From contig CP136065.1 in NCBI GenBank assembly GCA_032622095.1, positions 246,697,474-246,761,473 of the forward strand: DNA of 64,000 nt. The letters are read 5' to 3'. The translations under genes were made by a program, and so were the position numbers. The stretch is from Siphonodentalium dalli. Lineage: Eukaryota > Mollusca > Scaphopoda > Gadilida > Siphonodentaliidae. Position 1 is the stretch's first letter. Each line of letters opens with the position of its first letter. Below are positions 1-64,000 of the stretch, piece by piece. The notes under the pieces are model-generated. The model did not search any database and was not told the DNA's origin. It saw only the letters and a list, made by a program, of their open reading frames with translations.

Positions 1-772
1 CCGTGGACACTTTACGCATGGTGCGATAACTCAAATATTTTCTATCCGATCGGAACTAAATTTTGTATATGAGTTTCTCAGACTGAAATACAGATCGAGT
101 TCGAATATGGGTTTGATCCGAGTTTTTTTTAACGGAGTTATGACCCTTTTTCAACTTCGAATTCACGCATGCTGTCATAACTCAAACAATTTTTATCTGA
201 TCGGAACCAAACTTGGTATGCGAGTTTCAGAGCCCAAAATACAGATCGAGTTCGAATATGGGTTTGATCCGAGTTTTTTTTACGGAGTTATGGCCCTTTT
301 TCGACTTCGAATTCACGCATGCTGTCATAACTCAAACAATTTTTATCTGATCAGAACCAAATTTGGTATGCAAGTTTCAGAGCCCAAAATACAGATCGAG
401 TTCGAATATGGGTTTGATCCGAGTTTTTTTTACGGAGTTATGGCCCTTTTTCGACTTAGAATTCATGGATGCTACGATAACTAAAAAAAAATTTATCTCA
501 TAAGAACCAAATTTGGTATGTGAGTTTCTCTATCTAAAATACAATTCGAGTTCGAATATGGGTTTGATCAGATTATTTTTAATGGAGTTATGGCCCTTTG
601 ATATAGAATTCATCCATGCTTCGATAGCTCAACCAGTTATCGTCTGATAGGAACCAAATTTGGTATGTGAGTTTCTCAACTCAAAATACAGATCAAGTTT
701 GAATATGGGTTATATCCTGTTTTTTATACCAGAGTTATGGCCCTTTTTAACTAAGGATTGAACAGATTCGAT
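1..772 (+). repeat. 150-bp 'atggccc' tandem repeat (family R1)
   Basis: About five units repeat with a spacing of 150 bases, judged from ggagtta boundaries at 133, 283, 433 and 583. Each unit carries an ATGGCCCTTTTT block, a GAATTCA block, a GATCGGAACCAAATTTGG block and CAGATCGAGTTCGAATATGG. The last unit (650-772) is diverged. The same family recurs at 16241-16870 and, inverted, at 43840-44245. Short reading frames here are by-products of the repeat. Confidence 0.9.
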
Positions 773-2739
773 ATTTTTATGCTTATCATGTAGAACCATA
801 GCAGCTAACCCCTGTGATATCAGTTAGCACAGAGAGAGAGAGAGAATAGATTAACTTGTATTATTGGAAATTAGAGTTATTTTTAGCCATCATATTGTCA
901 AGGCACAGTGGAAGCTGTAATTGGACAGAGAACCATCTGTTGTTTATTGTATTTCCATACAGCTCTCTGGTTTAGGATATCAATGCAGTGTTCCAGTGAC
1001 ATACCTGTACCTAATTTTATTGAGTTAAAATTGTTAACCCTTGTCATCAATTTAATGCTTTTGTATATTTTTCATGTAATCATTCTCCTATTATATCCCT
1101 TTCACTTGTATGGATTTTTGTGGTTAAAATGAACCCTTTATTCTCAACATTCCTTATACTTAGCAGAAATACCTTTCATCTGATATATCTCATTTTATTG
1201 AGATGTATGTAAATTTTGTATGTGAATTTCTCAGCCCAAAATACAGATAGATTTCGAATTTGGGTTTGATCCATTTTTTTATATTTTAAACAGAGTTATG
1301 GCTTATGGATTTTCGTGTCAGAACTGAAAATAGCTGATCACTATCGCCAAGGTATGGGTTAAACATCTGCCGATCGTGATCGGCCTCTCGTTGTAACTAG
1401 TATTCATAATTTTTTAATACATGTATTTCTAGTTATCAAAAATCAATCAATCAATAACTCAGTTCCCTTAGGAAATGTTCAAATAATATGTTCAACAACC
1501 GACCATCTGAACATTTCCCACCATATAATATAAATTCTTCTGCATCTGTATTAGCTTTTGATCTGTCTTCCGTCTGCTTTTATTACCTGTACATCCCTCC
1601 AAATGAATAATAGACCATTCGAATGTATACTTTTCTAACTGGTTGAGAGAATACATTTAGTATAGAAAGGATTGAACGGTGTTTCTATTCTATTCGTCTA
1701 TTCGCATGGTTTACAAACAAAGAATAGACCATCCCATTGTATACTCTGAGAACTGAATTGGTGAATCCATTCCAAAATAAACAATTGAAGAGATACTGCT
1801 TCATTTGATTTCCAGCCATATTCCATCATATTGTTCCAATGGTTAAACAGTGCATGCTATTGATATTGCCTGCTGGCACACTACAAATTGTTTCAGAATG
1901 GGGCAAGTCTGACACTCCTAATTGTTTGGTAAGGGAGTCTTGTTAATGAAGAATGATACCGTTCTATGTCATTCCATGTTATAACCAGCGTGAGACACCC
2001 GGCTAAATCATACTTCTGTATTTCGCTATTAGCTGCCAAACTGTAGGCTTGGTATCACTTCAACCAGATTCCACATCTGGTGTACAATTTATGAAGTCTG
2101 ACCTTTCTGCACTAGTGCTAGTAGTTGGCGAGTTATTGGTAATAATATATCAGTCAAACTCACCACATGGTGCAGAATACAAACAGAAGGCCACAAGAGG
2201 TGGGACCGGGCTAAAGACTACTAGTTTAATTATACAAAGTTTCAAATACACTACCCCCCCCCCCAACTAAAACCCCAAAAACAACCCATCCTGCAACCAG
2301 TCAAAAGGCTCCAGTGTTGCACCTCTATTTGGATACAGATAGTAGAACTATGTGAAATTCCAGTTAGTTTAAACATATTTATTTGTCTAATTTTATGAAA
2401 CATGTTATATAACCTAAACAATTATATACAGACAATGGGATTGGAGGACAAGTGCTTGTCTCACTTATGGGTACACCCTCTCCCATAAATTCCAATTGCA
2501 TCATTTAATTTTGGTAAAATTTTTATAGAACACGAATAATAAAAATTCAACCGAGCTCCCGATGGTTGGATGTCTTCCAATCGGGAACTTAACGTACAGT
2601 CACAAGTTTGATTAAAAATTGAAAAATATTTAACCCGTGATCTTATAGAATATATACCATAAATATTGGTATAAAAATTGAAATATATGAACAACTTTAA
2701 AATATTTTTCAGTTTGAAATGCTCCCCTCTCCCCTTAAT
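773..2739. other. Non-coding stretch with decayed repeats
   Basis: No gene is recognised. It holds a short (AG)n run at 831-845, a decayed R1 unit at 1200-1310, the 52-bp island at 1341-1392 and a C-run near 2256-2265. The rest looks like unique AT-rich intergenic or intronic DNA. Confidence 0.6.
1341..1392 (+). repeat. 52-bp island with 16-bp palindrome, copy 1
   Basis: The segment starts CTATCGCCAAGG and ends GGCCTCTCGTT. It contains the inverted repeat GCCGATC-GT-GATCGGC. It is identical over 52 bases to 18861-18912 and to the reverse complement of 42189-42240, while sequence outside these borders differs in all three places. Confidence 0.9.
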
Positions 2740-4183
2740 GAGTTGTAACATAGCATGCAATGAACCAGGAAGACTTACTCATATCTGCACTGCTGCTGGA
2801 GAGTTACTTATGGAGGAAATATACCTTGCACTTGCAGTGCAGGCTGGGCATTATTAAAATGCACATGAGACAATTCAGTCAATGGGCAGGATACTCAATC
2901 TATCCCCAACCCTTCTGAATAGCAACAAATATTACATGCAACGAACCAGGAAAATGTACTCTTATCGGCATTACAGCTGAAGAGTACACAGGTTCTCATA
3001 GAGGAAACGCACCTTGTACAGGGCAGACTGGGCATTAAATACACATGAGACAATTCAGTCAATGGTGGGATACTCCATCTGACCCCCTCCCCTCCTGAGT
3101 AGTAACAAATCATTGCATGCAATGAACCAGGAAAATGTACTATCGGCATTATAGCTAAAGAGTACACTGGTTCTCATAGAGGAAACGCACCTTGTACAGT
3201 GCAAACTGGGCATTAAATGCACATGAGTCAATTCAGTCAATGGTGGGATACTCCATCTGACCCCCTCCCCTCCTGAGTAGTAACAAATCATTGTATGCAA
3301 TGAACCAGGAAATCATATTCCTATGCTACGCTATAGCCTACAGTTAAAGAGTACACAATCAGCCAATGGGTGGTATACCCCATCTAACCACCACCCTCCT
3401 GAGTTGTAACAAATCATTGCATACAATGAACCAGGAAATCATATTCGTACGAGGTACGCTATGCTACAGCCTACAGTTAAAGAGTGCACAATCAGTCAAT
3501 GGGCAGGAAAAACCCCATCTAACCCCCACCCTCCTGAGTTGTAACAAATCATTGCATACAATGAACCAGGAAATCATATTCCTACGCTATGCTATACAGC
3601 CTACAGTTAAAGAGTACACAATCAGCCAATGGGCGGTATACCCCATCTAACCCCCACCCTCCTGAGTAGTAACAAATCATTGCATGCAATGAACCAGGAA
3701 ATCATATTCCTACGCTATGCTATACAGCCTACAGTTAAAGAGTACACAATCAGCCAATGTGCGGTATACCCCATCTAACCCCCACCCTCCTGAGTAGTAA
3801 CAAATCATTGCATGCTATGAACCAGGAAAATGTACTCTTATCGGCATTTACAGCTAAAGAGTACACTGGTTCTCATGGAGGAAATGACCTTGAACAGGGC
3901 AGGCTGGGCATTAAATGCACATGAGACACATTAAGTCGATGAACAGGATACTCCATCTAACCCCCACCCTCCTGAGTAGTAACAAATCATTGCATGCAAT
4001 GAACCAGGAAATCATATTCCTACGCTATGCTACAGTTAAAGATTACACATGTTCTCATGGAGGAAATGCACCTTGTACAGTGTATGCTGGGCATTAAATG
4101 CACATGAGACAATTCATGCAATGGGCGGGATACTCAATCTGATTCCCTCCCCTCCTGAGTAGTAACAAATCATTACATGCTAT
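2740..4183 (+). repeat. Tandem array of 182-bp and 130-bp units (family R3), left part
   Basis: The marker TAGTAACAAATCATT recurs near 3100, 3282, 3408, 3540, 3668, 3798, 3979 and 4161. Spacings are about 182 or about 130 bases. The short units lack the segment containing GGAAATGCACCTTGTACAGG. The array stops abruptly at the target duplication of the inserted hAT-like element and resumes at 6647. Confidence 0.9.
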
Positions 4184-6646
4184 TAGTGATGTTCCGATAA
4201 TCGGAATCGGAATCGGCCATCGGCCGATAATAGCCCATCGGAAATTAATCGTACCTCGCAGTTGTACATCGGCTTTTACCGATTGTCAAAATAAATAAAA
4301 ACGTTCTAGTATCTAAGCGCAATGTGCACGCTTTAATAAACATACGCAATACAACTGTAGTATTGAATGTAAAACGCAGTTGTAACAGCCTAAAAAGAAG
4401 CCATTGGCATCATCAAAGCAGTCTGATATGATGATATATTATAAGAATGGCAATACACATGCCCGACATCCCGTGTAATATGAAGTTATTGGTTCAATCG
4501 CGTTGACACGAAATAGATTCAAAGAAAGCTTTAATTAAAAAGCTGACCTGATTACAGTGAGGCTTCCTCTAGAGCACGTGTCATGACTCATGTGACGTCA
4601 CATGCTATGTCAATAACTTGAAGCACACACTGAATGAATTAATACAGTTGTTATCAGAACTGTATTCAATAACGATCAACATTAGTAGGGGCATAATTAG
4701 CTTTTTCGTCTGTACAACGTATGCTATGAAATACGCTTAGCTCCACGTTGAACTTGCGAAACAAAAATTGAGCAGGCGGAACTATAAAAGCTTCCGAGTT
4801 GTTAAAAGATAAAAGGTGTGACCAATGGAAACTTGGGAAATCTCAGACAAATATGACAGCAATTATTATCCATCAATCAAAATTTAGTTAATAATCATCG
4901 CCATTCCTAGTCCAAGTCTTCTTGTACTAAAACCAGCTAAGATATTGGGATGGCGATGCTGGCGTTTAGTCCAAGACCGCCCTATATGCTCGCTTATGAC
5001 ACGGCTTAAGCGTTAGTGACCCGCTCAAATAAAACCACAATTATATGAAATAAAATATCACAATTGCGACAATAAACGGATATTTTCCGCAGAAGACATG
5101 CTATTTTATCTGAAACCCACATCAGTTGTGAATTTAAAACGGTAATTTAATGCGAAAAGAGACATTTACCTCAATGTTTACAATTTTTTAAAAGTATGCG
5201 AACTCGGTTGACCTCGCGAACTGTGTTCGGCATTTTCCGTTGAAAATATTCCGTAGATTTTGGACAACAACGCAAATTACGAAGAATTCTCCATTGTAAT
5301 CGTAATTATGTGTGTCAATAAATAAAATAATAAATAGATTAATTAAACATTGAAGATATAAATGTAATACATTAAATAAATTACGGGGAATTACAACCCT
5401 CTCAAAGTTTAAAACAGTGTAAACACAACGAGTATTAGAATAAATAATATGGTGCTACATTTCCCACATTTGGTGGACTTCGGCGAAATTAAGATATATA
5501 CTAAGCGAACAGAGCAATATACTGCTCTTGTTAAGCACACACAAAATCAAACAAAATTTGTATAAATTTTTAACCTTAAGTTTGAAAAGTCCCACTAAAA
5601 CGGAAGAACTATATTTCGAAACTGTGTGATTCGGTTCTCCAATTATTTTATCAACACAAAAGTCAAAATGCACATGGATGAAAATCACACGGATGGAAAG
5701 TCAGACACAAGAGTTCTAATTTGCTCCAATTTTGACAAGTTGCTTGCGAAAATTGTCAACAAAACTACCGTTCTGATCCTCCATTATGTCATTAAGTTTT
5801 TAGTGCGGGAATTGTTCTGAAAGCACATAGAAAACTGGACTTTCGGGCGATCGGTTTTCGCCATTTTTGTTCGGAAAACCCGCGCTATATATAGAAACGG
5901 AAAGTAGAATTCTCAGAACAAACAGCGGATTATGCCGAACTTATTCGGACCACTTCGGCTTTCGGTTAAAACGTAAACAAACAGAGAAACAAATCGATGT
6001 TTATGGCAATCAACCGGAATATTCTATGTGTAATTTAACATTAAAGTTAGATTATTATACACCATTGTGACCATAAGATGTAAGCCTTTCCGATGTATAT
6101 AGCATCATGTATTGATTTGCTAGGTAAATCGAGTAAAATACACCACAGATTCCCGCCACAGATCGTGGGCGTAAGTCGTGTGGTAGGATTGGTATGCAAG
6201 CGGGCTTGGACTAAACGCCAGCATCGCCATCCCAATATCTTAGCTGGTTTTAGTACAAGAAGACTTGGACTACGCCATTCCATACATTGTTGCAACTTAC
6301 AAGTATTCAATCAAGACTTTTACTCCGCATGCAAGTGTTCCACACATGGTCATAACGTTACTCTGAGTCGGCACTTTTGATCTCTTTGTCAAAACAACTA
6401 CCGGTATACATCAAAGGAAGCACACAACCGACGTCGGCATAAATACCGTCACGACAGTGTGTATATATTTCTTTGATGTATTTGGCTTTGAAACTATGCG
6501 GGATATGGAGTGCATTGGGTGTATATAAGTCCATTATAGGAACAAACGCACAATATATATAAACATCGGAATTGGAAATCGGCCGATTGTGCCTCCAGTT
6601 ATCGAAAATCGGTCCGATAAGCTTTTTCATTATCGGAACATCACTA
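4184..6646. mobile_element. hAT-like non-autonomous DNA transposon inserted in R3 array
   Basis: The element begins TAGTGATGTTCCGATAA and ends with its inverted copy TTATCGGAACATCACTA. Both ends are bordered by the same 8-bp target duplication CATGCTAT (4176-4183 and 6647-6654), and the host array continues in register on both sides. Eight-base duplications and TAGTGATG-like ends are typical of hAT elements. Inside, a ~90-bp inverted repeat pairs 4896-4982 with 6195-6285 (shared core CCAGCATCGCCATCCCAATA). No transposase reading frame is visible, so this appears to be a non-autonomous derivative. Reading frames of 60-95 codons inside show no recognisable domain. Confidence 0.9.
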
Positions 6647-7145
6647 CATGCTATGAACCAGGAAAATGTACTCTTATCGGCATTACAGCTAAAGAGTACA
6701 CAGGTTCTCATGGAGGAAATGCACCTTGTACAGGGCAGACTGGGCGTTAAATGTACATGAGACTATTCATGCAATGGGCAGGATACTCAATCTGATCCCC
6801 TCCCCTCCTGAGTAGTAACAAATCATTACATGCAATGAACCAGGAAAACATACTTCTACACTACGCTACAGTTAAAGAATACACAGGTTCTCATGGAGGA
6901 AATGCACCTTGAACAGGGCAGGCTGGGCATTAAATGTACATGAGACTATTCATGCAATGGGCAGGATACCCCATCTAACCCCCACCCTCCTGAGTAGTAA
7001 CAAATCATTACATGCAATGAACCAGGAAAACATACTTCTACACTACGCTACAGTTAAAGAATACACAGGTTCTCATGGAGGAAATGCACCTTGTACAGGG
7101 CAGGCTGGGCATTAAATGCACATGAGACACATTAAGTCTGGCATG
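6647..7145 (+). repeat. R3 tandem array, right part
   Basis: It resumes with GAACCAGGAAAATGTACTC directly after the CATGCTAT duplication. It carries about three 182-bp units, with markers near 6813 and 6998, and ends around 7137. Confidence 0.9.
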
Positions 7146-7670
7146 ATTAATCATATAGTTGATTGGTAGTCAAACACAATTATTTGCAGTCATCCATACT
7201 CGATTATTTGCCATAAGTCATCTTGGAAATCAATAAACACCATCATAAATTAAGCCATGATATTAAAATATGTGCGCAATAATTGCACAATCTGAAACAC
7301 ATATGCTAATCTATTCACTTATGTGACACAGACTGTCATACCATGTATGGTAATACTGACATCAGCATCAACCATCTGTCTTTTGTCTGTCCATCCGTCT
7401 GTTCATCTGCAGACAGATGCTGTCCGATGCGATAACTTGAGTAATTGTCATCAGGTCATGATAATATTTTATGTGCAGGTTTATGACCCATCACTTTATA
7501 GTATTTGCTATCGTTCAGTTTAGAAAATATTGACCCTTCCAATCTGTCCCATAGACATGTGCTATGTGATGCAATAACTCGGATAATTTTTACTCATTCA
7601 AATCCTGTTGAAATTTCATTACAGGGTTTTAGATGGCACACTCCTCATCAGTATAGTTTTTAGTATCTTT
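7146..7670. other. Intergenic or intronic DNA with old R1-related sequence
   Basis: No gene is seen. Segments such as CTCCTCATCAGTATAG and 'TTTTTAGTATCTTTCC' are shared with 8820-8880 and with 16960-17170, so the stretch is an ancient dispersed repeat. The second hAT-like element is inserted at its right border. Confidence 0.6.
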
Positions 7671-7678
7671 CCATTGAT

Positions 7679-8615
7679 CAGTGTTCACGCTGGACCGAAA
7701 AATTTTGTGGCCAAAAGTTTAGCCAAATGAAAATTTTATTAGCCAAATGAAAAAAACTTTGGCCAAATGGTTTTTGGCCAAATTAAAAAAACTTTGGCCA
7801 AATAAATCCTAATTTTCTGGGCGGTTCACAATTAATGACTAAAATATTTGTTTTAAACTTTATTTGTTACTCAGAATAAAAACATAATTAAAACAACACA
7901 AACACAACTTTAAAAACAATATTATACGAACATAGGTATCACACAGGCAGATCAATTCATAAAACATTAATATAGAATACGGATATCGCAAACATGAAAC
8001 TAAAATTTGATATAATTATAATCACACAAATCCGCTATTGTAATAACTCTTATGTCGTTGACAACACGACGATCGCTAACTATTGCTTATTATAGTAAGG
8101 TGATAACTATTGAATACCAGGTTATTAGACGGGACGCAGTTAATGACACATTACGTAACCATTGAGTTAAGAACTGCTCGTCTGTAAGGAACAAAGCATT
8201 TAGGTAATTTATCTAAATTATCTTACAGACTGCCTAATCAACAAAAAATTACATAACCAGAATACAGCTTAAGCGTTTTGACGATTAGGCTGGTTAAATG
8301 TTAGAGCTTACTCGTGAAGTTTGATCATGTGCAGTTTCAATGTGTAATGTTCCCTTTGTACAGCCGTCACAATTCAATCAACGACACCGTTACGGTACGA
8401 TATTTCCGTGGTATGAAATACTTTCGTCGCCTAATTTCGTCTTGAATGTCGATCTATTCAGCGTTTTTTTAGTTAGCTTTCCGACTCCAATCTTTCTGTC
8501 TCCATTTGAGGTAAAAAAAAGTTTAGCCAAAAGTTTAGCCAAATGAAATTTTAATTAGCCAAATTCGAAAAAGATTGGCCATTGGCTAATTTGGCTACCG
8601 ACAGCGCGAACCCTG
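7679..8615. mobile_element. hAT-like MITE, 937 bp
   Basis: The left end CAGTGTTCACGCTG matches the inverse of the right end CAGCGCGAACCCTG with two mismatches. The flanks carry an exact 8-bp duplication, CCATTGAT, at 7671-7678 and 8616-8623. Subterminal TTGGCCAAAT/TAGCCAAATG words repeat at both ends (7710-7800 and 8520-8600). No transposase is visible. The empty-site context, with TTTCCATTGATCTGC joined, resembles the old repeat at 18277-18290. Confidence 0.85.
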
Positions 8616-8623
8616 CCATTGAT

Positions 8624-9514
8624 CTGCTTAGAAAAAATCAACCGGTCCCACCCATTCCATATCCCAAATGGTGACGTCAACTACTGTTTAAAAATCTTGT
8701 GATAAACATGTGTCACCAAGAGGTGGGATGGACCCACACCTATATACTCACTCAAAGAACAGAGGTCGGGCGACGATGTATCCTGTCATGTGGCTCATAG
8801 AACGTGTAAAGGTTCATTACAGTGTTTTAGATTGCACACTCCTCATCAGTATATGATTGTGTAATTGTTTCATATTTTTAGTACACGTGTCGATGACTTC
8901 GGCATAAATCAAAGCGGTGTAATGATAAGAGTGTCAAACCTTGTGACCCATTTTCCACTGCCTGGAAAACAGTCGCCGCTATGCCGCTAATCTAAGTGGA
9001 TATAATCCGCATGAATCCATAGCGAATAGCATATTGTTCGTCAACTCCATGTTTATTTACTAGGCCTGCACGAGCAAGCCATTGTTGAGGAATCCGTTCA
9101 TGGAAATATCACTCGGATGACACTCGCTTTTTTATTGACTGGCGTAAATAAGTTTTGACTTGCATCATTTTTTTTAGACTCGGTCGGGCGACCCAAACAC
9201 AATTTTTTTTTTTTTAGGCCTCATCAATTTTTGTCGATTAATTTATATCTTCAGGGCTCTATTGAGTTACATATACACATGCTATCTAAATCAATACTTC
9301 ATCTTGTCATTCTCATATTATTCTATCACTGCCTTTAGTCATCTAAATCCACAAGATGTGATGTCAGGATGTGATGGAGTGTTTAATTGGAATATAAATT
9401 GCATAATTGACCCAATTGGCAGTTGGCCAGTCACCAGAATAAACAGGATTTAGTGTAACACAGACAGTTGCAAATTGTGATGTATCTGTCTATTTATGAC
9501 ATATGTGTAATCTT
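8624..9514. other. Non-coding stretch
   Basis: No gene or clear element is seen. It includes a repeat word shared with 7620-7660 (CACACTCCTCATCAGTATA) and a T-rich run near 9208. Confidence 0.5.
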
Positions 9515-10029
9515 TTAACCTTTCCCTGTGCCAATGCATTCTCTTATATATGCAAGTCTCCCATAAGGAGCCTCGCATATATAAGAGAATGCATTGGCCT
9601 AACAATATTTACCTTGACCATGTCAGCCAGTGCATTCTCTTATACATGTATATGTGAGGCTCCCTATGGGTGACTCGCATATATCAGAGAATTCACTGGC
9701 ACAGGACCTTTAACCCTTTCAGTGCCAAGTCTGATTTTTGTATCAACCCATATTTCCTTGATAATTTTTCAAATTTATTGATTATAATAATGTGATACAT
9801 TGATGGAAAAAGCTCTAAGATTTCCTTGATAATTTTTCAAATTTATTGATTATAATAATGTGATACATTGATGGAAAGAGCTCTTAGAGCTCTTTCCATC
9901 AATGTATCACATTATTATAATCAATAAATTTGAAAAATTATCAAGGAAATATGGGTTGATACAAAAATTGGACTTGGCACTGAAAGGGTTAATGCTGCAC
10001 CAGCACAGCTCCCGCCATGAACAGGTTAA
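9515..10029. mobile_element. TTAA foldback MITE, family C, copy 1 (interrupted)
   Basis: It is bounded by TTAA at 9515 and 10026. The left half has two hairpin cassettes around 9528-9600 and 9620-9700. The family-C right end (TGCTGCACCAGCACAGCTCC...GGTTAA) appears only after 9993, because a family-D element (9710-9992) sits at the internal TTAA. Confidence 0.85.
9710..9992. mobile_element. TTAA foldback MITE, family D, copy 1
   Basis: Its ends are TTAACCCTTTCAGTGCCAAG and the inverse CTTGGCACTGAAAGGGTTAA. The arms fold back over about 90 bases around AGAGCTCTTAGAGCTCT near 9885. The left arm carries an extra direct repeat (9761-9816 repeated at 9826-9878). It is inserted at the TTAA of family-C copy 1. 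Confidence 0.9.
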
Positions 10030-11089
10030 TGTGTAATGAAAATCTACACAAAACTGCAGTGAAAAAAAAAACAGTGGAACGATCTCTTTGTTATTCAACT
10101 CATCTGAATGATTTGCTGTATAATTGTCCATGCTGAATCAGTTTGAACTCATCTTAGATTTCCTGAAAACTAGGCCCACATCAAAGCATAAAAGATGTTT
10201 AATGTTATACTGCACAATGATATCCAGTTACACTTTTAAAACTATTTCTTTCTCTTTATCTATTCCATCCTTCTATGTTCTATCTGTAATTAACCTCAGA
10301 CATCTTCATCTCAAGTCACGGAATTCCACACCATCATTGTATCCTCACTTCTCTTATGATATCTCTGTCAACATTGTTGTGAAATGTAATGCAGTTGACA
10401 CCCAACACACCTTAAAATTGCTATGTTATCTATGAATATTACAAATAATACCCTTGAAACTAAATCCAAAATATTTTATTCAATTACGTCATCAAATATT
10501 CCAATTTAGAGTTGAATAGAAGCATTTACTTTGTTCATAATTACTATCAAGTGAATGTTCTGCACTTTGTATCAAGTTGAATTACGACATGGTGTTGGCC
10601 AGAGGGTATTGCATGTGAGAGTGGGTGTTTCCATTGGAATTTCCAGCTGCACCCCCACCCTCCTAGAACCAGACTGCAATTTCCAGTGCAAATACCCCCT
10701 CCCCCATTTGTAGTTTTTCAATCTGGTACCTAAATCTTTTCAAAACACCCCTCTCCTATGGTTGGAAAATGTGCAACTGATGGTCTATTCAGTACACAAA
10801 ATTCACAATTATGACTTTTGGTCTAAAACCAACAAATTATACACTTAAAATAGTTGGAGAATCAAACAATCAGAACAATTTCCACCTATTTTTTGTTGAA
10901 ATTTCCAACTAATGTTGATTTAGACATGAAATTTCCAACTGTTGACAAATATTAAACTTGTTTCTTTCAAATGGCACTTTTAATTTTAAAAGTGTTATTT
11001 TAAACCCTAGATTCTAAATCAAAAGTAAAATAAGTTTTGCTATAATCAACCTGGAGCCCTAAATACATCTTAACCTCAAGAAATAAAAT
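10030..11089. repeat. Left flank of minisatellite, duplicated at 13321-14409
   Basis: Blocks such as GACACCCAACACACCTT, GAATATTACAAATAAT and AATGTTGATTTAGACATG are present here and again at 13355-13700 and 14140-14400. Several hundred bases flanking the minisatellite were therefore duplicated with it. No gene is recognised. Confidence 0.7.
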
Positions 11090-13320
11090 TCCACACCATC
11101 ACTGTATCCTCAGACGCCCTGAACCTCAAGTCACCGAATTCTACACCATCACCATATCCTTACTTCATTTAACCTCAGACACCCTGAACCTCACTCAAGT
11201 CACTGAATTCCACATTATCACCATATCCTTACTTCATTTAACCTCAGACACCCTGAACCTCACTCAAGTCACAGAATTCCACACCATCACCATATCCTTA
11301 CTTCATTTAACCTCAGACACCCTGAACCTCACTCAAGTCACCGAATTCCACATTATCACCATATCCTTACTTCATTTAACCTCAGACACCCTGAACCTCA
11401 CTCAAGTCACCGAATTCCACATTATCACCATATCCTTACTTCATTTAACCTCAGACACCCTGAACCTCACTCAAGTCACCGAATTCCACATTATCACCAT
11501 ATCCTTACTTCATTTAACCTCAGACACCCTGAACCTCACTCAATTCACCGAATTCCACATTATCACCATATCCTTACTTCATTTAACCTCAGACACCCTG
11601 AACCTCACTCAAGTCACCGAATTCCACATTATCACCATATCCTTACTTCATTTAACCTCAGACACCCTGAACCTCACTCAAGTCACCGAATTCCACATTA
11701 TCACCATATCCTTACTTCATTTAACCTCAGACACCCAGAACCTCACTCAAGTCACCGAATTCCACATTATCACCATATCCTTACTTCATTTAACCTCAGA
11801 CACCCTGAACCTCACTCAAGTCACCGAATTCCACATTATCACCATATCCTTACTTCATTTAACCTCAGACACCCTGAACCTCACTCAAGTCACCGAATTC
11901 CACATTATCACCATATCCTTACTTCATTTAACCTCAGACACCCTGAACCTCACTCAAGTCACCGAATTCCACACCATCACCATATCCTTACTTCATTTAA
12001 CCTCAGATGCCCTGAACCTCCAGTCACTGAATTCCACACCATCACCATATCCTTACTTCATTTAACCTCAGATGCCCTGAACCTCCAGTCACTGAATTCC
12101 ACACCATCACCATATCCTTACTTCATTTAACCTCAGATGCCCTGAACCTCCAGTCACTGAATTCCACACCATCACCATATCCTTACTTCATTTAACCTCA
12201 GATGCCCTGAACCTCCAGTCACTGAATTCCACATTATCACCATATCCTTACTTCATTTAACCTCAGATGCCCTGAACCTCCAGTCCCTGAATTCCACACC
12301 ATCACCATATCCTTACTTCATTTAACCTCAGATGCCCTGAACCTCCAGTCACTGAATTCCACATTATCACCATATCCTTACTTCATTTAACCTCAGACAC
12401 CCTGAACCTCACTCAAGTCACCGAATTCCACATTATCACCATATCCTTACTTCATTTAACCTCAGATGCCCTGAACCTCACTCAAGTCACCGAATTCCAC
12501 ATTATCACCATATCCTTACTTCATTTAACCTCAGACACCCTGAACCTCACTCAAGTCACCGAATTCCACATTATCACCATATCCTTACTTCATTTAACCT
12601 CAGACACCCTGAACCTCACTCAAGTCACCGAATTCCACACCATCACCATATCCTTACTTCATTTAACCTCAGATGCCCTGAACCTCCAGTCACTGAATTC
12701 CACACCATCACCATATCCTTACTTCATTTAACCTCAGATGCCCTGAACCTCCAGTCACTGAATTCCACACCATCACCATATCCTTACTTCATTTAACCTC
12801 AGATGCCCTGAACCTCCAGTCACTGAATTCCACACCATCACCATATCCTTACTTCATTTAACCTCAGATGCCCTGAACCTCCAGTCACTGAATTCCACAT
12901 TATCACCATATCCTTACTTCATTTAACCTCAGATGCCCTGAACCTCCAGTCACTGAATTCCACACCATCACCATATCCTTACTTCATTTAACCTCAGATG
13001 CCCTGAACCTCCAGTCACTGAATTCCACATTATCACCATATCCTTACTTCATTTAACCTCAGATGCCCTGAACCTCCAGTCACTGAATTCCACACCATCA
13101 CCATATCCTTACTTCATTTAACCTCAGATGCCCTGAACCTCCAGTCACTGAATTCCACATTATCACCATATCCTTACTTCATTTAACCTCAGACACCCTG
13201 AACCTCACTCAAGTCACCGAATTCCACATTATCACCATATCCTTACTTCATTTAACCTCAGATGCCCTGAACCTCACTCAAGTCACCGAATTCCACATTA
13301 TCACCATATCCTTACTTCCC
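11090..13320 (+). repeat. 65/69-bp minisatellite with alternating unit blocks
   Basis: The shared core is CATATCCTTACTTCATTTAA followed by CCTCAGA. Type A units (69 bp) contain ACCTCACTCAAGTCACCG. Type B units (65 bp) contain ACCTCCAGTCACTG. The order is A block (to ~12000), B block (~12000-12390), A block (~12390-12660), B block (~12660-13190), A block (to 13320). Roughly 33 units are present. The alternation indicates a higher-order duplication of A+B blocks. Confidence 0.95.
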
Positions 13321-14409
13321 TTATGACATATCTGTTAACATTGTAAAATGTAATGCAGTTGACACCCAACACAACTTGAAATTGCCATAATATTATCTAT
13401 GAATATTACAAATAATAAATACCCTTGAAACCGAATCCAATATAATTTGATTTAATTGCCTCATGAAATGTTCCAATATAGAGCTGCATAGAGGAATTGA
13501 TTTTATTCATAATTAGTAGCACTTTGTATCATGTTAAACATGAAATGCATTGATTTATATAATACTTGATAGTACTTCCTTATTTCACCCTCCCCCATGT
13601 AACAAAGTTATGGGTGGGTATTTCCAACTAATGTTGATTTAGACATGAAATTTCCAACTGTTGACAAATATTAAACTTGTTTCTTTCAAATGGCACTTTT
13701 AATATTAAAAGTGTTATTTTAAACCCTAGAATCTAAATCAAAAGTAAAATAAGTTTTGCTATAATCAACCTGGAGCCCTAAATACATCTTAACCTCAAGA
13801 AATAAAATTCCACACCATCACTGTATCCTCAGACGCCCTGAACCTCAAGTCACCGAATTCTACACCATCACCATATCCTTTCTTCATTTAACCTCAGACA
13901 CCCTGAACCTCACTCAAGTCATCGAATTCCACACCATCACCATATCCTTACTTCATTTAACCTCAGAGTCCCTGAACCTCACTCAAGTCACCGAATTCCA
14001 CACCATCACCATATCCTTACTTCATTTAACCTCAGGCTCAGACACCCTGAACCTCACTCAAGTCACCGAATTCCACATTATCACCATATCCTTACTTCCC
14101 TTATGACATATCTGTTAACATTGTAAAATTTAATGCAGTTGACACCCAACACACCTTGAAATTGCCATAATATTATCTATGAATATTACAAATAATAAAT
14201 ACCCTTGAAACCGAATCCAAAATATTTGATTTAATTGCATCATGAAATATTCCAATATAGAGGAATTGATTTTATTCATAATTAGCAGCAGGTGAATGTC
14301 CTGAACTTTGTATCATGTTAAACATGAAATGCATTTCTTTATATAGTACTTGATAGTACTTCCTTATAAATTATAACCCCCACTGTAACAAAGTTATGGG
14401 GGGTATAAT
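13321..14409. repeat. Duplicated flank with a short second minisatellite
   Basis: 13355-13560 and 14140-14360 are copies of one another and of 10380-10560. 13620-13890 repeats 10905-11165, and three to four minisatellite units recur at 13850-14100. The layout is a partial tandem duplication of flank plus array. No gene is present. Confidence 0.8.
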
Positions 14410-14664
14410 CAAGCCTTGAAATAGGGTGTCTGTCATTTGCAGAATGAGGTCCCCAGAGGGTGAATTTAGTGATGCTACCCCGCATAGCGGGGTAGCATCA
14501 CCAAATTCACCCTCTGGGGACCTCATTCTGCTTACACCTCAGCAGAATGAGGTTCACAGAGGGTGAATATGGTGATGCTAGCCTGCTATGCGGGGGTAGC
14601 ATCACTAAATTCACCCTCTGGGGACCTCATTCTGCAAATGACAGACACCCTATTTCAAGGCTTG
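14410..14664. mobile_element. hAT-like palindromic MITE, family M, copy 1
   Basis: The ends are CAAGCCTTGAAATAGGGTGT and its exact inverse. The 8-bp sequence GGTATAAT borders both sides. Internally the GAATGAGGTCCCCAGAGGG module and its inverse form two palindromes separated by TTACACCTCAG. Confidence 0.85.
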
Positions 14665-15442
14665 GGTATAATAGGAATCAGCTTGTCCATCCCTCCATCT
14701 GTCTGTCCTCCGTCTGTGGACTCAACGTTGTCCGAGCTTGTATTCCTACATTTTTCAGTAAATTTAAAAAAACTTTTTTAAAACAGATATTTAGAACCTG
14801 TGCACCTGCGATTATGAGGTTCTTATGGCATCCCCAAATTATCATTGACATTTCTGATATAAACACCTAAAAAAAAGTAAGTTCCCTCCCATATAATACC
14901 CTCTATCTTCTATGTCATTCATCTGATCATATTGAAATTTTGAATGAATCAAGAACATGATACATTTTGGGAGCGAACATCTCAATGGTTTTCTAACCTT
15001 CTGTATGTCGCTTGATTGAAATATTTACCGTTTGGTGTAAACAATATTTATTCTACCCTCAATTAATACATGTATACATGAAATAAGACATTGAACAATA
15101 TGAGTTAAATTAAATGTCAGGTTAGAAAAAAAGGAGGGTGAAGAGGGTCACCGCTTATTTGAAGTTATCTCCTTGTTAAAGAAAAGTATGCAGAATAGTA
15201 TGTAGAAGGAGCGTATGGCAAGAGGCTGAGTTAAAGAGAGCAGGTTGGGGGGGATGAAAATAACAAGTTACTAACATTAAGTTGAGGCAGAAGAGATGGA
15301 AGGAGTGGGACAGAGGGTGAGTTACTACTGCTGTGTGTTTACAAGTATTCTCAAATATATCTATATATACCGTTTAATAAATATCATCTAGTTTTGATGG
15401 GTTGACCGGGTATTCAGTGTTGGTTGTGTGTCACCAACACTA
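14665..15442. other. Non-coding stretch
   Basis: No gene or clear element is seen. Poorly conserved R1-like wording (CCATCCCTCCATCTGTCTGT) occurs near 14687. The remainder appears unique. Confidence 0.5.
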
Positions 15443-15795
15443 TAACCCTTTACCCAACAAAACGGCCAAAACCGGCCAAATAAAGCTTCAACAGCCTAAA
15501 ATATCTTCGGTCGGTCTCAATAGAACCATACAAATATGGATATCATTGGAACCGGCTCCTTGACCACATTGTGATAGTTACAGTTATGCCCTGTGCCAAT
15601 GCATTCTCTTATATATGCGAGTCGACCATAGGTCGCCTCGCATATATAAGAGAATGCATTGGCCTAAAAAAAAAATTGTAATTTTTAATGTGTTAAGCCA
15701 ATGCATTCTCTTATATATGCGAGGCGACCTATGGTCGACTCGCATATATAAGAGAATGCATTGGCACAGGGCCGTTCTGTTGGGTAAAGGCTTAA
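15443..15795. mobile_element. TTAA foldback MITE, family A, copy 1
   Basis: The left end reads TAACCCTTTACCCAACA and the right end TTGGGTAAAGGCTTAA. Two hairpin cassettes, 15597-15662 and 15699-15766, lie in opposite orientation around an A/T-rich spacer. The left arm carries the family-A segment CCTAAAATATCTTCGGTC. Confidence 0.9.
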
Positions 15796-16056
15796 TTGCA
15801 TGGGATTGTCTCATTACTTGACCAGTTGTCATACTTTGGGAATGTAGTGGCATGAATGGTGATTGTGAACCATCCCCATAATCTTGATTCACATTCAAAA
15901 GGAAGATCCTAGACTTTTTAACCTAGGCAAATTTCTTGTAAAACACCTGGTTGTAGCTGTATCCCGACCGAAGCAGAAGATGTGTGGTTAAGATGAGGTT
16001 GCATCTTATATATAATTTTACTTATCAAGTGCACAGACATAAACAAACAATACCCC

Positions 16057-16205
16057 TATGACCAGACACCCTATATCTAAGGTGTTACATACTTTTCTAT
16101 AGAAATATCTTCTTACAATCGGTGCAATTTCTTCTGTACAAAACTATTAACCTATGAGGTTCAACGTCCGGATCTTTACTGAAGAAATGTTTGAGCTTTA
16201 TTGCT
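16057..16205 (+). repeat. Dispersed repeat H, copy 1
   Basis: About 150 bases (ATGACCAGACACCC...GGTGCAATTT...TTTACTGAAGAAAT) are similar to 18920-19070. Common words include TCTTACAAT, GGTGCAATTT and CACTATTAA. It is an old dispersed repeat of unknown class. Confidence 0.65.
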
Positions 16206-16240
16206 CTATTATGAAAATAAACAGATAATATATCTGATTT

Positions 16241-16326
16241 TTATGTTTACCCATACCATAGTATGGTAAACATAGTGTCGTTGCCCGGATTGACCACTCG
16301 TCGTTAGTCCGTCCGTCCGTCCGTCC

Positions 16327-16376
<50 letters not shown>

Positions 16377-16870
16377 AGACACTTTACGCATGGTGCGATA
16401 ACTCGAACATTTTATATCTGATCGGAACCAAATTTTGTATATGAATTTGTCAGCACCAAATACAGATCGAGTTCGAATATGGGTTCGATCCGAGTTTTTT
16501 TCACGGAGTTATGGCCCTTTTTCGACTTAGAATTCATGCATGCTACCATAACTCAAAAAAAAATTATCTGATCAGAATCAAATTTGGTATGCAAGTTTCT
16601 CGGACCAAAATACAGATCGAGTTCGAATATGGGTTTGATCCGATATTTTTCAATGGAGTTATGGCCCTTTTTCGACTTAGAATTCATGCATGCTGCCATA
16701 ACTCAAATTTTTTTTTATCTGATCGGAACCAAATTTGGTATGCGAGTTTCTCAACTCAAAATACAGATCGAGTTTGAATATGGGTTATATCCAACGTTTT
16801 ATACCAGAGTTATGGCCCTTTTTCAACTAAGAATTGAACAGATAACCATAGCAGTCTACAATTAATTACC
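16241..16870 (+). repeat. R1 element with palindromic head and (TCTG)n
   Basis: The head contains ACCATACCATAGTATGGTA (an inverted repeat) and GTGTCGTTGCCCGGATTGAC. A (CCGT/TCTG)n microsatellite follows at 16308-16376, then about three 150-bp R1 units. The same order occurs inverted at 43840-44245, so head, microsatellite and units form one dispersed element. Confidence 0.85.
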
Positions 16871-18857
16871 AGTGGTATCAGTTTAGCTCTGAGAGCAGTA
16901 AATCTGTATTATGGGAATTAGAGTTATTTTTTACTCCCATGTTTATGATGACACACTCCTCACCTGTATAGTTTTTGGTATCGATCGGTTGATCGGTTTA
17001 GAAATTATTAACACTTTGCATCCGCACATAGGCATGAGCTATCCGATGCTGTAACCAAATTATTTTTTGTCCGATTGTTTTCATATTTGATATGTAGGTT
17101 TATAATGACACACCCCTCACCTGTATAGTTTTTGGTATCGATCGGTTGATCGGTTTAGAAAATAATTAACCCTGCACACAAATGCTATCTGATCCATCTA
17201 AGTCAAACTGTTTTCTTCTGATATGCCTCATATTTCTTACAAAGGTTTTTCTTAGCACGTTCTTTATCTGTATGCTTTTTGGTATCGTTTAATTAACCCT
17301 TTTCAAACTTATTTTTACTTAGAACTCAAAACATTTTTCATCTGATCTACACCAAATTTGGTACATGTGGTCCTCACCCCGAAATACAGATCAAGTTCAA
17401 ATTTGGGTTTGATCCGATATATTTTAACAGAGTTATGGCCCTTTATAATTCAAGTAATTTACTACCTATTGTATATGCCCTGTGAGAATTTAAGACAAAC
17501 AACTTTACACAGTAATCTGCTTTATTGGGATCAGAAAATGACACTGGATACTCTTTGCTAAACCACTGCTGCTCCCAGAGCTGTCAAATTTAAGTGATTG
17601 ATGATACTTTACTCCAGTTTGTGTGCAATAGTAATTTAACCCAACCTGTTGAAACATGTTCATGGCATTAATACAAATAGTCCATTGTCCATGTGAAGGA
17701 TGTTCTGGAGCATGGCTGTTTAGAGAATTGTTGTTTACAGAGACACTGTTGTCTTATCTTGAGAAAACAATTTATCCACACATTAGTTCCATCATATGAT
17801 GTCTTTGAAAATGATTAACACTCTCCACACATCATATGTTCATTCTCCTATTCTATGTCCAGGTTGATCGTGATCCACTTTTCACTTGCATGTATTTCAG
17901 GATTAAAATTAACCTATTCCATAGACACATAATATCTGATACGCAGATTTTAAATTATCTCTTTCGCCTTAGGCCAGGTTCACTAAGAATTTCTATTAAT
18001 TATAAGCCACCAATTGAATATTCATCATTTGAGGATATATCTTATTTTGAAATTCCCTCTATTGCATTTGGGCTGCAGGATAATAATAATGGTTCTGGTA
18101 TTCTTGAAGCTGACTTTTTGGTAAAATATTTTTCACCCAATCACTTTTATAATCTCATTCAGGTTGATTGTGATACATTCTTCATGCGTATAGATTTTGG
18201 TATTGATTGAATGGTTTTGAGAATATTAACCCAATATTTAATAATATTTCTGCTGTTACAGACATTGTATCTTTCCAATGATCAGCTTAGAATAAAATTA
18301 ACCATAGGTACATGTATACTGTACGCGATCCAATGTTATGACTCTAATATTTTCAATTTGACCCTTCTCATATCTCTCCTTTAGTTATCTGATAATTCTG
18401 TATTAAAATATTTTATATCCAACCATTATCAATCATATTTAATATCAAAGTCTATACACCCCTCACTTATATAGATGTTCAGGTGCTTGTTGGTCTCTAA
18501 TCTCAATCATCCCATAACTTTTACTATGCAGCTAACACAACAACATAATCTGTTATGACTCAGGTTCCATTGTAAGAAGTAAATAAATAGAGTTATTATG
18601 ATGTTAATATTGTAACAATTATATCTTTAACAGCTATGGTGCATCTGTCTGACTGTGTTTGGGTATAATTATCTTTATCAATCTATCACACATACATGTA
18701 TCTCTGTTGGAGTGACCGAATAGGTTGAAATCGAATGTCATATCCATCTTCCTATTGTGTTTAAATGAGCGAGTTGCTCAATATGTCGGATTCCACTATG
18801 AAACTAATAAATAATAGTACGCTGTGAATTGTTGAAATTCTTGCACTCATAAAAAGA
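16871..18857. other. Old dispersed repeats; one unexplained open segment
   Basis: Repeated wording (CACCTGTATAGTTTTTGGTATCGATCGG) occurs at 16963 and 17120 and decays towards 18500. A decayed R1 unit lies at 17300-17450. 17974-18163 is an AT-rich open segment flanked by a pyrimidine-AG and a CAG/GTTGAT; it is not recognised. No gene can be supported. Confidence 0.5.
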
Positions 18858-18860
18858 TCG

Positions 18861-18912
18861 CTATCGCCAAGGTATGGGTTAAACATCTGCCGATCGTGAT
18901 CGGCCTCTCGTT
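18861..18912 (+). repeat. 52-bp island with 16-bp palindrome, copy 2
   Basis: Identical to 1341-1392 over the whole 52 bases, with different flanks. It lies a few bases upstream of repeat H copy 2. Confidence 0.9.
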
Positions 18913-18919
18913 CTTATAA

Positions 18920-19070
18920 CCTGAGACCAGACGCCCCATGCCTAAAGCCTAACATTCTTTCTACAGAAATAACCTCTTACAATTGGTGCAATTTTTTCTG
19001 CACAACACTATTAATAACATCTAAAAATACAAAGTCCGCATTCTTACTAAAGAATCATTTTTGTTTTGTT
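18920..19070 (+). repeat. Dispersed repeat H, copy 2
   Basis: Diverged copy of 16057-16205, with shared GAGACCAGACGCCCC/ATGACCAGACACCC start and ACAATTGGTGCAATTTTTTC. Confidence 0.65.
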
Positions 19071-19337
19071 GCCCTACTCTCGTTTCAAATTATGAATGAA
19101 TACGACTCCACAAATACACATCTGTGACAACTACCTCCTTATAAAACCTCAGTATTGAAATCTGATGGGAGGTGTTTGATGTTAAAGGTTTATACACTAT
19201 GTGAATTTACTCCTGCAGAGCAGACACAGCTTGACATCAAACTCCACATAGAGAACATCTTGTATTTCTGTATTTTGTGTCATAGGAATCTTATGGATAG
19301 AAATGCCTATATCTTCATCAAGATAATGGTTATCTCT

Positions 19338-19718
19338 TTAACCCTTCCATGACTGGAGCTTCCTGTGCCAATGCTTTCTCTTATATATGCCAGTATCCCG
19401 TAGGGAGCCTTGCATTTACAAGAGAATACATTGGCCTAACATTATTTACCTTGACCTTGTAAGCCAGTGCATTTTCTTATTTTTGGGAGACTCGCATTTA
19501 TATAAGAGAATGTACTGGCACAGGATCTTTATTAGTGTAAACATATTTTATTCCAATCATAATAACATATATACATTTGACAAAGTGTTGACAATAAAAC
19601 AGAATAGGATAAATGATTGTTGGATTGGAAAAGGGATTAAACAACAAGCCCAAGGGCTTTTGTTAAGTTTGCTCCCTTTATTGCTGCACCAGCACAGCTC
19701 CCATCATGAAAGGGTTAA
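19338..19718. mobile_element. TTAA foldback MITE, family C, copy 2
   Basis: It starts TTAACCCTTCCATGACTGGAG and ends CATGAAAGGGTTAA. It has two hairpin cassettes (19371-19436 and 19466-19523). About 145 bases of unrelated DNA (19535-19680) interrupt the element just before its right end. Confidence 0.8.
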
Positions 19719-19725
19719 GATTATG

Positions 19726-20128
19726 TTAACCCTTTACCCAACAAACCGGCCAAAACCGGCCAAATAAAGCTTCAACAGCCTAAAATATCTTCGGTCTGTC
19801 TCAATAACACCATACAAATATGGATATCATTGGAACCGGCTCCTTGACCACATTGTGATGGTTACAGTTATGCCCTGTGCCAATGCATTCTCTTATATAT
19901 GCGAGTCAACCATAGGTCGCCTCGCATATATAAGAGAATGCATTGGCCTAAAAACAGATATTTTTTTTTAACACTTTTTACCATTTTTTCTTACATTCTT
20001 TAACAATTTTATAAATTTTAATGTGTTAAGCCAATGCATTCTCTTATATATGCGAGGCGACCTATGGTCGACTCGCATATATAAGAGAATGCATTGGCAC
20101 AGGGCCCTTCTGTTGGGTAAAGGGTTAA
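19726..20128. mobile_element. TTAA foldback MITE, family A, copy 2
   Basis: Complete copy, from TTAACCCTTTACCCAACAAA to TGTTGGGTAAAGGGTTAA. The left arm carries ACCGGCCAAATAAAGCTTC. Two opposed hairpin cassettes (19878-19949 and 20030-20100) flank an A/T spacer. Confidence 0.95.
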
Positions 20129-20334
20129 CCCATGCAATATTTAGTGAATGTTCAGATGTGTTCACCTTTCAGATCTATAACTCATCTAATGTTAGTAGAT
20201 CTCAAATTTCATTGGTCGATCTAATAGATGAACATGATAAACTCAATTCTAGGAATGTTCAGATGATGAGTTCTCTATTCATTTCTGAAACTCATTTTCA
20301 TTGGCTGAGATGTTCAGAAAAGCAGACAGCAAGC

Positions 20335-20601
20335 CTGGACATAGTGCAGAATGAGGTCCCCAGAGGGTGAATTTAGTGATACAATCCTGCACAGTGGGCT
20401 AGCATTACCAAATTCACCCTCTGGGAACCTCATTCTGCTTATGCCTCAACTGCTATAGGAGACCTGATTGAAGTTCCCCAGTTGAAGTTGGTGATGTTCA
20501 CTCATTAGTCACCTCAATTATTCATTTTATTTTGTGAAAATTTGGGGATATAGAAACTTAACAGAAGGGAAAAAGTAACTAAAACAATGTTCATTTAACA
20601 T
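20335..20601. mobile_element. Family M MITE, truncated copy 2
   Basis: It starts CAAGCCTGGACATAGTG and carries the GAATGAGGTCCCCAGAGGG palindrome (20347-20440), then an internal segment also seen at 54290-54480. The right end is missing, cut by a family-C fragment. Confidence 0.75.
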
Positions 20602-20680
20602 CCTCGCATATATAAGAGAATACACTGGCACAGGATCTGTAATGCTCCACCAGTGCGGCTCCCATCATGAAAGGGTTGAC
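20602..20680. mobile_element. Family C MITE, right-end fragment (copy 3)
   Basis: It holds one hairpin arm (CTCGCATATATAAGAGAATAC) followed by the family-C end, TGCTCCACCAGTGCGGCTCC and CATGAAAGGGTT. Confidence 0.75.
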
Positions 20681-20763
20681 AGATGTGTAATAACATTTTT
20701 TAAACTATATTTCAGGAGTTACTTGAATTTCCTAGTGGAAGAGTTAGTTGAGCCACACAAGTA

Positions 20764-21312
20764 CGTATCACTACTATTATTATGGACCGTATCACTACTA
20801 TTATTATGGGCCATATCACTACTATTATTATGGGCCGTATCACAACTATTATTATGGGCCGTATCACTACTATTATTATGGGCCGTATCACTACTATTAT
20901 TATGGGCCATATCACTACTATTATTATGGACCATATCACTACTATTATTATGGGCCATATCACTACTATTATTATGGGCCATATCACAACTATTATTATG
21001 GACCGTATCACTACTATTATTATGGACCATATCACTACTATTATTATGGACCGTATCACTATTATTATTATGGGCCTTATCACTACTATTATTATGGACC
21101 ATATCACTACTATTATTATGGACCGTACCACTACTATTATTATGGACCGTATCACTATTATTATTATGGGCCTTATCACTACTATTATTATTATGGGCCT
21201 TATCACAACTATTATTATGGGCCGTATCACAACTATTATTATGGGCCGTATCACTACTATTATTATGGGCCTTATCACTACTATTATTATGGGCCATATC
21301 AATACTATTATT
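20764..21312 (+). repeat. 24-bp minisatellite, small block (~23 units)
   Basis: The unit is TATCACTACTATTATTATGG followed by GCCA, with GACC/GGCC, CAT/CGT and CTAC/CAAC variants. Because 24 is divisible by three and the unit lacks stops in several frames, it creates long overlapping open frames on both strands. None resembles a protein. Confidence 0.97.
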
Positions 21313-23999
21313 AGCTCAACTTTACTTTGTAAAGTTTGAGCTATTGCCATGGCTTTGTCGTCCGTCGTCCGTGTGTACGTGTGTACGTAAGGCGTCAACA
21401 ATGCAGTCTACAGGTCGTACCTTTGGTCGGATCATTATGAAATTTGTCATAGCTGTTGACATCAACATTTAGACCAGAATGATTAATTTTGGGGTCATTC
21501 GGTAAAAAAACATGGCCGCCAGTGGCCATCTTGCATTTCAAAATTCAATCCATTAGCACGGGCTACAGGGCGTACTGTTTGTCTGATCGTCATGAAATTT
21601 GTCATGGATGTTAATATTGACATGTAGATGGGAACGAGTAATTTTGGGGTCATTCGGCCCAAAAACATGGCCGCCAGCAGCCATCTTGGATTTTACTCTT
21701 TGTATGACTAAATTCTTTAGCACGGGCTACAGGTCGTACTTTTAGTCTGATCATCATAAAATTTGTCAAGAATGTTAATAATGACATGTAGATGGGAACG
21801 AGTCATTTTGGGGTCATTCGGCCAAAAAACATGGCCGCCAGCAGGCATCTTTGATTTCACTCTTTGTATGACTAAATCCTTTAGCACGGGCTACAGGTCG
21901 TACCTTTAGTCCGATCATCATAAAATTTGTCATGGCTGTTGAAATTGGAATGTAGATGGGAACGAGTCATTTTGGGGTCATTCGGACAAAAAACATGGCC
22001 GCCAGCGGCCATCTTGGATTTCAAAATTCAATCCATTAGCACGGGCCACAGGTCGTACTGTTCGTCTGATCATCATGAAATTTGTCATGGATGTTAATAT
22101 TGACATGTAGATGGGAACGAGTAATTTTGTGGTCATTCGGCCAAAAAACATAGCGGCCAGCAGCCATCTTGGATTTTACTCTTTGTATGACTAAATTCTT
22201 TAGCACGGGCTACAGGTCGTACCTTTAGTCTGATCATCATCAAATTTGTCATGGATGTTAATATTGACATGTAGATGGGAACGAGTAATTTTGGGGTCAT
22301 TCGGCCAAAAAACATGGCCGCCAGCAGCCATCTTGGATGTTACTCTTTGTATGACTAAATCCTTTAGCACGGGCTACAGGTCCTACTTTTAGTCTGATCA
22401 TCATAAAATTTGTCATGGCTGTTGAAATTGGAATGTAGATGGGAACGAGTAATTTTGGGGTCAGTCGGCCAATAAACATGGCCGCCAGTGGCCATCTTGG
22501 ATTTCAAAATTTAATCCATTAGCACGGGCCACAGGTCGTACTGTTCGTCTGATCATCATGAAATTTGTCATGGATGTTAACAATGACATGTAGATGGGAA
22601 CGAGTAATTTTGGGGTCATTCGGCCAAAAAACATAGCGGCCAGCAGCCTTCTTGGATTTTACTCTTTGTATGACTAAATTCTTTAGCACGGGCTACAGGT
22701 CGTACCTTTAGTCTGATCATCATCAAATTTGTCATGGTTGTTAATATTGACATGTAGATGGGAACGAGTAATTTTGGGGTCATTCGGCCAAAAAACATGG
22801 CCGCCAGCAGCCATCTTGGATGTTACTCTTTGTATGACTAAATCCTTTAGCACGGGCTACAGGTCCTACTTTTAGTCTGATCATCATAAAATTTGTCATG
22901 GCTGTTGAAATTGGAATGTAGATGGGAACGAGTAATTTTGGGGTCATTCGGCCAATAAACATGGCCGCCAGTGGCCATCTTGGATTTCAAAATGTAATCC
23001 ATTAGCACGGGCCACAGGTCGTACTGTTCGTCTGATCATCATAAAATTTGTCATGGATGTTAACAATGACATGTAGATGGGAACGAGTAATTTTGGGGTC
23101 ATTCGGCCAAAAAACATGGTCACCAGCAGCCATCTTGGATTTTACTCTTTGTATGACTAAATCCTTTAGCACGGGCTACAGGTTGTACCTTTAGTCTGAT
23201 CATCATAAAATTTGTCGTGAATGTTAATAATGACATGTAGATGGGAACGAGTCATTTTGGGGTCATTCGGCAGAAAAACATGGCCGCCAGCAGCCATCTT
23301 GGATTTTACTCTTTGTATGACTAAATCCTTTAGCACGGGCTACAGGTCGTACATTTAGTCTGATCATCATAAAATTTGTCATGGCTGTTGAAATTGGAAT
23401 GTAAATGGGAACGAGTCATTTTGGGGTCATTCGAACAAAAAACATGGCCGCCAGTGGCCATCTTGGATTTCAAAATTTAATCCATTAGCATGGGCCACAG
23501 GTCGTACTGTTCGTCTGATCATCATGAAATTTGTCATGGTTGTTAATATTGGATTTTACTCTTTGTATGACTAAATTCTTTAGCATGGGCTACAGGTCGT
23601 ACCTTTAGTCTGATCGTCATAAAATTTGTCATAGATGTTAATAATGACATGTAGATGGGAACGAGTTATTTTGGTGTCATTCGGCCAAAAAACATGGCCG
23701 CCAGCAGCCATCTTGAATTTTACTCTTTGTATGACTAAATTCTTTAGCATAGGCTACAGGTCGTACCTTTAGTCTGATCGTCATAAAATTTGTCATGGAT
23801 GTTAACGATGACATGTAGATGGGATACAATCATTTTGGGGTCATACGGCCGAAAACATGGCCGCCAGCAGCCATCTTGGATTTTACTTTTCTCTTCATGT
23901 CTATAAACTAGTATTAGACATTCAACTTTCCACATTCCTAATCGCTCCATTGACTGTAATACATTAAATTATTCACTTTCCAAGTTGAGCTACAGTGTC
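21313..23999 (+). repeat. ~161-bp 'catggccgcc' tandem array (family R2)
   Basis: About 15 units are marked by ACATGGCCGCCAG, CACGGGCTACAGGTCGTAC and GATCATCATAAAATTTGTCA. Some units repeat as trimers: the sequence near 22133-22480 recurs 483 bases later at 22616-22962. The block lies between the two 24-bp arrays. The left border has TAGCTCAACTTTAC (21311) and the right has CCAAGTTGAGCTA (23980-23992), which are short inverted ends. A related fragment with the same right border lies at 32844-33300. Confidence 0.9.
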
Positions 24000-24010
24000 A
24001 TTGACACTTT

Positions 24011-27000
24011 CATTATGGACCGTATCACTACTATTATTATGGGCCGTATCACAACTATTATTATGGACCGTATCACTACTATTATTATGGGCCATATCAC
24101 TACTATTATTATGGACTGTATCACTACTATTATTATGGGCCATATCACTACTATTATTATGGGCCATATCACTACTATTATTATGGGCCGTATCATTACT
24201 ATTATTATGGGCCATATCACTACTATTATTATGGGCCATATCACTACTATTACTATGGGCCGTATCACTACTATTATTATGGGCCATATCACTACTATTA
24301 TTATGGGCCATATCACTACTATTATTATGGGCCATATCACTACTATTATTATGGGCCTTTTCACAACTATTATTATGGGCCATATCACTACTATTATTAT
24401 GGACTGTATCACTACTATTATTATGGGCCATATCACTACTATTATTATGGGCCATATCACTACTATTATTATGGGCCGTATCACTACTATTATTATGGGC
24501 CTTATCACTACTATTATTATGGACCGTATCATTACTATTATTATGGGCCATATCACAACTATTATTATGGACCGTATCACTACTATTATTATGGGCCGTA
24601 TCTCTACTATTATTATGGGCCGTATCACTACTATTATTATGGGCCATATCACAACTATTATTATGGGCCATATCACTACTATTATTATGGGCCTTATCAC
24701 TACTATTATTATGGGCCATATCACTACTATTATTATGGGCCATATCACTACTATTATTATGGGCCATATCACAACTATTATTATGGACCATATCACTACT
24801 ATTATTATGGGCCATATCACTACTATTATTATGGGCCATATCACTACTATTATTATGGGCCATATCACTACTATTATTATGGGCCGTATCACTACTATTA
24901 TTATGGGCCATATCACTACTATTATTATGGGCCATATCACTACTATTATTATGGGCCATATCACTACTATTATTATGGGCCATATCACTACTATTATTAT
25001 GGGCCGTATCACTACTATTATTATGGGCCGTATCACTACTATTATTATGGGCCTTATCACTACTATTATTATGGACCGTATCATTACTATTATTATGGGC
25101 CATATCACAACTATTATTATGGACCGTATCACTACTATTATTATGGGCCGTATCTCTACTATTATTATGGGCCGTATCACTACTATTATTATGGGCCATA
25201 TCACAACTATTATTATGGGCCATATCACTACTATTATTATGGGCCATATCACTACTATTATTATGGGCCATATCACAACTATTATTATGGACCGTATCAC
25301 TACTATTATTATGGGCCATATCACTACTATTATTATGGGCCATATCATTACTATTATTATGGGCCATATCACTACTATTATTATGGGCCATATCACTACT
25401 ATTACTATGGGCCGTATCACTACTATTATTATGGGCCATATCACTACTATTATTATGGGCCATATCACTACTATTATTATGGGCCATATCACTACTATTA
25501 TTATGGGCCTTTTCACAACTATTATTATGGGCCATATCACTACTATTATTATGGACTGTATCACTACTATTATTATGGGCCATATCACTACTATTATTAT
25601 GGGCCATATCACTACTATTATTATGGGCCGTATCACTACTATTATTATGGGCCTTATCACTACTATTATTATGGACCGTATCATTACTATTATTATGGGC
25701 CATATCACAACTATTATTATGGACCGTATCACTACTATTATTATGGGCCGTATCTCTACTATTATTATGGGCCGTATCACTACTATTATTATGGGCCATA
25801 TCACAACTATTATTATGGGCCATATCACTACTAATATTATGGGCCTTATCACTACTATTATTATGGGCCATATCACTACTATTATTATGGGCCATATCAC
25901 TACTATTATTATGGGCCATATCACAACTATTATTATGGACCATATCACTACTATTATTATGGGCCATATCACTACTATTATTATGGGCCATATCACTACT
26001 ATTATTATGGGCCATATCACTACTATTATTATGGGCCATATCACTACTATTATTATGGGCCTTATCACTACTATTATTATGGACCATATCACAACTATTA
26101 TTATGGGCCATATCACTACTATTATTATGGGCCATATCACTACTATTATTATGGGCCATATCACAACTATTATTATGGACCGTATCACAACTATTATTAT
26201 GGGCCATATCACTACTATTATTATGGGCCATATCACTACTATTATTATGGGCCATATCACTACTATTATTATGGGCCATATCACAACTATTATTATGGAC
26301 CATATCACAACTATTATTATGGGCCATATCACTACTATTATTATGGGCCATATCACTACTATTATTATGGGCCATATCACAACTATTATTATGGACCGTA
26401 TCACTACTATTATTATGGGCCATATCACTACTATTATTATGGGCCATATCACAACTATTATTATGGGCCATATCACTACTATTATTATGGGCCTTATCAC
26501 AACTATTATTATGGGCCATATCACAACTATTATTATGGGCCATATCACTACTATTATTATGGGCCTTATCACTACTATTATTATGGGCCGTATCACTACT
26601 ATTATTATGGGCCATATCACTACTATTATTATGGGCCTTATCACTACTATTATTATGGGCCATATCACAACTATTATTATGGACCGTATCACTACTATTA
26701 TTATGGGCCATATCACTACTATTATTATGGGCCATATCACAACTATTATTATGGGCCGTATCACTATTATTATGGGCCATATCACAACTATTATTATGGG
26801 CCATATCACTACTATTATTATGGGCCATATCACTACTATTATTATGGGCCATATCACAACTATTATTATGGGCCGTATCACTATTATTATGGGCCATATC
26901 ACAACTATTATTATGGGCCATATCACTACTATTATTATGGGCCATATCACTACTATTATTATGGACCGTATCACTACTATTATTATGGGCCGTATCACTA

Positions 27001-27380
27001 CTATTATTATGGGCCGTATCACTACTATTATTATGGGCCATATCACAACTATTATTATGGGCCATATCACTACTATTATTATGGGCCATATCACTACTTT
27101 TATTATGGGCCGTATCACTACTATTATTATGGGCCATATCACTACTATTATTATGGGCCATATCACTACTATTATTATGGGCCATATCACAACTATTATT
27201 ATGGGCCTTTTCACAACTATTATTATGGGCCATATCACAACTATTATTATGGGCCTTTTCGCAACTATTATTATGCGCCATATCACAACTATTATTATGG
27301 ACCATATCACTACTATTATTATGGGCCATATCACTACTATTATTATGGACCGTATCACAACTAATATTATGTGCCGTTTC
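24011..27380 (+). repeat. 24-bp minisatellite, large block (~140 units) with 1152-bp higher-order repeat
   Basis: Same unit as at 20764. Rare variants recur at fixed distance: TACTATGGGCC at 24251 and 25403 (1152 bases apart, 48 units), and TCTCTACTATTATT at 24601, 25153 and 25753 (552 and 600 apart, 23 and 25 units). A 21-bp short unit occurs at 26761 and 26878. Apparent open frames of over 1100 codons in several frames on both strands are a consequence of the stop-free 24-bp unit. Confidence 0.97.
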
Positions 27381-27600
27381 ACATGATAATACCTTAATTT
27401 GTAGATAGGGCGTTAATTATTCATCACAACTCTGACATTTCAGGTGTCTTTCTATGCATCGCATCTTAAGTCTCTGAATTGAAGCATTAAATTTGCACTA
27501 AAAACTAATCAGTATCTGATGACTGTCAGGTAATTAGTTTCCCCAAGATAAATGTCTCACAGTAACGTATACATTGCATCAATGAGAGAGGTGCATTACA
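27381..27600. other. Unique spacer
   Basis: No gene, repeat or site is recognised between the minisatellite and the next MITE. Confidence 0.5.
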
Positions 27601-27863
27601 TTAACCCTTCCATGACAGGAGCTTCCTGAAATTTTGCGAAAACTCTGTGCCAATGCATTCTCTTATATATGCAAGGCTCTCATAGGGTGCCTCGCATATA
27701 TCAGAGAATGCATTGGCCTGACAATATTTACCTTTATCTTGTAAGCCAGTGCATTCTCTTATATATGCGAGGATCCCTATGGGAGACTCGCATATATAAG
27801 AAATTGCACAGGCACAAGATCTTTAATGCTGCACCAGCGCAGCTCCCGTCATGAAAGGGTTAA
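27601..27863. mobile_element. TTAA foldback MITE, family C, copy 4 (complete)
   Basis: It starts TTAACCCTTCCATGACAGGAG and ends CCCGTCATGAAAGGGTTAA. The first cassette (27650-27718) has CCAATG/CATTGG stem bases and the second (27746-27812) CCAGTG/CACAGG. It serves as the uninterrupted reference for the nested copies at 9515 and 36030. Confidence 0.9.
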
Positions 27864-28003
27864 CTCATTTAACTGAACTGAATAACTCAGTCTTAACAAA
27901 TCCTCAATTAATTCACTGCGCCAACCAGCCATTCTGAATTGTAATGTGCGATTACCATTGAATTGTGAAGTTATGCATGTTTGCAGGATTTACAGTCCTA
28001 TTT

Positions 28004-28445
28004 GAATGGTTGTACAGCCAATAAGTCCTTTTTGAAGGGTTGTACAGCCAATAAGTCCTATTTGAAGGGTTGTACAGCCAATAAGTCCTATTTGAAGGGT
28101 TGTACAGCCAATAAGTCCTTTTTGAAGGGTTGTACAGCCAATAAGTCCTTTTTGAAGGGTTGTACAGCCAATAAGTCCTTTTTGAAGGGTTGTACAGCCA
28201 ATAAGTCCTTTTTGAAGGGTTGTACAGCCAATAAGTCCTATTTGAAGGGTTGTACAGCCAATAAGTCCTATTTGAAGGGTTGTACAGCCAATAAGTCCTT
28301 TTTGAAGGGTTGTACAGCCAATAAGTCCTATTTGAAGGGTTGTACAGCCAATAAGTCCTATTTGAAGGGTTGTACAGCCAATAAGTCCTTTTTGAAGGGT
28401 TGTACAGCCAATAAGTCCTTTTTGAAGGGTTGTACAGCTAATATA
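28004..28445 (+). repeat. 30-bp minisatellite (14 units)
   Basis: The unit is TGTACAGCCAATAAGTCC followed by T/A-TTTTGAAGGGT. Two variants differ at one base (CCTTTTTG or CCTATTTG). The unit is stop-free, so one frame reads as a CTANKSFLKG repeat. Decaying copies continue to about 28510. There is no evidence of translation. Confidence 0.95.
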
Positions 28446-28904
28446 AGTCCTATTTGTTGGGATGTTTAGCTAATAAGTCCTATTTATAGTGATGTTCAGA
28501 TAATAAGTCCTATCTGTGATCTCCCGTGATGTTTAGAGTTATAGCAGTATAATGATGTATATTTCATACTGACATGTTTTCCTTTCACGCTGCTGTAAAC
28601 AAATACACCAAATACCTGAATACAAAATCAATACCAAGGTGTTACATATCACAAATTTTGTGTTGCACTCATTCAGTAAATAGCTAATTAATTAACCCTT
28701 GCATACTGATTTATTGATTTATTGATTTAAACATTACATTTCATATGAGAAAGATAACGAAATATGATGTGATTGACACATCTAGCCATATGGCCTATAA
28801 TTCTTTTTAATATATAACATTTGAGTATTTAGATGCATAATGGTGACTACCGGGTAACTGACTGAAAAAAACTCTGGAACCTCATTCTGGAAATGACAGT
28901 CACA
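28446..28904. other. Non-coding stretch
   Basis: It holds decayed remains of the 30-bp repeat to 28515, then AT-rich DNA with no recognised feature. A short family-M end (CCTCATTCTGGAAATGACAG) lies at 28881. Confidence 0.5.
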
Positions 28905-29075
28905 CTACAGTGATGCTCTAAATAATCGACTCCTTAACCACAGCAGAATTATGGTTAATTTTTCAGGATTTAGAGCATTACTGTATTTCAAGGTAGTGTA
29001 ATGCTCTAAGTAATCGACTTCTTAACCACAGCAGAATTATGGGTAACTTTCAGGATTTAGTCGGAAATATGGCTT
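28905..29075. mobile_element. Tc1/mariner-like MITE, family P, two partial copies
   Basis: CAGTGATGCTCTAAATAATCGACTCC is followed by ACCACAGCAGAATTATGG. The first copy folds back to GAGCATTACTGTA at 28973-28986, and a second left half begins around 28998. The ends and TA borders match family P elsewhere. Confidence 0.75.
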
Positions 29076-29080
29076 GTTGC

Positions 29081-29447
29081 CCTGTGCCAATGCATTCTCT
29101 TATATATGCGAGTCGACCATAGGTCGCCTCGCATATATAAGAGAATGCATTGGCCTAACAATTTTTTATCATTTTTTTAAAATAAATGTTTCTTACAATT
29201 TTTAGGACATAAAATAAAAAACATCCATTACCCTGCAGGGTGCCCCATACATATATAGAAGCATATAGAAGAGTGTCGTCTGCTCATGTTTGTCTGGGGC
29301 TCTGTATGGGTGAAATTATAAAATTATTAAAGAATACAAGAAAAAATTATTAAAATTGTAAAAAATTGTTAGGCCAATGCATTCTCTTATATATGCGAGG
29401 CGACCTATGGTCGACTCGCATATATAAGAGAATGCATTGGCACAGGG
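29081..29447. mobile_element. Paired hairpin cassettes without TTAACCC ends
   Basis: CCCTGTGCCAATGCATTCTC starts a perfect cassette (29089-29154), and its inverse closes at 29373-29440 with TTGGCACAGGG. The ~220-bp spacer differs from those of families A and B (contains CCCTGCAGGGTGCCCC). No TTAA termini are present, so the outer ends were lost or this is a separate family. Confidence 0.8.
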
Positions 29448-29454
29448 TAAAAAA

Positions 29455-29787
29455 ATCCCGGGTCTTGGGGGACTGAATCAACCGGTATGTTAGATGAGTA
29501 GCTCCCTTCAACAACTAACCACATTCTTCGTTAGGTTAGGAACGATTAAAGCCAGCCATCTCTATTTCCTTTGATTCCGTAGCTCGAGACTTTATGCAGA
29601 AGTGTATTGTGCGGCGCGGTGTCAAATGCTTTTGAGAAATAGAGAATGGCTATGTCTGTTTGGATGTCTTTATCGTATGATTGGAGCAGGTCGTCGGATG
29701 TTGTTAAGAACATGTGATTGGTTCCTTGTGACAATGACCTCATTGGCGTCACTTAGCATTGCACACAAACTAATTAAATGCTGCTGA
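29455..29787 (-). pseudogene. Broken non-LTR retrotransposon reverse transcriptase fragment
   Basis: On the minus strand, translation gives SQGTNHMFLTT, then DIAILYFSKAFDTAPHNTLL, then SYGIKGN, followed after two in-frame stops (29546-29548 and 29531-29533) by VVEGSYSSNIPVDSVPQ. This order matches the fingers/palm part of jockey- or CR1-type reverse transcriptases: the DFSKAFDxVPH motif, the YGI..G motif, SFLT.R, and (V)PQG. Only about 110 codons remain, and the YADD region and endonuclease are missing. It lies in the intron upstream of the first recognised transporter exon, in the opposite orientation. It is a dead fragment. Confidence 0.85.
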
Positions 29788-30000
29788 TATACACATGTAC
29801 ACAAGACACTCTGATGTTGAAACTTGCAGTCTGATTTTGGTAGAATTGTTTACTCACTATCATATTGATCTCTGTGGCAACTCTTGATATATAAAATTCA
29901 TTTGTTCTGCTTTTTTCCACTTCTAGAAGCTCACGATATAAATTTGAATGTTAAATAAGTCTCGTAATATAACTTCAATTGCATCTTTTATTTATTACAG

Positions 30001-30124
30001 AAATCTACCCCGTGCTATCGGCATATCAATGGCTATTGTGATTGTGGTGTATCTAACGGCTAATGTAGCATACCTGGGTGTGTTATCTCCACTTGACATG
30101 ATCAAATCAACGGCTGTAGCAGTG
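30001..30124 (+). CDS. SLC7A8-like: LAT-type amino acid transporter (SLC7), internal exon 1 of window
   Basis: This is the first of six recognised exons of a heterodimeric amino acid transporter light chain. In the family these proteins exchange large neutral amino acids across the plasma membrane and pair by disulfide with an SLC3 heavy chain. After one base of a split codon, the exon encodes 41 residues beginning NLPRAIGIS, then a membrane span (about residues 8-29, TM7) and ending STAVAV. NLPRA and the AVAV/TFG exon join are SLC7 LAT hallmarks. The acceptor is TTTATTACAG and the donor GTAAGA, phase 0. Upstream exons (TM1-6, including the cysteine that binds the heavy chain) were not found in 1-30000 and presumably lie outside the window. 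The closest match by memory is SLC7A8/SLC7A5; SLC7A9 is less likely but possible. Confidence 0.9.
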
Positions 30125-30230
30125 GTAAGATATAAATATATACAAATATATCACATGAAACCCCTATTATATCATTAAAAAGCCATTACATATTTCCTTA
30201 TATCTCATATCTTATACCATATAGTTTTGA

Positions 30231-30420
30231 CTAGCCGCGTGCTTCGCAGTATACTTGGCATCACGCCAACAAAATTATCATGTGGATTAATACTTTTTCG
30301 AAAAGCTGCACATGAGACCAATACCAGACATTGTAAAATTGCTTTGTTCATTAACGTTAAATTATTGTCCAACTTCATTGCCCTAACAAAAATAGGCACA
30401 CAAAAAAAGAGACAAACTGT
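30231..30420 (-). mobile_element. Helitron-like 3' end fragment
   Basis: Read on the minus strand, the end is TGCGAAGCACGCGGCTAG followed by T. This resembles the 3' termini of animal Helitrons (short GC hairpin, then CTRR, inserted before T). It sits 107 bases downstream of the transporter exon donor. The extent away from the terminus is uncertain. Confidence 0.5.
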
Positions 30421-30594
30421 CGTATATGGTTGTGAAGCGTCTCAGCCAATGCATTCTTTTAAAGATTTAGTTTTTTTAAAAAGGCATAAAGCTCTTCAAA
30501 GATCTTCAACTTGTTATGTTGGGATATCAAATTGATCAAACTGTTTTCATAAAATCTTATATCCCAACTTGTTGGAGATCCTCTATATACAAAC

Positions 30595-30720
30595 TACAGT
30601 AATGCCCTAAGTAATCGACTCCTTAAACACAGCAGAATTATGGGTAACTTTTCAGGATTTAGTCGGAAATATGGCTTGTTGCCATTCATCGGAAAGCTCT
30701 CCCTTAAGGCATTACTGTAT
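30595..30720. mobile_element. Tc1/mariner-like MITE, family P, copy 2 (internally deleted)
   Basis: TACAGTAATGCCCTAAGTAA begins the element and AAGGCATTACTGTA ends it. The left arm (CAGGATTTAGTCGGAAATATGG) is present; most of the right arm is deleted. Confidence 0.8.
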
Positions 30721-30848
30721 ATACAAATATAAAATGTAGTTCCATTCAGTGTAAATTAATCACAGTATTATCACCCCGTAATTGTTGTTAAATTCAAATA
30801 ATTTTGGAAATTCTCAGTGAATAGATAGTTTTCATTTCAAAGTAAAAA

Positions 30849-31560
30849 CAAGCCTGATTATAGTGTGTCTGTCATTTGCAGAATGAGGTCCCCAGTGGGT
30901 GAATTTAGTGATGCTATCCTGCATAGCGGGCTAGCATCACTAAATTCACCCTCTGGGGACCTCATTCTGCTTAGGCCTCATCTTCTCTGGAAAGTTTCTT
31001 TATTATCAAATTTCTATAGATTATATATATAGATTATTATTTTTAGTTTAGTTTCTCTATATAATTTCCCCAAATTGGCAGACGACACATTGCATAATCA
31101 AGGTTCCCAATTGGTGTTCATCACAATATTCACCATTTGGGAACTTCAATCTGAGTCTATGTCTACCATAGCAGAACGAGGACCCCAGAGGGTGAATTTT
31201 GTGATGCTAGCCGGCTATGCAGGATAGCGTCACTAAATTCACCCTCTGGGAACCTCATTCTGCAAATGACAGGCACACTAAACTCAGGCATGAGTATATC
31301 TCTATATATCTCTATATAATTTCCCCAATTGGCAGACGACACATTGCAAGATCAAGGTTCCCAATGGGTGTTCATCACAATATTCACCATTTGGGAACTT
31401 CAATATGAGTTTATGTCTACCATAGCAGATGAGGCCATGCAGAATGAGGACCCCAGAGGGTGAATTTTGTGATGCTAGCCCGCTATGCAGGATAGCGTCA
31501 CTAAATTCACCCACTGGGAACCTCATTCTGCAAATGACAGGCACACTAAACTCAGGCATG
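30849..31560. mobile_element. Family M MITE, copy 3, with internal duplication
   Basis: The left end is CAAGCCTGATTATAGTGTG and the right end CACTAAACTCAGGCATG. The exact 8-bp duplication AGTAAAAA flanks it (30841-30848 and 31561-31568). The right ~240 bases (31060-31290) are repeated at 31305-31560. It lies in the transporter intron. Confidence 0.9.
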
Positions 31561-31709
31561 AGTAAAAAGTGGTTGTTTATGTTGTATTTTTTGTCATCCA
31601 CTCACAAATTTATACGCCTGAAAATGCAACGAAAATGACATTTAAACACTGGGAGATGCGTTTGTTTATGCCATGATTTATCACATATAATGCAGAGGCT
31701 TTTTACTTA

Positions 31710-31785
31710 CTCTTGAAACCGGACAATGGGATTATTGTTGGGATCATTCCTATGCCTATAACGATTTCTGTGTCTGGAACAATGA
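31710..31785 (+). pseudogene. Degenerate duplicate of transporter exon 2
   Basis: Thirty-five to 110 bases upstream of the true exon, this stretch aligns with it: ACCGGACAATGGGATTATT against ACCGGACGATGGGGATTAT, and GTGTCTGGAACAATGA against GTAGCTGGAACAATGA. One frame reads GIIVGIIPMPITISVSGTM, matching GIMAWIVPVLIAISVAGTM in the real exon. Small indels near the 5' end shift the frame, and no acceptor AG sits at the matching position. It is therefore probably a dead tandem exon copy. Confidence 0.75.
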
Positions 31786-31819
31786 GCACTCAAAGAATTG
31801 CATGTTTACATATTTTCAG

Positions 31820-31923
31820 ACATTCGGAGACCGGACGATGGGGATTATGGCATGGATTGTACCTGTGTTGATAGCGATCTCCGTAGCTGGAACAATGAAT
31901 GGTTGCTCTCTCAGCATGTCCAG
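31820..31923 (+). CDS. SLC7A8-like: LAT-type amino acid transporter, exon 2 of window
   Basis: The acceptor is ATATTTTCAG. The exon encodes 34 residues from TFGDRTMGIMAW through a membrane span (about residues 8-26, TM8) to NGCSLSMS, then two bases of an arginine codon completed by the next exon. TFG...MGIMAWI is a strong family match. The loop reads NGCSLSMSR, where family members usually have NGSLF(T)xSR, so this loop is unusually diverged. The donor is GTTATA, a weak match to consensus. A decayed copy of this exon lies just upstream. Phase fits exon 3 exactly. Confidence 0.88.
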
Positions 31924-32344
31924 GTTATAACCAAATTTCACTAATTATTGCAAGTTATTGTGGTGGATTGACGATAACATGATGTTGACTTGAAGTTTAT
32001 GTTCAACCGAGTTGCAGAGCTCCCAGCAATCAATGTCACAACATATTAGCATCAGTTAACCACAATAACACATATGTTCTGCTGTCAGTCTGAAAATCTC
32101 GATCGGTCTCTTCATATTGTTGTTCAACTTTAAGTGACATCACAAAGAAGCAGTTTGTTGAGAGACATTAAAAATGGTCGTCTTGGTTTCCCTCATGTTG
32201 GCAGCTTGAGACGTGAACGTAGGAATTATAATGAAGCTCTCTAGCCAATCTTAATGGAGGCAGAACATTAGCTAATAGCATCATGTGAGATATGATGAAC
32301 CTTTTTGTTATTTTTGAATTTCCACACACCCTCATAGCAATACT

Positions 32345-32843
32345 TTAACCCTTTAATGGGGATTCATGACGGGAGGTGCGCTGGTGCAGCATTAAAGATC
32401 TATGTGTCACTGCATTCTCTCATATATATGCGAGTCTCCTACTGGCTTACAAAGTCAAGATAAATATTGCTAGGCCAATATACTCTTTTATTATATACTT
32501 GCCCATGAATTATAAGGTTTTAGCAGTGAGATATAAGTGATATCCCACTAGTGAGATATAAGTGATATCCCACTGGTGAAATGTCTGATGTATTGACATT
32601 CATTGGGGGCCATAGGCAAGTGACTAAAGTATATAATAAACAGAATATCCACACTTTTTCAGTGGGTATGGGTTAAATCTCATTCGGGATGACAAAACAT
32701 TTGAATTTCCACTCGTGGCTAAAGCCACTCGTGGAAATTCAATGTTTTGTCATCACTCATGAGATATAACCCATATCCACTGAAAAAGTCTCCCTAAGGG
32801 TTTTTCGCAAAATTTCAGTAAGCTCCAGTCATGGAAGGGTTCA
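32345..32843. mobile_element. Family C MITE, copy 5, interrupted by another palindrome
   Basis: The left end TTAACCCTTTAATGGGG and GGTGCAGCATTAAAGATC match family C. The right end has TTTTCGCAAAATTTCAG and CATGGAAGGGTT. Between 32490 and 32790 lies an unrelated palindromic insert: AGTGATATCCCAC direct repeats, then an inverted pair CCACTCGTGG...CCACTCGTGG inside CACTTTTTCAGTGGGTATGG arms. Confidence 0.7.
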
Positions 32844-33300
32844 GATCGTCACCAAACTTCCTATGGATCTTCGGGGTGACTTCTAGATGGGAGCCATTGA
32901 TTATTCCTAAAATTCGTAAAAAACATGGCTTCCAGCGGCCATCTTTGATTTTACTCTTTGCTTGACAAAATCCTTCGGCACACATTACAGGCCACATCCC
33001 TCATCCAATTGTCACCAAACTTCAAATGGATCTTCAGGCTGTCCTTTAGATTGGAGCCATCAATTATTTATGAAATTCGTTATAAACATGGCTGCCAGCA
33101 GCATGTTGGATTTAAAATTTGCAGCCCACATTAATTGTGAAATTTTCAAATGAAAATAATTAATAATTAAAAATAATACAAGACCTTTACTGTAACTTTA
33201 TGCTTTCCTTCTTCTTTATCATTCTATTCGTTGCTCAGCAAAAACAAACTTCTTCCCAAGTTGAGCTACAGTGTCATTGACACTTTCATATACTATATAC
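32844..33300 (+). repeat. R2-related repeat fragment
   Basis: Two diverged units carry AACATGGCTTCCAGCGGCCATC and AACATGGCTGCCAGCAG. The fragment ends with CCCAAGTTGAGCTACAGTGTC and ATTGACACTTTCA, the same border as at 23980-24012. This supports R2 as a dispersed element with a fixed right end. Confidence 0.75.
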
Positions 33301-33758
33301 TTATTGGTGAATAGTTCTCTTAGCTCGGAGCTCCAGTCATGGGTTAAATCGGAAAGCAATGGAATTCACACATGTAACCAACCTGACATCTGGTTAGGAG
33401 CTACACTTCGTTTTTTGTCATCTACATATAAATATGGCAGCTGGCTAACTTCATGTTTTTTGTGGTAATCCTTTGCTATAATGTTTGTCAAATCGATAAG
33501 AGAAGTTTGCATTGTCAATGAAAGTGATGTCTAGTTTGGTTGCATAAATAAGTGTTGGATTTCATGATAACACATGACTGGTAACCTATATCTGTACTTT
33601 TATATTAAATGTTATTCTTCAGCATACCCTACAGGCAGCATTTATATAGTAAGGTTGCTTGTTTAACATTTACACGCTTAATCAACATTGTGATCAAAAC
33701 CAAAAATGCTTTGGTTAAACATAGCCATTTCAAATTCTTGAGTATCTCGGCACACGAA
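33301..33758. other. Intronic stretch
   Basis: No gene, exon or element is recognised. It is AT-rich intron between transporter exons 2 and 3. Confidence 0.5.
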
Positions 33759-34030
33759 GGTGCAGCATTAAAGATCCTGTGCCAGTGCATTCTCTGATAA
33801 ATGCGAGTCGCCCATAGGGAGCCTCACATATATAAGAGAATGCACTGGCTTACAAGATCAAGGTAAATATTGTTAGGCCAATGTGTTCTCTTATATATGC
33901 GAGGCTCCCTTGCATATATAAAAGAATGCACTGGCTTACACGGTCAAGGTAAATATTGTTAGGCCAATTTATTTTCTTATATATGCAACTTATGCAAGGC
34001 TCCCTATGAGAGACTTCTACACTTGTATTA
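33759..34030. mobile_element. Family C MITE, copy 6, rearranged
   Basis: GGTGCAGCATTAAAGATCCTG is followed by three hairpin cassettes (33783-33848, 33880-33930, 33965-34020). The third repeats the linker GGTCAAGGTAAATATTGTTAGG. Outer TTAACCC ends are missing. Confidence 0.7.
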
Positions 34031-34236
34031 TCTGTCATCTGCTTATATTTCACTAAAATGATCTCTAAATCGTCACTTCAGACATTCAGGGCCGGGAACC
34101 TGCATCACTAATGTAATCTCTAAACCATCTCTTTAGACGTTCGGATAGGTACCCCTACAATACCTTGTCAACATCAAGTTGAGCTTCAGTCTTTTACCAT
34201 GAAAATGTTTTACCATATTGTTACTTTTTCTTGCAG

Positions 34237-34333
34237 ACTGTTTTTTGTTGGTGCCAAACATGGACACTTCCCAAAGTTCATATCGATGATCCACGTGAAT
34301 TATCTCACGCCGGTACCATCTTTAATTATTATT
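34237..34333 (+). CDS. SLC7A8-like: LAT-type amino acid transporter, exon 3 of window
   Basis: The acceptor is TTTTTCTTGCAG and the donor GTAAGT. The first base completes the arginine codon. Then 32 residues start [14 protein letters not shown], continue [14 protein letters not shown], and end III at the start of the next membrane span (TM9). R-LFF.GA..GH.P....MIH...TP.P is one of the most conserved LAT signatures, so this exon fixes the family assignment. It ends in phase 0. Confidence 0.95.
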
Positions 34334-34362
34334 GTAAGTATTTATACCGTATAGCACTGTGT

Positions 34363-34838
34363 TTAATCCTTTAAGCCAGGTCCGATTTTTGTATCAACCC
34401 ATATACCCTGTGCCAATGCATTCTCTTATATATACGAGTCGACCATAGGTCGCCTCGCATATATAAGAGAATGCATTGGCCTAACAATTTTTCATCATTT
34501 GTTATTATTTGTTGCAATTTTTTTTACATTTTAATAATTTTTTCTTATATTCGTTAACAGACTTATTTTGTAGGTTTAGTGCCAGGGAATCTAGCTTCCG
34601 TTTTTCATGGGCATCAAAATTATTACTATGAATACTTGGTGATAGTTTTGAGTTATAACATGCCCCTAAGGTATTATCCAGTTTGTTTTTAAATTTGCTA
34701 TAGCATGCTTAAGCATACCCAATTCAACCCAAAAAAATAAATAACAATTTATTTTTTATTTGTTATTTTTTTTAGGGCCGATTTTACAGACCGTGAATTA
34801 GGGCTGGTGAGATCGGCCCCTGGCACTGAAAGGGTTAA
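34363..34838. mobile_element. TTAA foldback MITE, family B, copy 1
   Basis: The left end is TTAATCCTTTAAGCCAGGTC and the right end CCCTGGCACTGAAAGGGTTAA. It has a single full hairpin cassette (34413-34482), and a long A/T-rich middle ends in AGATCGGCCCCTGG. It begins 30 bases after the exon 3 donor. Confidence 0.85.
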
Positions 34839-35161
34839 GTTCATGGGCTGCAAGTTTCTTTAGTACCAAAAACTATAAGTGAGCCTAAACAATGATAAGG
34901 CGCTTCCCAAAACAAAATAATTAATGACAGAAGTCCGACATTTGGGTAAAGACGTGATAGTTTGCACTTATTTTCTGTCAGCATTGAGCTGAAGTCATTT
35001 TTATACCATGAAATTAGCTCAATATGCTTCAGTGGTCATATATCCGTTAAATATATCTAGAAGTGCATGGAATCAACTATGAATTAGAAAAACAGATGGA
35101 AATCCATAGTGCATGGTAGGTAATGCATTGCTTAGTTGGTATAAAACTGCTGTCAAAGTGT
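34839..35161. other. Intronic stretch
   Basis: Nothing is recognised. Confidence 0.5.
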
Positions 35162-35547
35162 TTAACCCTTTACCCAACAGAAGGGCCCTGTGCCAATGCA
35201 TTCTCTTATATATGCGAGTCGACCATATATAAGAGAATGCATTGGCTTAACACATTAAAAATTATAAAATTGTTAAAGAATGTAAGAAAAAATGGTAAAA
35301 AGTGTTAAAAAAAGATTTTTTTTAGGCCAATGCATTCTCTTACATATGCGAGGCGACCTATGGTCGACTCGCATATATAAGAGAATGCATTGGCACAGGG
35401 CATAACTGTAACTATCACAATGTGGTCAAGGAGCCGGTTCCAATGATATCCATATTTGTATGGTTTTATTGAGACAGACCGAAGATATTTTAGGCTGTTG
35501 AAGCTTTATTTGGCCGGTTTTGGCCGGTTTGTTGGGTAAAGGGTTAA
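35162..35547. mobile_element. TTAA foldback MITE, family A, copy 3 (inverted)
   Basis: It reads TTAACCCTTTACCCAACAGA to GTTTGTTGGGTAAAGGGTTAA, in the opposite orientation to copy 2. The first cassette has lost one half of its loop and stem (35208-35251); the second (35325-35397) is complete. Confidence 0.92.
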
Positions 35548-35710
35548 TTTAACAAAAACAAATTTTTAAATACAACTTATTACAAATGTACCATCAAATA
35601 AGTATTTGATCACCCAATGACTGAACCAATTATGCAAATCCTAATATTAATATAACAAATGAAAAAACTGTTTCCAAATTATGTAAAATACCTTCCGATT
35701 TTGTAAAATA

Positions 35711-35968
35711 CCATATCTCATACGATGTGTTTGTCAACATCCCCGATTGTTCCCAGCTGAACCATATCTCATACAATGTGTTTGTCAACATCCCCGATTG
35801 TTCCCAGCTGAACCATATCTCATACAATGTGTTTGTCAACATCCCCGATTGTTCCCAGCTGAACCATATCTCATACAATGTGTTTGTCAACATCCCCGAT
35901 TGTTCCCAGCTGAACCATATCTCATACAATGTGTTTGTCAACATCCCCGATTGTTCCCAGCTGAACTC
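35711..35968 (+). repeat. 51-bp minisatellite (5 units)
   Basis: The unit starts CCATATCTCATACAATGTG and contains CATCCCCGATTGTTCCCAGC. Unit starts are at 35711, 35762, 35813 and every 51 bases after. It is stop-free in several frames, giving short repetitive open frames that are not genes. It lies in the transporter intron. Confidence 0.95.
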
Positions 35969-36029
35969 AAGGGGTTTTATTTGATAATCAGCAACCACTC
36001 TTCAAAGTGGTAATAACCAGTATTCACTC

Positions 36030-36545
36030 TGATTCATATATAAGAGAATAATATTTAACTTGACCTTGTAAGCCACTACCAGTGCATTCTCTTATATATG
36101 CGGGGCTCCCTATGGAAGACTTGCATATATAAGAGAATGCACTGGCACAGTATCTTTAACCCTTTACCCAACAGAAGGGCCCTGTGCCAATGCATTCTCT
36201 TATATATGCGAGTCGACCATAGGTCGCCTCGCATATATAAGAGAATGCATTGGCTTAACACATTAAAAATTATAAAATTGTTAAAGAATGTAAGAAAAAA
36301 TGGTAAAAAGTGTTAATTTTTTTTTTTTAGGCCAATGCGTTCTCTTATATATGCGAGTCGACCATAGGGCATAACTGTAGCTATCACAATGTGGTCAAGG
36401 AGCCGGTTCCAATGATATCCATATTTGTATGGTTCTATTGAGACAGACCGAAGATATTTTAGGCTGTTGAAGCTTTATTTGGCCGGTTTTGGCCGTTTTG
36501 TTGGGTAAAGGGTTAATGCTGTTCCACCATCATGAAAGTGTCAAG
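36030..36545. mobile_element. Family C MITE, copy 7 (interrupted)
   Basis: The linker ACTTGACCTTGTAAGCC and a hairpin cassette (36080-36147) precede GGCACAGTATCTTTAA. Its right end (TTAATGCTGTTCCACCATCATGAAAG) follows 36513. Family-A copy 4 is inserted between, at the same internal TTAA that is occupied by family D in copy 1. Confidence 0.85.
36156..36516. mobile_element. TTAA foldback MITE, family A, copy 4
   Basis: Ends are TTAACCCTTTACCCAACAG and TTGTTGGGTAAAGGGTTAA. The first cassette (36189-36254) is intact; the second is truncated to its first half (36331-36367). It is nested in family-C copy 7. Confidence 0.92.
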
Positions 36546-36586
36546 TATTTACACAGAATATTCGTTATATTTTTTTTTACTTTCAG

Positions 36587-36736
36587 TGCATCCTTGTTTT
36601 ATTCTATCAATGTGCTGACGACATATTTTTCCTCATTGAGATGGAAGGCTTCGGTTTTGCGACCATTCTGACGATGGTGTTGGCAGGGCAAGCAGTACTT
36701 AGGTGGACGGAACCAGATCTCCCACGCAAAATAAAA
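36587..36736 (+). CDS. SLC7A8-like: LAT-type amino acid transporter, exon 4 of window
   Basis: The acceptor is TTACTTTCAG and the donor GTATGT, phase 0 at both ends. It encodes exactly 50 residues: CILVLFYQCADDIFFLIEM (TM9 end and loop), then FGFATILTMVLAGQAVLRW (TM10), then TEPDLPRKIK. The motif LRW..PD.PR.IK, a cytosolic loop after TM10, is typical of LAT2-like proteins, and the exon length equals the corresponding family segment without gaps. The exon begins about 40 bases after the nested family-C/A MITE pair. Confidence 0.95.
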
Positions 36737-37500
36737 GTATGTATAAGAGAGGATCAAGTGTACATGTGTCATGTGACCAATACTCAATTAGAATTCTAAT
36801 GCAGTAGTCTGGAGCAGAAGTTATATACACCTCATAGAGTTAATGTGTTCTGTTGTCAGGAATTGTCAGATTTTGGTCGCACTGGCAAGTTTTTGCTCTG
36901 CTTTTGGATAAAGCGACGGCATGAAAAATTGGATGGTTCCGATATAAACGATTAGGCCAAAACAAAGGGTTTTGATTCTCAGGCATAGCTGCATCGAAAA
37001 CAGTGGCCTGCATTGGACCATTTTATTACGATTTGGATCTCAGCTTAGTTATAAACTGCGTAATGCAAAATAGGAAACTGTACCATGGAAAATTAGTTAT
37101 GTTTCAAATATCGAATAGGAGCTAAATACAATGGTGCATGTGTGGGTATTCAACAACAGACCATTGGCAACGATAACTCTCAGGTATATTGTCACCACAG
37201 GCTGTCCAAACCCCCCCCCTCTAGTTTATTGGTAAAATGTGTTGAATATATCTATCTGCAGTCATCAGGACGTTGCATATTGAAAGATCCATCGATTTGA
37301 TTTGAGGTTCAATTCGACTCTAAATACCCGATTCATAGGGCCCTAATTATGAGGGTATAGTATACAATGTATTTGGAGACTCATCTGAAGAACAGCATGA
37401 AATGTGAGATAATTTGAAACCATGGATAAACAAACCATGGATAAACAAACCATGGATAAACAAACTGTGTGTTTCAGAGTTACATGTATGTGGTTGTTTC
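36737..37500. other. Intronic stretch
   Basis: Nothing coding is seen. A short triplicated AACAAACCATGGATA repeat lies at 37418-37460. Confidence 0.5.
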
Positions 37501-37524
37501 TATAATGCTCTGCTTTATTTTCAG

Positions 37525-37584
37525 GTTCCGGTAGTTCTGCCAATTTATGTGGTTGTTTTTATCTTGCTTGGATTATGTGTCTGA
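37525..37584 (+). pseudogene. Decoy copy of transporter exon 5 with in-frame stop
   Basis: The 5' border TTTATTTTCAG/GTTCC and the following 21 bases duplicate those of the true exon 5. The frame reads VPVVLPI as in the real exon, then diverges to YVVVFILLGLCV and a stop (TGA near 37582). The upstream intron tail, ATAATGCTCTGCTTTATTTTCAG, is also duplicated. The acceptor is intact, so splicing from exon 4 here would give a protein truncated before TM11-12. A family-M MITE begins within its last bases. Most likely it is a dead duplicate, possibly a poison exon. Confidence 0.75.
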
Positions 37585-37843
37585 CATTTGCAGAATGAGG
37601 TCCCCAGAGGTTGAATTTAGTGATGCTATCCCACACAATGGGCTAACATCACCATATTACCCTCTGGGGACCTGATTCTGCTTTAGGCCTCATCTTTTGA
37701 GAAGTATTTATAGTCTCAAATTAACATTGTTATTAGTTACTTTTTTCCTTTGATAGTTTCCACCACTGTGCGGGATAGCATCACTAAATTCACCCTCTGG
37801 GGACCTCATTCTGCAAATGTCAGACACTCTAAACCCAGGCTTG
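37565..37843. mobile_element. Family M MITE, copy 4
   Basis: The GAATGAGGTCCCCAGAGG module and its inverse fold around TAGGCCTCATC. The right end is CTAAACCCAGGCTTG; the left end is degenerate (CTTGGATTATGTGTCTGAC). It lies between the decoy and true exon 5. Confidence 0.75.
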
Positions 37844-37872
37844 GATTCTATAATGCTCTACTTTATTTTCAG

Positions 37873-38050
37873 GTTCCTGTAGTTCTGCCAATAACTCTCT
37901 CACTCATTTCCTTCTCTATTGTGATTCTGACATTTTACCAAAAGCCAGTAGAAAGTTTCATGGCTCTCGGATTAGTTGCACTGGGAACTGTGTTTTATAT
38001 CGTCGGATATCGGTGGCAAAACAAACCAAAGGAATTCAACACAACAATCA
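37873..38050 (+). CDS. SLC7A8-like: LAT-type amino acid transporter, exon 5 of window
   Basis: The acceptor is CTTTATTTTCAG and the donor GTAAGT. It encodes 59 residues plus one base. VPVVLPITLSLISFSIVIL covers TM11, then YQKPVESFM, then ALGLVALGTVFYIVGY (TM12), then RWQNKPKEFNTTI. The pattern of P-V(E) loop, a last membrane span ending in a W-x-N/H-KPK motif, is characteristic of LAT1/LAT2. The true exon is the second of two copies; the first (37525) is broken. The split codon continues correctly into the last exon. Confidence 0.93.
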
Positions 38051-38084
38051 GTAAGTAGAAACCCATGAATGCCTCTATTATAAC

Positions 38085-38327
38085 TTAACCCTTTGAGTGC
38101 CAGGTCGATTTTTGTATCAACCCATATACCCTGTGCCAATGCATTCTCTTATATATGCGAGTCGACCATAGGTCGCCTCACATATATAAAAGAATGCATT
38201 GGCCTAACAATTTTTATTTTTTTTTACAATTTTTTACAATTTTAATAATTTATTCTTATATTCTTTAACAGACTAATTTTGTAGGTTTAGGGCCGATGAG
38301 ATCGGCCCCTGGCACTCAAAGGGTTAA
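38085..38327. mobile_element. TTAA foldback MITE, family B, copy 2
   Basis: Ends are TTAACCCTTTGAGTGCCAGG and CCTGGCACTCAAAGGGTTAA. It has one hairpin cassette (38138-38202) and a T-rich spacer. It begins 34 bases after the exon 5 donor, mirroring copy 1 after exon 3. Confidence 0.92.
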
Positions 38328-39704
38328 TACTTATAATCCTACATGTATTTTCACGGTGGAACTTGAATGGACAACGTTGTTTTCATATTGTATGGACACA
38401 ACTTGCAATGCATACTAGAATATTGTTCAAAACGGATGCTAAATGTTCTTGTAATCTACAAGTTTAATGTAAATATAAGAAATGGATTTTGATTTTGTTG
38501 CATTCCATCAGGTATGGATGCAAGTTTGACAGGTTTGACATTTTTATGTTTGGAACACTTTCGATTGAAAACAAGAATCAAGACATTATAAAGTTGCTCC
38601 CTTCTTCTCGGGAGACATTGAGATTTGTCACCCAATTGAGAACGGAATATCTTCCGAGGAGCACAGCTCTGTGGGATAAGAAGGCAACTACTGTTTTGTT
38701 ATCCGATTACTAAAGAAAAAATCATTGCCATTCACATTGCTTTTTCTTGCGATTATGTATATTTTCAGTAACTTCGTATTGTCCTATAATATTTCTGTTC
38801 CATAAAAGATAGTCAAGCCGTTCTGCGTTTGATAATCATCGTTTATTTACCATCATTTTGGTGGTTAATTCGTTGATATTGGTCAATGCAATGTAAACCA
38901 ATAAGCCATAGAAGTATGTTACCCCCTTCTGCAATTTGGCATATTCAATGTCCTGTTTTGCGCGGAATTTACTTGCAATGTTAATTTCATTACGATCTTC
39001 CCCGAAAGCTATTGGGAAGTTGTTGATTTCATGAATGTACATTCATTTGTTTCAATACTCCCAAGTACATCGCGATCCCCTCACAAAATACTTCTATGAT
39101 CACAATGCAGACATGTTTTGAGGGATAATCGTATATAGGATAATTCATTCGCGACAAAAGTATGCATTACATTGCACACTAGTTATAATTTATAACCAAC
39201 CAACCAACCTCAAGTGATCAACTCGTTTAATATTGCACTTTAATTTTGACATGAATATATTGAATCACCCAGATGTTTTGATGTAAAAAGTACATAATAA
39301 CACTTTTCAGAAAAAAGTATCAACTTAAAAAGTTTCAATATTAGTGTTCACTAAATATATGCAAATTAGCAAACACCACAACTAGTACATTGTGATGTGA
39401 AGTAGCTGAATAACTGCACTGTGTGTTTGCTTGGAGATCAGGCGGGTGACAAAAACAATGTCTCCCGGCTCAGCAGGCGACAGTGTGATTTGTCGCCCTG
39501 CACGTGACAAGACTTGGGCCAATCAGAAGGGGTAAAATTGGGAGGAGGGTAACAAGACATCATGACGCATGCACTTCCATGCCTTATAAGGTATGCGTTG
39601 AAAATATAATCTCTCCATTGGGTGCATTAACAGAAACAACACAATGGAATCAGACGCAGCCATCTAAATGCCTTAGTGCTGATGTTTTTATCACAATGTC
39701 CATG
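38328..39704. other. Intronic stretch without recognised features
   Basis: Nothing coding is recognised. Short open frames at 38489-38713 and elsewhere show no conserved motif. Confidence 0.5.
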
Positions 39705-40157
39705 CAAGCCTGAGTTTAGTGTGCCTGTCATTTATAGGTTGAGGTCCCCAGAGGGTGAATTTAGTGACCCTATCCCACATATTGGGCTAGCATCACCAAA
39801 TTCACCATCTGGGGACCTCATTCTACATAGCCTCATCTGTTATGGGAGACATAGACTCAGATTGAAGTTCCCAAATGGTGAATATTGTGATGTACACCCA
39901 TTGGGAACCTCGATTATGCATTGTGTTGTCTGCCAAATTGGGGATATAGAGAAACTAAACTAAAAATAAAATAAAATCTTAAGTTTCTATAGAAATTTGG
40001 TAACAAAGAAACATTCCAGAGAAGATGAGGCCTAAGCAGTGTGAAGTATCCAGAGGGTGAATTTAGTGATGCTAGCCCGCTATGTGGGATAGCATCACTA
40101 AATTAAGCCTATGGGGACCTCATTCTGCAAATGACAGGAACACTAAACTCAGACTTG
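39705..40157. mobile_element. Family M MITE, copy 5
   Basis: CAAGCCTGAGTTTAGTGTGC to CACTAAACTCAGACTTG. The interior contains TTGGGAACCTCGATTATGC, TCTATAGAAATTTGG and AGAAGATGAGGCC, as in copies 3 and 8. No clear target duplication is seen. Confidence 0.85.
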
Positions 40158-40208
40158 CATGCAATGCACAACGGATCCAACATGATGGACTCATCCACAC
40201 ACGGAAGT

Positions 40209-40412
40209 ACAGTAATGCTCTAAGTAATCGATTAGGATAGAAAGAGTTATCTTTCAAACCCACGCTTCTGCAATTCTCTTAGTTTCTAACAGACAGCATA
40301 CAGTAATGCTCTAAGTAATCGACTTCTTAACCACAGCAGAATTATGGGTAACTTTTCAGGATTTAGTCGGAAATATGGCTTGTTGCCATTCATTGGAAAG
40401 CTCTCCCCGAGT
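40209..40412. mobile_element. Tc1/mariner-like MITE, family P, copy 3, broken
   Basis: TACAGTAATGCTCTAAGTAA appears at 40209, and a second start at 40300 continues with TCGACTTCTTAACCACAGC and GTCGGAAATATGGCTTG. The right arm is absent. Confidence 0.75.
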
Positions 40413-40580
40413 ATGGAAGAGTATTCATTGCAGGGATGATGTAATTCAAAGTAATACTTATCAAAAAGTCATGTAATTCAATAACATTTTGAATTTCTTT
40501 ATCAAATATGTCCTCTGTCTTTTATTAATATTGATGGTTATCTTACAAGTGGAATTTTAGAACAATACAATGATCCTATG

Positions 40581-40834
40581 CAAGCCTTGAAATAGCGTGT
40601 CTGTCATTTGCAGAATGAGGTTCCCAGAGGGTGAATTTAGTGATGCTACCCCGCATAGCGGGCTAGCATCACCAAATTCACCCTCTGGGAACCTCATTCT
40701 GCTGAGGTGTAAGCAGAATGAGGTCCCCAGAGGGTGAATTTGGTGATGCTAGCCCGCTATGCGGGGTAGCATCACTAAATTCACCCTCTGGGGACCTCAT
40801 TCTGCAAATGACAGACACGCTATTTCAAGGCTTG
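40581..40834. mobile_element. Family M MITE, copy 6 (complete, short form)
   Basis: It opens CAAGCCTTGAAATAGCGTGT and closes with the exact inverse. The 8-bp duplication ATCCTATG flanks it at 40573-40580 and 40835-40842. Internally there are two palindromes, as in copy 1. Confidence 0.95.
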
Positions 40835-40954
40835 ATCCTATGAGTTTTTGGTAAATCCACTGTGAGTGCTTTCATAGTATATTTCTCTAATCTTGTTCCA
40901 AGAAAATAGAATTCCCCAGTTGGAGTATTTAATAAGTAGCACAATGGTTCCAGT

Positions 40955-41212
40955 TTAACTGGTATATATAATGTGTATGCTGGTATATGTAATGTGTATG
41001 CTGGTATATGTAATGTGTATGCTGGTATATGTAATGTGTATGCTGGTATATGTAATGTGTAATGGTTCCAGTTTAACTGGTATATGTAATGTGTATGCTG
41101 GTATATGTAATGTGTAATGGTTCCAGTTTAACTGGTATATGTAATGTGTATGCTGGTATATGTAATGTGTAATGGTTCAAGTTTAACTGGTATATGTAAT
41201 GTGTATGCTTTG
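40955..41212 (+). repeat. 21-bp minisatellite with GGTTCCAGTTTAACT spacers
   Basis: The unit is GGTATATGTAATGTGTATGCT. Some units are replaced by AATGGTTCCAGTTTAACT, giving a compound pattern. Confidence 0.92.
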
Positions 41213-41361
41213 ACTGAGAAGTATATGTCTATACAGATAAGATAAGACTTTAAGTCCACAGACCAGGACGGCCTGCTAAAAGAGATAAAAATAGAACATG
41301 CAACACATACAAGGAATTTCATTGTTTGTGTTGTATTTCTATTTTTATCACTTTTCTTTCT

Positions 41362-41762
41362 TTAACCCTTTACCCAACAAACCGGCCAAAAACGCCCAAA
41401 TAAAGCTTCAACAGCCTAAAATATCTTCGGTCTGTCTCAATAAAACCATACAAATATGGATATCATTGGAACCGGCTCATTGACCACATTGTGATGGTTA
41501 CAGTTATGCCCTGTGACAATGCATTCTCTTATATATGCGAGTCGACCATAGGTCGCCTCGCATATATAAGAGAATGCATTGGCCTAAAAAAAAATCTGTT
41601 TTTAACACTTTTTACCATTTTTTCTTACATTCTTTAACAATTTTATAATTTTTAATGTGTTAAGCCAATGCATTCTCTTATATATGCGAGGCGACCTATG
41701 GTCGACTCGCATATATAAGAGAATGTATTGGCACAGGGCCCTTCTGTTGGGTAAAGGGTTAA
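41362..41762. mobile_element. TTAA foldback MITE, family A, copy 5
   Basis: Complete copy with both termini and two opposed cassettes (41517-41582 and 41665-41731). It is close to copy 2 in sequence. Confidence 0.95.
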
Positions 41763-41788
41763 CCCAGAGGTTCATGATGTGCTGTTCA

Positions 41789-42184
41789 GGTGCAGCATTA
41801 AAGATCCTGTGCCAGTGCATTCCCATTCCAAATTTCATTTACATGTTGGTAGGTCACAACGGTCATGTGAAGACACCATCAGATAATTAATAACATAGAT
41901 ATCAGATATTTTATTTTTCTAGTCATGTTTAGAACGTATAACTTATGTCAAAAGATTCTTCTCGTCTGCAAGCATAAGTCATTTTCTTCATCAATTGAGG
42001 CACACCGCCAAAGATCCTGTGCCAGTGCATTCCCATATTCCCATATGTAATATATACACATTACATATACCAGCATTAAAGATCCTGTGCCAGTGCACTC
42101 CCTGTGGGAGACTCGCATATATAAGAGAATGAATTGGAACTGGGTTTTTGCAAAATTTCAGGAAGCTCCAGTCATGGAAAGGTT
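41789..42184. mobile_element. Family C MITE, copy 8, containing a copied gene-flank segment
   Basis: GGTGCAGCATTAAAGATCCTG starts the recognisable part, and TTTTTGCAAAATTTCAGG ... CATGGAAAGGTTAA ends it. At 41828-42011 it carries a ~180-bp segment nearly identical (about three differences) to 45050-45223, downstream of the transporter stop codon. The piece is followed by a repeated AAAGATCCTGTGCCAGTGCA. Confidence 0.75.
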
Positions 42185-42188
42185 AATA

Positions 42189-42240
42189 AACGAGAGGCCG
42201 ATCACGATCGGCAGATGTTTAACCCATACCTTGGCGATAG
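42189..42240 (-). repeat. 52-bp island with 16-bp palindrome, copy 3 (inverted)
   Basis: The reverse complement is identical over 52 bases to 1341-1392 and 18861-18912. It lies five bases after the right end of family-C copy 8. Confidence 0.9.
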
Positions 42241-43839
42241 CGACTAGTCATAATTGATAATTTGTCAAAGATATGATCACAGGAATTAATCCATATATCA
42301 GTACCCAACTTGAAATCAAAAGCTCAAATAATTTGTCTTAAGGAAGGGTTAAAGTATTTGGGGTGGGGAGGAGTAGTTTTAAATCTCATAACTCTGTCCC
42401 TATTCACCCAAGGACCTTTCACTGTGAGATCCAATGGTTTAGTGATTTCGGAGGACATGTTTAGGAGTTTAAGTTAACTCATTGGAAGCAAAAGTGATAA
42501 ATCCCTATCTTTAACACTTTTGACATGCCAGATATTCAAAATTTATTCACTTCTAAAGAGAAATTATAATTTGTTGACAAGCCAGACTGCTTAGAATGAC
42601 ATACATGTAGGGGATTCCATCTCATATTTAAATGGTACTTTAATTACCCCCCCCCCTTTCCCCCATTCTCCCCAGTTATTTCTTTATCAAACATGGACAG
42701 ATATAAGATCAGATCTGACCTGTGTATTAAATAAGATTAAGTGTTTCATAACAGGGGTGTATGCATGGTTTTCAAAAATATATGTAGTTTATACAATTCA
42801 AAAGTATTATCTATATAATGTTATACAGACATAATATGATGAGGATGCTTGCCCCTATGACCACTAAATCGTTCATATAAAAGAAAGTAAGTTAGCCCTC
42901 AATTAAATGGTTTCACACATTACAATGTTTTACAAGTAGCTTGGACACTAAAAGCCACAACCTTCAATGTTAATCTTCTAAGTGCTCTGTGGCCCCTAAA
43001 ATTCAATCAACCATGAAAATATGAACAAATGGGAAAATAAGGTTCCTGGAAACACTAACATCTACCATATTGATTTTCAAAACAAGTCATCACTTACAAT
43101 AGTCATTGTATATTTATCTGCCTGATTCCCATTGCATAGATAAATCATATTGGCCATCAGCTGTTATTTTAATTTCAAATTGAAAGCACATGTCTGAAGG
43201 GTTAATATATTTTTCAAAAATCAATTAATCAGTCAAAACCAAAATTTATATAAGTGAATAGTGTGCAAAGATACCCAACAGATATTAAGAGATATGAAGA
43301 AGAGTCCATGTACATTATAGCATGTGTCTATGGAAACCTTGGAAAGGGTTAATTATTTTTGAAGCAAATTAATGGAATTTAGAAGACACTAAGTCTTATA
43401 TAGGTGAGTGGGGGCTCTTATCTCACCCTGTAATGCAATTTCAAGAATAGGATAAACAACAGTCTTATGCTGCCATAAATCAATTTGACAGTTAGAATAA
43501 ACAAACAGCCAGCCACCAGTGTTGTTTATCTTGACCACCAGAGCTCTGTATAATATGTCATCATCTATAAAATGTCCTCTCATATACTCTGGATGTTCAC
43601 ATGGTAATTTATTGATATCATTATATTACATGAAACTATTGCAATAAAATCTTCATATTTTCAAAACAGGATATCACACCTAATTAATCGTATAAAACTA
43701 AAATAAATGAAAGTGTCAATATTTTTTATTATTAAACTTTTTTATTGTTATTAAAGTTCAAACAAAATTTAATATTTGTATCTGTTTGTATATGCTAAAT
43801 TTAGCAAGGAGCTAAATCTAAAAAAAATCCATTTAAAAA
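42241..43839. other. Intronic stretch
   Basis: No exon or element is recognised. It includes a C-run at 42648-42656. This is the long last intron of the transporter. Confidence 0.5.
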
Positions 43840-44245
43840 AAAAAATGTTTTTCTCTCGAAAAAGGCTCATAACTCCTTTAAAATTAATCGGATCAAACCC
43901 ATATTCGAACTCGATCTGTATTTTGGGCTGTGAAACCCACATACCAAATTTGGTTCCAATCAGATAAAAAATGTTTGAGTTATGGCAGAATGCGTGAATT
44001 CTAAGTTGAAAAAGGGCCATAACTCTGTAACAAAATCTGGGATCAAACCCAAATTCGAACTCGATCTGTATTTTGGGCTGAGAAACCCATATACAAAATT
44101 TGGTTTCGATCGGATAGAAAATGTTTGAGTTATCGCATTACTCGTAAAGTGTCTACGGACAGACAGACAGACAGACGGACGAACGACGAGTGGTCAATCC
44201 GGGCAACGACACTATGTTTACCATACTATGGTATGGGTAAACATA
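43840..44245 (-). repeat. R1 element, inverted, with (AGAC)n and palindromic head
   Basis: Two 150-bp units in reverse orientation are followed by (CAGA)n at 44160-44175, CCGGGCAACGACACTATG and TACCATACTATGGTATGGG. This mirrors 16241-16870 and ends 68 bases before the last transporter exon. Confidence 0.9.
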
Positions 44246-44313
44246 AAAATGAAGAAGAAACTTTGTAAACAAATATTCCTTAAACTCTTCGTCTTCGATC
44301 TTTCTTTTTACAG

Positions 44314-44390
44314 ATACCGCTACAATATTCTTGCAGAAGATGTTCAGTGTGGTCGCTCCAGCGAATCCAGATGATGTCAAATTTGAATGA
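44314..44390 (+). CDS. SLC7A8-like: LAT-type amino acid transporter, last coding exon
   Basis: The acceptor is TCTTTTTACAG. Two bases complete the asparagine codon left open by exon 5. Then 24 residues TATIFLQKMFSVVAPAN..DDVKFE precede TGA (44388-44390). FLQKMF.VV followed by an acidic tail matches the cytosolic C-terminus of LAT-type carriers (…QK…VV.PE). The tail is short, like LAT1 and b(0,+)AT and unlike the longer vertebrate LAT2 tail. An AATAAA at 44963 is a possible poly(A) signal, though a family-M MITE (44496-44856) lies between. Confidence 0.88.
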
Positions 44391-44495
44391 GCGGATGGTC
44401 GTCAGGAAATTATGCCTTCATTAAAGGGAGACAGTCTCCAGAATGTCTCCTCAAGTCACATGTGAACATGTTAACAAAGGAGAGGAACCAGAGAC

Positions 44496-44856
44496 AAGCC
44501 TGGAATTTATGTGTCTCACATTTGTAGAATGAGGTCCCCAGAGGGTGAATTTAGTGATGCTATCCTGCAAAGTGGGCTAGTATCAACAAATCCACCCTCT
44601 GGGGACCTTATTCTGCTTAGATCTCATCTTCTGGGAAGTGTCGATAGTCTCAAATTAAGATTGTTTTTAAATCCTTTTCCCCTTCTGTTCAGTTTCTGTA
44701 TCCCCTAAATTGCAGAAGATAAATTGCATAATTGAGGTGACTAACTTCTGATCCTAGGTCTCCCATAGCAGTTGAGACCTAAATAGAATGAGGTTCAAAG
44801 AGGGTGAATTTTGTGATGCTAGCCCGCTAAATGTTATATACACATATCCAGGCTTG
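44496..44856. mobile_element. Family M MITE, copy 7
   Basis: CAAGCCTGGAATTTATGTG to ATATCCAGGCTTG. The GAATGAGGTCCCCAGAGGG palindrome is at 44526-44620; the right inner palindrome is shortened. It may lie in the transporter 3' untranslated region. Confidence 0.8.
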
Positions 44857-45049
44857 TTCTAAAGCATCAGACTCGCATTATAACCTGTGGAATTCTGTCA
44901 CAAGCAACATAGCACAGATGTTCTCCATGACGATGTCAGTACATTAGGGCCCTAACTTCACAAATAAATAACTCATGATGACTTGTGCTTCAAGACAGTT
45001 GCAGGTATATATGTGATCCCGACGAGCTAAACACCATGCCCAAATTTCA

Positions 45050-45223
45050 TTTACATGTTGGTAGGTCACAATGGTCATGTGAAGACACCATCAGATAATT
45101 AATAACATAGATATAAGATATTTTATTTTTCTAGTCATGTTTAGAACGTATAACTTACGTCAAAAGATTCTTCTCGTCTGCAAGCATAAGTCATTTTCTT
45201 CATCAATTGAGGCACACCGCCAA
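45050..45223 (+). repeat. Segment duplicated in the last intron
   Basis: CAAATTTCATTTACATGTTG through GGCACACCGCCAA is nearly identical to 41828-42011. Its unduplicated context here suggests this is the source and the intronic copy is derived. Confidence 0.85.
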
Positions 45224-45970
45224 GTGTTGAACCAGTAATGAGTTCCAAATGGTTAGGAACATAAATCATGTATACATTTATGTAGTTGGCTTATGTAGGG
45301 ACCAGCCTAGAGGGTGACTTGGGAGACAGGGACCAGCCTAGAGGGTGACTTGGCAGATATCTTCATCCAGTCTCTTCTAAAAGCCGACGAAAATCCTGAT
45401 GTACGTTGCTAGAGCTCATTATTAAAATTAGCTCAAACTCAACTATTGTTGGAAAACTGAATTACTCATCGCAATATAGGAGACGTCATCTTCGAGTTTG
45501 TATCAGTTAATGATATTCGTGACTGATTATTCTTTCGCATCATGTTGTATTAAAACATTTACTATGCCAGGAATCCACTCCATATTTGGAGTTGGGAATG
45601 CCACGTCTTTATAGAAATGATATATAGTGGACACTTCTAGAGACATACATCCGTTGGCTTTTCAAAGTAACTGATCTTCATCCTAAAATGTGCCATTCTC
45701 CCTATTTTTGTCCAAGAAGTGACTTCTCTCCTCTTCCACATACCAACATTCATATGTCCCAACAGTATATTCACTGATTTATATAATGGTGTTCTTACTC
45801 ACAATAGTGGTCTTATAAATGGGCTCTTTTTTTGCATAATTATTATTGGATCATAGAAGGGTGATGTTGGGGTGTAAATTGAACTTCAGCCATTGATACT
45901 TCTCCCTGATAACAGTCCACTTCTCCCTAATAACCAAACAGAAAGAAGTGACATCTCCCAATTTTGAACC
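45224..45970. other. Downstream flank of transporter gene
   Basis: A 31-bp direct repeat (GGGACCAGCCTAGAGGGTGA) occurs twice at 45299-45355. Nothing else is recognised. Confidence 0.5.
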
Positions 45971-45981
45971 TCTAGGATGGT

Positions 45982-47483
45982 CAAGTCTGAGTTAAGTGTG
46001 CCTGTCCTTTGCAGATTGAGATCAGGGCTGGGAATCAACATCATAATTTTCTCGAAAATGGTGTCCAGACATCACACCTGGCAATTTCAACATTCGTTTT
46101 TTTCTGTATTTTCCTAAGATATCAGCAAGCTATTCAAATAATGAAATACAGTAATGCCCTAAGTAATCGACTTCTTAACCACAGCAGAAATATGGGGAAT
46201 TTTTCAGGATTTTGTCGGAAATATGGCTTGTTGCCATAAATCGGAAAGCTCTGTGTGAGAGCTTTCCGATGAATGGCAACATGCCAAATTTCCGACTAAA
46301 TCCTGAAAAATTACTCGATTACTTAGGGCATTACTGTATATCCCAACAACTCATTTTGTGATAGAATCGTTTCTGGGCAGGGATTTGCAACTCATAAGTA
46401 TTATTTCATACCCATGAAACTATCTAAAATTTGTTATTTAAAGAGATAATCCATCAGCTATAATTAATTTACGTACAATCATCACTTTCTTTTTCTGATT
46501 GGAATTACAGCATAATGTGTTCCAAACATAATATTTATCTCAATTCCAAATATTTTTTAAAGAAAAGATACTTAAATTAAAGTACTTTTCAAGGACAGAA
46601 AGAAAGAGTTTTCAAGAATGAATCAGTGGGAACCCTGGTTTATATATACATGTTGTGTGTGATAAATAAATATGATCAATATGTTAACAAATCTTTATAA
46701 AATGCACCACATGAAGAAACATAACAGCAGCAGGGTGGGCAAACCTGAGTTTAGTGTGCCTGTCATTTGCAGAATGAGGTCCCCAGAGGGTTTATTTAGT
46801 GACACTATCCCACATAGCGGGCTAGCATCACCAAATTTATGCTCTGGGGACCTCATTCTGCATGGCCTCATCTGCTACGGGATACATACTCAGATTTAAG
46901 TTCCCAAATGGTGAATATAGTGATGTACATCCAATGGGAACCTCAATTATGCAATGTGTTGTCTGCCAATTTTAGGTTATAGAGAAACTAAACTAAAAAA
47001 GAGATAGCATCTATGTGAATCCATTTCTATAGAAATTTGATAATAAAGAAACTTTCCAGAGAAGATGAGGCCTAAGCAGAATGAGGTCCCCAGAGGGTGA
47101 ATTTAGTGATGCTATCCCCTCTGGGGACCTCATTCTGCTTAAGCCTCATCTTCTCTGGAAAGTTTCTTTATTATCAAATTTCTATAGAAACTTCTTCAAA
47201 GAGATCCTTCTATTTCTTTTTTAGTTTAGTTTCTCTATACATGTATCCCCAAATTGGCATTTGTCACATTGCATAATCGAGGTTCCCAATGGGTGTACAT
47301 CACAGTATTCACCATTTGGGAACATCAATCTGAGTCTGTCTCCCACAGCAGATAAGGCCATGCAGAATGAGGTCCCCAGAGGGTGAATTTGGTGATGCTA
47401 GACCGCTATGCGGGATAATATCACTAAATTCACCTTCTGGTGACCTCATTCTGCAAATGACAGGCACACTAAACTCAGGCTCG
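45982..47483. mobile_element. Composite family M region, copy 8 (1.5 kb)
   Basis: The outer ends are CAAGTCTGAGTTAAGTGTG and CACTAAACTCAGGCTCG. The 11-bp TCTAGGATGGT precedes it (45971-45981) and follows it (47484-47494). Inside are a further left end (46742), two GAATGAGGTCCCCAGAGGG palindromes, a mirrored AGAGAAGATGAGGC...GCCTCATCTTCTCT arm pair (47058-47165), and a family-P element. Confidence 0.75.
46147..46340. mobile_element. Tc1/mariner-like MITE, family P, copy 4
   Basis: TACAGTAATGCCCTAAGTAA, foldback at AGCTCTGTGTGAGAGCT, and TTAGGGCATTACTGTA. The right arm lacks the ACCCATAATTCTGCTGTGG block. Confidence 0.88.
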
Positions 47484-47494
47484 TCTAGGATGGT

Positions 47495-48543
47495 CCCTGA
47501 ACTTAGAAGCTTGTTTCAAAATGTTCAGAAAGATGAATCGTGGCTAAATTCATAGAACAGACATGGAACTTGGTTCCAAAATGCTCAGAAGCAAACAGTA
47601 TATTTATAGGGCAGAGCATCAAACATTTTAATCCAAATAAGGCGATTAAAATAAATTAACTTTGTTCTCAGGTAATTAGATCTCAATTGTGAGATGAGGG
47701 AGGGAGGCTATTTATTTTATTTTTATCTCAAAATCTGGAAAACTTACTGGTATCAGATTATTACATATATATGGAATCTCTTTTAACCGATATTATATGA
47801 TACGAGGCGGTATCAGATTATTACATATATATGGAATCTCTTTTAACGATATTATATGGTACGAGGCGGTATCAGATTCACAGTGTGATCTCAGCAATAA
47901 GTTTGTATATAACATAATTCACAAGTCATTACAATGATTGTTTATTCTCTGACTATAAATTCAGACTATGATCTGCGGAGACACATTCACCAGTAAAGGT
48001 TTGTATAGACATATAGAGGAAATTCAGAAAAAGGGAGTGTACATGCGTATGATAGACATAGACAGAACACAACGCGCATCATAATCGAGACTCTTTTATC
48101 GAATGAGTTGCGGATGGCGCAAGGATATATTTCGCGAGAGCGTAGCTCGAGCGAAATATAACTTTGCGCCGTCCGCAACGAGTTCGATAAAAGATTCGAG
48201 ATTATGATGCAAGTTGTGTTCTGTATTTATTCTACACCGTTCAGTCAGATAAGTTAAATCCACGAATGTCACCTTAATTGTAACAATAGCTACCTTTATT
48301 GTGATTTAAGTCTGACAAATAACCAGTCATTATGGGGGGGATCACCGGAAGCGGATGATCGACGTAATGTACGTCATCTTTCTTGGCGACAACGTCAACA
48401 AGAATAGTTCCGGCTTGTATTCCACTAGAGGTATACACTAATATGTATTCAATGGCTGGGATTCCGTTGAATACATGTGACTCACGTCAATGGGTGTGGA
48501 ATAAATTAGATTTATCCACCAACTATTTAGCTAACAATGTATA
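47495..48543. other. Non-coding stretch with a 58-bp doublet and an inverted repeat
   Basis: GGTATCAGATTATTACATAT occurs as a ~58-bp tandem doublet at 47749-47870. An inverted repeat pairs AACACAACGCGCATCATAAT (48066) with ATTATGATGCAAGTTGTGTT (48201), with a GCGAGAGCGTAGCTCGAGC centre near 48133-48151. A further TATTCAATGG/CCGTTGAATA pair is at 48445-48474. These are probably foldback elements of unknown family. Confidence 0.65.
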
Positions 48544-48772
48544 TACAGTAATGCCCTAATTAATCGACTCCTTTAACCACAGCAGAATTATGGGTAACTT
48601 TTCAGGATTTAGTCGGAAATATGGCTTGTTGCCATTCATCGGAAAGCTTTCCCCGAGAGCTTTCCGATGAATGGCAACAAGCCATATTTCCGACTAAATC
48701 CTGAAAAGTTACCTGTAATTCTGCTGTGGTTAAAGGAGTCGATTAATTAGGGCTTTACTATACATGTCCTAA
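48544..48772. mobile_element. Tc1/mariner-like MITE, family P, copy 5 (complete)
   Basis: A near-perfect ~110-bp foldback from TACAGTAATGCCCTAATTAA to TTAGGGCTTTACTATA. The centre is AGCTTTCCCCGAGAGCT. TA borders are consistent with mariner-type insertion. Confidence 0.92.
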
Positions 48773-49032
48773 ATTCAAAACTCAATAAAACCGGCCGAGT
48801 GCATTGTGCAAAATGCCCGTTCACGAGCTAATTATCTGACTTTAAAATAAGTTTTCGACTCCGCTTTATCTGTCCAGAGCGAAAAGTTTTGCACAGACAT
48901 ATAGAGTAAAGTTCAGAAAAATGGATTTGACATCAGGGATTTTATTTTTTATTACTTGATTTACAGATTATTTTGGCTCAATGGTAGGGGAGGGAAAAAA
49001 TAAAAATAAAATCTGTATAATTTTTTTTTAAT
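48773..49032. other. Unique spacer
   Basis: No gene is seen. A word shared with 48003-48030 (AGACATATAGAG) occurs near 48896. Confidence 0.4.
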
Positions 49033-49363
49033 TTAACCCTTTACCCAACAAACCGGCCAAAAACCGCCAAATAAAGCTGCAACAGCCTAAATTATCTTGG
49101 GTCTGTCTCAATAAAACCATACAAATATGGATATCATTGGAACCGGCTCATTGACCACATTGTGATGGTTACAGTTATGCCCTGTGCCAATGCATTCTCT
49201 TATATACACTTTTTACCATTTTTTCTTACATTCTTTAACAATTTTATAATTTTTAATGTGTTAAGCCAATGCATTCTCTTATATATGCGAGGCGACCTAT
49301 GGTCGACTTGCATATATAAGAGAATGCATTGGCACAGGGCCGTCCTGTTGGGTAAAGGGTTAA
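49033..49363. mobile_element. TTAA foldback MITE, family A, copy 6
   Basis: Both ends are intact. The first cassette is cut to its left arm (49185-49206), with its loop and part of the spacer deleted; the second (49267-49334) is intact. Its final TTAA is also the first TTAA of the next element. Confidence 0.92.
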
Positions 49364-49719
49364 AGGGGTACTGTACACTGAATCCGGTAATTTATGGGAC
49401 CATCTCCTTTGATACTCAACAGAATATATGCAACAAATGAATGAATTTGAGCCATGGATTGGTGCAAAATACACTCATGTGCTCTATGAACGATGCAAAC
49501 AACATGGTGATGACAATTAAAATGAATTTATAACTCCAGTCATAAATTAATTTTCATTATAATTAGCATGTTGATGTTGTTTTACATCATTCATAATGTA
49601 AATTAGTGCTTTTGCACTAATCCATGGCTCAAACTCATTCATTTGTTGCATATATTCTGTTGAGTATAATAGGAGATGGTCCCATAAATGGCTGAATTTA
49701 GTGTACAGTACCCCTTTAA
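49360..49719. mobile_element. TTAA foldback MITE, family E
   Basis: TTAAAGGGGTACTGTACACTG opens the element and CAGTGTAC-type inverse AGTGTACAGTACCCCTTTAA closes it. Arms pair over ~120 bases (CAACAGAATATATGCAACAA with its inverse). No hairpin cassette of the A/B/C kind is present. Confidence 0.9.
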
Positions 49720-50278
49720 ATTGTCACAAAATAGGGACGGGAGAAATAAAATATTTGCTGTATAATAATCTCCTCATCTAAAACAAGAACAGGCAAATAT
49801 ATTTTTTGCTTTGGATGTTTCTTTAAAGCATGATACAGATAGAAGAAACAATATCGCCAATATCAGCATCTGCAATGTTGGCGTTGACATGCAATACCAT
49901 AAACATCACTGGGGGGCTTCGCTGTTCAATCGATGTTGTTGTATATTTTAGGTAAACTTCTACTTTTTACTAATTTTTTTTTATATTTCTGGATTAATAT
50001 TCCCATTGGCAGAAATAAAAAAACCGAAAACTACAATTTTATTTTGATCGACAAACAGCTTTTTTTGGGTAGAAATCCGTAAATCAAGTAATAAAAAATT
50101 AAATGCTTTATTTGACTGGTGAATGTGGCCCCCTTCAACATTACTGTCAGTATTTTGTATATCTCCACAATTTTACTTGACCACAGTGAAGAATTGATTC
50201 TTCATAGAAATGTTTGACAGTCGCTTTAACCATCTATCATCACAAAGTAGACTTTATTGTTACAATGTTAATCTGGAT
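49720..50278. other. Non-coding stretch
   Basis: Nothing is recognised. Confidence 0.4.
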
Positions 50279-50390
50279 TTAGTGTCCAACATTTGCAGAA
50301 TGAGGTCCCCAGATGGTGAATTTAGTGACGCTATCATACACAATGGGCTAGCATCACCAAATTCATCCTCTGGGGACCTCATGTGATGAG
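50279..50390. mobile_element. Family M MITE, copy 9, fragment
   Basis: Contains CATTTGCAGAATGAGGTCCC and its inverse GGGGACCTCAT, with both outer ends decayed. Confidence 0.7.
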
Positions 50391-50413
50391 TGAACATATC
50401 TCCACAAATTTCT

Positions 50414-51030
50414 TTAAAGGCCCACTTAATTTTCAAGTCACCGATTATTTTTTTTATAGTGCCCTGATATACAGTTTTAATTACAATCTGCCATAAAATC
50501 TGATTAAAATACTATAATTCATCACTAGTTGAAACGTCTGTGTCTTAGAAGATGCCCTTATAGAAATAGAAAACAGCTGAAATCATAGAATGATTTCCCC
50601 CATTATGGCTCCTAGAATGCACAGAATTCAAGCTAAAAATATATTTTCAATTGAAGGGGAATAACTCTAAAGATATAGTGTTATTCCCCTTCCATTTAAA
50701 ATAATGAAACTTTAGCACAGTATACAAGTTGGTACTTCAACAAAAACAACATGTTCACAGTTTCTTACAATGGATAAGTTGATAATACAATGTTTTGGAG
50801 CTTCCTCTTTCAAATGGTGTATAATATAGCATATATTTTATATAAAATGATCTGGGGGTTCAAATGGTGTATAATATGGCATATATTTTATATAAAATGA
50901 TCTGGGGGTTCAAATGGTGTATAATATGGCATATATTTTATATAAAATGATCTGGGGGTTCAAATGGTGTATAATATGGCATATATTTTATATAAAATGA
51001 TCTGGGGGTTCCAGAATTAAGTGGGCCTTT
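50414..51030. mobile_element. MITE family G, copy 1, with 50-bp internal tandem repeat
   Basis: Ends are AAAGGCCCACTTAATTTT and AATTAAGTGGGCCTTT. The interior has a palindrome (GGAATAACTC...GTTATTCCCC) and four tandem units of 50 bases containing GTGTATAATATGGCATATAT (50808-51010). Confidence 0.88.
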
Positions 51031-51861
51031 AGCAGCTTTGTTGTTTTTAGTGCACTGACTTATTATTTATTCCTCCATATATGGAGACATATAATAACAA
51101 ATATACTATTTACACAACAAGGTTGGAATGATTGATTGAGTGTTGAGGTTGAGCGAGTGTTTCATGATGGAAGTAGCTGCTTATTGGTCACCTTTCACAT
51201 AATGAAATACAACTGATAAGAATTACAAAGAGGGTACTACGTCACTAGAATACGTGTTCTTTCTATCAGTTGACGCTTCACCGTATCCATAGTTACGATT
51301 ACGGTTTTGAGACACAAAGCATTGACATGTGAAACTTTGCATTCAATCAACAAAATAATCATGGCAAACAAAACAATATCACCTTACTGCGAGTGGCAAG
51401 CTAGATTTTCTCAGAAACGGACTCGTAGTCTCCAATTCTGCGAAAGATATTTGGACCGTCCGAAACATTGACGACTACCACCAGTTAATTCTCATCAGTA
51501 GTAATTCATTGTGTGAAAAGTGTCAATTGTCATTATGTACATACTCATTGCGATTGTAAACTTCATGACCCTCACATGAACCAGCCTACAGGCTTCATCA
51601 TTCTGACTCGTACTTCTGTAAGGTGGTTCCTTCCCCTATGGTCAAAATTTTAATTAATTTTGTAAGAAACTATAATAATGCATCAAAAATATTGTTTTAC
51701 TCATTCACTCAGGTACTAAAGCTGAAGGGGTCCTTTTGGCTTGTTGGGTTCCCAACTTGACAAAAAAGTTTTTTTGGTACTCAGCTTGACCAGTACCAAA
51801 TGTTTTCAGTAGACATGATACCAAAATCTTGCATCCGACGACAAGGCACATGGGTATCATC
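51031..51861. other. Non-coding stretch
   Basis: No gene or element is recognised. 51720-51840 contains words (GGGTTCCCAACTTGAC, GTACTCAGCTTGACC) similar to 52195-52240 in inverted sense, suggesting an old repeat. Confidence 0.4.
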
Positions 51862-52103
51862 TTAACCCTTTGAGTGCCAGGTCCGATTTTTGTATCGACC
51901 CATATACCCTGTGCCAATGCATTCTCTTATATATGCGAGTCGACCATAGGTCGCCTCGCATATATAAGAGAATGCATTGGCCTAACCCAAAAAAAAAAAA
52001 AAATTTAAAAAAAGGAAAATTCATTTTTTTTATTTTTTTTAGGGCACTCTACAGACCATAAATTAGGGCCGATGAGATCGGCCCCTGGCACTAAAAGGGT
52101 TAA
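51862..52103. mobile_element. TTAA foldback MITE, family B, copy 3
   Basis: TTAACCCTTTGAGTGCCAGG to CCTGGCACTAAAAGGGTTAA, with one complete cassette (51914-51981), an A-rich spacer and GGGCCGATGAGATCGGCCCC near the right end. Confidence 0.93.
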
Positions 52104-52334
52104 AACTTAGTCCTGCCTCACATTTGCTTTCTATCAGCAACATAACACGAAAAAATGTGATAATTATCCACAGCATAAACCCATAAATGTCAAGCTGGAT
52201 ACCCAAAAACACCATTTCATAATGCTGGGAACCCAATACACCAAAATGTATCGATAACGACCAATTCAGTATTAAAGGTCTTCTCAGATGGCAACCCAAT
52301 ACACCAAAATGTATCGATAACGACCAATTCAGTA

Positions 52335-52712
52335 TTAACCCTTTACGGCTTTACCCAACAAAACCGGCCAAATAAAGCTTCAACAGCCTAAAATATCTTC
52401 GGTCTGTCTCAATAAAACCATACACATATGGATATCATTGGAACCGGCTCCTTGACCACATTGTGATAGTTACAGTTATGCCCTGTGCCAATGCATTCTC
52501 TTATATATGCATATATAAGAGAATGCAATGGCCTAAAAAAAAATCTTTTTTTAACACTTTTTAAACATTTTTTCTTACATTCTTTAACAATTTTATAATT
52601 TTTAATGTGTTAAGCCAATGCATTCTCTTATATGTGCGAGGCGACCTATGGTCGACTCGCATATATAATAGAATGCATTGGCACAGGGCCCTTCTGTTGG
52701 GTAAAGGGTTAA
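52335..52712. mobile_element. TTAA foldback MITE, family A, copy 7
   Basis: The element lies inside the second copy of a ~70-bp direct repeat whose first copy (52225-52300) is empty. The empty copy reads CAGTATTAAAGGTC; the filled copy reads CAGTATTAACCC...GGGTTAAAGGTC. The site is therefore a single TTAA duplicated on insertion. Confidence 0.95.
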
Positions 52713-52784
52713 AGGTCCTTCTCAGATGGCACACCATGTTTACTTGGGTTTTCAGTGTAGAAAGCATCAAGCTTATGCTCAATG

Positions 52785-53410
52785 GAATTTATGCCATAAA
52801 ATATGATTTAAAATACTAAAATTCATCACCAAATTGAAACGTCTGTGTCTCAGATGATGCCCATAGAGAAATAGAAAACAGCTGAAATCATAGAAAGATT
52901 TCCTCCGTTATTGCTCCAGAATTCAAAAAATATATTTTCAATGGAAGAGGAACAACTCTATATCTTCAGATATAGAATTATTCCCCTTCCATTGAAAATA
53001 ATGAACACAGAATACTAGTAGGTATCTCAACAAAAACAACATGTTCTCAGTTTATTACACCGAATAAGTTGATAATACAATGTTTTGGAGCTTCCTCTTT
53101 CATATGGTGTATATATGGCATATATTTTATATAAAATTATCTGGCGGTTCGAAATTTTAACCCTTTGAGTGCCAGGGGCCGATCTAATCGGCCCTAAACC
53201 TACACAATAAGTCTGTTAAAGAATATAATAAAATATATTAAAATTGTAAAAAAACAAAAAAATTGTTAGGCAAATGCATTCTCTTATATATGCGAGGCGA
53301 CCTATGGTCGACTCGCATATATAAGAGAATGCATTGGCACAGGGTATATGGGTTGATACAAAATCGGCCTGGCACTCAAAGGGTTTAAGGGCAATAAATC
53401 TCATTCATGT
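52785..53410. mobile_element. MITE family G, copy 3, interrupted by family B
   Basis: Matches copy 1 from TTTATGCCATAAAATATGAT to ATCTGGCGGTTCGAAATT. The left end is missing. Family-B copy 4 is inserted at the TTAA of its right terminus. Confidence 0.75.
53157..53388. mobile_element. TTAA foldback MITE, family B, copy 4 (inverted)
   Basis: TTAACCCTTTGAGTGCCAGG, a spacer, then one cassette (53269-53338) and CCTGGCACTCAAAGGGTTTAA. Orientation is opposite to copies 1-3. Confidence 0.92.
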
Positions 53411-53569
53411 TGCTTGGCTTCCTTAACATTTATTGTTTATTCATTTAATTGGGAAAAACAGAAAGAACTGAAAAAAACTTCATCATGTCTCTCAAGAAGG
53501 ATCGCTATAAATAGAATCATAAACTGATCTCATTATCAAAGATTGTTTCAGTTCTCTTTATTACCATTG

Positions 53570-54178
53570 TACAGTAATACCCCTAAATAATCGACTTAAA
53601 CCCTTTACCCAACAGAAGGGCCCTGTGCCAATGCATTCTCTTATATATGCGAGTCGACCATAGGTCGCCTCGCATATATAAGAGAATGCATTGGCTTAAC
53701 ACATTAAAAATTATAAAATTGTTAAAGAATGTAAGAAAAAATGGTAAAAAGTGTTAAAAAAAGATTTTTTTTTAGGCCAATGCATTCTCTTATATATGCG
53801 AGGCGACCTATGGTCGACTCGCATATATAAGAGGAATGCATTGGCACAGGGCATAACTGTAACTATCACAATGTGGTCAAGGAGCCGGTTCCAATGATAT
53901 CCATATTTGTATGGTTCTATTGAGACAGACCGAAGATATTTTAGGCCTGTTTGAAGCTTTATTTGGCCGGTTTGTTGGGTAAAGGGTTAACCACAGGAGA
54001 ATTATGGGTAATTTTTTCAGGATTTAGTTGGAAATATGGCTTGTTGCCATTTATCGGAAAGCTGACCGAGAGCTTTCCGATGAATGTCAACAAGCCATAT
54101 TTCCAACTAAATCCTGAAAAACTTACCCCATAATTCTCCTGTGGTTAAGGAGTCGATTATTTAGGGCATTACTGTATG
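53570..54178. mobile_element. Tc1/mariner-like MITE, family P, copy 6, split by family A
   Basis: The left tip TACAGTAATACCCCTAAATA is separated from ACCACAGGAGAATTATGGG by family-A copy 8. The right arm (54065-54178) is complete and ends TTAGGGCATTACTGTA. Confidence 0.9.
53596..53990. mobile_element. TTAA foldback MITE, family A, copy 8
   Basis: Complete, with two opposed cassettes (53628-53693 and 53778-53847). It is inserted into the TTAA of the CGACTCCTTAACCACAG motif of family-P copy 6. Confidence 0.93.
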
Positions 54179-54186
54179 ACTTCGCC

Positions 54187-54616
54187 CAAGCCTGGATATA
54201 CTGTGTCAGACATTTGCAGAATGAGGTCCCCAGAGGGTGAAATTAGTGTCAGTAAATTCCCCCTTGGTGAACCTCATACTTCCTATGCCTCAACTGCTAT
54301 GGGAGACCTAGGATCAAATGAAGTTACCTAGTTGAAGTTAGTGATGTTCACCCATCAGTCACCTCGATTATGCAATTTATATCCCGAAAATTAGGGATAT
54401 TTATAAACTGAACAGAAGGAAAAAAAATTACTTAAAACAATGCTAATTTGAGACTATAGATACTTCCCAGAAGATGAGGCCAAAGCAGAATGAAGTCCCC
54501 CCCCCCCCCCCCCGAGGATGAATTTAATGATGCTACACCACACATTTGGCTAGCATCACCAAATTCACCCTCTGGGGACTCATTCTATAAATGCAGACAC
54601 ACTATATCCACGCATG
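54187..54616. mobile_element. Family M MITE, copy 10
   Basis: CAAGCCTGGATATACTGTG to CACTATATCCACGCATG. Contains a 17-base C-run at 54498-54514 replacing part of the usual GTCCCCAGAGGG module. Confidence 0.8.
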
Positions 54617-56270
54617 CTCTTGTTTCACATCAGTGTTATTTTGTTTTATCAGTAATTTTCAGAAGTGCTATCTTAGGTTTCCATTGAAAAAATAACCCTG
54701 TTAAATCTTCTGGACTTCATCGCTTGGAACATTTGCCTTATCGTGCTGTAAAGTGGCTTGGGGGAGCATAAACCCCAATCATGAATGTCACATTAAGTTT
54801 ATGTCAATTCATTACAAATTAATAGTATTTCATCTGTTAGATTCACAGAGGTCAAGAGAAAACTTCGCAATTTTTACAGGAGAGTATAAAAATGTATTAT
54901 TTCAAATTAAAATTTATGCGACTAAATGTGTTCTGTGCCAGGTTATGTATCCTGTTTTAGAGAGCAGTGTTCCTAGATATAGAATAGAATTTTCTTGTTA
55001 TTTGTCACAAAATATAGATTATATGTCCGCATTCCAAATGGTGAAAATATCTTGGCATACGATTGCACAATCAATTCTTGCTAAATCTCAGTTACGATCT
55101 CTTTGAATCTCACCAATGTTTTGTTTTAAAACCATAATTTAAACCACATTTTGCTGTAAATACTTTTAATATGATATGTGCCTTAAGATCTATCTCTTTT
55201 TGTTTGATTAGAAAACAAAAAATTCCTTAACTGAACATGTAGCCTAAAACGGGTCAGATGTAGCTTTAATTATGTCAGCAGTAGGGACCTGCGATTCAGC
55301 ACATTTCCGGATTTCGAAATCTGATATCGAATCGGAGTCAAATGTCATGTAAAGAATGACTGAAAGATCCATTGGGGTCATTGAGTTTGACCTGCAGAGT
55401 AATTAAACAAATTGTGTGAAAGGATTCACACAAAACTTTGTTTAACTACTCTGCCGGTTAGAACCAATTGACCCTAATGGGATCTTCCATTCATTCATTA
55501 TAATCATACACCAGTATATTCACTGTCTTCACTGCAAATATAACTGAATATTTCCTGAAATATCTGTATATGATTTTTGCAATATTAAAAGAGTTATTTC
55601 ATATCGCAAACACAAATGAGCCCAAAATAAAATTAGGATTTCAATGGCCTCCTTTTTCAAATATCTACTTCCTGTATTCTTTTTACCAGCGTCAAAACAG
55701 CTGATTGGAAAACCCAACAACTCTGCATATTTAAATTTAACAACACGCAGTGAGCTCCTGTTTGGCTTGAAGGGACGTACATGGTTCATTAATTTTTATG
55801 AAGTGTTCACTTCAGTTATTGGTTTATGAACCTCGGAACATTCATGTAAACCTTATGGCAATTTGTACTGATTCTTATGGTGCAAATGAAGTGGGTGATT
55901 GTGTGATTATATTGAATTGAATCAGCCACCAGTGCATAACATATAGATCATTAAAAGTCAACAAATATACCGCAAAATTCACAACAATGTCTCAAATGAT
56001 GGGGACAAGTTGGATATATGGTATGGAGGTATGGTGTCGACTCTGACGATATCAAAATCTAATCATATCTTCAATATTCGCAGGCCCTAGTCACCAGAAA
56101 TACAAATATTATAATGGAATATTCTAATTTCCTGATGTAAGTGAGTGATATTTGTAACCAATCATTTTATTTTTACAGATCTTCACAATTTTGAGAAACC
56201 TACACAGCGTTTTATGTCTGAGATGAGTTAGGTGTATGATCATATCTCCTTCAGATACATAGACATTACC
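54617..56270. other. Non-coding stretch with one inverted repeat
   Basis: An inverted repeat pairs GATCCATTGGGGTCA (55367) with TGACCCTAATGGGATC (55470) around CTTTCACAC-like arms (55351-55502). Open frames at 54753-55106 (+) and 55529-55789 (-) are not recognised and have no supporting splice or poly(A) context. No gene is claimed. Confidence 0.5.
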
Positions 56271-56490
56271 ACCCATAGGGAGCCTCACACAAACGTGAAC
56301 AGATAACAATCAGTAATACATGCTACTACATGTATGAGGCTCCCTGCAGGATAACATAATCATGTCCTTTAGTTACCCCATAGATATTACCACGCATAGG
56401 GAGCCTCACGCAGATGACAGTCAGCGATACATGCTACTACATGAATGAGGCTCCTTGCAGGATAATGTAATATGTCCTTTGGGTACCACT
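56271..56490 (+). repeat. ~118-bp tandem doublet
   Basis: CATAGGGAGCCTCAC, ATACATGCTACTACATG and GAGGCTCC-TGCAGGATAA occur twice, at 56275-56352 and 56395-56464. Confidence 0.85.
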
Positions 56491-56553
56491 TATGGGAACC
56501 ATCACACAGACAGAACACAAGAGTGTCATCTGTTCTCATTATGGTCTTTCCAG

Positions 56554-56652
56554 GCGGCGGGTGAAGTGAATAAAGCATCCAATCGCACTTATCCGATTTA
56601 CGCAGCAATGGTGAAGTCTGTGTCCAAAACTGTCTTTAGCGAATTATGCTGA
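56554..56652 (+). CDS. Probable terminal exon of an unidentified gene
   Basis: A pyrimidine-rich acceptor (GGTCTTTCCAG) precedes 33 codons starting AAGEVNKASNRTYPIYAAMV, then KSVSKTVFSELC and TGA. The codons are GC-richer than the surrounding DNA. Poly(A) signals AATAAA at 56688, 56698 and 56703 follow within 60 bases, as expected for a last exon. The phase is 0, so it cannot be an alternative end of the transporter, whose exon 5 leaves one base over (that join would give a stop after three residues). I do not recognise the protein, and its other exons are not identified in the window. Confidence 0.5.
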   Translation, partial: AAGEVNKASNRTYPIYAAMVKSVSKTVFSELC

Positions 56653-56687
56653 TTTCCAGGAAATTACGTTGCACTTTATCACTTTGT

Positions 56688-56708
56688 AATAAATGGGAAT
56701 AAAATAAA
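56688..56708 (+). promoter_or_regulatory. Clustered poly(A) signals
   Basis: Three overlapping or adjacent AATAAA hexamers occur within 21 bases, shortly after the TGA of the terminal exon. Confidence 0.55.
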
Positions 56709-57437
56709 GTAACACCATTTAAGACTCATTTGAGTTTTTAAAAAACACGAGCTTTAGGCTATCTAGTAGCCTTTATCAAGTATGAAGTGCACTTTATCTA
56801 TAATGTAAAATCTCATAATTGAATTATTCCTTCATTAGAATTACCTCCCTTGGTCATATTTGAACAGTTGATACATCTACTTACTTGAATGACTCTTCTT
56901 ACATCTTTGTCATTTTATGTCAATGCAAATGATGAAATCACAGTTAATCGCTCCACCATTGCTTGCATGTTGCCGCTAACTTAGAATATTTATCTATTTT
57001 AGTGGCTGAATTGCTGGCAAATTGTGCAATTCATGGGATTAGGTCAAGGTCTGCAAGCTCTCAGCGAGTTATAATTTGGTAGATTCATAATTTGGTAGAT
57101 TCGCATGGAATTCTTGTGCCGCATGCTGTGTGGAAGGATTTTTAGGTGGGTGAATTCATTAGCAATGAGTGCGTTATGTCTGAGATTTGTATAATGTTGT
57201 ATTATAAAGCAGATGTTATAAATTTTGAAATTATAACAGACATGTTACCTTGGTTACGAGATTTTGTACAGTATTCGTGATATTATGTAAAAAGTGCTGT
57301 ATATTTTTTTAGATTAATTTTTTAATGCTTGAAGAACAAAAATATTATATGAGTTAAGTTAAGACTTAAATTAAGATGGAAATCTTATTCATCCTGGAAG
57401 CGGAGTAATATATTTCTCAGGCTGAATTTCTTCCATC
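56709..57437. other. Non-coding stretch
   Basis: Nothing is recognised. A short direct repeat, ATAATTTGGTAGATTC, occurs twice at 57072-57103. Confidence 0.4.
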
Positions 57438-57439
57438 TA

Positions 57440-58023
57440 AAGGCCCACTTAATTTTCGAGTCACTGATTATTTTTTTTATAGTGCCTTTTGATATATGGT
57501 TTTATTAACAATCTATGCCATAATATATGATTAAAATACTATAATTCATCACCATTTGAAATGTATTGTCTCAAAAGATGCCAATAGAGAAATATAAAAC
57601 AGCTGAAATCATAGAAAGATTACCCCCGTTTTGACTCCCAGCATGCAACAGAATTCAAACTCAAAATGTATTTTCAATGGAAGGGGAATAACTCTATCTT
57701 TAAGATTTAGAGTTATTTCCCCCTCCATTGAAATTAATACAAGTTTAACTACAATCCAGATGAAATAAAAACACATCAGTAACTCAACAAAAAACAAAAT
57801 GTTGAGTTTATTTCACCGGATAAGTTCATAATACAATGTTTGGAGCTTCCTCTTTCAAATGGTGTATAATATGGCATAAATTTTATATAATGTGATCTGG
57901 GGGTTCGATGGTGTATAATATGGCATATATTTTATATAATGTGATCTGGGGGTTCGATGGTATATAATATGGCATATATTTTATATAATGTGATCTAGTG
58001 GTTCGAAAATTAAGTGGGCCTTT
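57440..58023. mobile_element. MITE family G, copy 2
   Basis: AAAGGCCCACTTAATTTTCG to AAAATTAAGTGGGCCTTT. The internal tandem has three units of about 50 bases (57855-58005), each with GTATAATATGGCATA. The palindrome GGGAATAACTC...GAGTTATTTCCCC is near 57700. Confidence 0.9.
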
Positions 58024-58708
58024 AACAATCTTCCTAATTGTCCTTTGTGTCCATTGTTTTTTTCAAATCTATGCCTTAATCATTTGTTCTGATTGTTTGA
58101 TTTTCAAACAAAGTGTAAAATATGTCTTTTTGAGACCAAGATTCAAATATTTTCTTACTTTAAGTGAAAATGCTGCACTAAAATGTCCGTCAATTGCAAG
58201 GAGGGTGTGTATTAAAACAGTTTCCCAGAATTAGGAACATTGTTTTTCAAGGGGAGGTGGTTCAAGGAGGTGGTTCAAGGAGGTGGTTCAAGAGGGTATT
58301 CCAAGTCGGAGATCCACTGGCCACATCCCTGACTGGTCTGAATCTATATTTGCTGATTTGAGATAAATGGCATGGAACAAATGACAATTTACTATGTTTT
58401 AACTTGAGATTTATATTAAGTCTCTCAATGAGATATACATGTATAAAGCTTATGTATGTTACATGTAGGTGACAAGAGTCAGAAAGGAAGTATGACTGGT
58501 GCGCTCTGATAGAGACTGGGCATATTCAGTGGAATAATACACATGCTCTGTACACTTCACTGTTTATGTTTACCTCCACATATTAACTGTTTTACAGAGT
58601 TAACCTATCTCACATTTTATAGTTTACAGTGTTAACCTATATCATGTTTTATAATTTTAGTGTACATTAGTCTTAAATTTGTTTTAAATCCTTTTATTTT
58701 GTTTAAGA
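58024..58708. other. Non-coding stretch
   Basis: A 13-bp repeat, GGAGGTGGTTCAA, occurs three times at 58251-58291. Nothing else is recognised. Confidence 0.45.
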
Positions 58709-58924
58709 TACAGTAATGCCCTACATAATCGACTCCTTAACCACAGCAGAATTATGGGTAACTTTTCAGGATTTAGTCAGAAATATGGCTTGTTGCCATC
58801 TTCTGAAAGCTCTCGGTGAGAGCTTTCCGATGAATGGCAACAAGCCATATTTCCGACTAAATCCTGAAAAATTACCCATAATTCTTCTGTGGTTATGGAG
58901 TCGATTATTTAGGGCATTACTGTA
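58709..58924. mobile_element. Tc1/mariner-like MITE, family P, copy 7 (complete)
   Basis: TACAGTAATGCCCTACATAA to TTAGGGCATTACTGTA. Arms of ~105 bases fold around AGCTCTCGGTGAGAGCT. Confidence 0.93.
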
Positions 58925-59039
58925 TATGTCTTAAGATGATACACAATATTAGATATAGAAAGTATTAACTCAAAAATGCACATGTCTTTCCAGTGTTTCC
59001 ATTTTTTGCAGGTATTAGGTGTCGGCCACAACAATTTTA

Positions 59040-59350
59040 TAGCCTGGTTTACGAACATTTAGGTTGAAAATAGTAGATACAGGAGGGTGAAAAAATATAT
59101 AAATAAAATTATGCATCAACAGATTCAACACCACAACAATTGACAAATATCAGAATTGTCCATGAATTTCACAAGATTTTTGAATACGATAAGTTATACA
59201 AATAAATTGAGGTAATTCTTTCTATAAAACTGTACAAATAATGGAAAAGAAAGTGAAAGTGAAAAAAAAATCTTCCATCAAATATTTTCTCCAGCACTGA
59301 GCTTCATATTTTAATCAAAAAGTTGTGGGAGGCATTCGTAAACCAGGCTA
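59040..59350. mobile_element. Small MITE with TAGCCTGGTTTACGAA ends
   Basis: The left end TAGCCTGGTTTACGAA is matched exactly by the inverse TTCGTAAACCAGGCTA at 59335-59350. The interior (~280 bases) is AT-rich without coding content. It is possibly TA-flanked. Confidence 0.75.
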
Positions 59351-59901
59351 TTACATTGCTGTTGCCTTATGAATAATATTAGGTAACTAAGCTTTCATGG
59401 GAAATTGGTATTTGATAGTATAATTTTTATTATAAATCAAATTATTTTGCTTAAAAACTAAATCTATAATGTGAAATATAAAAAAATATATAATCTATAA
59501 TGTAAAAATCTCGACTTGGATTAGTTTCTCTTAGTTTTTAATTTCTGCACATCATTGGTATGGTAATTATACAAAGTGAAGTGGCAGTTGGAATTTTGTG
59601 ATGGACAACACCTCCCCACAATTGACACAGCTAGCTACAATCCTGTGCATAACCTTCATGGTCCACCCTTTATTTCGAGCAAATAATATTGCACACTTCA
59701 GTGTTATGTTTCATATTCTCGTGCTGGGTTATAATATTATGATAAGTCATTACTTTTTCTGTTTTTATTTCAAGTTTGAATATCTGATATTGGTCAAAAT
59801 AACAAAATTGGTATTATGTATGTCAGTGCATTGGTCATTGAAATTATGAATTGTACGCAATTGTATTGTTTTTTTTTTAAAGAAAATCATTTAAAAATAT
59901 A
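59351..59901. other. Non-coding stretch
   Basis: AT-rich, with no recognised feature. A short open frame at 59598-59849 shows no motif. Confidence 0.4.
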
Positions 59902-59909
59902 GATAAATG

Positions 59910-60005
59910 CACAGGCCCCTGGGGAAAATTATTAAAATACCAATATAGACTATACCAGTGTGTAGTCTAAATTGGTATTTTAGTAATTTTCCCCAGGGGC
60001 CTGTG
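59910..60005. mobile_element. 96-bp hAT-like micro-MITE
   Basis: Near-perfect foldback from CACAGGCCCCTGGGGAAAAT to its inverse. The 8-bp GATAAATG flanks both sides (59902-59909 and 60006-60013). The centre is GACTATACCAGTGTGTAGTC. Confidence 0.92.
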
Positions 60006-60309
60006 GATAAATGAGCTTAAATATCAATTTATCATATAACCAGTCGTATCCTGCTCTGGAGACTGGAGACTTGACCAATTTGCTATTTTGAATAAGCCTT
60101 CCAATAATAATTTAGATCCAATTCAAACATTCAAACAATTCAAAGGAACATAACGCACTCACACTCTGTATATTTGAAAAATAAAAAAGAATTGTAAATC
60201 AATCACCACTGAGAAGAAAACTTTAACTACCGGTATGCTGTTGTCAAATTAAAAAAAAATCCTATTAGAAATGGCAATTATATCAACAGAATTAGAGCAT
60301 ATGAATGTT

Positions 60310-60455
60310 TTAAACCTTTCAGTGCCAAGTCCGATTTTTGTATCAACCCATATTTCCTTGATAATTTTTCAAATTTATGGATTATTTTGAAATTTGAAAA
60401 ATGATCAAGGAAATATGGGTTGATACAAAAATGGACTTGGCACTGAAAGGGTTAA
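60310..60455. mobile_element. TTAA foldback MITE, family D, copy 2 (short)
   Basis: TTAAACCTTTCAGTGCCAAG to CTTGGCACTGAAAGGGTTAA. Arms of ~70 bases fold directly. It lacks the internal direct repeat of copy 1. Confidence 0.92.
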
Positions 60456-60659
60456 ATTCTTATCTTCAATGGAGTAGATACACCCCTCCACCCCACCCCC
60501 CTGATGCTATATGACTATGCAGAATCAGAATTAAATGGTATACATGACACTATGACACCGATAACATACACGTTTAATATTTTATAATTTTTTTGTAGAA
60601 AAATATTTTAATAATGTTTTTTTAATTTGTGGTGTATTTTATGTATTATCTTGCATGTC

Positions 60660-60855
60660 ATTAAATGAGTCGTTTACTCCGCCAATCACTCGTTCTCTCA
60701 CCCCGATGGGCCTCTGTTTACATACAGGGATGTGGCTAGAGGGTCATTAAATGAGTCGTTTACTCCGCCAATCACTCGCTCTCTCACCCTCGATGGGCCT
60801 CTGTTTTCTTCTGCTAAATTGTTGTTGAGACATACAGGGATGTGGCTAGAGGGTC
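60660..60855 (+). repeat. ~90-bp tandem doublet
   Basis: CATTAAATGAGTCGTTTACTCC...GGGCCTCTGTTT and ACATACAGGGATGTGGCTAGAGGGTC each occur twice. The second copy carries a 25-base insertion. Confidence 0.88.
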
Positions 60856-60859
60856 TTTG

Positions 60860-61292
60860 TTAACCCTATCATGATGGGAGCTGCGCTGGCACAACAATAA
60901 AGACCCTGTGCCAATGCAGTTGACCATAGGTCGCCTCGCATATATGAGAGAATGCATTGGCCCAACAATTTTTTATAAATTTTTCTTACATCCTTTTAAC
61001 AATTTTTATTATAAATTTTTCTTACATTCCTTATCAATTTTTATTATTTTTTCTTACATTCCTTATCAATTTTTATCATTTTTTTCTTACGTTCTCAGTG
61101 ACGTTCTTTTACAATTTTTATCATTTTTTATCATTATTTCTTACATTCTTTTCACAATTTTTTATCATTTTATTTTCATTTTTTCTAACATTTTCTTACA
61201 AAAAATAATATAAATTTGTTAGGCCAATGCATTCTCTTATATATGCAAAAAATTTGCAAAATTTCAGGAAGCTCCAGACATGAACGGGTTAA
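60860..61292. mobile_element. Mosaic TTAA MITE: family-C ends, A/B-type hairpins
   Basis: Outer parts are family C (TTAACCCTATCATGATGGGA; AAATTTCAGGAAGCTCC...GGGTTAA). The remaining cassette half has the A/B loop (GACCATAGGTCGCC), and the T-rich spacer with TTTTTCTTACATTC is A/B-like but expanded by tandem repetition. Confidence 0.85.
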
Positions 61293-62011
61293 GTTAATCA
61301 ACTCTAACTTTGAATTTCCCAACTACAAATTAAGGACCAAAATTCCCAACTTGAAGAGATATAATCAAATTTTATTGGTATATAATCCAATAACTAGTTT
61401 ATTTTGACATAACACAACATAAATGAACAAATATTTATAGCATTGTGATAAATAGATTACTCTTGCTATTTCCACTTTTATATGTTCAACTTTTTTATCC
61501 AATTTATAATTGCCTTTGTATATATCTTTTATGAGCAATTAGTGAGGTGTATCCTTGATTTTTTTCTAATATTAATAATTATAAAGTAATTTGCAGTCCT
61601 TTTAAATACTTGAAAGTGTATAAACATTTAGTTTGAATAGTCTCCATGATGGAGCACCAATATAATTGTTGGAAAATGGTCGAAATCATTTTTACCATTA
61701 TTTATATTGGCCCTAGGTTTAGAATGTTTGTTGTATGATTTAGGATCAATGAATGAACAAACAATAAACAGAATTAGATATAGAGAGAGAGAGATAGAGA
61801 TATGTGATCTTCATGTATTGAGGCTGTGTTCTCTATCACTAAATACAAGAGGGACTTCTATGTGCCTTTTATTATTTTCACGCCCTCAAATCAAGGACTG
61901 TATGTATGCCCTTTTATTATTTTCAAGCCCCCAGCCCTCCAATCAAGGAACTGATTATATACTTAAACTTTAATAGCTATTGAAGAACCTCATGCTCTGA
62001 TATCTATACTA
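61293..62011. other. Non-coding stretch
   Basis: A 40-bp direct repeat (CCTTTTATTATTTTCA plus CAATCAAGGA) occurs at 61865-61950. Nothing else is recognised. Confidence 0.45.
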
Positions 62012-62095
62012 ATAATGCCTTAAATAATCGAATCCTTAACCACAGCAGAATTGTTGGTAATTTTTCAGGATTTAGTCGGAAAATTGGTACAGATG
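62012..62095. mobile_element. Family P MITE, left-end fragment (copy 8)
   Basis: TAATAATGCCTTAAATAATCG, ACCACAGCAGAATTG and CAGGATTTAGTCGG match the family-P left arm, then the match stops. Confidence 0.8.
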
Positions 62096-62354
62096 GGTCA
62101 CCTGACCAGGAGTAAAATGACACGGGTACTATCACAGGATAGGTGCTGTTGATCTCAAATGACTTAAGAGGCACTAATAATTAGCAATAAAGAGCGTTTC
62201 TTATCAACTTAAAAGATAGATGTAACTTTATCCAGAGAGTCATGCAATAGGTGCTGTTTACCCCAGATGATTAATAATTATTTTAAATGACTTGGAATTG
62301 CCACTAATAAATTACGCATTCTTCACCCCAGCAACGCCGGGTACCCCAGCTAGT
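62096..62354 (+). mobile_element. Helitron-like 3' end
   Basis: The stretch ends AACGCCGGGTACCCCAGCTAG followed by T. This matches the common animal pattern of a GC-rich short hairpin just before CTAG/T. The 5' boundary is unknown; a family-P remnant adjoins at 62095. Confidence 0.55.
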
Positions 62355-62953
62355 AAAATATAATTCCATAGTGTTTCATTTACAGTATAACATATTGGCA
62401 TATTTACAGTGTGTCCACAGCATAACATTTTGGCATATTTACAGTGTATTTAAACTAAATATCATTTGAAACTAGCTCAACCTATATCTCTTATAACATT
62501 TAAAGTGATGTGAAACACTCAGGTAGGGTGATAAAATAGAAACGGAGCATAATTTTGTTCAAAAGTAGTATTTTTTACAAATTGACAACACACACCGTCA
62601 TTCTTATATATTAATTAAATTCAGTGACTCGATGGTGTGATCATTTTCATTAGTTTATCGCTGATAGATGCGTCCCGAATCCAGTAGTAAATATTTACAA
62701 TTGAGCGTAGAATGGTGTGGTCAATTTGCTTCAGATTTTCGGTGATGTTGGTAGCGTGTTACATTCCTTCAGTTGGCATAGCACCTGAATACTGACTTGT
62801 CAGTTTCATGCACCTGAACAAGTACATAATATGTCTTTAATATAGATATTTAAGAAATATATATTTTCAAATGATATATAGGGGGTGACCTATATACACA
62901 ACATAAAGCAGGCTTCATGGCTTACACTTAACATTTATACATTATCCATATCT
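62355..62953. other. Non-coding stretch
   Basis: Nothing is recognised beyond a short direct repeat (ACATTTTGGCATATTTACAGTGT-like) at 62382-62448. Confidence 0.4.
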
Positions 62954-63224
62954 TTAACCCTTTCATGAGGTTTATGGCAGGAGCTTCGTTGGTGCAGCAT
63001 TAATTACCCTGTGATTCTCTTATATAAGTCATCTCCCATGGGGAGCCTTGCATATATAAGAGAATGCACTGGCTTACAGGGTCAATGTAAATATTGTTAG
63101 ACCAATGTATTCTCTTAAATATAGGAGCCTAGGAGGCTCCTGTGGGAGACTCACATATATAAGAGAATGCATTGGCACAGGGTTTTTGCAAAATTTCAGG
63201 AAGCTCCGGTCATGGAATGGTTAA
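62954..63224. mobile_element. TTAA foldback MITE, family C, copy 10
   Basis: TTAACCCTTTCATGAGG to GGTCATGGAATGGTTAA. Two cassettes carry the C-type loop (CTCCCATGGGGAG; GGCTCCTGTGGGAG). Confidence 0.9.
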
Positions 63225-63312
63225 TAATGCCAGATGTGATTTGACACAATAAAACTACTCATTGTACATTGTGTATGCCAAACAAATTATTAGATAAAAC
63301 TTATCAGTGTGA

Positions 63313-63405
63313 GCAAGCCTGAATATAGTGTGTCTGACATTTGCAGAATGAGGTCCCCAGAAGGTGAATTTAGTGAACTACATTCTCACACCATATCATC
63401 ATCAT
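63313..63405. mobile_element. Family M MITE, left-end fragment
   Basis: CAAGCCTGAATATAGTGTG and GAATGAGGTCCCCAGAAGG, then cut off shortly before family-A copy 9. Confidence 0.8.
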
Positions 63406-63804
63406 TTAACCCTTTACCCAACAAACTGGCCAAAACCGGCCAAATAAAGCTTCAACAGCCTAAAATATCTTCGGTCTGTCTCAATAGAACCATACAAATA
63501 TTGATATCATTGGAACCGGCTCCTTGACCACATTGTGATAGTTATAGTTATGCCCTGTGCCAATGCATTCTCTTATATATGCGAGTCGACCATAGGTCGC
63601 CTCGCATATATAAGAGAATGCATTGGCCTAAAAAAAATCTTTTTTTAACACTTATTACAATTTTTCTTACATTCTTTAACAATTTTATAATTTTTAATGT
63701 GTTAAGCCGATGCATTCTCTTATATATGCGAGGCGACCTATGGTCGACTCGCATATATAAGAGAATGCATTGGCACAGGGCCTTTCTGTTGGGTAAAGGG
63801 TTAA
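63406..63804. mobile_element. TTAA foldback MITE, family A, copy 9 (complete)
   Basis: TTAACCCTTTACCCAACAAA to TGTTGGGTAAAGGGTTAA, with opposed cassettes at 63560-63625 and 63709-63775. Confidence 0.95.
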
Positions 63805-64000
63805 TGTTGGAACGAGTCACATATGACACATGATATACCATATATGGAATCAATAGAACATACCATGAATACCTACTCTGGCTACGCCCGAAGAGATCAT
63901 ATTCCACCCGTTCAAAACATGGGAACTTTTTTATGTTGTATATGATGGGGAATTTTATAACATTGAACAAACAACGCTGGGAATGTATTTGTACTTGTTC
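63805..64000. other. Unique end of window
   Basis: No feature is recognised. Confidence 0.4.

Follow-up and report, generated by a model that had tools for sequence, protein, structure and literature searches.

MITEs are classified and explained by their ends. Those of the piggyBac type are non-coding, target TTAA and carry CCCTTT-like ends, and foldback elements contain long inverted inner repeats, with modular arms in one family. Three of the families analysed here, A, B and C, share the piggyBac-type target, ends and non-coding content but differ in carrying a common inner hairpin and in lacking a same-ended transposase copy among 16 loci read; the likeness to foldback elements lies in the long inner inverted repeats, whereas the present module occurs in several families. 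The V domain, a conserved inner domain carried both by V-SINEs and by the MER6 MITE, is multiplied by its new carrier, in that case being a SINE body within one mammalian Tc1/mariner-derived MITE (PMC6887750); the module described here is a hairpin that recurs across at least four MITE families of a single genome, which represent two target classes, and is near-identical in three of them. Satellites of molluscs likewise share short repeats with mobile elements, and the junctions of one satellite lie within a palindrome, but these are tandem monomers, some of them located in Helitron-type elements (PMC5139131; PMC7492417), where we find inverted hairpin pairs in elements with TTAA or TA targets. 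Titles and abstract openings yielded no report of a hairpin common to MITE families, five sequence strings had no occurrence in the papers searched, and the cassette stem has no exact match in IMG/VR.

The cassette is a 67-bp hairpin, first estimated at about 65 bp, with 26-bp arms, a T/C mismatch, a 5-bp inner stem and an ATA loop (usual unit 26 + 15 + 26 bp). Its outer end is sharp, and the module reads (C)CCTGTG, hairpin, then AT-rich linker. In the window (the whole 64,000-nucleotide stretch analysed), both strands together hold 73 matches to the 26-base stem at up to seven mismatches, spanning 9531 to 63773, in keeping with the several dozen arms first noted. The 2.23-Gb genome holds 486,746 stem arms (243,953 + 242,793) at up to three mismatches. 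Since the stem pattern read backwards gave 1 + 0 genome matches at the same threshold, and since the DNA fold of one cassette lies 14 SD below its own shuffles, these arms are not a product of chance. One whole A element also folds strongly. The elements of the window are as follows.

15596..15662, +, modal cassette with the 67-bp structure given above; fold -33.2 kcal/mol, shuffles -5.37 (SD 1.96)
15442..15795, +, family A, two cassettes (15596-15662, 15698-15764)
19726..20128, +, family A, two cassettes, TTAA at both ends
35162..35547, -, family A, two cassettes, one shortened
36156..36516, -, family A inside an older C copy, at its inner TTAA; leftover C sequence at 36079-36145 and from 36513 (27813-27863 shows an uninterrupted C for comparison)
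41362..41762, +, family A, four stem arms, the element used for folding
49033..49363, +, family A, first cassette partly deleted
52335..52712, +, family A, first cassette shortened, left end altered
53597..53990, -, family A, two cassettes
63406..63804, +, family A, two cassettes
38085..38327, +, family B, one cassette (38136-38202)
51862..52103, +, family B, one cassette
53157..53387, -, family B, one cassette
34368..34838, +, family B, long damaged copy, one cassette (34413-34479)
9710..9992, unstranded, B-like palindromic element without cassette, at an inner TTAA of a C copy
60310..60455, unstranded, B-like palindrome, cassette-free
9515..9709, +, family C, portion of a copy, two older-type cassettes; split by the B-like element and resuming at 9989-10029
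19338..19718, +, family C, four arms
27601..27863, +, family C, two cassettes (27650-27716, 27746-27812)
60860..61292, +, family C subtype, loop of A/B/D type, long AT-rich linker, two arms left; possible donor form (similar copy at L008:1450-2373)
62954..63224, +, family C, cassettes partly damaged
33782..33989, unstranded, family C fragment with cassettes
29077..29460, unstranded, family D, damaged: two cassettes 287 bp apart (29087-29440), middle of D type, inner end of the right flank likewise of D type

The claim that families A, B and C join different termini to one hairpin is confirmed, and the sharing is larger than first seen. Termini occur in the window at 18 places for A (three mismatches), 11 for B (four mismatches) and 18 for C (three mismatches), the loose patterns of B and C overlapping one another. 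As first noted, A and C usually hold two opposed cassettes: four arms were present in 15 of 20 A elements from the window and fetched loci (three in the other 5) and in 6 of the 11 rows accepted as real C elements; B holds a single cassette. These three families fit piggyBac-type MITEs, with TTAA at both ends and apparently no transposase of their own. The TTAA is exact at both ends in 16/20 A elements, partly by choice, as the search pattern began with TTAA, and the elements at 9710 and 36156, each set into a C copy, have it on either side. Copies of A to C are about 140-920 bp long, and of the 11 open reading frames of at least 130 aa in the window, 10 lie in tandem repeats and one overlaps an A element.

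A fourth carrier, family D, has other, non-TTAA ends and a TA target, and so extends the sharing beyond the TTAA families. Its left flank ends in TA in 20/24 copies, and its flanks match as a 2-bp duplication in 23/24 and as a 3-bp duplication in 0/24, although TA is frequent enough that flanks exchanged between copies still agree at 0.73; on the 2-bp TA duplication, D fits a TA-target (Tc1/mariner-like) MITE. Of the idea of a module moving among piggyBac-like families, the sharing of one module between unrelated ends is supported, and it is not limited to TTAA families.

The consensus cassettes of A, B and D agree at 67/67 bases, with no fixed difference among the three families; 82 of 142 A/B/D cassettes are letter-identical, and six sets of identical cassettes include members of different families. 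The C cassette is of an older type, in which stem changes are compensated. A tree of cassettes, from which those with unclassified outer flanks were left out, requires 30 changes of family label where 3 would be the minimum, and so departs from the families; the mixing is nonetheless incomplete, as labels shuffled at random need a mean of 35.4 changes (as few as 30 in 5/200 shuffles) and A is clustered (14 changes versus 24.7, 0/500 as low). The tree draws on 67 columns, and 46 of its 58 forks are unresolved. The interpretation first offered is, overall, partly supported.

The cassette boundary is equally common property. Among six family-side consensuses, with cassettes oriented by likeness to CCCTGTG and 10/168 with unclassified outer flanks left out, CCTGTG does not vary, while agreement falls to 0.67 at the first base outside it and to 0.13-0.47 farther out; CCTGTG directly abuts the family sequence in 24/31, 39/44, 22/25, 38/43, 6/8 and 3/7 cases on the six sides. 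At L011:9346-9412, noticed by reading, a cassette matches a neighbouring D copy outward (429/433) and a C copy inward (447/452); within it, the base at position 23 is that of D, and from position 29 to 65 the cassette follows C. This locus shows a recombinant cassette joining D to C, the switch inside the cassette hanging on the single base at 23.

We consider it probable that a discrete hairpin module has been passed between MITE families and multiplied by them. The best reading is that several families captured it, perhaps via hairpin-aided recombination, and that it was held constant in their source copies. The module may have originated in the older C lineage, a direction of transfer suggested by the A/B/D-type loop and linker present in two C copies, though AT-rich linkers align easily. 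Founders of A, B and D would then have acquired it while DNA was repaired or templates were switched, with the hairpin easing the step, and whichever transposases move A, B and D ends would have copied it thereafter. Capture by A and D is not seen directly, as no empty ancestor of either was found. The weakest step is retention, in which the module might have been kept by helping source copies multiply in cis. These observations suggest that the inner part of such elements, and not only their ends, can pass between families, and they point to inner parts of DNA transposons moving among families as SINE domains do. With a near-identical core behind different ends and targets, and some 487,000 stem arms in one genome, we may ask whether inner structure bears on which elements multiply. 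Repeat annotation that groups by inner sequence would merge the four families.

Inserted cassettes mutate roughly as fast as their surroundings, and private mutations are not clearly rarer in them. In A, they number 29/4745 in the cassette, compared with 63/6944 for the arms (p=0.09) and with 100/9900 for all outside sequence (p=0.018); in D, 35/2991 against 102/7500 (p=0.50); and in B, 16/1567 against 94/4341 in the rest (p=0.003), where the rest is unreliable and the left arm is lower still (8/1295). Variants found in at least three copies, which we took as inheritance from source copies and which recurrent mutation could also yield, are absent from the cassettes of A, B and D; among 39 A copies they occupy 0/134 cassette columns versus 20/266 others (p=0.0003) and 13/185 arm columns. 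Only in A does the cassette stand apart from the arms in this respect; the arms of D and B vary as little as their cassettes (1/106 and 0/52). All 25 B rows were kept, and six of them (L096, L104, L105, L107, L112, L113), without a recognised right end, contain foreign or unaligned sequence that inflates the B rest-column figure of 52/130 while leaving the cassette and left-arm figures unaffected. Overlapping loci L002, L004 and L006 and the A locus L066, with one terminus only, were left out.

The absence of shared cassette variants would also be expected were the hairpin a cis-acting aid to transposition or copying, as a host-factor site, fork block or means of end pairing, so that carriers out-multiply other elements, which we hold to be possible but rather unlikely. 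Carriage is complete: exact A arms without C in the next two bases occur only 9 times, and all 8 of those read hold cassettes, as do 20/20 B and 24/24 D copies found by their termini; arm counts cover 28/39 aligned A copies, each with at least two arms, and loci L055-L114, picked by exact termini on contig C1, are biased to young, intact copies. Yet founders already bearing the cassette would yield complete carriage equally, D and B arms are just as constant, and families without the cassette have multiplied too. Ends of different target classes mean that no single transposase explains the sharing, which also counts against this account. A cis role during amplification would fit the lack of shared cassette variants, but palindromic families without the cassette are numerous as well, so that any benefit to its carriers is conjectural. 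Quite unlikely, in our estimate, is the bolder proposal that the hairpin is a portable module for amplification in cis, which a host factor recognises or whose structure promotes copying, and which works across transposase superfamilies and lets a capturing MITE expand to tens of thousands of copies; were it true, MITE success would be set partly by an exchangeable core and not by ends alone.

The sharing could conversely reflect one ancestral element that kept its core while terminal repeats moved around it. Linkers beside the cassette align among A, B, D and the C subtype, so that more than the hairpin may be shared. Against this, D is unlike A-C in target as well as ends, and the B end exists without a cassette in a many-copy relative that equals B up to CAACCCATAT and diverges where the cassette starts, which fits a core arriving in B. 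The pattern of this cassette-free form has 21,777 places within two mismatches, an upper bound, as it lies only two letters from B with the cassette; the places listed are exact, all within the first 39.5 Mb of C1. We judge an exchange of ends unlikely.

That gene conversion keeps the hundreds of thousands of cassettes alike we regard as improbable: A, B and D lack a fixed difference and one recombinant is at hand, but private mutations are not clearly removed, and 0/18 mutations are common to both cassettes of the same A element (26 elements).

It is very improbable that the double cassette, bounded by CCCTGTG...CACAGGG, is a transposon in its own right that inserted into other MITEs. The common sharp outer end, the inverted ends in A, C and D and the D flanks around the double cassette (TTTTTTTA ... 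TAAAAAAA), which read as a TA duplication would, speak for it. Yet each of the 42 cassette clusters of a 200-kb sample has an A-D context (41 tagged, the tag of L011:6352 being weak, and L022 assigned by reading), and the predicted cassette-free forms of A and D gave 0 matches (one pattern each, that of D rich in T/A runs); the cassette therefore seems not to be a free transposon at present, and this candidate was rejected, with no solo copy among the clusters. The A and C junctions also lack a matching duplication, and B has one end only.

Least probable of all is a source of small RNA (hpRNA/siRNA) serving host or elements, which is unsupported: one cassette and one whole element fold strongly and changes fall on both sides of a pair in 26 cells versus 6.9 in shuffles, yet it is C-type cassettes that hold these compensated cells (15 cassette pairs of length other than 67 bp left out), which may be inherited, as double changes affect 5 pairs versus 3.9 in shuffles (reached in 151/500), inserted copies decay at about ordinary rates, and Rfam gave 0 matches in the window at the gathering threshold. 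The suggestion that inserted copies are selected for a structure serving the host or siRNA production is not supported, the private mutations of A and D giving little support to purifying selection for a host or RNA function.

A PF13843 profile search gave at least 128 matches, with 116 of 649 candidates scored. No transposase link emerged from the 16 loci read, where no stem at up to six mismatches lies within about 1 kb on either side of the domain and several loci have no recognised end. Ends such as TTAACCCTTTATCTGC and TTAACACGTTGAGTGCCGG (B-like) occur among these loci, and none equals those of A, B or C.

The window (contig C5, 246,697,474-246,761,473; GC 36%) lies in a genome of 2.23 Gb and 9 contigs and contains 73 matches to the predicted stem at up to 7 mismatches, in keeping with the several dozen stem arms that the original prediction placed in its 64 kb. 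The usual cassette is a 67-bp hairpin module of two 26-bp arms flanking TCGACCATAGGTCGC, which itself pairs as CGACC-ATA-GGTCG with one T/C mismatch left over; one such cassette, folded as DNA, gave -33.2 kcal/mol versus -5.37 (SD 1.96) for its shuffles. Genome-wide, 243,953 and 242,793 arms were found at up to 3 mismatches (control, 1 and 0), or about 243,000 cassettes assuming two arms apiece.

Four MITE families with unrelated ends carry this module. Family A (about 400 bp, TTAA target) has two cassettes flanked by 154 bp on the left and 31 bp on the right, and one complete element folds chiefly as a single long hairpin because these cassettes are inverted; its terminal 21-mer occurs at 101,887 places at up to 2 mismatches, which is loose enough to include both ends of the element. 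Family B (TTAA) has one cassette and 22,758 left arms, and family C (TTAA) is older and varied. Family D, absent from the original prediction, has ends TGTGACCCGCCATATCAAATCC and 26,599 arms, with TA on the left flank in 20 of 24 copies; its flanks match over 2 bp in 23/24 copies and over 3 bp in 0/24, by itself weak evidence, as swapped flanks also agree at 0.73. Since D is flanked by TA and A-C by TTAA, the cassette is carried by two target classes. Among 20 stretches of 10 kb on contigs C1-C4, placed blind to content, 41 of 42 cassette clusters lay no more than 420 bp from an A-D tag, a lenient criterion (the tag of L011:6352 is weak); the remaining cluster, in stretch L022, is by reading a truncated long B. 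Within the window, an A element (36156-36516) and a B-like element (9710-9992) each interrupt a C copy at its inner TTAA and have TTAA on either side, which supports TTAA transposition and makes those C copies older than the elements they contain. A 924-bp C-type element at L008:1450-2373, with a non-repetitive inner stretch amid AT-rich linkers, is perhaps the remnant of a longer element.

The claim that one hairpin recurs in families with different ends was borne out: A, B, and D have one and the same consensus cassette, to which 53/75, 13/25, and 16/42 copies, respectively, are letter-identical. Mean cassette distances between families (A-B 1.23, A-D 1.30, B-D 1.72) equal what the within-family values (A 0.80, B 1.66, D 1.79) predict if the three have no fixed difference; the between-minus-within difference was nevertheless significant by permutation (0.27, p=0.003), which we put down to the families' unequal diversity (lowest in A). 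The predicted incongruence between cassettes and termini held in part: families are mixed in the cassette tree, with 30 label changes versus a shuffled mean of 35.4, but not randomly so, as only 5 of 200 shuffles were as low, A is clustered (14 changes versus 24.7), and 46 of 58 inner branches are open. For C cassettes the mean distance is 8.5-8.9 bases. Compensated differences at stem pairs 4, 29, and 30, as well as pair 5 (one copy) and pair 23 (two copies), show that the hairpin persisted between the C type and the A/B/D type; as these include inherited changes, they do not show selection on inserted copies.

With cassettes oriented by likeness to CCCTGTG, the motif CCTGTG is identical across six outer-flank consensuses (A-left, A-right, B, D, C-left, C-right), the preceding base agrees at 0.67, and positions farther outward agree at 0.13-0.47. 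CCTGTG abuts exactly in 24/31 A-left, 39/44 A-right, 22/25 B, 38/43 D, 6/8 C-left, and 3/7 C-right cases. Inward, positions 1, 3, 4, and 7 of CYTAACA are common to all six, and linkers from A, B, D, and the C subtype are alignable, so the module is discrete outward and fades inward.

We consider it somewhat probable, and the likeliest reading, that the module was born in C, was captured by founder elements of families A, B, and D, and was carried along by their amplification. Capture would have proceeded by hairpin-aided recombination or template switching, for which one recombinant, found by reading, speaks. Stretch L011 has three cassettes at 520-bp spacing, and the middle one matches a D copy outward (429/433) and a C copy inward (447/452); inside it, position 23 is like D and the seven positions between 29 and 65 (inclusive) that differ are like C, so that a single base places the switch within the cassette. 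Such an arrangement would result from unequal crossover within the outer arm or at its edge, and it shows a route by which a cassette may link one family's end to another's core. Our confidence fell marginally because of this one-base placement and the unreliability of the B figures outside the cassette. The V domain of SINEs within the MER6 MITE (PMC6887750) offers one precedent, and satellite-mobile element networks (PMC5139131) a second.

Among 39 A copies, no cassette column carried a variant in at least 3 copies (0/134 versus 20/266 elsewhere, p=0.0003), and private variants numbered 29/4745 in cassettes versus 63/6944 in arms (p=0.09) and 100/9900 in all outside sequence (p=0.018). In 24 D copies the corresponding counts were 0/134 versus 7/326 (p=0.11) and 35/2991 versus 102/7500 (p=0.50), and in 25 B copies common variants were found at 0/67 cassette and 0/52 left-arm columns, the B remainder (52/130) being too high because 6 rows lack a right end. 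Pooled, cassettes and arms gave 0/335 versus 14/343 (p=0.0001), an effect due to A alone. Source copies thus seem to preserve the cassette as they preserve their ends, and inserted copies lose it roughly as fast as would ordinarily be expected. Conversion between both cassettes of one element left no trace in 26 elements (0 of 18 mutations common).

The module may help its carriers: the absence of variants common to several copies speaks for it, and cassette-free families speak against its being required. B-like palindromes at 9710-9992 and 60310-60455 have the same opening bases as B up to CAACCCATAT, beyond which they carry on without a cassette, and 25 of 43 TTAA palindromes in 264 kb lack an arm (rows overlap; shuffled control, 1). 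Empty A or D elements gave 0 matches as joined-flank patterns (one predicted form each, up to 3 mismatches); exact A arms without C in the next two bases numbered 9, with cassettes in 8 of 8 read, and exact D arms followed by seven T, A, and no C in two bases numbered 22, counted by pattern only. An inverted TTAACCACAGCAGAATTATGGG palindrome without a cassette occurs in several copies, some adjoining A elements (window 48573-48733 and 53987-54148; also stretches L014, L015, L019, and L027).

The genome contains piggyBac elements, as indicated by 128 DDE_Tnp_1_7 matches (116 of 649 candidates scored), many with open frames; in the stretches examined, a cassette lay near a piggyBac transposase at 0 of 16 loci. 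At 12 piggyBac loci genome-wide (e.g., C3:134062619-134063773) the match to the transposase profile is split in two, with a 584-aa open frame in 10. At C1:727,804-909,680, exact copies of the stem are spaced about 14.5 kb apart at first and about 11.2 kb apart thereafter, which suggests that segments bearing the cassette form large tandem arrays. The window also contains other repeats:
24012-27382 and 20764-21313, tandem arrays of a 24-bp unit (about 141 and 23 copies), open in several frames, with ORFs >1100 aa
11125-13318 and 13844-14098, tandem arrays of a 69-bp unit (about 33 and 4 copies)
14439-14635 and 40610-40805, another hairpin-like repeat (GCAGAATGAGGTCC...) with a unit of about 103 bp, roughly two units in tandem at each place
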